From positions 1-25,430 of the IMG/VR virus record IMGVR_UViG_3300012001_000105: a DNA stretch of 25,430 bases. One strand, written 5' to 3'. Within the stretch, counting starts at the first letter, position 1, and each line of letters begins with the position of its first letter. This stretch comes from a virus. A program made the translations under genes and the position numbers. Below, one piece after another: positions 1 to 25,430 of the stretch. The notes under the pieces are model-generated. The model worked only from the letters and a program-made list of their open reading frames with translations. It was not told where the DNA came from and did not search any database.

Positions 1-239
1 ACCCAGAATCGTGCTCCACGGGATGCAAGATAGAGATGGTACCAACGTTCCAAGGCGATGTCATCGAAGACCGGCAGGTCGCCGCTGGAGAGGATGTGAA
101 CACCCTGCCCCGGCTTATATTCGTGTGCGAAGATCTCCTCGGGAGTCGTCAGTACCGACGCCTCATGGTAATCTGCCTTGATTCTGGCATACACAGCTTG
201 AATGAGGGAGGCGTCATTAGTCCCAAGGTGAATGTACAT
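1..239 (-). CDS. Unknown phage protein, 5' part only (runs off left edge)
   Basis: On the minus strand an ATG at 239-237 opens a frame that stays open to the left edge, giving 79 residues that begin MYIHLGTNDASLIQAVYARI and include a segment rich in acidic and aromatic residues. The start is supported by AAAGGA about six bases upstream. I do not recognise the family; the N-terminus looks like a soluble mixed alpha/beta protein with no signal peptide or membrane segment. It is the first gene after the large hairpin at 289-373 and repeat copy 1, so it probably belongs to a transcription unit separate from the tail genes. A plus-strand frame at 36-314 is its shadow. Confidence 0.6.
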   Translation of the reverse strand, partial: MYIHLGTNDASLIQAVYARIKADYHEASVLTTPEEIFAHEYKPGQGVHILSSGDLPVFDDIALERWYHLYLASRGARFW

Positions 240-288
240 AAGCGTCCTTTCGTAGTCCTAAGACCATATCAGAAAGGTACCCAGATGT

Positions 289-373
289 CTACTCGATGGG
301 CTATGGACCTATAGAAGGCCCCTACCCAGTAAAGGTAAGGGCCTTCTAGAGGACTTATAGCCTAATCGAGTAG
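289..373. terminator. Large 85-nt imperfect hairpin, probable (bidirectional) terminator
   Basis: Bases 289-326 pair with 334-373 around a 7-nt loop (327-333). The inner stem 312-326/334-348 is almost perfect, with one C.A mismatch. The outer stem, CTACTCGAT at 289-297 against 364-373, is perfect apart from one bulged base. A few mismatches and bulges lie between. No clear T-run follows on either strand. It sits between the last tail gene (stop at 400) and the left-edge gene, so termination is the natural role. Its outer right arm is also the first 13 bases of repeat copy 1, which a simple terminator would not need. Confidence 0.6.
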
Positions 374-403
374 GGTTACTTAACCGGTCTTATTGGCCCT
401 TAG
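361..403. repeat. Direct repeat copy 1, possible recombination (att-like) site
   Basis: This 43-bp sequence recurs at 21954-21995 in the same orientation. The copies share an unbroken 22-bp core (378-399 and 21970-21991) and the flank CCTAATCGAGT. They differ by two substitutions and a TT-to-C change. The repeat contains the stop codon (400-402) of the tail gene to its right. Copy 2 lies just upstream of a tyrosine integrase. A tyrosine-recombinase core site is the best guess; a conserved 3'-UTR element is the alternative. Confidence 0.6.
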
Positions 404-891
404 TCCATGTGGCTGGCGAAGCCGCCGACGAAGCGTTCCCGCCCGTAGGTCATGGCTGAGAGCCGGATGCCGGGCGCGGTGCCGCCAGTGAATGCCCAAC
501 TGATCTTCAGCCGCCAAGGGAAGCCGCCACTGATTCGCCGAGCTAGGATGACAGGCGTCGCGGTTGCGGCCGTGGACACATCGAACGATGTGGGCCAGTC
601 TCCGTCCGGGAGTAGTGACGGGTTGCTGGCCGCGGAGAGGTCCACCCATGAGTTTGTTGGGTCAACACCGGAACCGCCCGTGTTGACTTCTTCCTGGTTC
701 CCGCCAACAACGGAGTGCCAGAGCTGGAACTTGGGCGTGATCGTGACGGTCGTCGGTGCGCCGACGATGGACTCAGCCGTGATGACCACAACTGCGTCGA
801 GGTAGTCCCTTGACTGTTCCGACGTGATGAACGGCGAGGTCATCAGGGTGGTGTTGTAGTTGATCAGGTGAACGTTTGAGCGAATCGTCAT
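400..891 (-). CDS. Putative tail/adhesin protein, 163 aa
   Basis: The ATG at 891-889 overlaps the TGA of the preceding gene (TGATG), and GGTGG lies about seven bases upstream. An in-frame extension to 1011 is open but runs through the previous gene in another frame and reads as nonsense, so I reject it. The product (MTIRSNVHLINYN...) is rich in beta-strand-type sequence, Thr and Ser, with no membrane segment. It is the last gene of the GC-rich tail block and its TAA lies within repeat copy 1. By position and composition it is probably a receptor-binding tip or fibre-associated protein; I do not recognise a named family. Confidence 0.7.
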   Translation of the reverse strand: MTIRSNVHLINYNTTLMTSPFITSEQSRDYLDAVVVITAESIVGAPTTVTITPKFQLWHSVVGGNQEEVNTGGSGVDPTNSWVDLSAASNPSLLPDGDWPTSFDVSTAATATPVILARRISGGFPWRLKISWAFTGGTAPGIRLSAMTYGRERFVGGFASHMD

Positions 892-2063
892 CAGAAAGCC
901 ACCGCCCTGTACCGGTTGATTGTGAGTTTGGATTTTGAGGCCGACGTTGACCGGTTGTCGATCTGTGCGTAGGCGTTGAGGCCGCCCTGGAATCCGGCGT
1001 CTCGGGAGCATGCCGGGGAGACGTAGCCGCCGCTGGTGCCTTGCTGCGCGAGCAGGTCATTTGCGTGAGTGTTGGTGGATATGTTGTTGTCATACCCGGT
1101 GCCGGCGAGGGAGCCGAAGCCCATCCCGTTGTGGCGTAGACCCTCAATGCGGGCAACTACGGTTGCTCCGGTGTAGGATGCGCCCGCCGAAGTGGAGGTG
1201 GATGCGGTGGCGTTCACGGAGAGCGTGACGGTCTTGGTGCCCGTGTTGACGCTATTGATGAACGTGTCCTTGGTGACCGATGTCCCTGCTACCATGCCGC
1301 CCGCGAGCGGATCGGTTGACCCGGTGTAGGTGGCCGAGGTTGAGCCGCTAGTGGTGGTCAGGGTGACCGGCCCGCCCGCTGGCGTAACCGACTGTGGAGT
1401 GAGCAGCAGCACTAGTTCGGTGTACTGGCGCAGGACCTTGCCGTAGTTCATGCCCACGAGAAGCTGCTCATATCCGGCGATGGTGGGGGAAATCGGGTTT
1501 CCTGCGCCGTCGTTGAGGTCTTGCCAGTGAGCCGTGGATGCTGAGCCGACGTTGATCTGCCACTTGCCGCCATAGTAGGTGGTGTTGCCCTCGTCAAACA
1601 TGGTGCAGCGGACCATTGCGAGCGTGCGGTTGGCCGGGGTCGGCTCAAGCCCGCCCGTTCCGATGCCACCGAGCGCCGCGGCTCCCCAGTCCGCAGTGTC
1701 AAGGCCGAACTCGAAACCCACCGATGCCTGGAAGACGCTTGAGGCGGTGCGGAATACGCGCCCCGTCCATTCCACTTGAAGGTAGACGCGGGACGCCCCG
1801 GCTGGGCGGGTGAGTCGGCTGAGCGCGGAACACCCGGCCGCCTGGCCGTTGGGGGTATTGGTGGCGATGTCCGGGGAGATGAGTTCAAGACCCAGCCCGT
1901 TGAATGCGACAGAGCCCGCCGCGGTGGTCCCGCCACCGAGTAGGGGCACCCATGAGGGGAAGCCGGTCCCGGCATGGTCATGCAGCAAGACCTTGGCCCC
2001 GGCTGGTGGGAATGAAAAGTCAGGCTTGTGGGTCGCTGTGACCTCACCGACGACGTACGACAT
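891..2063 (-). CDS. Putative minor tail / tail fibre protein, 390 aa
   Basis: The frame starts at ATG 2063-2061 (MSYVVGEVTATHKPDFSFPP). The sequence is Gly/Thr/Ser-rich with low-charge beta-type segments. A first part (about residues 20-210) looks like a compact beta-sandwich, a Thr/Ser-rich tract follows around 230-295, and the C-terminal part ends in INRYRAVAF. It has no signal or membrane segment. It lies between the YD-repeat protein and the 163-residue protein in a tightly packed GC-rich operon: the upstream gene, once its shift is corrected, ends one codon before this ATG, and the downstream gene overlaps its stop. Role as a structural or host-recognition component of the tail is inferred from position. 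Confidence 0.7.
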   Translation of the reverse strand: MSYVVGEVTATHKPDFSFPPAGAKVLLHDHAGTGFPSWVPLLGGGTTAAGSVAFNGLGLELISPDIATNTPNGQAAGCSALSRLTRPAGASRVYLQVEWTGRVFRTASSVFQASVGFEFGLDTADWGAAALGGIGTGGLEPTPANRTLAMVRCTMFDEGNTTYYGGKWQINVGSASTAHWQDLNDGAGNPISPTIAGYEQLLVGMNYGKVLRQYTELVLLLTPQSVTPAGGPVTLTTTSGSTSATYTGSTDPLAGGMVAGTSVTKDTFINSVNTGTKTVTLSVNATASTSTSAGASYTGATVVARIEGLRHNGMGFGSLAGTGYDNNISTNTHANDLLAQQGTSGGYVSPACSRDAGFQGGLNAYAQIDNRSTSASKSKLTINRYRAVAF

Positions 2064-2784
2064 TTAGGCGATTCCTGTCACTCGGCCCGCGCTGTCGCGG
2101 GTGATGGTTTTGGTCACCGGCGTTCCGCGTGATGGTGGTAACGCGGCCTTGGCTGTCGCGGGCGTACGTCTCAGTGATGCCGTTCTCCGTCACGGAAGTC
2201 ACTTGACCGGAAGCGTTGTAGGCCACGGAAGCGGTCGGCAGCGCGGCGGCGTAAGTTGGGCTGAGATTCCAGTTAGCCGGGTTGAAGGTGCCGCCCGAGG
2301 TGTGGTTTGCGATGGCTGATACAACGTCACCATTCGGGGAGATAACCAACCGCCCTGCCGTGTAGGCGGTGGCCGTGACCCACTTCGGTATCGTCGTTGT
2401 GCCGGGGGCATAAGTGGCAGATATGGACGTACTCAGCGAGGTGATTGAGTCGGTGAGGTCCTGCTGGCGGATGACGGGGTTGGTGATTGGGGGGACGCCG
2501 GGGGCCGGGATGTCCGTGGATCCGTCAGTGTAGGAGTAGGTGGTGTAGGGGGTGTAGGCGGTGCCGTCTCCGGTGATGGTGAAGGTGCCGGTCTCGATCT
2601 CGTAGCCGCTGCGCACCGATACCCGGTAGGATCCGGTGGTCGGTACGGAGAAGCTGACCAATCCGGAGACTACGGTGACAGGTATGGACAGGCTGGCGGG
2701 GGCGTTGGTGCGGTCCCAGACGCTGATCTGCGCGGGCTGCGTCGGTGTGATGCGATCCGGAGACCACGAGAAAAGATAAGGCAT
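2064..2784 (-). CDS. Tail protein with RHS/YD-like repeats, frame broken by +1 shift
   Basis: The ATG at 2784 is preceded by AAGGA at about six bases. The first 60 residues look like an immunoglobulin-like module (PTQPAQISVWDRTN...), followed by a region containing WVTATAYTAGRLV, similar to short chitin/carbohydrate-binding tail modules. The C-terminus carries two 20-residue YD-type repeats starting GQVTSV and GRVTTI, then GRVTGIA. As written the frame changes after ITR and ends at 2044 with a meaningless basic tail overlapping the next gene. Removing one G of the GG at 2125-2126 restores the second repeat and gives a TAA at 2066-2064, directly abutting the next ATG. The corrected product is 239 residues. 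A one-base insertion or sequence error is the likely cause. Confidence 0.75.
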
Positions 2785-2809
2785 CGTTAATCCTTTTTAG
2801 TGTTACTTT

Positions 2810-2815
2810 ATTATA
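2810..2815 (-). promoter_or_regulatory. Possible -10 element (TATAAT) for the GC-rich tail operon
   Basis: A perfect TATAAT on the minus strand lies 25 bases before the ATG at 2784, at the switch from moderate-GC to GC-rich genes. No good -35 is found at 17 bases (AACATG), so this is a weak or activator-dependent promoter at best. Confidence 0.3.
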
Positions 2816-2822
2816 GCTTACA

Positions 2823-2846
2823 GTTTATTCGTCATGTTGAATAAAC
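2823..2846. terminator. AT-rich inverted repeat after the zinc-motif gene
   Basis: GTTTATTC at 2823-2830 and GAATAAAC at 2839-2846 form a perfect 8-bp stem with an 8-nt loop, eight bases after the stop of the gene ending at 2854. It lacks a T-run and is AT-rich, so it may be a weak terminator or an operator next to the -10 element at 2810-2815. Confidence 0.35.
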
Positions 2847-2853
2847 AATAAAA

Positions 2854-3331
2854 CTATTCGATGAAGTCGTTGAAAAAGACCTCAGCGATGCCTTCGTCCA
2901 CCTCTGCAGCATCCTCAAGCAGTCGGCGAGCCACGTTGGTGAGGTACTCCGTCTGATTATCATCATACTTCATCAAAGAAGCGATTATGCCACGGGCCTT
3001 TTCCGAGTGTTGAGCCCAGTATCGCGGTGTTTCCGGGAACACACCTTCGATGGATAGGCCGGAAGGCCTGCAGTCAACACAGGGCATGGCGTCCTCGGCC
3101 AGCTCCAGCTCATCGACGGCACTCAGGCGATTCCTCGACACTACCGAGCATTCAGCGCTGTGGTAGTAGCGGCTGACACCTACGCGGGAGATTGATGTAC
3201 GTCCCTTTGGGTGTGCGAAAAAGGCTGAACTCCACCCAGCGCGGTCGGGATCCGACGCGGCTGGAACTGGTGGAAAGTAGTTCCCCATCAAATCTGAGGG
3301 TTCGTACCCCGTCTTTTACGGCATATTGCAT
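2854..3331 (-). CDS. Small zinc-motif protein, frame broken by +1 shift
   Basis: Two overlapping minus-strand frames make one gene. The true start is ATG 3331-3329 (MQYAVKDGVRTLRFDGELL), with AGGA six bases upstream and nine bases after the stop of the previous gene. The longer downstream frame has no ribosome site at its first start (3291). Skipping one A of the AA at 3192-3193 joins the halves as ...TPKGTYI-ISRVGVSRYYH..., 158 residues. H57, C61, C84 and C87 (YHSAEC and PCVDC) form an H-x3-C...C-x2-C arrangement typical of small zinc-binding domains. The C-terminal half is acidic and helical. The exact role is unknown; neighbours suggest an accessory protein of the tail operon. Confidence 0.7.
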
Positions 3332-3339
3332 AAGAATTC

Positions 3340-3534
3340 CTAGCGTGGATTTTGAGTCTCTGTGTCAGTATTGTGTGTCTGGGAGTTTTGAGCAGCCATA
3401 AGGGCAGAGTCCCGCTCATCGCGTAATAGCTCTGCTAGGATTTCTAGCTGTGTATTTTGATATATAAGCTCTGAAATCTTTCCTGAAAGCCTCTGGCAAA
3501 CTGCCTGATAGTTAATCTCAGGTAAAGCGGTCAT
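3340..3534 (-). CDS. Small coiled-coil protein, 64 aa
   Basis: The ATG at 3534 follows AGGGGG at about five bases and lies nine bases after the stop of the 57-residue gene; its own TAG is nine bases before the next start. Residues about 12-48 (CQRLSGKISELIYQNTQLEI...) have heptad-like leucine/isoleucine spacing and should form a helix or coiled coil. The last 15 residues are Asn/Thr/Gln-rich and disordered. No known family recognised. The regular nine-base spacing on both sides argues for a real translated gene. Confidence 0.65.
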   Translation of the reverse strand: MTALPEINYQAVCQRLSGKISELIYQNTQLEILAELLRDERDSALMAAQNSQTHNTDTETQNPR

Positions 3535-3543
3535 CGAAACCCC

Positions 3544-3717
3544 CTAGGCTGTAGGTGGTGCTGCGGAGACCGAGGGACTGCCTGCTGTAGCCGAGAGCAG
3601 GGTTGCTAGCTGGTCTGTAAATGGTGCTAGCGCCGCGTCATCGACATATCCCGACACCGCAATAGTGGTGTCGGCCCCTGCAGTGCTTTTTCGGATTGTA
3701 ATTGATACATCAGCCAA
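3544..3717 (-). CDS. Small unknown protein, 57 aa, TTG start
   Basis: A TTG at 3717-3715 with AGGA seven bases upstream opens MADVSITIRKSTAGADTTIA and ends at TAG 3546-3544. The first about 25 residues alternate hydrophobic and polar residues as in a beta hairpin, a short helix follows (LAPFTDQLATLLSA), and the end is Ala/Pro/Ser-rich. It is easily missed because of the TTG start. Good spacing to its downstream neighbour (nine bases) and the ribosome site support it. Function unknown; by position it belongs with the minor tail genes. Confidence 0.6.
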   Translation of the reverse strand: MADVSITIRKSTAGADTTIAVSGYVDDAALAPFTDQLATLLSATAGSPSVSAAPPTA

Positions 3718-3800
3718 AGGGTAGTCCTATATCTATTAGTCAATTGTCTACTACACAGTATACTACGATTTTTATACTCCTATGTGGCAAAGAAATATTA

Positions 3801-3875
3801 CTAAACCCCGAGGTGCACACGAGTCGCTAGGACTACGATGAAGCTACCGCAGGCCTCTGTCAAAAAGTCCATCAT
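3801..3875 (-). CDS. Doubtful 24-aa peptide frame in the 3718-3897 gap
   Basis: The gap between the minor tail gene and the 57-residue gene holds little. One minus-strand frame begins with two ATGs at 3875-3870 and encodes a 24-residue peptide with a hydrophobic centre (SFIVVLA). The ribosome site is poor (only AGAAAGAA). TATACT- and TATAAA-like stretches lie at about 3755-3780 on the same strand without a matching -35. I would not call this a gene without expression data. Confidence 0.15.
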   Translation of the reverse strand: MMDFLTEACGSFIVVLATRVHLGV

Positions 3876-3897
3876 TTCTTTCTGGTTTGGTAGAACG

Positions 3898-5007
3898 CTA
3901 TTGAATTTTTGTAACTCTAAGTAAAGTATCCCACTGCATAGTTACCCCCGCCTCATGATAAAAGTGGAGCAAGATGATCTCACCAGCGGTTGCATTGTAG
4001 TTGTTGAGGCCAACGTTAAACTCGTATATCCCGGCTTCTGATTTTGCCACTGCTGCATGGGTATAGGTCTGGGCGTAGTTCTGTATATAGACACGACTTG
4101 CTGTGTAGGTTGTGCTGTGGTTGCTTATGAAGGCTTGGACACTATATACACCCGCCTCTACGAATTGAATCTGGTCGTTGGCAGGGAAGGATACGAAGCT
4201 GTCGTTGGACGAATGTGTAGCGTCTCTGGTGAAGGTGCCCGGACCCCACATCGTAGCAGTCGTCGGATAGCTGGTAAGCAAGTTAGAGCAGAAGTGTTTC
4301 ACTGGTTGGATTAGCTTTGTACCTACAGTAAGCGTCCCCGAGATTGTTTGGTCTCCCGTCACGGACACCGTACTGGCCGATATCGTCATCGTCCTAGTGT
4401 TATTAGTGCTGCCTGTGATCCCCATAGGTGTATCAACTATGTTCGAGGTTGCACCGCTACCGCTAATAAATTGAAACGCTGGGGCATAGATCGGCTTGGT
4501 GAATAAAGTGCGACTAGGGGTAGCCGTAAGGCGGTTGGGATATACCAAATCTATATTGCCAGAATCTGCATCAATCGTCGCTTGTCTCATGCCCGAGGAC
4601 AGCTGAATCGACAAGCCATCAATCGATGTCAACTGGGCATAGGAGAACATAGTTGTGCCGGTTGGCTTGATTGCGATCCCGGGAATTGGTGACCCACTGG
4701 CCGGTGCAGGAGGCGGGTATTGATCTGAGTGGACAGTGATCACACCACCAGCGGCACCACCCACTACCATATCAACCGGTATTGGCGTGGGGTATACCGG
4801 GTCGATGCTATAGTCATACCCTGTTCCGGTTGCCTTGAGCGTACCCGTTACCGTGATTCCCGTGGAATCGGCAGTAAGGTAGTTTACGTTGCTGGCATCC
4901 CAACCGTGCAGGCCAGTCGAGTCAAGCTGGATTCTTGCGCCTGTTGCAGCAGTACGTACGATGGCACCGGTAATTGTCTTACCGTCAATGGCACCGTCAA
5001 CTAGTAG
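3898..5007 (-). CDS. Minor tail protein, C-terminal part (after +1 shift)
   Basis: This is the downstream half of the gene that starts at 6340. The in-frame region from about 5007 reads LLVDGAIDGKTITGAIVRTA, the usual hinge of actinophage minor tail proteins after a carbohydrate-binding module. The open frame extends back to 5223, but those residues are basic nonsense from the other frame. The C-terminal 140 residues (FVEAGVYSVQAF... to LLRVTKIQ) look like a C1q/TNF-type jelly-roll receptor-binding tip. No ribosome site precedes this half, so it is probably made only as part of the 813-residue product obtained by skipping one base at 5007-5008. Confidence 0.75.
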   Translation of the reverse strand, partial: LLVDGAIDGKTITGAIVRTAATGARIQLDSTGLHGWDASNVNYLTADSTGITVTGTLKATGTGYDYSIDPVYPTPIPVDMVVGGAAGGVITVHSDQYPPPAPASGSPIPGIAIKPTGTTMFSYAQLTSIDGLSIQLSSGMRQATIDADSGNIDLVYPNRLTATPSRTLFTKPIYAPAFQFISGSGATSNIVDTPMGITGSTNNTRTMTISASTVSVTGDQTISGTLTVGTKLIQPVKHFCSNLLTSYPTTATMWGPGTFTRDATHSSNDSFVSFPANDQIQFVEAGVYSVQAFISNHSTTYTASRVYIQNYAQTYTHAAVAKSEAGIYEFNVGLNNYNATAGEIILLHFYHEAGVTMQWDTLLRVTKIQ

Positions 5008-6340
5008 GTTCGGAGTCACCAGCCCTCGTTGCAGTAAAACTGTCGAACCAGACGTTTCCTGAATTAAATGCGGCCTCAGTACCGAAACCGAAGGTACCCT
5101 TAATTGCCCCAGCTGGTACGGTAAACATGCCCGACAATTTAACATAGGTATTCGATGAAGCTGCTGCAGAAAAAGATACAAGAGAGGTTGTCGGGGTATT
5201 AGATATGTCAAATGTCTGGGCATAGATAGATACGCCCGACGCCGGAACCCCTACGTCTGACTTAACCCACACTGAGACTCTAAAAGCAGAGAGGGGGTCC
5301 ATAGGTATGGAAGTAGTGTTGAGGCGCAGCTGTTGTGTGTTATTATTTACAATTTTGAAGGAAGTAGTCCCGTTGCGCGAGCCTGTGGGGTCGATAGAAT
5401 AGGCTCCTCCGACGCCCCAAGCGATACCGCCAGCGGAGAAGTCTCCCTCGGGCATGACATTATCTGTCGAGACGAGGACCAGTTTGTCCGCCGTAATCGA
5501 TCTGGCCGATAACCTAGCTGCGGCCAGAGTCCCTACAGTCATCTTTCCCGCATCGATATTGGCATATATCGCGTTGTTTCCCAGCAGTGCGGCACCCCAT
5601 GCAGTGCCCGACCATGTGCTGATCCTGTTGTCGTTCGCCGTATCGAACCAGAGATCACCTACACGGAACGGCACCCCAGCAGGGGCGGAAGGGGCTACCG
5701 AGGGGTTGTAGTAGATGGCGTTCTTACCGTCCGCTGTCGTTTCAACAGCGGTTAGTGCTGTATCGAGAGACGAGAGGTGGGCACTGATAGCCGGGTCGTC
5801 TGCCATACCGCTTACCATGACAGAGGCACTATTTATGCTCTCGATTGACTTATTTTTGTTGTAGTCTTCAGACGTAAAACCAAAGCACCAAGTCTCACCT
5901 ACGGCAGCAATGTTACTCGGCACTACTATTGATTCTGTGGGCAACCTCAATGCGCCTATGGTAACTGTAGAGGTCGGCAGTCCGCCAACGACTTTGTGTC
6001 CAATGACGTTTAGGTGCTCGAAATCTCGTGGCTGCGCCGCGCTGGCTACGAACTGTCCGTCCCATGAAATGAGGACCGACCCCGGCTTTGCATTTACTAT
6101 TGGTGTAGTAGGTACCGGAGGTGGCGTTGTGTCCCCGACAAAAGGCTGAATACCTACCGAGCCATCGGGAAGCTGTCCAAAGACTGTCGAAACACCAGTT
6201 ACAGGGTCAGTCGTGGTGAGTGTCTGCCGGATCACTACATCACCGGACGCACGGGTCTCTTGCTGCGCTACACGTCCCTCAATGTTTTTTAGGATATTAG
6301 CGAGCCCACCGGCACTCGGGTCTAGGCGTCTAACTTCCAT
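4997..6340 (-). CDS. Minor tail protein, N-terminal part (FN3-like and carbohydrate-binding-like modules)
   Basis: ATG at 6340 with GGAGA upstream, overlapping the end of the previous gene by 11 bases. An N-terminal helix (about 1-35, LANILKNIEGRVAQQ) is followed by a fibronectin-III-like module (about 75-180: TTPPPVPTTP...VLISWDG), then a segment with GDLWFDTANDNRISTW, a linker (TVGTLAAARLSARSITADKL), and a beta-sandwich carbohydrate-binding-like module (about 300-440). The frame ends early at 4997 (RAGDSEPTS), although the natural continuation lies in the +1 frame. Upstream location next to Dit and tail-tip genes supports a tail-tip/central fibre protein involved in host binding. Confidence 0.8.
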   Translation of the reverse strand: MEVRRLDPSAGGLANILKNIEGRVAQQETRASGDVVIRQTLTTTDPVTGVSTVFGQLPDGSVGIQPFVGDTTPPPVPTTPIVNAKPGSVLISWDGQFVASAAQPRDFEHLNVIGHKVVGGLPTSTVTIGALRLPTESIVVPSNIAAVGETWCFGFTSEDYNKNKSIESINSASVMVSGMADDPAISAHLSSLDTALTAVETTADGKNAIYYNPSVAPSAPAGVPFRVGDLWFDTANDNRISTWSGTAWGAALLGNNAIYANIDAGKMTVGTLAAARLSARSITADKLVLVSTDNVMPEGDFSAGGIAWGVGGAYSIDPTGSRNGTTSFKIVNNNTQQLRLNTTSIPMDPLSAFRVSVWVKSDVGVPASGVSIYAQTFDISNTPTTSLVSFSAAASSNTYVKLSGMFTVPAGAIKGTFGFGTEAAFNSGNVWFDSFTATRAGDSEPTS

Positions 6341-7478
6341 TGTAATTCTCCGGTTGTAGGTTGAGCTTTATGCTTGAAGCAGTGGAGAGATCGCCTGACA
6401 TGTGCAGCAGTCTGCAGCGGTGCCGACCGTCTTTAAAGGTGAGCCAGTCTTTTGTGAAGATGTCCATAGAGTCTCCCGGCCAGTAACTTCCGAACCGGAA
6501 CACCCCGTTTGTGTGGACAGTGAGTGTGATCTCCCGGAGCATGTCTGTGTTCGCCGCAAGAACCCCGTCGCCATGCGCCTTCACGACAGCCGGGTCTGTG
6601 CTCTGTGAGATAGAGATAGTAGATTCCAGCAAGGGATAGCCCTGAATAATCGGTGCCGGGTCCTGTGAAACGGTGATGACTGTGCCCTGATCGGTTCCGG
6701 CCCCTGTACTATATACACGGTTAGTCATGTATGATCCTGTAGAGACAATACTGAGATCGGCGACCTGACCAGTGGCGGCTTCTGTGTCCCACACAAGAAG
6801 GCTACTTTGTGCTATGCGAGGTTGGCCCTCTGTTCCTGTCCAAAAATCCCAGACAAGTCTGGAAGAATCCAGAAGACGCGGCTTGAACATGATATCCGGG
6901 CCACGAGCCACGTTGGAGAGGTCTGTCAATAGTTTATCGCAGCTGAGGTTTGCAATATTGAATCCCTCAAAGGTGCGTTGATGGTCAGCATCGGCCCCAT
7001 AGCCGATCTGATCAGCAACAGGGAAAGCTATTGGCAGGGACCCTCCGGCCTTATTCATTGACGCTTGAACAGCCCGCTTCGCGATGGTGCCTAGGGACAT
7101 ATTCGAGTAGAACAGCTCACTCTTTGCGAGACCAGACCAGTCTAGGAATTCCTGTGTGACAAATCTATCCGTAAAGAGTATTCTAATACCAGAGCAGTCC
7201 AGTTTGATGTTGTTAAAGTCTTCGAGAGGCCTACTGATAATGGGACCGGCAAAAACCGGTACGTCGCGCCACATGAGTAGGATACCAGCCCACCATGGGG
7301 AGAGCCAGTAGTTTAGATCGAGATTTTTAGGTAGACTATTCTTTTTTACAAGAGTGGAAAGAGATTCAATACCATTCAGAGGGATACCCCACGTAGTACT
7401 ATCTACATCTATTTGTGGGCCGATTCTGCCAGTAGTAGTCTGTATAAGAAAGGTCGTCCAGTCAGAGGACGTCGTCAC
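6330..7478 (-). CDS. Tail-tip (baseplate hub-like) minor tail protein, 382 aa
   Basis: The GTG start at 7478 overlaps the TAG of the previous gene by one base. The sequence is mixed alpha/beta with DVDSTTWGIPLNGIESLSTL near the N-terminus, a conserved-looking PVFAGPIISRPLEDF segment (about 75-90), and a C-terminal beta-rich part (FRFGSYWPGDSMDIF) of the type found in Gp37/DUF-like tail proteins that follow Dit in actinophages. No signal or membrane segment. Position three genes after the tape measure fits the tail-associated hub that anchors the central fibre. Family assignment is by order and general look, not by a diagnostic motif. Confidence 0.7.
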   Translation of the reverse strand: MTTSSDWTTFLIQTTTGRIGPQIDVDSTTWGIPLNGIESLSTLVKKNSLPKNLDLNYWLSPWWAGILLMWRDVPVFAGPIISRPLEDFNNIKLDCSGIRILFTDRFVTQEFLDWSGLAKSELFYSNMSLGTIAKRAVQASMNKAGGSLPIAFPVADQIGYGADADHQRTFEGFNIANLSCDKLLTDLSNVARGPDIMFKPRLLDSSRLVWDFWTGTEGQPRIAQSSLLVWDTEAATGQVADLSIVSTGSYMTNRVYSTGAGTDQGTVITVSQDPAPIIQGYPLLESTISISQSTDPAVVKAHGDGVLAANTDMLREITLTVHTNGVFRFGSYWPGDSMDIFTKDWLTFKDGRHRCRLLHMSGDLSTASSIKLNLQPENYNGS

Positions 7479-8374
7479 TAGACCAATACCCCAACATCTG
7501 TAATAGTGAACTCAATACCACGACGGCCAAATCCTTGGGAGTCTCCGCCGTAGTGAGTTGCAGGGGTACCCGGACCCACTATACGAAGCATCCCGAGATT
7601 TACGTTATATGTACCAGCTGCCATCGGAATGGTAGCTTCGAAAGTATATGTTGCCCACGCTTGGTGTAGGCCCGGGGTAGTCCACAAGACGAAGTCGCCG
7701 GTACCACTCGGCCCGTCGAAGTGCGGGAGGAATCCATATTCAGAGTAGTGAGCGTTGTCAAAGCCTGTAGCATTCATTGCGTACATGACACAGACAACCT
7801 TCCAGTTAACCAGCCGATCTGTGGGCAGGAAGATGGTCCCGGCCCCGACGCGGGTTATGCCAGCGGTAGGCAGGGCTCCGGGGGTAGTCCAGTTATAGAA
7901 GTGCAGTTGGCCTAGACTGGCACCATAGGGGATGGAGTAGATGATATCCCCAGAAACAGCTCCAGCACTACTATTTGTAGCACCTGCTGGTTGTGTATAT
8001 GTCTTGAGTGCAACAGAACGTGCCGGAAGTGTAGGGCCATAATTAACGATAACGTCTGAGTCACCGTCAATGGCAGGAGTGCGCTGCTGCGCGTAGATGA
8101 TGTCAGTCCTAGTGCCAGATGCGGGGACGGCTAGTGCGGTAATGGTTGTTGCCGGAACAGGGATCGGAACATTCTGGCCTGTAGCCATGGGGACAATAGC
8201 TACACCTGCGGTAGTTGTATATGTCATCGCAGAGGGGCTTGTCGTTACAGTGCCACCAGAGACCATGCCGGGTGTATAGAGACCACCAAAAATCTGTTGA
8301 ATATCTTGTGAGGTCGTTCCAGAAGTAATAGTAGTACCACTTTTTGTAGGGTCTACACCGAGTCCTGATGTCAT
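7478..8374 (-). CDS. Minor tail protein, 298 aa
   Basis: Starts at ATG 8374 (MTSGLGVDPTKSGTTITSGT). The N-terminal about 120 residues are Thr/Pro-rich (ATGQNVPIPVPATTITALAV, TRTDIIYAQQRTPAIDGDSD), a pattern shared by baseplate-type proteins with an upper-baseplate-like shoulder domain. The C-terminal half is beta-rich with aromatic residues (HFYNWTTPGALP, GLHQAWATYTFEATIPM) and could be a carbohydrate- or protein-binding sandwich. It lies between the Dit-like and tail-tip genes. Precise role not identifiable. Confidence 0.7.
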   Translation of the reverse strand: MTSGLGVDPTKSGTTITSGTTSQDIQQIFGGLYTPGMVSGGTVTTSPSAMTYTTTAGVAIVPMATGQNVPIPVPATTITALAVPASGTRTDIIYAQQRTPAIDGDSDVIVNYGPTLPARSVALKTYTQPAGATNSSAGAVSGDIIYSIPYGASLGQLHFYNWTTPGALPTAGITRVGAGTIFLPTDRLVNWKVVCVMYAMNATGFDNAHYSEYGFLPHFDGPSGTGDFVLWTTPGLHQAWATYTFEATIPMAAGTYNVNLGMLRIVGPGTPATHYGGDSQGFGRRGIEFTITDVGVLV

Positions 8375-8387
8375 TTGAAATTCCTCA

Positions 8388-9257
8388 CTATATCCACGTG
8401 TCTCTAAAAATTATATCACACCATCCATTCGTGTTTTGTACAGGAATAAAGGAAGGCTGTAGTGTTTGTCCCGGTTGGATCGAAAACCAGTCTCTTCTTG
8501 AGAGGAAGGTAGATCTGTCATTACCATCCTGTGTAGCGTAACCACCACTAGAGTCGATAATCACGGGAGACTTCATCGTCACCATGCCCGAGTAAGTGAT
8601 AAACGAACCAAGGTTGTCAGTAATCGCGAATCCTCCGGGATAATCACCTGTAATTTTGAACGATGGCCATGCCTCATTATTACCATTATTGTAGACATAC
8701 TGAGACTGGAGCGCCACAGCAGTGCCATAGTCAATTGGGTATGATAGAGGTAGGTCCAGCCCACCCCCTAGAGGTGCCCCGAGACCCGCTGAACCGCCAA
8801 GGGTGATGGTTCTGGTAGGTCCATAGATATTAGGGTCCGGGGCGTAGAAGTCAATCTTGAATGCCGCCACGTTATCGAGCTGCCGGACCCAGCTGGTCTT
8901 ACCACCGATAGTGACTGTTGCAGATCTGGTACTCCCCGAATCCGTTACGGTCAGTGTCTCGTAGTTTTTTGGTAATACCATTCCAGCAAAGTTGTCCCGC
9001 ATTACCAGTAGGTCCTGCGCATTGGCGGCAATCGCCGTACCGCTGAAACTGATGTAGCGTGACGCATGCCGACCGGCCTCTAGGAAGTCACCAGCGCGGA
9101 TCTGACGCGGTGTAAAGCTTCGCCGGATGTCTACACCGTCCTGCCAGCCAACGACGGCAGTAGGGTCCAGTTGGTACTGCGGCCCTACCGCTGTTTTGTA
9201 GGAGCGCATAGTGACATCGCCGACCGTCACTACGATTTTGTCTGTCTTCAGGTACAT
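8388..9257 (-). CDS. Distal tail (Dit-like) protein, 289 aa
   Basis: First gene after the tape measure, starting at ATG 9257. The N-terminal half has the beta-barrel-type signature of Dit proteins: short strands, a segment describing a local frame (RQIRAGDFLEAGRHASRYIS), and WVRQLDNVAAFKIDFYAPDPNIYG, matching the common phage pattern in which 'F.v.f.a.dp..yg' closes the N-terminal domain. The C-terminal half (YVYNNGNNEAWPSFKITG) is the usual galectin-like domain with the 'NNGnaea.P.i.i.G' motif. It would form the hexameric ring joining tail tube to tip. Confidence 0.8.
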   Translation of the reverse strand: MYLKTDKIVVTVGDVTMRSYKTAVGPQYQLDPTAVVGWQDGVDIRRSFTPRQIRAGDFLEAGRHASRYISFSGTAIAANAQDLLVMRDNFAGMVLPKNYETLTVTDSGSTRSATVTIGGKTSWVRQLDNVAAFKIDFYAPDPNIYGPTRTITLGGSAGLGAPLGGGLDLPLSYPIDYGTAVALQSQYVYNNGNNEAWPSFKITGDYPGGFAITDNLGSFITYSGMVTMKSPVIIDSSGGYATQDGNDRSTFLSRRDWFSIQPGQTLQPSFIPVQNTNGWCDIIFRDTWI

Positions 9258-9265
9258 GTCATTCC

Positions 9266-12200
9266 TTAGCGGTTAACGAAGTTCCAGTAGAGCTCGCTTG
9301 CGGCCATCTGGCCGACCTGAGCCTCATTGAGGGGGGCGGATGGATATACATTCACCGTCGGTGTGATAACAGTGCCACTGGAGTTACGGCCTTGCTGCAT
9401 ACCTGCAGCAGCCGCAAACGGATCCACAGCCGTCCGTGTAGCAGGGTTGGCGAAGATATTAGGGTTGCCCTGAGCTCCGCTAGCTAGATTTACTGAGACA
9501 GTGGCGTTCATGGTGTCGGAGATAAGGTCAGTCACACCCGAGAGGGTCTTCTGGAGCCCTCCCATGGAGCCCTCGATACCCTTCTGAAGACCGCCCATGA
9601 TCCAGCCACCGTGAGGGACCAGCAGTGCGCGGTCATACTCTTCAGGCCCCTTGTGGTCGGCAATCCATTGGCCGATACCGCCGACCATGTCCTGCACGCC
9701 CTTGAACCCTGCCGTCAGGCTGCCAAGGAACCCGTCCATGATGGCCTGTCCGGCACGCTGCAGGATTGTGCCCGGGTCTCCAATGGCGTCCATGATTCGA
9801 CCACCGATTCCGGCAATCCATCCGACTACCCTTGCGATTCCGTCAGCCACCGCTTGGCCAGTGTTGTTCCACATATCAACAAACATGCCGACGGTATTGC
9901 TACCGAAATCTGCAAACATACCGATAGTTTGGTTGACCCAACCGCCCACGGATGCGATAAAGCCGTCAAGGAAGGCACGGGTTTCGCCTGTGGTCTGTGC
10001 GTAATACCCCACGAACATGCTGACTAGGCTGCTCACCCAGCCGGTGACCATGCCTATGGTGTTGCTGACGAAGTCATTCCACATTCCAACAGTATTAGTG
10101 AAGAAGTCTACAAACATCCCAATAGTGTTGCTGGCGAAGTCATTGAACATGCCGTTTGTTTGGGTGTTGAATTGAGACACGGTGTCAGGAAGATTCTTCG
10201 TGAAGAAGTCGGAGAACATGCCGAAGGTATGGTTGAAGAAGTCGTTGAACATGCCTTTGGTATTGTTATTGAAATCGTTGAGCATGCCCATGGTATTGAG
10301 GACGAACCTCGCAATGGCACCGGGCAGGTTTGTCCAGAAATCATTGAACATGCCGGTCGTGTTGTTGGCGAAATCCACGAACATACCGACTGTGTTTACG
10401 AAGAATCGAATAAGGTTGTTGCGGGCATCCACACCGAACTTAGTGATTTGAACGGCCATATCTACGGCCCACTTGATGACAGTATTGATTATGTCGTTTC
10501 GCCAGTTTTGGAAACCTGTTATCACGTCAATAAAGAATTTCATGATGTTGACAGCAGCACCGACTGCCCAGTTTCGGATGTTTGTGCTGACGTCGGTAAA
10601 GAATTTAGCGATATTAATGAGCACAGACATAGCCCAGTCAGTGATGGCTTTCTTGGTGCTATCTACAAACTTGTGGACCTCACCGATAGGGTCGTGGGCA
10701 AATCCCTTAAATCCTTCGACTACCTTATTAAAGAAATCTGTAAACATGCCGACGGTGTTGGTGAAGAAGTCTACAAACATACCTACAGTGCGAGTGCCCC
10801 AGTCCTTCACCATTCCTACGGTATTGTTGAAGAAATCAACGAACATGCCGACGCTGCGGGTCCCCCAGCCCACAATCATTCCAACAGTATTGTTGAAGAA
10901 ATCTACGAACATGCCTCCGGTGTTCTTAAAGAAGTCACCAAACATGCCCATAGTATTGTTGAAGAAATCGGTAAACATACCATTGGTATTTTTATTGAAG
11001 TCTTTGATCATGCTGCCGGTGCTATTGAAGAAGTCACCGAGGTTTTTACCTGCGTCATTGGCGAAGTCGGTTACGGCTTTGGAGACCGCGTCCCAGTTAG
11101 CGATAAGCAGGATTATTCCAGTGATCAAGGCTGCAATAGCGATAGCAATCAGGCCAATACCTGTCATTGCCAGTGCACCTGCAAACATCTCAGCGCCTAC
11201 ACTCGCCCCTTCAAATGCTGGGAGGAGTCCGAGAATGAACCCACCTATTGTCTGTGCAATCTCTAGGCCCTTAATAAGGCCGACCGCGATGCCTATCATG
11301 GAGTTGAAGATGACAACGGTGCCGATTACAAGTGCAAGAGCGCCAACAATTACGTCCCCCGCACCCTTTGAGTCAAGGAAGTGGTTTATCAGATCCAAAA
11401 TAGGGTTGAGGATTGGTTCGATTGCCTTGAAAAGTTTGTCAAAACCATCTAATAGCCCCGGAAGTACAGCCAAGACAACAGGTATGGCTTTGGCCCCGAT
11501 TTCGATGATCTTCTCGATAATCGGAGTAACATGGGTAATCAAATCACCTAAAATAGGTGCCAACTTGCTTATGGCATCGCCCATCGCGGCTGCCATCGGA
11601 GGCAGTGACTTGCCTGCGGCATCTGCTAAAGTCTTTATCGCAGGTAAGACTGACCCGGTGAGCAGTGCAATCAAGGGGGGGAATGCTGTTTTTACGAGAA
11701 TACCAATAGCTGGTGCCAGTGCATCAACAACTGCATTTGTAATATCACCGAGAGGCTGGATCAAGGGGACAATATCGGACAGCAGTGAAGCAACGAGCGG
11801 TAGGATTTGGATGACCGCGTTCGCGAACACACCACCGAGCGAGTCGGCAAGCTTTCCAATTACCGTAAAGAAGATGCCGAGTTTATCTCCTATAGGGCCA
11901 GTTGCTGTAGCGAAATGATTAAGTCCGAGGACAATTCCACCGAAAAGATCTTGAATACCCTTGAAGAGGGTGGGGTTACTGAGAATAGCACCGAAGAATG
12001 TGAGAACATTTCGAATAGCAATTCCTACGTCCTGCTCCACCACCTTCAGGGCAGGCGAGAGGTATCCAACACCCTTGAGGAAGTTACCGAGACCGGTTAC
12101 GGCGTCTTTCATCGCCAAGTTTGCACCACTGAATATATTTACAAGGGCTGTCTGGACTGCAGGCTCCCTTACTACGGCTGCGAAGCGCTCCATCGTGAGA

Positions 12201-13612
12201 CTGAGGATGCCCAGAGAGGCTCCGCCAGCGTCTACAGCAGCCTTCATGAGACCACCGATAACGTTGGAAGTGTTGACAATCACACCACCAAGATCCTTGA
12301 AGGCCTGTACACCGCCGTCCACCCACCGCTTCAGGGTTCCGTCTGCGTTGGCTTTCGTGAGGAAGGCATCGAATCGCTCAGAAACATTGAGGAAGCTCTG
12401 GGCCAGCTTCGGGAGGTAGGCAGAGCCGAATTCACCCAGTGTCTGGATGATATGTAGGAACGTCGTGGACCCATTAGTCGTGATCTCAATCGATTTTTTG
12501 AGGTTATCGAAGTCACCGGCCATTGCCGTGGCAAAGGTCCCCTTGGACATGCCCTCAAACATCGTGCCCCAGAAGGTGCCCAGTACGCCGGAGGTGCTGG
12601 CAAGTTCTGTGCGGAGAACGGAGGTAGGGCCGACAAGGGCCTGCAGCCCCGCACGAGCATTAGCCCAGAAGTCCTGACTGATCATGTCCTTAAGAGTTTG
12701 GAACTCCTTAGCGAGGTCAGGAACAGCTTTCTTCATGTCGCCAAAGGCAATCGTGGTCAGCTTCATTCCGATGACGAACCCGGTCAGTATTCCGGGCAAC
12801 GCAACAGCAACCCCGCCGAGTTGTACGATACTACTGGCGAGACTTAGGATATTGCCTGCGGCGAAGGACGCCCCGGTAGCCATGGCCCCGAACTTCTCCG
12901 CTGCAAGCGCTATTTGTGGTACCTCATTGCCAAGGTTGATCTTGAATCCGATGAGCTCCTTGGTAAGTTCAAGGAGGGCTCCGCCACCGCTGAGTCCGTC
13001 CAAGAACCTGCCGACATTCTTGCCAGAACTGCTGGCTTGTTCACCAGCGTTCTTCAGCGCTTGGCCGAAGAAAGTGAGCTTGAGATTCGCCTTATCCAGC
13101 TCTTTGCTGGTAGCGGACAGAGCGTTCTCGATCTCGCCGATGGGGCCTTTACCGTTACCAACAGAAACAGGAATGGTTATCGGCTTGAGTTTGGCTATCG
13201 CGTCCAGCTTGGCCCGGAGCGCCTCCATCTTGGTGATCGCCACAGCTTCATCAACGTCAACAGGTACGTCGATGTGATGCCCAGCTGCAGCGTCGATGAA
13301 CTCATCAACGTGTGCGTGTGCTGCGACGGTATCCGCGTCTATGTTGATGTGGGCTTCTTCGTGGTCGATAGTCTCGACCAGCGCCTCAATATGTGCTTCA
13401 GCCCCTAGGGTCTCCGCCGCGACGTTCACATCGATTGTGTGTATGTTACCCCACGCGACCAGTAGGTCGATTTGCGCTTCTGCAGCAGTTGTGTCAGCAT
13501 TGACATGTACATCAATGGTGTCCGGCAAAGTAGCCAGAGCCTTTTTGATGTCGGCTTCAAGGTGGTCGGTGATTGCACGGATGTCTACATACGCGGATCC
13601 AACTATTGTCAT
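9266..13612 (-). CDS. Tape measure protein, 1448 aa
   Basis: By far the largest gene, lying after the tail assembly chaperone and before Dit. The protein sets tail length and leads DNA into the cell. Residues 31-150 contain four degenerate 27-30-residue repeats of the type IDVxVxADT..AEAxID. Residues about 150-750 are long helical stretches. Hydrophobic segments lie around 262-285, 750-785 and 805-835 (IAIAIAALITGIILLIANW). Residues 862-1247 are 35 tandem 11-residue repeats ending in Phe/Trp. The C-terminal 200 residues are globular (GAQGNPNIF...). At 1.5 angstrom per helical residue a tail near 0.2 micrometre would be expected. Long plus-strand frames inside it are shadows of the repeats. 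Confidence 0.95.
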   Translation of the reverse strand: MTIVGSAYVDIRAITDHLEADIKKALATLPDTIDVHVNADTTAAEAQIDLLVAWGNIHTIDVNVAAETLGAEAHIEALVETIDHEEAHINIDADTVAAHAHVDEFIDAAAGHHIDVPVDVDEAVAITKMEALRAKLDAIAKLKPITIPVSVGNGKGPIGEIENALSATSKELDKANLKLTFFGQALKNAGEQASSSGKNVGRFLDGLSGGGALLELTKELIGFKINLGNEVPQIALAAEKFGAMATGASFAAGNILSLASSIVQLGGVAVALPGILTGFVIGMKLTTIAFGDMKKAVPDLAKEFQTLKDMISQDFWANARAGLQALVGPTSVLRTELASTSGVLGTFWGTMFEGMSKGTFATAMAGDFDNLKKSIEITTNGSTTFLHIIQTLGEFGSAYLPKLAQSFLNVSERFDAFLTKANADGTLKRWVDGGVQAFKDLGGVIVNTSNVIGGLMKAAVDAGGASLGILSLTMERFAAVVREPAVQTALVNIFSGANLAMKDAVTGLGNFLKGVGYLSPALKVVEQDVGIAIRNVLTFFGAILSNPTLFKGIQDLFGGIVLGLNHFATATGPIGDKLGIFFTVIGKLADSLGGVFANAVIQILPLVASLLSDIVPLIQPLGDITNAVVDALAPAIGILVKTAFPPLIALLTGSVLPAIKTLADAAGKSLPPMAAAMGDAISKLAPILGDLITHVTPIIEKIIEIGAKAIPVVLAVLPGLLDGFDKLFKAIEPILNPILDLINHFLDSKGAGDVIVGALALVIGTVVIFNSMIGIAVGLIKGLEIAQTIGGFILGLLPAFEGASVGAEMFAGALAMTGIGLIAIAIAALITGIILLIANWDAVSKAVTDFANDAGKNLGDFFNSTGSMIKDFNKNTNGMFTDFFNNTMGMFGDFFKNTGGMFVDFFNNTVGMIVGWGTRSVGMFVDFFNNTVGMVKDWGTRTVGMFVDFFTNTVGMFTDFFNKVVEGFKGFAHDPIGEVHKFVDSTKKAITDWAMSVLINIAKFFTDVSTNIRNWAVGAAVNIMKFFIDVITGFQNWRNDIINTVIKWAVDMAVQITKFGVDARNNLIRFFVNTVGMFVDFANNTTGMFNDFWTNLPGAIARFVLNTMGMLNDFNNNTKGMFNDFFNHTFGMFSDFFTKNLPDTVSQFNTQTNGMFNDFASNTIGMFVDFFTNTVGMWNDFVSNTIGMVTGWVSSLVSMFVGYYAQTTGETRAFLDGFIASVGGWVNQTIGMFADFGSNTVGMFVDMWNNTGQAVADGIARVVGWIAGIGGRIMDAIGDPGTILQRAGQAIMDGFLGSLTAGFKGVQDMVGGIGQWIADHKGPEEYDRALLVPHGGWIMGGLQKGIEGSMGGLQKTLSGVTDLISDTMNATVSVNLASGAQGNPNIFANPATRTAVDPFAAAAGMQQGRNSSGTVITPTVNVYPSAPLNEAQVGQMAASELYWNFVNR
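9872..11029 (-). repeat. Tandem 33-bp / 11-residue repeats in the tape measure gene
   Basis: Thirty-five units run from residue 862 to 1247 with only one 12-residue unit breaking register. The best-conserved units read FxNTVGMFVDF; the last position is Phe or Trp in nearly all. Units 10-19 are diverged but keep the terminal aromatic and the spacing. At DNA level a 33-bp period with recurring ATTGTTGAAGAAATC-like stretches is visible on the plus strand. Confidence 0.9.
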
Positions 13613-13628
13613 GCCCTACAACCTCACA

Positions 13629-14332
13629 CTAACCCATTGGGGGTTCAAGACCGGGAAATCCGTTCTCATCTGCTTCTAGATAGTTATGAGGTTGCACACC
13701 ACTCGATGATACGTAGTCATCGAAGTCTTCGTCGTTTGAACTATCCTCAGCCCTAATTTTACCATACAAGTTAGTAATAACTGCTTTCATCCTGTGCCGG
13801 GGATCATCAGTTGCGCCGTCACGAACGCTCTCATCGAGTATTACAGTATCAATAACATTGAAGGAACTTTCGGCGTTGAGCCTGCATAGCAGTCTATACA
13901 GGTCAACATTTTGTAGCCGATAGTATCCTTCAACCCAGCTCCAGATTGAAAGGAAGTGGCGTCCGACTGCTAGGACGCCTCGGAAGGGCGCGAGGTGTAG
14001 GATTCGATCACGTAGCCGACAACCTCGGAAATGGTTTTGATGTCGATCTTGTTCTTCGGATCGTGGAAAACAACATTCAATCGCTTCCACTCCTCGGGAG
14101 ACATGACCGACTTGAGGAAACGGGTCAGGGCCGCTGCATTCGCGCCCTTCTCTTCAGATGTCGTTGCCTCGATGAATTCAAGCAGGACAATACCCGGGGC
14201 TTCCGGGAGAACTTCGAAGCTTTCACCTGCAATATCAAACCCAAGAGGGGCGACAACGATATCTTTTGTCTCCTCACTCTCTGCGGGTGTGGTGAAGGAG
14301 CGAGTACGTACAGGAAGGCGAGTTTCAGCCAT
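13629..14332 (-). CDS. Tail assembly chaperone, long form made by -1 frameshift
   Basis: Between the connector genes and the tape measure there are two overlapping frames, the arrangement of lambda G/G-T. The downstream frame (true coding from about 13990 to 13629) has no good start of its own; upstream of 13990 it is nonsense. A -1 shift before the TAG at 13972-13970 joins ...YVIESYTSRP to ...RGVLAVGRHFLSIWSWVEGY. The best slip region is TCG CGC CCT TCC at 13993-13982, though it is not a textbook heptamer. The joined product is about 234 residues. These proteins bind the tape measure during tail assembly. Confidence 0.75.
13970..14332 (-). CDS. Tail assembly chaperone, short form, 120 aa
   Basis: Starts at ATG 14332 (MAETRLPVRTRSFTTPAE). 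The sequence is acidic and mostly helical after residue 40, with LLEFIEATTSEEKGANAAALTRFLKSVMSPEEWKRL in the middle, a very typical pattern of siphophage gpG-like chaperones ('...sv.t..e...fl..vl..ee..rf..l..d'). It ends at TAG 13972-13970, overlapping the long-form frame. Both forms are normally needed for tail assembly and are not found in the virion. Confidence 0.85.
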   Translation of the reverse strand: MAETRLPVRTRSFTTPAESEETKDIVVAPLGFDIAGESFEVLPEAPGIVLLEFIEATTSEEKGANAAALTRFLKSVMSPEEWKRLNVVFHDPKNKIDIKTISEVVGYVIESYTSRPSEAS

Positions 14333-14354
14333 GTGTCTTTCCTAATTTCGTCAG

Positions 14355-14738
14355 TTATTCAATAACTTTGTTCAAGTTATCCGTCAAATATCGGTTGGGC
14401 TTTGTGCCCGGATGATGCACTATCTTGGCATATACAATTTTACCATGGCTTGCAAACCGTAGTGTCTTTTTTGTATGCGGAAGAATGATGTGCGGCTTGG
14501 TTCCCTCGTGGTGTAGATAGGCGATAGGATTGTCAGCGCCTATGACGCCAATAACGCCTTGGTGGTCTGCAGAAAGCGTGTATCCAATTGCTGTAGACAG
14601 CTGTCCAGTCTTTTTACCGACCTGTATCTTGGCCAGAAGAGTGAGGATGGCACTTCGGTTTCGGATATCCTGACCGACCATGCCGGTAGTAGTCTCGAAT
14701 TCCTCGTGCCAGCCAGCCTCATTCTTCTCAAACTTCAT
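14355..14738 (-). CDS. HK97 gp10-like neck / head-tail joining protein, 127 aa
   Basis: Starts at ATG 14738 (MKFEKNEAGWHEEFETTTGM). Residues 65-127 contain GADNPIAYLHHEGTKPHIILPH and IVYAKIVHHPGTKPNRYLTD, the repeated 'HEGTkPH / HPGTkPn.yl' pattern characteristic of the HK97 gp10 / phage minor capsid-neck family. The N-terminal half is helical. Length is normal for the family. It stands two bases after its upstream neighbour's stop. Confidence 0.85.
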   Translation of the reverse strand: MKFEKNEAGWHEEFETTTGMVGQDIRNRSAILTLLAKIQVGKKTGQLSTAIGYTLSADHQGVIGVIGADNPIAYLHHEGTKPHIILPHTKKTLRFASHGKIVYAKIVHHPGTKPNRYLTDNLNKVIE

Positions 14739-14739
14739 G

Positions 14740-15228
14740 CTAAATAACCAGCATCAGGTTCATGGTGACAGCTTGAAGCAGGCCACTGGGCATGCTGGCA
14801 GTAACATCCGCAATGCCGGACTGCTCCCATGCGTCCTCGAAGGATCTGCGTCCAGCCTCAATGAGGAGCTGGGCGTCCTGCATCTGGCTTATGGCCGTCG
14901 CACTGACTACGTCATCACTAGGTTCTGTACCTCTGGGCGTCATGCCCGGGAGGTCACGTACTACCTCGACAACAAAGACAGCTGTCCAAGGTTGGGTCCG
15001 CTTCACAGGAAACTGTGACTGGTGCTGAGGCAGACCGGAGTATGCCTGAGCCCAAGACACAGTGACCTGCGCGGAGCCGTGTACTGTCTGTCCCTGACCA
15101 CCGATGGCAAGGAACTGTCGAGTAGGGAGGCCCACATTGTTCTCGGTGAAGACCTCGTTTACCTTGGCAAGGATCAGCTGAGCCTTCTCAGAGATTCCGT
15201 CAAGATATACAGGGGCATCGAACGACAT
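14740..15228 (-). CDS. Tail terminator-like protein, 162 aa
   Basis: Starts at ATG 15228 (MSFDAPVYLDGISEKAQLIL). An N-terminal helix is followed by beta strands (TVHGSAQVTVSWAQAYSGLP; QPWTAVFVVEVVRDLPG) and a helix-rich stretch (QMQDAQLLIEAGRRSFEDAW), ending in a strand (LLQAVTMNLMLVI). This alpha-beta-beta-alpha-beta order and the length fit tail terminator / head closure proteins, which cap the tail tube and join it to the neck. Position beside the gp10-like gene agrees. Assignment is by layout and context. Confidence 0.65.
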   Translation of the reverse strand: MSFDAPVYLDGISEKAQLILAKVNEVFTENNVGLPTRQFLAIGGQGQTVHGSAQVTVSWAQAYSGLPQHQSQFPVKRTQPWTAVFVVEVVRDLPGMTPRGTEPSDDVVSATAISQMQDAQLLIEAGRRSFEDAWEQSGIADVTASMPSGLLQAVTMNLMLVI

Positions 15229-15236
15229 GGGATTCC

Positions 15237-15506
15237 TTAGATAGTTTTGAGGGTCTTGATGAGGGACTTGCGCTTGAGTCCGGCCTCTTCAGCAGCGAGA
15301 GCTCGTGCTGCACGCTCTGCGTCTGTGCCGACCCATTCAACGATCTCCGAAATGGTCCCTTCCGGTACAGCTTCCTCGGTCTCCGGGACAGCTGCATCTT
15401 CGACAGGCGCGGTCTCTACCGCTGCTTCAGCTTCCTTGAGCACTTCTACCGGGGGGTAGTAGACGTTCGGCGCGGCTGGATCTGCATAGGGGTCTGTATC
15501 GCTCAA
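15237..15506 (-). CDS. Small acidic head-tail region protein, 89 aa
   Basis: Starts at ATG 15506, overlapping the end of the adaptor gene by four bases (ATGA-type). Residues 1-48 are acidic, Ala/Pro/Val-rich and disordered. Residues 50-89 (TISEIVEWVGTDAERAARAL then EEAGLKRKSLIKTL) form a small helical domain common at the ends of actinophage structural proteins. Role unknown; perhaps a linker or decoration piece of the connector. Confidence 0.65.
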   Translation of the reverse strand: MSDTDPYADPAAPNVYYPPVEVLKEAEAAVETAPVEDAAVPETEEAVPEGTISEIVEWVGTDAERAARALAAEEAGLKRKSLIKTLKTI

Positions 15507-16192
15507 TTTATTCTCTCTCCACGTGGTTTATCGACCGAGAAGACTCTCGACTTCTTTTTCGCTTTATTCGGGTTGACAGCGGCGAGGAAGAGATCGACCT
15601 CATATACGCCTGTACGGCCAGCCTGAAGAAAGTTTAGGGGGTCAAGGACGGTCATGCTCTCGCCTTGACGGGTAATCTGGGTTGTGATCCGCTGAGGCAG
15701 TGAGCACTCAGTGGAGTCGTTAGCAGCCCAGATAAGCTCATTGGCTAGACGCAACGCTGCGCGTTTTCCTGCGGCTGGGATGGGGGTTCCATATGTATAC
15801 GAAACAGTCAGGTCATAGAGAGGGTCTAGGATCCACGGAACGGAATTGGCCCGGACGAGATAGGCGTTGTTCCGTAATGTATACTCTGTGGACGCCATGA
15901 CCGATCCGGCATGAATCACAGACTGTACTGACACAACAGGGGAGTTTCGCAGTCGAAGCTCACGCAGACCAGCCTGAAGTGGGATATTCCTAACATCACC
16001 CTGCAGTACGACAGGTTCAAGCTTCATCGGGCTGTAAATACCAGAACCGTAGCTCTCAGTGGTCTTCTGAACACCAGTGAATTTCTCGCCGGATAGTTTA
16101 TAGAGAATGAGGCTGGCAGTGGCAATGGCGTCGGTTGTATATACACCAGACGGTGCGACAGTATCCGAGGACTTGAGCCATAGAATAGCCAT
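15503..16192 (-). CDS. Head-tail adaptor (gp6/connector-like), 229 aa
   Basis: Starts at ATG 16192 with GGGAG upstream. Residues 10-60 are helical (DAIATASLILYKLSGEKFTG), a beta-rich middle follows (LRELRLRNSPVVSVQSVIHA ... EYTLRNNAYLVRANSVPW), then YDLTVSYTYGTPIPAAGKRA with the helix ALRLANELIWAAN. This matches the HK97 gp6-like adaptor family, which binds below the portal. A promoter-like element and a terminator hairpin lie in the 98-base gap before it, so it may begin a sub-operon. Confidence 0.75.
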   Translation of the reverse strand: MAILWLKSSDTVAPSGVYTTDAIATASLILYKLSGEKFTGVQKTTESYGSGIYSPMKLEPVVLQGDVRNIPLQAGLRELRLRNSPVVSVQSVIHAGSVMASTEYTLRNNAYLVRANSVPWILDPLYDLTVSYTYGTPIPAAGKRAALRLANELIWAANDSTECSLPQRITTQITRQGESMTVLDPLNFLQAGRTGVYEVDLFLAAVNPNKAKKKSRVFSVDKPRGERIN

Positions 16193-16216
16193 AATGCTCC
16201 CAAAGTTATTTGTTCT

Positions 16217-16227
16217 AGTATATCATG
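16217..16227 (-). promoter_or_regulatory. Possible extended -10 promoter for the connector genes
   Basis: The minus strand reads CATGATATACT, with TGATATACT resembling an extended -10 (TGnTATAAT). It sits 25 bases before the ATG at 16192, just after a terminator hairpin. The same 11 bases occur upstream of the scaffold gene at 20140-20150. No -35 is evident. Confidence 0.4.
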
Positions 16228-16238
16228 GGTACAAACAC

Positions 16239-16273
16239 TTCTGGCTGGTCCGAATAAACCGAACCAGCCAGAA
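16239..16273 (-). terminator. Probable terminator after the tail tube gene
   Basis: TTCTGGCTGGT at 16239-16249 pairs perfectly with ACCAGCCAGAA at 16263-16273, and the stem continues inwards with one mismatch. It lies 18 bases after the stop of the highly expressed tail tube gene. On the minus strand it is followed by GTGTTTGT, a weak T-rich tail. Confidence 0.6.
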
Positions 16274-16290
16274 TTGATGATGCAAGATAA

Positions 16291-16941
16291 TTAAGGGGTT
16301 GTTGCGACGTAGCCTGAGCCACCGGATGGGATTGCCGGGATGGACGCCGTGCGAGCATAAGCATACGCACGGTCAGTGATCCACGGCCATGTAGGTGTGT
16401 TGCCGGACCCGAGTCCGAAGAGGGGGTTTCCTACGCCATACCCTGAGAATTCGGTTCCTAGAACACCTTCAGCAATGGTCTTGTCGCCGCTTCCCTGCAT
16501 GATGGTGTAGGGTAGGAGCCAGTGCCAGTAAGGGTTTACAGCTGCTGGGCGACCGTTGAGAATGGCCTTGGACCAGACCTCAATGGACACGCCGTTCGGT
16601 GTAGCGTTCTCGCCGATGTTTGCTGCGGCGTAACCCTGAGAAGCCCCAAGAATCACACCTCCAGAAATCATTTCGGTGAGTTCCGGGTCAGGGTTCTCGA
16701 CGCCAAGCGTGAGGTTGACGCGCTTGAGTGTGTTGGGGGTCTTGTAGGCGATACCGATGGTACCGTCCGCAAGCTTGGTTGTGATGTCGGTTCCTGCTTC
16801 AAACTCCGGAGTAATCTTGACGGAGATGAATGCGCGGGTAACGAATGATGCGCTTGGGCCTTGAGCCGTGGAGCCATCCGCGTTGAGGCGGGTGACACGA
16901 ATTACGGAGCCCGAAATGCTGGCGCTTTTATCGTAAGCCAT
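16291..16941 (-). CDS. Major tail (tube) protein, 216 aa
   Basis: Starts at ATG 16941 (MAYDKSASISGSVIRVTRLN). Residues 35-110 carry the tail tube pattern: AFISVKITPEFEAGTDITTK, GIAYKTPNTLKRVNLTLGVE, then DPELTEMISGGVIL, close to the 'dpel.elltG' motif in many siphophage tube proteins. The C-terminal half has a Trp/Tyr-rich region (NPYWHWLLPYTIMQGSGDKT). Its place between the capsid and the adaptor, rather than next to the chaperone, is unusual; a strong terminator follows it, as expected for an abundant product. Confidence 0.7.
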   Translation of the reverse strand: MAYDKSASISGSVIRVTRLNADGSTAQGPSASFVTRAFISVKITPEFEAGTDITTKLADGTIGIAYKTPNTLKRVNLTLGVENPDPELTEMISGGVILGASQGYAAANIGENATPNGVSIEVWSKAILNGRPAAVNPYWHWLLPYTIMQGSGDKTIAEGVLGTEFSGYGVGNPLFGLGSGNTPTWPWITDRAYAYARTASIPAIPSGGSGYVATTP

Positions 16942-16960
16942 TGTGAATCCTTCCTAAAAT

Positions 16961-17827
16961 TTAGGCGTAGTCTAGTGATAGATCGATAAGTACTGCATAG
17001 ACGTTTGTGGTGGACCATGTGACAGCTGCTGGACGGTCGACGTAATACTTGATAGTGTTTACACGAGTATCAACAGCCTGAGATACCTCACCGGGGGTCA
17101 CATTCATGTCGCCAAGGATGACCGTCACCGGCCCTGTGGCATACAGCCAGTACTGGTTGGTACCGGCTGCGATGCCTGAAGGACCGAGCTTGGAGTATCC
17201 TGTACCTGCTACAACTGTGTTCCCTAGCTTGGTGAAGAGTGCGTTCTTATCTTCTTCAAGCTTCAGGATCCCAGCCACTGCGCGAGGTGCATGGATCGTT
17301 CCGACAGAGCCGATGGTCGCATTGCCCAGAGCACCTTCGAGAAGAGCCTGCCCATAGCGCGGCTTGACAGCCGTTCCCGGGGTAGGTGTTACATCGATTG
17401 TGCTGGTGCTGGCAAGGTAGCGGTTGTCGTTAGTCTCCGTGAGGAGCTTCGCGATACCGCCGCCCCAGAACTCGGTTTCGATAGCCTTCTGAGAGACGAT
17501 GTCCAGAGCCTTTTTGGCGCTTTCTTCAATCTCGTCAGGGGTGACGCCGAAAGTCGAGTGTTCGACTTCAGCTTCAATATCGAAAGGGAAGTATTTGCCA
17601 AAGGTCTCACCGGTATTTGGAACAATACTGACGATTTCAGCGGGTGTGGTAGCACCCATAATCACAGCGTTGTCTACCTTGACTCTGGCATCCCCGATTT
17701 CGTAGTCGAAACCGGCGAGCCAGTAGTCATCATGACGTTCTATAACAGTAGTAGCTGGACTCAAAATCCCAAACGGAGAAGCCTCTGGTCCGGTCGTCTC
17801 AATAAGAGTGTTTGTCGGTCTTACCAT
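16961..17827 (-). CDS. Capsid-region structural protein, 288 aa
   Basis: Starts at ATG 17827 with GGAGA six bases upstream. It has VDNAVIMGATTPAEIVSIVP, a helical segment (DEIEESAKKALDIVSQKAIE), then GALGNATIGSVGTIHAPRAV and TNQYWLYATGPVTVILGDMN. The order 'short beta, helix, ...GtIHap..., ...Wly.TGPV.v' recurs in actinophage proteins encoded directly after the capsid gene; these are usually just called structural or minor capsid. No membrane segment. It may be a second capsid-lattice or head-decoration protein; I cannot name it. Confidence 0.6.
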   Translation of the reverse strand: MVRPTNTLIETTGPEASPFGILSPATTVIERHDDYWLAGFDYEIGDARVKVDNAVIMGATTPAEIVSIVPNTGETFGKYFPFDIEAEVEHSTFGVTPDEIEESAKKALDIVSQKAIETEFWGGGIAKLLTETNDNRYLASTSTIDVTPTPGTAVKPRYGQALLEGALGNATIGSVGTIHAPRAVAGILKLEEDKNALFTKLGNTVVAGTGYSKLGPSGIAAGTNQYWLYATGPVTVILGDMNVTPGEVSQAVDTRVNTIKYYVDRPAAVTWSTTNVYAVLIDLSLDYA

Positions 17828-17879
17828 TTTATTTCTCCGTTGGAATTTCGAGTCCAGCTACTGTTACTTTGTTGATCTA

Positions 17880-19004
17880 CTACGGGGAGACTACGGTCGT
17901 AGTTGCGGAAGCGGATCCCTTGAGTGCCAGTGCGCTTGTGACGCGTAGGGACTCGACGCCGACCTTTGCAACGCCTTCGAAGGTCTCAAGGAAGATCTTG
18001 TAGTCGTTGGTGCCGTTGAGGGTGGAGTCGCGCACGAGGCCGAGGTCCAGAGTTCCTGCATCGAGGAAGAGGAACGTACCTTCGGAGAAGAGGTACCAAA
18101 CAACTGTTGTTGGGAATGCAAGGAGCACATCGTTGTTGTTCTGTGTGCCGAAGATCTGGCCTGTCTCGCCATCGATGTGCCATGACACGTTGATGGAGCG
18201 AGTGGAGAACCAAGCGTTGATTTCAGCCTCTGCGAGGTTGAAGGTTCCTTCGCGTCCGTCGCCCGGGAGCTGCTTGATCAGGTCGGCACGAAGTGCGTTC
18301 TTGAACCAAGTCGGGAAGATAACGCGCAGTGGTGCGTTCTCGTCCAGACGGTAGCGGGAGCGGTACGCTGCTGCGGCGCGGTCAAGCTGGCCGAAGATGT
18401 CGCGTGCGGCACCAAGCTCTGCAGCGGCTGTGACCTGTGTAGACAGGGCACCGATGCGGGTGAGCAGGCGGGTCTCGGCGTAACGTGCGTGCCAGACCAT
18501 ACCAAGCTTGGTGTGGCGCTCTACGAGCTCCGGGTATGCGCGAGCTCCGAGGTTACCGAAGGTCAGGCAGAGAGGGATCGCGTCTACGTAGACGACGATT
18601 TCTGTACCAGCTGCAACGCGGATACACGGCTTGACCGGGTCCGGTGCGCCAGCGGTGGATGCGTCGATGTCATCCTGCAGGGTCCACAGGGAGACAGAGC
18701 CGTTGAGGTCCGTAAGGAGCGGTGGAGTCATGAAGCGGATACCGCCACGGTCAGCACCGAAGACGGCGAGTGCGTCCTTGACTGGGCGGTCAAGTGTCTC
18801 ACCGAGTTCGAAGATGTCGTAGGAGGTCTCCACAGGTGCGGTCAGACCACCGGCAGCGGTGATGGCTTCAGCGGAAACAACGCTTTCAACCTTGGCGCGG
18901 TTGCCTTCGAAGTCCGAGGAGTTGAGGAAACGAGCCTCAGGGAAGTCCGTCTTGAAGGAAGCGACGAGCGACTGCTCTCCGTCTCCACCAGAGGTCTTGC
19001 CCAT
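17880..19004 (-). CDS. Major capsid protein, C-terminal shell domain, 374 aa
   Basis: The frame read from ATG 19004 begins MGKTSGGDGEQSLVASFKTD and spans an HK97-type shell protein: N-terminal arm, EAITAAGGLTAPVETSYDIF, DRGGIRFMTPPLLTDLNGSV, TKLGMVWHARYAETRLLTRI (spine-helix region), a long helix (GAARDIFGQLDRAAAAYRSR), LRVIFPTWFKNALRADLIKQ, and a C-terminal beta part. There is no ribosome site before 19004, and the frame continues in sense upstream as LERKKS. Together with the preceding gene it reads as one 714-residue protein after a +1 shift at 19022-19023. Standalone translation of this part looks unlikely. Confidence 0.9.
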   Translation of the reverse strand: MGKTSGGDGEQSLVASFKTDFPEARFLNSSDFEGNRAKVESVVSAEAITAAGGLTAPVETSYDIFELGETLDRPVKDALAVFGADRGGIRFMTPPLLTDLNGSVSLWTLQDDIDASTAGAPDPVKPCIRVAAGTEIVVYVDAIPLCLTFGNLGARAYPELVERHTKLGMVWHARYAETRLLTRIGALSTQVTAAAELGAARDIFGQLDRAAAAYRSRYRLDENAPLRVIFPTWFKNALRADLIKQLPGDGREGTFNLAEAEINAWFSTRSINVSWHIDGETGQIFGTQNNNDVLLAFPTTVVWYLFSEGTFLFLDAGTLDLGLVRDSTLNGTNDYKIFLETFEGVAKVGVESLRVTSALALKGSASATTTVVSP

Positions 19005-19015
19005 GGACTTCTTGC

Positions 19016-19029
19016 GCTCAAGGAAGAGC
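19016..19029 (-). other. Candidate +1 frameshift site joining scaffold and capsid
   Basis: The scaffold frame ends GCT CTT CCT TGA (19029-19018). Reading CTT GAG instead, one base on, continues as LERKKSMGKTSGG. A proline CCT before a TGA can slip to CTT, as at known CCC/CUU-UGA +1 sites. A single extra C is the plain alternative. Confidence 0.5.
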
Positions 19030-20025
19030 AGAAGCCACAGCGGCGATGTCGGGAAGCTGGCTTCCCATTGGGATGCCCTTGATGTCAGCGCCAGCGGTAA
19101 TTGTTACCGGGGCAGACACACGAGCGGTAGTTGGGGCAAGAGCTGCCGGAGCTTGGAATTCAAGCCCTTCTGGAGTTGCTGAGGCAGTCACGGTATCCTC
19201 TTTCTGGATTTCGTCCGATGCGAGTTCAGCATCGGTAGTTTCTGGGGCTGTTGCAGCTAGCTCGGCGGCATCGTCTGCGGGTACTTCTTCGGTTGCTGCT
19301 TCTGACTCTTTAGGTGCATCTTCAACAGTTGGATCTTCGTCGGCGGCAAGACTTGCAATCTTCTTCTTGTCTTCGTCGGTTAGATCCGGTTCAGCATCTG
19401 CGTTGTCCGTTTCGTCGCCGCCACCAGCTGCATCGTCATCAACGGACGGGTCCGCTGCTGGTGCATCTGTGGGGGTTTCGGGTGCGGCGTCAGGTGCAGG
19501 CGTAGCCTCATCAGTAACTGCAGCGGGGGCATCCTCCGGAGCGGCTTCGTCATCCTTCGCAGGAGCGGCGATGGCGGCGGCTGTGGGGTCTTCCACAGGT
19601 GCCTCATCCTCTGCTACTGGAGGCTGCTCGGCAGCTTCAGTCGGGTCCTCAGGGTCCACAGTGGCGTCCGGTGTTTCGGCGTCCTCTGCAGTGCCAGCAG
19701 GTGCTTCAGTATCGTCGGTGTCCGGCTCTCCGTTGCCCTCTGGGTCAACGTCACCATCTCCGTCGTCATCCGTGTCCTTGCTCATGCGGGCAACTGCGTC
19801 AGCAGCAGCCTGTGCAAGTTGTGCGGATTCGGCGCTACGGCTCTCGCGTTCGGAACGGACTGCGTCCGCTGCGTCTGCAAGAGCGATCATGTTGGTTACA
19901 ACTTCGCGAGTCGGGTCTTGCGATTGAACCGTTTTGAACTCTGATACAACAGAGTTTTCTAGTGCGTCGAGCTCGTCATCCGAAAGGTCGGAGATTTTGT
20001 CTAGGCTTTCACGGATCTGATCCAC
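19018..20025 (-). CDS. Acidic scaffold domain of the capsid precursor, 335 aa
   Basis: Starts at GTG 20025 with a strong AAGGAGGG five bases upstream. Residues 1-85 are helical (SLDKISDLSDDELDALENSV; MIALADAADAVRSERESRSA), about 86-275 are an extreme Asp/Glu/Ala/Pro low-complexity stretch, and 285-335 return to ordered sequence (VSAPVTITAGADIKGIPMGS). A helical acidic pre-domain fused to the capsid, removed on maturation, is the standard role of HK97 delta-like domains. No serine protease motif is visible, so a separate prohead protease or none is expected. It ends two codons into the junction with the capsid; see the frameshift site. Confidence 0.8.
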   Translation of the reverse strand: MDQIRESLDKISDLSDDELDALENSVVSEFKTVQSQDPTREVVTNMIALADAADAVRSERESRSAESAQLAQAAADAVARMSKDTDDDGDGDVDPEGNGEPDTDDTEAPAGTAEDAETPDATVDPEDPTEAAEQPPVAEDEAPVEDPTAAAIAAPAKDDEAAPEDAPAAVTDEATPAPDAAPETPTDAPAADPSVDDDAAGGGDETDNADAEPDLTDEDKKKIASLAADEDPTVEDAPKESEAATEEVPADDAAELAATAPETTDAELASDEIQKEDTVTASATPEGLEFQAPAALAPTTARVSAPVTITAGADIKGIPMGSQLPDIAAVASALP

Positions 20026-20052
20026 AGGGTCCCTCCTTAGATTTCATTTAGA

Positions 20053-20070
20053 GATAAGCAATTGCTTATC
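20053..20070. promoter_or_regulatory. Perfect 18-bp palindrome upstream of the scaffold gene
   Basis: GATAAGCAATTGCTTATC is fully self-complementary. It lies 28 bases before the GTG at 20025 in the only long gap (20026-20174) of the head operon. It could be a repressor operator, or a 7-bp stem with AATT loop in the leader. A weak -10-like TATACA adjoins it at 20072-20077. Confidence 0.5.
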
Positions 20071-20139
20071 GTGTATAAATTCAGTCTCTATGGCAGCAAG
20101 GGCAGGATCATCGTGTGATTTGCGCTCAGTATTGTTACA

Positions 20140-20150
20140 AGTATATCATG
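20140..20150 (-). promoter_or_regulatory. Possible extended -10 promoter for the head operon
   Basis: The minus strand reads CATGATATACT, identical to 16217-16227. It would start a leader of about 108 bases before the scaffold GTG, containing the palindrome at 20053-20070. No -35 is apparent; a run of six T's lies just upstream. Confidence 0.4.
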
Positions 20151-20174
20151 CAAAAAAGTAGGTGTGTATGCTAG

Positions 20175-20840
20175 CTAGGCAGCTTGGGTGGTAATTATTA
20201 TCGGTTCTAGGGTACGGTCCTTGGGGTAGGGTATCAGCGGATATTTCAAGGCCGCTATCAGGTTGCTGCGCCGTTTACCCTTGGCATTAATGTAAATATA
20301 TCGGTGCTTTCGGGGGCGGGCACGTAAAGTGAATCGGTCACCATAGAGATCTCTAAGCTCTTGAGCGGTATACTTGTCTGCGATTGTCTGGGAGTGCTTG
20401 TCCAACCCTTCAACAACCCAGTCCGTCCGTTTGGCGCTGAGGCCCGAGTAGAGCCAGTTTGTGGCCTGATATACAGTGCCTAGATGTCCGTGGGAGGTAT
20501 CTGCGTATGAGACGATGATCTCTTTATCGACAAGCTTCAATGTGTTGCCGATGAGGTATGATTCCCCATTTTTAGGGACGATGTCGTCTACCCAAAGCCG
20601 GGTCAGCTCTATGACGTTGTGGGTATGCTCATCCCCAGCTATCCCTCTCCGCAGCGGTGCGGAACTGGGTGTCCCGTAGCAGATTACTCCATGGAGTAGA
20701 TCACCCTTGAAGAGCCCGAAGGCGAAGGAGCACGGGGCCTTTCGATGAAGATAGTGATTTCTTACGACTATGTCCATGGCTTCTTTATAGTCTATCGGTT
20801 TTATCTGCCAGTCGGACTTCTGAAGTCGTTGTTCTGTCAC
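20175..20840 (-). CDS. Mom-like DNA modification protein, 221 aa
   Basis: Starts at GTG 20840 with AGGA five bases upstream. It shows the features of the phage Mu Mom family (GNAT-fold enzymes that modify adenine and protect DNA from restriction): NHYLHRKAPC at 28-37, GVICYGTPSS at 51-60, ELTRLWVDDIVPKNGESYLI at 79-97, and SYADTSHGHLGTVYQATNWL at 111-130. The C-terminal 50 residues are basic (RARPRKHRYIYINAKGKRRS), consistent with DNA binding. Length matches the family. It has its own near-consensus promoter at 20867-20895 and is the first gene of the unit leading into the head genes. The exact modified base cannot be read from sequence. Confidence 0.85.
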   Translation of the reverse strand: MTEQRLQKSDWQIKPIDYKEAMDIVVRNHYLHRKAPCSFAFGLFKGDLLHGVICYGTPSSAPLRRGIAGDEHTHNVIELTRLWVDDIVPKNGESYLIGNTLKLVDKEIIVSYADTSHGHLGTVYQATNWLYSGLSAKRTDWVVEGLDKHSQTIADKYTAQELRDLYGDRFTLRARPRKHRYIYINAKGKRRSNLIAALKYPLIPYPKDRTLEPIIITTQAA

Positions 20841-20866
20841 GTTTATCCTAAGCGTAGTTTGTCTAG

Positions 20867-20895
20867 AGTATACAGTTTACCGCGTTAAATGTCAA
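20867..20895 (-). promoter_or_regulatory. Near-consensus sigma-70-type promoter before the Mom-like gene
   Basis: On the minus strand TTGACA (20895-20890) is separated by exactly 17 bases from TATACT (20872-20867). Transcription would begin around 20860, 20 bases before the GTG at 20840. The -35 begins on the last base of the preceding terminator stem. Confidence 0.8.
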
Positions 20896-20924
20896 AGAGC
20901 CCCGAACGGTTGTTCGAGGCTCTT
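20895..20924 (-). terminator. Intrinsic terminator after the integrase
   Basis: AAGAGCCCCGAAC (20895-20907) pairs with GTTCGAGGCTCTT (20912-20924) with one mismatch and a 4-base loop. On the minus strand it is followed by TTTGACATTT. It lies 17 bases after the integrase stop and insulates it from the late genes. Confidence 0.8.
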
Positions 20925-20940
20925 CTCTAAACACTGTTGA

Positions 20941-21915
20941 CTATGCTGCCCCTGCAAGGAAGGCACTTACCACGTGCACTGCATGTCGATCATGGTTATG
21001 TCTCGCACGATCATAGCGAGATGTAGTTCTTGGGTCTGAGTGCCGTGCGGCGATCTGTGCATCTCGGAGGGGTGCACCAGCGTCTAAACATGCAGTAACG
21101 AAAGAGTGCCGTAGAGAGTGTGGGCTTATTTTCTTCGTGATGTTTGCTGCTTTACAGAGCCGGTTGACGGCTAGCGCAGCCGATTTACGATTCATGGGTA
21201 GGCCTGATTTTCGACGTAGCAGCAGATAACCTGTTGTGCGATCACCAGCTGCTGCATCCAACGCTCGGATAACCGGGACGGGCAGTGGGATTGTCGCGGG
21301 TTTCCCACCCTTACCGACGAGTCGTAGTACACGGTGCCCACGCTCAATCGATTGATAATCCTCGATCATGACATTACAGGCCTCAGAGACTCTGAGGCCC
21401 AGCATACCCATTAGCGTGATCAATGCTCCGTCTGATGGGCATGAAGCTCGGGCAGTCTGGATGAGGCTTCCTAGCTCCATCCGGTCGAGCCCCAGTGTTC
21501 TAGACTCATCACGGTAAATCCTAGGCATACGCAGATGCGTTGCTGGGGACTTATCGATGTAGTCATCTATCTCTGCGAAAGAATAGAAGCCACGAACAAT
21601 GGATATGTGGTGGGCCACTGTAGATGCACTGTTGCCTCGTACCTCTTCGAGGTGTCTTGCAAACAACTCCAGAATCGGACGTCTCATTCCGACTAAAACT
21701 TCTACACCATTAGATGCGCACCAATCCCAGAGGATCTTCAGCGTGACGCGATAAGTTTCGCGGGTGCCACCCCGGTATCTCGCAAGATATCCGGCAGCAG
21801 CGAGTTCAGCCGTAGTCACCGTCCCTGCCTTAGGTAGGCCAGCGATCAAGGCGTTGTTCATTCCGAGCTCCATATCTAGGTAGGTCAGTGCGACTGTAGA
21901 TATACAGTCGTCCAC
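20941..21915 (-). CDS. int: Tyrosine site-specific recombinase (phage integrase), 324 aa
   Basis: GTG start at 21915 with a perfect AAGGAGG six bases upstream. Residues about 35-120 form the SAM-like core-binding domain (YRVTLKILWDWCASNGVEVL ... VRGFYSFAEI). The catalytic domain has R175 (GLRVSEA), K202 or K205 (GKGGK), H266 and R269 (HSLRH), H292 (ARHSD) and Y301 (SRYDR), so all active-site residues are present. The length and lack of an extended N-terminal arm-binding domain resemble XerC/D-like and small phage integrases. Repeat copy 2 lies about 40 bp before its start. It is transcribed with the phage strand and closed by its own terminator. It most likely mediates lysogeny or recombination between the repeats. 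Confidence 0.95.
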   Translation of the reverse strand: MDDCISTVALTYLDMELGMNNALIAGLPKAGTVTTAELAAAGYLARYRGGTRETYRVTLKILWDWCASNGVEVLVGMRRPILELFARHLEEVRGNSASTVAHHISIVRGFYSFAEIDDYIDKSPATHLRMPRIYRDESRTLGLDRMELGSLIQTARASCPSDGALITLMGMLGLRVSEACNVMIEDYQSIERGHRVLRLVGKGGKPATIPLPVPVIRALDAAAGDRTTGYLLLRRKSGLPMNRKSAALAVNRLCKAANITKKISPHSLRHSFVTACLDAGAPLRDAQIAARHSDPRTTSRYDRARHNHDRHAVHVVSAFLAGAA

Positions 21916-21953
21916 TCCTGACCTCCTTAGAGTACCTCCGACTCCCCAGAGAA

Positions 21954-21995
21954 CCTAATCGAGTGGGGCACTTAACCGGTCTTATTGGCCCCTAG
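21954..21995. repeat. Direct repeat copy 2, next to the integrase
   Basis: Copy of 361-403 in the same orientation. It contains the stop codon (21994-21992) of the glycine-rich fibre and ends about 40 bp before the integrase start. GGGGC (21965-21969) can pair with GCCCC (21988-21992); copy 1 can form AGGG/CCCT at the same place. Placement is what is expected of a phage attachment core. Confidence 0.65.
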
Positions 21996-24361
21996 AGGAA
22001 GTGGGCTCGGACTAGCAGGTATCCGCCGATCCCGTCGCCACCGGCACCGGAAGCGCTGCCGTTCAGGGATGCACCGCCACCGCCACCACCAACCCCATAC
22101 ATGAGAGGTATTGCCCCGGCTTGCGCTGCCCCAGTGATTGATCCGGCACCGCCTCCTACACCGGGTCCGGGGACACCAGCCACGGAAGTGGTTATGGTGA
22201 TCGCAGAAATGTCGATACCAACACCGGGAGCAGCGCCGCCAACCACACCAGCCGTCCCGCCCGTGTACCCACGAACCAGGTTCGAACCGCCTGCACCACC
22301 ATTAGTCGCGGCGGGAACTGTAGTCACGCCGCCGCCACCGCCAGAACCGGGAGTCCCGAGGTTTGCTGTGATCTGCGCTCCGTTGGACCCTACCGCGCCG
22401 TTGCTTCCGGATGCCGAGCCAGGGTTAGCGAACGGCCCGCCTGCGCCGCCCGCCGCTCCTGTGGTCGCACCGGTCCCACCGCCGCCACCGCCAGAACCGG
22501 CCAGTGCCTGGTAGGCGGCCATGATCGTGCCGCCTGCGCTGCTGGTCGTGAACTTGCTGAGCGTCCCGCCGGTACCAGCATTGCCGCTGGCGGTCGCAGA
22601 GATAGAGGCGCCGCCAACGCCTTTTCGCCCGATGACGCCCTGCCACGTAGCGCCGATAGCTGAGGCTGGGATGATTTCGCGGATGATGCCGGCCGAACCT
22701 CCCGCGCCGCCGCCGTTACCTGCGGTCCCAGAGATCGTGCAGCAGCCCGAGCCACCGCCGCCGGAGCCTCCGATGGCAACGACTTCAAGGTACTTTGTGC
22801 CGGGTGGTACGGACCCGCCAACGGTGATGTCAGCCCCTGTGATGTTGGTGCCGTCTTGGAGCGTCTGCGGGTTCAGTGAGGTGATTTGCGTGACGAGATC
22901 AGGCTTCGTGATGCTAGGCGTATCGGTGTGCGAGCGGAAGTTATCGGCCGCGATTTTGCCGTAGGCCGCCGGGGTGTCGATGGCGCCGATGTTGTTTTCG
23001 AACAGCTCCCAGACCGCATAGGTGGATGTCCACAGGTTGATTCCGGGGTCAGTGAAGTACCCGGAGTTCGTCCCGTCCGGGAAGAAAATGATTCCCTGAG
23101 CGGTTTCCGGGAACAGCCACACGTCGAGCGGCTTGAGCGTTCCATCCCATACGGTTGCATACCGGCCATGGGTGGCGTAGTCGGCGTAGTCAGTCACGCC
23201 CCCGGCCGTACCGCCCGTCCCTTGGTAGGGGGTAACGGTCGGTGCGGGAGTGCCGGCGCTGGCAGAGACTGCCATAGTGACCGCGCCGAGGGAGGAAGCC
23301 CAGACGACGCCGTACTTGCCTGCGAACGGGCCGACAACGGTAACGTCCCCCGCGCCGACGTTTGATAGCCCTTCCAGTGCGACTTTCAGAGTCGCCGCGG
23401 TCATAGACGAAATGGACAGGGCCGCCGTAGCCTGCGTGCTGCTGGGGGTGGTCGTTGTGACCTGGAGCGTAACGCTAGTCCCGCTGTTGATGTCGAGCCG
23501 GTGGGCTTCGACGTGACCGGCCTGTCCCGCCGCAGGGTTCCACACACCGCACGTCCATTGCCCGTTGCCGTAGTGCGTGGAGTGAAAGCCCGCCACCGGG
23601 AGGACGCCAGCAGACTGGTTCCATTGGGCGGAGGGTACGACGAACGCCGCGGCACCCAGGGCGTTGGCCGGCCAAGCAACTTTGGCGAACATACGGCGAA
23701 CCTTGTCGCTGGTTACTTGAGTTTGGAGGTATCCGGCGTTACTGGAACCGATGGTCGAGCCTGGGGTGTGGACCATCTGGCCGCCGCTGTATCGCAACGG
23801 GTTCTGTCCGACGTTGTTGACTACCTGTTGGCCGGAGTCCAACACATTCCCTGCGCTGATGGCTCCGTCAGCCTTGCCGATCGGCTCGTGGAAGATCTGT
23901 GCCCGCTGACCAACTTTGGTCTGAGCCAAAGGCTCAGATGAGCTGGCATAAGTGGCATTTAGTGCCGTATCTTGGAGCCGCGTGGGGAGGCGTGCGTCGG
24001 CCACCGTGCCGGCCGCCAGAAGGGACGCGTCGGTGGTCGCCGGGCCTGGAGGGCCGGGCACGGTGGAGGCCGGTCCGGTGGGCCCCGCGATGGGTGTGGT
24101 GGTGGTCAGGATGAACACCTGGGTGCCGGACTTGAACGCGCACTGGGTGCGGTCCACGAGGGTGAAGTCGGGGAACATGCCGTTCGCGTCCGAGATCAGC
24201 GTGGTTGTGACCGTGTTCGTGGCAACGAGGGTCAGGTTCAGCGGGGTCAAAAACCCGGTGTCGCCGATGTCGTAGACGGAGCCGGTCGCGGACTTCGCCA
24301 CACTCGCGGGGTTCGTGTTGGGGTTGAACGCGGGTAGCCGCGAAAAGGCGTAGACGGTCAC
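21992..24361 (-). CDS. Glycine-rich tail fibre / receptor-binding protein, 789 aa
   Basis: GTG start at 24361 after AGGAG. Residues 1-90 form an N-terminal module (LPAFNPNTNPASVAKSATGS) often used by actinophage fibres for attachment. A short collagen-like stretch (GPTGPASTVPGPPGPA) is at 93-108. A beta-rich middle (130-500) includes an SGNH/lectin-like sandwich and SMTAATLKVALEGLSNVGAG. From about 525 to the end it is a glycine-rich domain with runs such as GGSGGGGSG and AGNGGGAGG, as in phage adhesins whose polyglycine sandwich reads the receptor. Its stop lies in repeat copy 2. The gene is much richer in GC than the integrase beside it. Confidence 0.85.
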   Translation of the reverse strand: MTVYAFSRLPAFNPNTNPASVAKSATGSVYDIGDTGFLTPLNLTLVATNTVTTTLISDANGMFPDFTLVDRTQCAFKSGTQVFILTTTTPIAGPTGPASTVPGPPGPATTDASLLAAGTVADARLPTRLQDTALNATYASSSEPLAQTKVGQRAQIFHEPIGKADGAISAGNVLDSGQQVVNNVGQNPLRYSGGQMVHTPGSTIGSSNAGYLQTQVTSDKVRRMFAKVAWPANALGAAAFVVPSAQWNQSAGVLPVAGFHSTHYGNGQWTCGVWNPAAGQAGHVEAHRLDINSGTSVTLQVTTTTPSSTQATAALSISSMTAATLKVALEGLSNVGAGDVTVVGPFAGKYGVVWASSLGAVTMAVSASAGTPAPTVTPYQGTGGTAGGVTDYADYATHGRYATVWDGTLKPLDVWLFPETAQGIIFFPDGTNSGYFTDPGINLWTSTYAVWELFENNIGAIDTPAAYGKIAADNFRSHTDTPSITKPDLVTQITSLNPQTLQDGTNITGADITVGGSVPPGTKYLEVVAIGGSGGGGSGCCTISGTAGNGGGAGGSAGIIREIIPASAIGATWQGVIGRKGVGGASISATASGNAGTGGTLSKFTTSSAGGTIMAAYQALAGSGGGGGGTGATTGAAGGAGGPFANPGSASGSNGAVGSNGAQITANLGTPGSGGGGGVTTVPAATNGGAGGSNLVRGYTGGTAGVVGGAAPGVGIDISAITITTSVAGVPGPGVGGGAGSITGAAQAGAIPLMYGVGGGGGGASLNGSASGAGGDGIGGYLLVRAHFL

Positions 24362-24379
24362 GGTTCGGCTCCTGAGTGG

Positions 24380-24796
24380 TTAGGCGACGGTCGGGATCGC
24401 TGCGGGCAGGATGGGCGTAACCGTGACCGGCTCGATGGTGGGATCGGGTGCGGCGAGCGCAGCGTCTACCTTGGCGGCGGGGAACACGGTGGCTGGGGCG
24501 TCAATGGAGGTCGCGGCGAGGGAAGTCTGCTTGGACGCCTCAATGACTGCGGCGGCTTCCTCAGCGGCCTTCTGAATCGCGGCGATACCCGCCTCGCGGA
24601 GTGAGTCCGTCTTGAGGTACGCAGCGCCCGCGAACACGAGGATCGCAACGACGCCATACGCGAGCGGCGCCCAATGCCCCAGGAAGTCCAGGGAGCCGGG
24701 TCCGAGGGCACCAAGAAGGGTAATGAAAAGGGTGATCATTGCGGCCGCGTTGGCGCCGGCCCAGATCTTCGGGGAGATGGGAGCGTTAGTCTTCAT
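24380..24796 (-). CDS. Holin-like two-helix membrane protein, 138 aa
   Basis: Starts at ATG 24796 with AGGA eight bases upstream. Two membrane helices are evident: residues 12-32 (WAGANAAAMITLFITLLGAL) and 42-61 (WAPLAYGVVAILVFAGAAYL), followed by a helical, Ala/Glu-rich cytoplasmic stretch (REAGIAAIQKAAEEAAAVIE) and a Pro/Ala/Val tail. This is the usual plan of class II holins beside an endolysin. The gene lies between the endolysin and the fibre in one unit. The tail is longer than in many holins. Confidence 0.8.
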   Translation of the reverse strand: MKTNAPISPKIWAGANAAAMITLFITLLGALGPGSLDFLGHWAPLAYGVVAILVFAGAAYLKTDSLREAGIAAIQKAAEEAAAVIEASKQTSLAATSIDAPATVFPAAKVDAALAAPDPTIEPVTVTPILPAAIPTVA

Positions 24797-24806
24797 GATG
24801 TTTTCC

Positions 24807-25430
24807 TTACTTGGTGATCTGGGTCTTGAAGTATTCGAACTGGGCGGCGGGGAGTTCGGCCTTGAGCCGGGCCACGAGCGCGTCCACGTCGATGCTTGCG
24901 CTGGTCACGTTGGTGACGGCGGCGGGCTTGGCGTAGATAGCAGACAGGATCCCGGCGAGGTTCGGGTATGTCCCATCCCCAAGAGGGAACGTCTGATTAA
25001 GTACGGCAGCGGGGATGTTCGGCACGGAGCCATCCACACGGGCGACGGCGTTGATGAGGTCGTTCCAGTACCGTGGCTGTGGCAGCGCGGCGACGTTGGC
25101 GTTGATCTTGTCCAGCACGCTAAAGAGTGTGGCGCGTTCTTCCGGGGTCAAGTCGTCCTCCTGAGGTGTGATGGATTCGCTTTGCAAGGTGATGCCGAGG
25201 CTAGGCATGGGGCCGGGGTCCGTGTGAGTGTCGCCGGGGGAGTTGCAGTGGCCGTAGTGCCCGGCGTTGCCATTCCAGATCCCGACGTCGCGGGGGTTGC
25301 CCTGCCATTGCGGGGCGCCCATCGGCCAGACGCGGGGCACGCCCAGGCTGTCAGCCCAGGCAAGCAATTCCGCCCAGCCCTTCAGTGGCGTGTCCGCTAC
25401 AGTCTGGTACTTGATACCGTCCACGACGCA
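24807..25430 (-). CDS. Endolysin (amidase-type), C-terminal part, runs off right edge
   Basis: The frame is open to the right edge; the GTG at 25424 is internal, because the upstream codons continue in sense (CVVDGIKYQT). Residues seen include GVPRVWPMGAPQWQGNPRD and GHYGHCNSPGDTHTDPGPMP, the closing zinc-site region (H...H-x-D-P-G) of N-acetylmuramoyl-L-alanine amidase type 2 / PGRP enzymes. After a linker (about residues 85-95) a helical C-terminal part (DLTPEERATLFSVLDKINAN ... VDALVARLKAELPAAQFEYF) probably binds the wall or oligomerises. Stop at 24807, ten bases before the holin start. The N-terminal catalytic half is outside the window. Confidence 0.8.
   Translation of the reverse strand, partial: CVVDGIKYQTVADTPLKGWAELLAWADSLGVPRVWPMGAPQWQGNPRDVGIWNGNAGHYGHCNSPGDTHTDPGPMPSLGITLQSESITPQEDDLTPEERATLFSVLDKINANVAALPQPRYWNDLINAVARVDGSVPNIPAAVLNQTFPLGDGTYPNLAGILSAIYAKPAAVTNVTSASIDVDALVARLKAELPAAQFEYFKTQITK

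Follow-up and report, generated by a model that had tools for sequence, protein, structure and literature searches.

What do two identical stretches of DNA do when each lies exactly at the end of a viral tail-region gene and one of them adjoins a recombinase gene? The question is raised by an entire linear virus record of 25,430 bp (the window), which belongs to a virus of soil bacteria. Head, tail, and lysis functions are encoded on its minus strand, and it also has a Mom-like gene and one for a tyrosine recombinase. The answer favored here, with a probability of roughly three in four, is that the repeats serve as core sites for an Xer-like recombinase, encoded by the phage, whose role is to exchange host-recognition cassettes and not to integrate the phage, a reading built on sequence comparison. 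In dozens of related viruses, the site looks like the place where a host-recognition gene and its surface-modifying partners are swapped or inserted.

The major capsid protein of the window has ~80% identity to its counterparts in Racecar, Mimi, and Talia1610, Arthrobacter phages of the 190-kb class. Within a 120-kb portion of Racecar, the part that was scanned has no match to the repeat core with fewer than 6 mismatches in 22 positions, and no tyrosine integrase is annotated in that portion. The tape-measure gene of the window (9851-11032) contains imperfect 33-nt repeats encoding GMFxDF-like peptides.

A dif-Like Site at the Ends of Two Tail-Region Genes

Scanning the whole window finds the 22-bp core ACTTAACCGGTCTTATTGGCCC as two exact copies in direct orientation, at 378-399 and 21970-21991, and no third copy when up to three mismatches are allowed. 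None of 100 dinucleotide shuffles of the window reproduced the pair. The alignment of the repeats reaches left to 361 and 21954, crossing a 1-bp indel. The direct repeats that the initial annotation reported at 361-403 and 21954-21995, with an unbroken 22-bp core, are therefore real, given the exact core and the lack of any shuffled match. The same annotation placed a gene's stop codon in each repeat, and both are found directly after the cores: TTA at 400-402, ending the minus-strand gene at 400-1011, and CTA at 21992-21994, ending the minus-strand gene at 21992-24361.

The functional unit is probably better drawn as a 28-bp site (Table 1), of which the 22-bp core makes up most. When both copies are read, each consists of an 11-bp arm, the 6-bp centre CCGGTC, and a second 11-bp arm, with an inner TAA...TTA dyad. 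An 11-6-11 dyad with inner TAA...TTA is the format of dif and related Xer sites, and both window copies have it. The dyad is imperfect, holding at 5-6 of the 11 arm positions in two relatives. Copy 1 is at a second tail locus, next to a long hairpin; relatives have a shorter G+C hairpin at the same place, between the site and the integrase gene. A search of the window against Rfam gave no match at the gathering threshold. The site lies within ~1 kb of a contig end in four other metagenome contigs as well as at window copy 1, as would be expected if assembly breaks where flanks vary.

Table 1. Positions of the predicted sites and neighboring features in the window
Feature	Position	Strand	Basis
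Int-proximal recombination site (copy 2), predicted	21965..21992	+	Sequence; exact core in other phage contigs; exchange junctions of relatives in the centre
Copy 2, left arm GGGGCACTTAA	21965-21975		
Copy 2, centre CCGGTC	21976-21981		
Copy 2, right arm TTATTGGCCCC	21982-21992		
Second site (copy 1), predicted	373..400	+	Sequence; core and orientation same as copy 2
Copy 1, left arm GGGTTACTTAA	373-383		
Copy 1, centre CCGGTC	384-389		
Copy 1, right arm TTATTGGCCCT	390-400		
Long hairpin, terminator-like, just left of copy 1	288..373	.	Predicted fold, -53 kcal/mol
Xer-like tyrosine recombinase, 324 aa	20941..21915	-	Pfam Phage_integrase; XerD best PDB match; catalytic residues
Glycine-rich tail adhesin gene, stop codon abutting copy 2	21992..24361	-	ORF; phrog_754 minor tail protein, weak
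Tail-region gene, stop codon abutting copy 1	400..1011	-	ORF; tail by position, no family match
Lysis genes (holin-like, endolysin) past the adhesin gene, on the conserved side of the exchanged unit	24380..25424	-	phrog_17214 endolysin; homology block

The Recombinase Beside Copy 2

The complete tyrosine recombinase first noted about 40 bp from copy 2 is indeed there: it starts at 21915, which is 38 bp from the repeat copy and 54 bp from its core, and all six catalytic residues are present (R175, K202, H266, R269, H292, and Y301). This R-K-H-R-H-Y set is invariant in an alignment of ten homologues. The closest solved relatives in the PDB are Xer proteins (XerD, E 1.9e-17; a XerC-like protein, 1.2e-15). 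The protein scores below the cut-offs of the XerC/XerD equivalog models (111 versus 330 bits and 105 versus 335 bits) and below that of the integron integrase model (53.5 versus 265 bits).

A Mom-like DNA modification gene (Pfam Mom, E 3.8e-46) is found at 20175-20840, between the recombinase and the head genes. A stem-loop with changing loop sequences lies 40-110 bp upstream of the recombinase start in L040, L045, L101, and other loci. Most homologues down to ~43% protein identity keep this stem-loop, but the window lacks it; it may act as a terminator or as a leader element.

Junctions of Exchange in Related Phages

The cultured phages compared here were picked by similarity to the enzyme, and all come from one host species. 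With the first base of CCGGTC taken as 0, long near-identical left flanks stop at the last base of the centre or one base past it. Identity between Gorpy and Richie is 99.2% over the 3,367 bp that end at +5, beyond which the next 2.9-4.2 kb show no relation; for Richie and Auxilium it is 98.1% as far as +6, and the match between Zucker and Zaheer ends at +5. In Peas and Eileen, 4.8 kb running to +18 are 97.4% identical, the sequences then differ as far as the start of the adhesin-type gene, and from there on they are 100% identical. The left homology of MidnightRain and Isolde ends at +6; 809 bp further along, at a second site, it picks up again (98.6% over 3.6 kb), which places two genes between two direct sites. 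MidnightRain thus has one clean insertion, an extra 809-bp two-gene cassette exactly where Isolde has a single site. Seahorse likewise has two sites.

Half-sites tell a similar story. Copies of the right half TTTCGGGCCGCTAG... that are 100% identical follow several distinct left halves, and three different right halves follow the left half ...GTTAGGGAACAAAACCGGTC; pairwise counts of such combinations do not represent independent events. Left variants differ at ACAA/ACTT and right variants directly after CCGGTC, which points to crossovers within AACCGGTC, the stretch to which the evolutionary junctions map by sequence comparison and where strands would be exchanged. Sites found by pattern scan are biased toward the conserved left half and centre, and the set adjacent to the integrase gene and the pairwise junctions are less biased. 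Judging by these comparisons, the two flanks of the site reassort among related phages. The initial annotation had seen a cassette-exchange layout in the combination of a nearby recombinase with a site fixed at an adhesin gene's 3' end, and the comparison of relatives agrees with it. The sites are direct, not inverted, in the window and its relatives, which is not the arrangement of a DNA invertase. In Auxilium, ~830 bp right of the first site, a left half-site, ACTTAACC, is fused to lysis-region sequence, which looks like the deletion of an adhesin cassette.

The window itself can be placed in this pattern. It matches its nearest relative, L005, at 94.1% straight through copy 2, and so no exchange is documented in its close lineage. 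With L011, it has in common a 27-bp site region and the 5' part of the adhesin with the lysis genes (23946-25015, 84.5%); the 3' part of the adhesin and everything beyond the site differ, and the adhesin is conserved from ~23946. On this comparison, the adhesin end of the window locus appears variable in the same way as in the cultured phages, and we infer that an exchange took place in the lineage of the window as well. Both tail loci of the window (23945-23969 and 2407-2431), and many adhesins near sites, contain a short DNA repeat that encodes an (L/I)(N/S)ATY-type motif. This repeat is possibly a second crossover point because the homology of the window and L011 begins there.

Cargo and a Possible Promoter

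To the right of the site there is either a minus-strand gene of the tail/adhesin region that ends at the site or forward-oriented cargo. Genes with Acyl_transf_3 and SGNH domains are found as cargo at three loci (including Peas gp30), GDSL lipases at six (including L011 and Bridgette gp32), and Wzy_C (O-antigen-ligase-like) genes at two (including Maja gp27), and the cargo of Gorpy includes a polysaccharide deacetylase and a hexapeptide acetyltransferase. Bridgette gp30, the adhesin of a widespread esterase cassette, combines an Mtd_N (tropism) domain with a GDSL hydrolase in one protein. By their predicted functions, the moved units appear to be a coherent cargo of tail adhesins and surface-glycan enzymes.

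A -10-like hexamer lies 22-24 bases past the start of ACTTAA in 18 of 26 right halves with forward cargo and in 0 of 14 that end an adhesin (halves sorted by hand; Fisher p = 2e-5). Its fixed spacing suggests that the site may also supply a -35 region. This pattern, like the hairpins just left of the site, is what would be seen if the repeat were a conserved regulatory element (a promoter -35/operator or the edge of a terminator) and the chimeras had arisen by homologous recombination at a short boundary. Junctions at the site could also result from recombination of that kind, acting on a short conserved sequence. As a full account, however, this is unlikely: at many sites a reverse-strand gene ends and the -10 hexamer is missing, the Gordonia homologues have a different centre at the matching place, and the MidnightRain cassette between direct copies, the Xer-type dyad, and the constant adjoining recombinase are all left unexplained.

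Distribution of the Site and the Enzyme

The exact 22-mer is present in 11 further stretches on ten IMG/VR contigs, with two of the stretches on one 58-kb contig. Forty stretches carry GGGNACTTAACCGGTC, some of them possibly by chance. By tblastn, homologues of the enzyme with ~80% identity occur in ~30 phages of Arthrobacter globiformis and homologues with ~45% identity in ~60 Gordonia phage records. Site and enzyme are closely linked: the site lies just upstream of the recombinase in 25 of 28 distinct close homologues for which the DNA was examined, it is present in diverged form at one more (L073), and for the enzymes of Tiff81 and L077 no site is recognizable.

It had been proposed that the idea would fail if related phages carried the repeat with no integrase or with no link to fibre gene ends. 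The first of these is seen in Peas and Eileen, which have the site and no recombinase; the second is not, as an adhesin-type gene still lies right of the site in both. Since the two phages differ at the site and keep that gene, they may have lost the enzyme or may be served by one acting in trans. In three Gordonia phages (Utz, Mutzi, and Bakery), TTCACG-TTATGGGCGG, with a different centre and a similar right arm, takes the equivalent position next to the enzyme gene. This Gordonia-type 16-mer is found in 20 virus contigs, mostly with no enzyme in the stretch covered, and Gordonia phage Bunker has no recognizable site near its enzyme.

A tyrosine integrase with a site beside it would also be expected if the repeat were the attP core of an ordinary lysogeny integrase, with the chimeras arising secondarily between prophages that share one attB, and gp36 of Gordonia phage Howe, a relative of Utz gp31, has been given a putative attP (PMC5559632). 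Several findings make this reading quite improbable. A separate integrase, often near repressor or excise genes, is present in all of the cultured phages examined that have the enzyme (e.g., Bridgette gp38, Richie gp40, and a serine integrase in Maja), and the enzyme itself has no long arm-binding region. The window has no tRNA, whereas a tRNA-type attP would call for one. Among 206 Arthrobacter genomes, screened as a set without singling out host strain B-2979 by name, just 16 have a half-site, in varied contexts, with no single recurrent chromosomal attB matching the site; the reversed control pattern gave 0 matches, and the enzyme is found in 4. The half-sites are lone or in tandem in the chromosomes L192, L198, L202, and L196/L205, some beside acyltransferase-like genes, and one Arthrobacter genome has two sites 210 bp apart.

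Proposed Mechanism

In the cassette-exchange reading favored here, each of the 11-bp arms would be a binding site for the recombinase, and strand exchange would take place inside the 6-bp centre CCGGTC. A crossover in the centre would leave the integrase-side half from one molecule attached to a cargo-side half from a second. If the partner is a circular cassette, genes would be inserted between two direct sites. If it is another phage genome, everything rightward from the centre would be replaced, as far as a further crossover, probably by homologous recombination, close to the 5' end of the adhesin gene. What is exchanged would be an adhesin, often with genes that modify surface glycans, and copy 1 of the window would be a second target at the second tail locus. 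The linkage of site and enzyme, the site format, and the junctions suggest that this enzyme would catalyze the reaction at the site, and host XerC/XerD may contribute to the reaction alongside the phage's own recombinase, which is present. The selective role would presumably be a change of tropism with matching receptor modification.

The initial annotation had further suggested that the two window sites recombine to release a 21.6-kb circle and change which adhesin lies next to the integrase gene; identical, directly repeated cores make this topologically possible, and contig G006 has a similar plan, with two same-orientation sites that each end one of two tail loci, yet the idea is very hard to credit, given that no such junction or alternative isoform was found, that the circle would carry off the capsid and tape-measure genes and leave a defective genome, and that the events documented in relatives are single-site exchanges between genomes and a small cassette insertion between two sites.

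A broader extension of the exchange reading, held tentatively at a little short of even odds, is a shared cassette economy. Unrelated actinophages and, slightly, Arthrobacter chromosomes would share one 28-bp site code and a few phage-encoded Xer-like enzymes, which would also work in trans. By these means they would trade adhesins along with matching receptor-modifying genes, which would be expressed through a promoter completed at the site.

Comparison with Known Systems

The nearest parallels are Xer/dif and the pdif modules of Acinetobacter plasmids (PMC11705084), which have in common with the phage system a 28-bp 11-6-11 site, an Xer-like enzyme, and modules bounded by sites. Here, however, the enzyme is phage encoded beside its own site, the centre and arms are not those of dif, and the cargo is adhesins and surface-glycan genes. 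Integrons are similar in having a recombinase gene beside a primary site, cassettes between direct sites (as in MidnightRain versus Isolde), and possibly a promoter at the site for forward cassettes. They differ in their integrase, whose model the enzyme does not reach (above), in that at most two units per array are seen here, and in their folded attC in place of short 28-bp dyads. The phage system would work like an integron or pdif, and membership in either is not claimed. The invertases of Mu and P1 and the Mtd/DGR systems also act on receptor-binding genes, and one adhesin here has an Mtd_N domain; unlike those systems, this one has no inversion and no reverse transcriptase that was identified, and exchange at a direct site replaces entire 3' units.

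The enzymes themselves have been seen before. Utz gp31 and QuinnAvery gp38, which are among the second tyrosine integrases of Arthrobacter and Gordonia phages, are tblastn matches of the window enzyme. Such enzymes are treated as possible or defective integration systems in PMC5559632, PMC13097055, and PMC9584220, with no cassette site or function given in the passages that deal with them. Pope et al. noted second integrases and, in the relevant passage, left their role open, and Bellas et al. (PMC7468147) described interchangeable phage gene modules in a section that does not mention a site-specific mechanism. No published account of this site or its cassettes, or of a cassette, Xer, or tail-fibre system of this kind in phages, was found in the open-access literature, which is weak evidence of absence.

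Implications

Cultured phages with the enzyme exist, which makes the system open to direct test, and the site can be used for finding mobile cassettes of adhesins and receptor-modifying genes. If the cassette-exchange reading is true, it would answer why many Arthrobacter and Gordonia phages have a second tyrosine integrase, a question left open in 2017 (PMC5559632) and in 2026 (PMC13097055). It would also provide a concrete mechanism by which phages that otherwise differ trade host-recognition modules at a set position.

Follow-up and report, generated by a model that had tools for sequence, protein, structure and literature searches.

In many other phages the scaffold and the capsid protein are encoded by separate genes, and in phage lambda the scaffold Nu3 is made from an in-frame start inside the C gene. 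Closer to the locus considered here are HK97 and D3, in which the scaffold forms part of the capsid protein (PMC10275583, PMC12749128); in D3, it is described as a coiled-coil tower, a linker, and a region associated with the P-domain (PMC12749128). According to excerpts of other reports, the scaffold of KS10 is embedded in frame in the protease gene (PMC2628397), lambda and P2 make protease and scaffold from one gene (PMC8508860), and in Listeria phage PSA the genes cps and tsh are read with a +1 shift at the proline codon CCC (PMC5009743). Embedded in-frame starts are thus known for phage protease/scaffold genes. In the open-access literature (subscription papers lay outside the search), we found no description of an internal start in a scaffold-capsid gene, or of a capsid protein embedded in one; queries on lambda Nu3 and on the Racecar group likewise yielded nothing relevant.

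We have analyzed a stretch of viral DNA of 25,430 nucleotides (IMG/VR record IMGVR_UViG_3300012001_000105), referred to below as the window, which carries the scaffold-major capsid gene of an actinobacteriophage-type tailed virus. A first-pass annotation had proposed that scaffold and capsid are one protein, split by a programmed +1 shift at CTT CCT TGA. We favor, with a probability of about 0.8, a different reading: the gene would be one open reading frame (ORF) broken by a single-base insertion rather than by recoding, with a second start at codon 279, and its two products would co-assemble, their balance setting the number of scaffolds.

Results

Scaffold and Capsid Frames in the Window

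Both frames lie on the minus strand, one base out of phase, as the first-pass annotation had described (Table 1). The scaffold ORF runs from GTG 20025-20023 to TGA 19020-19018 and encodes an acidic protein of 335 residues that ends in ASALP before the stop, and the capsid ORF runs from ATG 19004 to 17880 (374 residues). PHROG 777 (major head protein, 580 positions) matched the scaffold ORF weakly (profile 5-179, E = 2e-4) and the capsid ORF strongly (profile 245-575, E = 3e-67). The annotation was also right that the capsid frame has no ribosome site: there is no Shine-Dalgarno-like sequence before ATG 19004, and the site that is present, AAGGAGGG, precedes the upstream GTG. We rejected separate translation of the 374-residue ORF from 19004, which is without a ribosome site and whose ATG is an internal codon in relatives. 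Upstream of this ATG, the capsid frame translates as LFLERKKS. The hexamer CCTTGA is common, with 31 copies in the window when both strands are counted.

Table 1. Features of the scaffold-capsid locus (window coordinates)
Feature	Position	Strand	Basis or remark
Scaffold-capsid gene	17880..20025	-	Split in the window into 335 + 374 aa; PHROG 777 matches both halves
Shine-Dalgarno AAGGAGGG before the long start (GTG 20025-20023)	20031..20038	-	Similar in relatives
N-terminal scaffold domain, residues 1-86, predicted helical	19768..20025	-	L016 model, pLDDT ~83-91 over residues 1-80
Acidic linker, residues 87-278, predicted mostly disordered	19192..19767	-	L016 model and sequence
GAGG, Shine-Dalgarno-like, 5 nt before GTG 19191-19189	19197..19200	-	Weaker than the GGAGG of many relatives
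Conserved putative internal start GTG, residue 279 (V/M-T-A-S)	19189..19191	-	Alignment of relatives
Frame break CTT CCT TGA	19018..19026	-	Single extra base relative to L016 aligns at 19024
Predicted HK97-fold capsid domain, ~residues 373-699 of 714	17928..18908	-	Model of L016 residues 279-714

Relatives Carry the Gene in a Single Frame

The nearest relative is a contig from another metagenome (L016/L040; L016 is IMGVR_UViG_3300039109_000038), all 9,866 bases of which were compared with the window. It matches positions 14306-22231 except for one base, 19024. Without that base, scaffold and capsid form a plain ORF of exactly 714 residues with no stop, i.e., the precursor length that the first-pass annotation had predicted, and LERKKS is continuous with the scaffold end ASAL, as it had noted, the L016 sequence reading ASALLERKKSMGK in a single frame.

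A search of IMG/VR gave 24 relatives, two of which (L038 and L039) begin past the junction; in all of the 22 that span it the junction is in frame, four being truncated further upstream by the start of the contig. The same holds for 14 of 14 named phages (Racecar, Atuin, Mimi, Talia1610, DSL-LC01, Big4, Pumpernickel, Zooman, Cece, A3Wally, GMA2, Sixama, Forza, and Phendrix), each with a single annotated, stop-free coding sequence (CDS) of 550-678 residues. These were taken from the 25 best matches, from which duplicate records of a phage and close relatives (H15, H18, H19, H22, and others) were left out. The frame-split arrangement was therefore seen in none of the 22 contigs or the 14 named phages, and in all seven distant family members that we considered (Hendrix, phiSAJS1, Mutzi, Lilbeanie, Vincenzo, Squash, and Thora) scaffold and capsid also lie in one CDS. 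The exact junction of the window has zero matches elsewhere in viral_contigs, so that the CTT CCT TGA context is conserved in no other contig there; the intact junction occurs once, in the L016/L040 contig. Thus, the part of the earlier proposal that makes scaffold and capsid one protein is upheld, while slippage at CCT before TGA is contradicted by relatives that are plainly fused in frame, including the copy differing by one base.

At the junction, the alleles are GCTCTCCTT in L016, GCTCTTCTT in L017, and GCTCTTCCTT in the window (in longer context, GCTCTCCTTGAG, GCTCTTCTTGAG, and GCTCTTCCTTGAG, respectively). The bases in the window resemble the L016 and L017 alleles merged, which would fit an assembly error. 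Another contig, L209, has an independent frame break elsewhere in its scaffold-capsid gene, so breaks of this sort do occur in these data. A one-base indel introduced during assembly or sequencing is the most likely cause of the break in this contig, a fresh null mutation being less likely.

Codon 279 Is GTG or ATG in All Relatives Scored

When 36 intact fusions were aligned, codon 279 was GTG in 31 and ATG in 5. GTG accounts for 136 of the 1,681 valine codons (8%) in these ORFs, and among 35 valine-rich columns only codon 279 and the annotated start were mostly GTG. Two further profile scans (the best 80 of 472 and the best 80 of 251 matches, i.e., 160 loci) yielded 128 distinct loci. Seven were too short, ending before the site, and one (L144), overlooked by the script and read singly, has GTG at codon 279. 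The 120 scored by the script, from the best 80 of 472 and the best 80 of 251, had 99 GTG, 21 ATG, and nothing else. Combining them with 30 of the first 36 (six near-duplicates being left out) gave 150 rows, and removal of six duplicate pairs left 144. All 144 distinct rows, the scan rows coming from the best 80 matches of each scan, had either GTG (123) or ATG (21), although elsewhere in the same rows GTG makes up 638 of 7,357 valine codons (8.7%).

Among 48 V/M-rich columns of the 150-row alignment, codon 279 alone was 100% GTG (122/122, plus 26 methionines, with two further rows gap-shifted at this column). The annotated start followed with 119/123 (97%), then a column with 89/135, the rest of those listed being at 38% or less. 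Alignment column 936 is 66% GTG. There were at least three GTG/ATG changes on a tree of the capsids, and the codon is kept across 33 clusters at 80% amino-acid identity. For an exchange limited to GTG and ATG, a start codon is the only explanation known to us, and this pattern of conservation points to codon 279 of the intact gene as an additional, in-frame site of translation initiation.

Only one of the seven distant members, Gordonia phage Lilbeanie (L221), has a start at a like place, i.e., an ATG at capsid residue 184 with AGGAG. The feature would therefore be a property of the branch around the capsid of the window (about 40% identity and above) and not of PHROG 777 as a whole.

Ribosome-Site Evidence Upstream of Codon 279

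GGAGG, AGGAG, or GAGG was found 4-16 nt upstream of codon 279 in 118 of the 144 rows, again with the best 80 matches of each scan; GMA2 was the one row of 144 with none of the motifs tried. Synonymous codon conservation in five-codon windows just upstream of the site was 0.63-0.64, ranking second to third along 589 columns, compared with a mean of 0.17 and with 0.57 at the main start. This supports a start at codon 279 but is not unique to it, other five-codon windows being as high, with the top at column 1370. Duplex energy at the site fell in the best 5% of positions of the same ORF in 73% of the 150 rows. However, against synonymous shuffles the median percentile was 0.34, with 11% in the best 10%, and energies were worse than the shuffles in L016, L017, L019, and the Microbacterium phages. 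Probably, the energies fail against the shuffles because the glutamate-rich protein itself makes GAGGAA. Given this mixed result, we set aside Shine-Dalgarno strength as the main proof of an internal start.

Predicted Products of the Two Starts

An AlphaFold model of the 714-residue protein was poor (mean pLDDT 43.5), being confident only for residues 1-86, with 87-303 mostly disordered, and was used only for residues 1-86 and the disorder of the linker, inside which codon 279 is predicted to fall. A model of residues 279-714, built with 59 sequences, had a mean pLDDT of 72.7 and resembled HK97 Head I (Z = 15.1, rmsd 9.7 Å, 262 residues aligned) and Head II (Z = 14.8, rmsd 5.4 Å, 242 aligned). 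The predicted match to the HK97 fold spans about residues 95-421 of the short form, ahead of which are about 95 residues with one predicted helix at 49-64. A profile search of solved structures gave no match at an E value of 0.01. As modeled, the 436-residue product would retain the HK97-fold domain but lack both the acidic linker and the helical scaffold domain. By analogy with D3, from which we infer the assignment, the short form would be without tower and linker but still have the shell-proximal region.

Genes Around the Locus

Just upstream of the capsid gene (20175-21915), the window has a Mom-like DNA modification gene and a tyrosine integrase gene (20941-21915) where relatives have the capsid protease. 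A protease gene lies beside the capsid gene in L041, L044, and L046; in the window, itself a fragment of 25 kb, none was found. Within the tail-like gene 21992-24361, starting at 22232, about 25% of positions differ between L040 and the window (compared over 22232-24172), which would reflect recent recombination or a chimeric contig. ORF 21992-24361, which has a minor-tail-protein match, adjoins the integrase gene. A 40-nt direct repeat (83%) at 373-412 and 21965-22004 covers the 3' ends of ORFs 400-1011 and 21992-24361; 11 stretches of viral_contigs contain its core, and it is a possible recombination site for tail cassettes.

Two overlapping ORFs at 13629-14332 occupy roughly the position of the tail assembly chaperone in Racecar, and in L041 and L044 the overlapping sequence surrounding the first stop shows strong conservation. 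This putative programmed frameshifting site is more credible, judged from sequence, than the break in the capsid gene. The tape-measure-like gene (9266-13612) has many copies of a 33-nt periodic repeat at 10016-11032. A search for the host in genome_contigs gave 28 pattern matches, none of them a relative.

Discussion

As with the Delta domain of HK97 and D3, the scaffold here is covalently N-terminal to an HK97-fold capsid protein, and would comprise a coiled-coil, a linker, and a segment near the capsid (PMC10275583, PMC12749128); HK97 is itself among the best fold matches of the modeled capsid. Unlike in HK97 and D3, the scaffold part has about three times the length and includes a long acidic linker, and there is a conserved second start that would give a mostly scaffold-less capsid protein, of which the excerpts of those two papers describe no counterpart. 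KS10, lambda C/Nu3, and P2 resemble this locus, in the accounts we drew on, in that a second product comes from an in-frame start within a head gene, but there the short product is the scaffold and the long one the protease, whereas the shorter product of this locus would be a capsid protein. The Arthrobacter phages Racecar, Mimi, Talia1610, and Atuin share with the window a homologous fused gene, an approximately 80% identical capsid, and the same internal GTG. They differ from it in that their gene is in frame and annotated from the long start only, and in having a protease gene directly upstream, in place of the Mom-like and integrase genes.

How should the break in the window be read? Two ORFs offset by +1, the first with a proline codon ahead of its stop, are what might be expected if the ribosome were programmed to shift at CTT CCT TGA, yielding a scaffold-only protein and a fusion, and PSA does shift +1 at proline codons; however, the PSA sites known from the excerpted report are CCC, not CCU, while the window has CCT TGA (PMC5009743). 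Moreover, every relative spanning the junction is in frame, and one differs by only a single base over 7,926 positions, making programmed shifting here highly improbable. The extra base might alternatively be real, the capsid gene of a defective prophage or dying variant having been inactivated recently, as the presence of a tyrosine integrase on the same contig could suggest. Yet there is no further difference from the intact copy over 14306-22231, a lethal variant would not be expected to dominate the consensus, and bases that look like merged L016 and L017 alleles would rather fit an assembly error. We regard inactivation as unlikely, although it is the least improbable of the alternatives considered.

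With respect to codon 279, it could be kept as the valine or methionine of a protease cleavage motif (V/M-T-A-S) and not as a start; distant members without the start do keep similar motifs (VLAS in Mutzi, VVAS in Hendrix, TATAS in phiSAJS1). Such a motif would, however, allow GTT, GTC, and GTA, which account for more than 91% of valine codons at other positions, yet here every one of the 123 valines is GTG and methionine is the sole other residue. There is thus only a slim chance that cleavage alone explains the codon, although the two roles may coexist. Slightly less probable still is that the start is an unused relic of a separate capsid gene that became fused to a scaffold gene, an origin that the frequency of separate genes in other phages would make plausible. 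An unused codon should drift, whereas this one is kept in all 33 clusters, and there is synonymous constraint just upstream of it.

If codon 279 is a second start in an intact gene, ribosomes loading at the strong upstream site would make the 714-residue precursor, consisting of helical scaffold, acidic linker, and capsid, while those starting at codon 279 would make a 436-residue capsid protein with about 95 residues before the HK97-fold domain. The two forms would co-assemble, and the maturation protease would trim both to one shell protein. The balance of the two starts would set the count of scaffold domains filling the procapsid, the internal start lowering the ratio of scaffold to capsid.

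A one-base error in a contig can mimic recoding, and comparison with relatives both removes such a misleading signal and brings out the genuine one. A fused scaffold alone would fix the dose at one per capsid subunit; the conserved second start would let the phage set the ratio, a point relevant to the assembly of large shells by phages whose genomes are about 190 kb long. The chances are about even that a widespread group of actinobacterial-type phages builds its shell from two precursors of one gene, with and without scaffold, and that the strength of the internal start determines the dose of scaffold and perhaps also how large the procapsid becomes.
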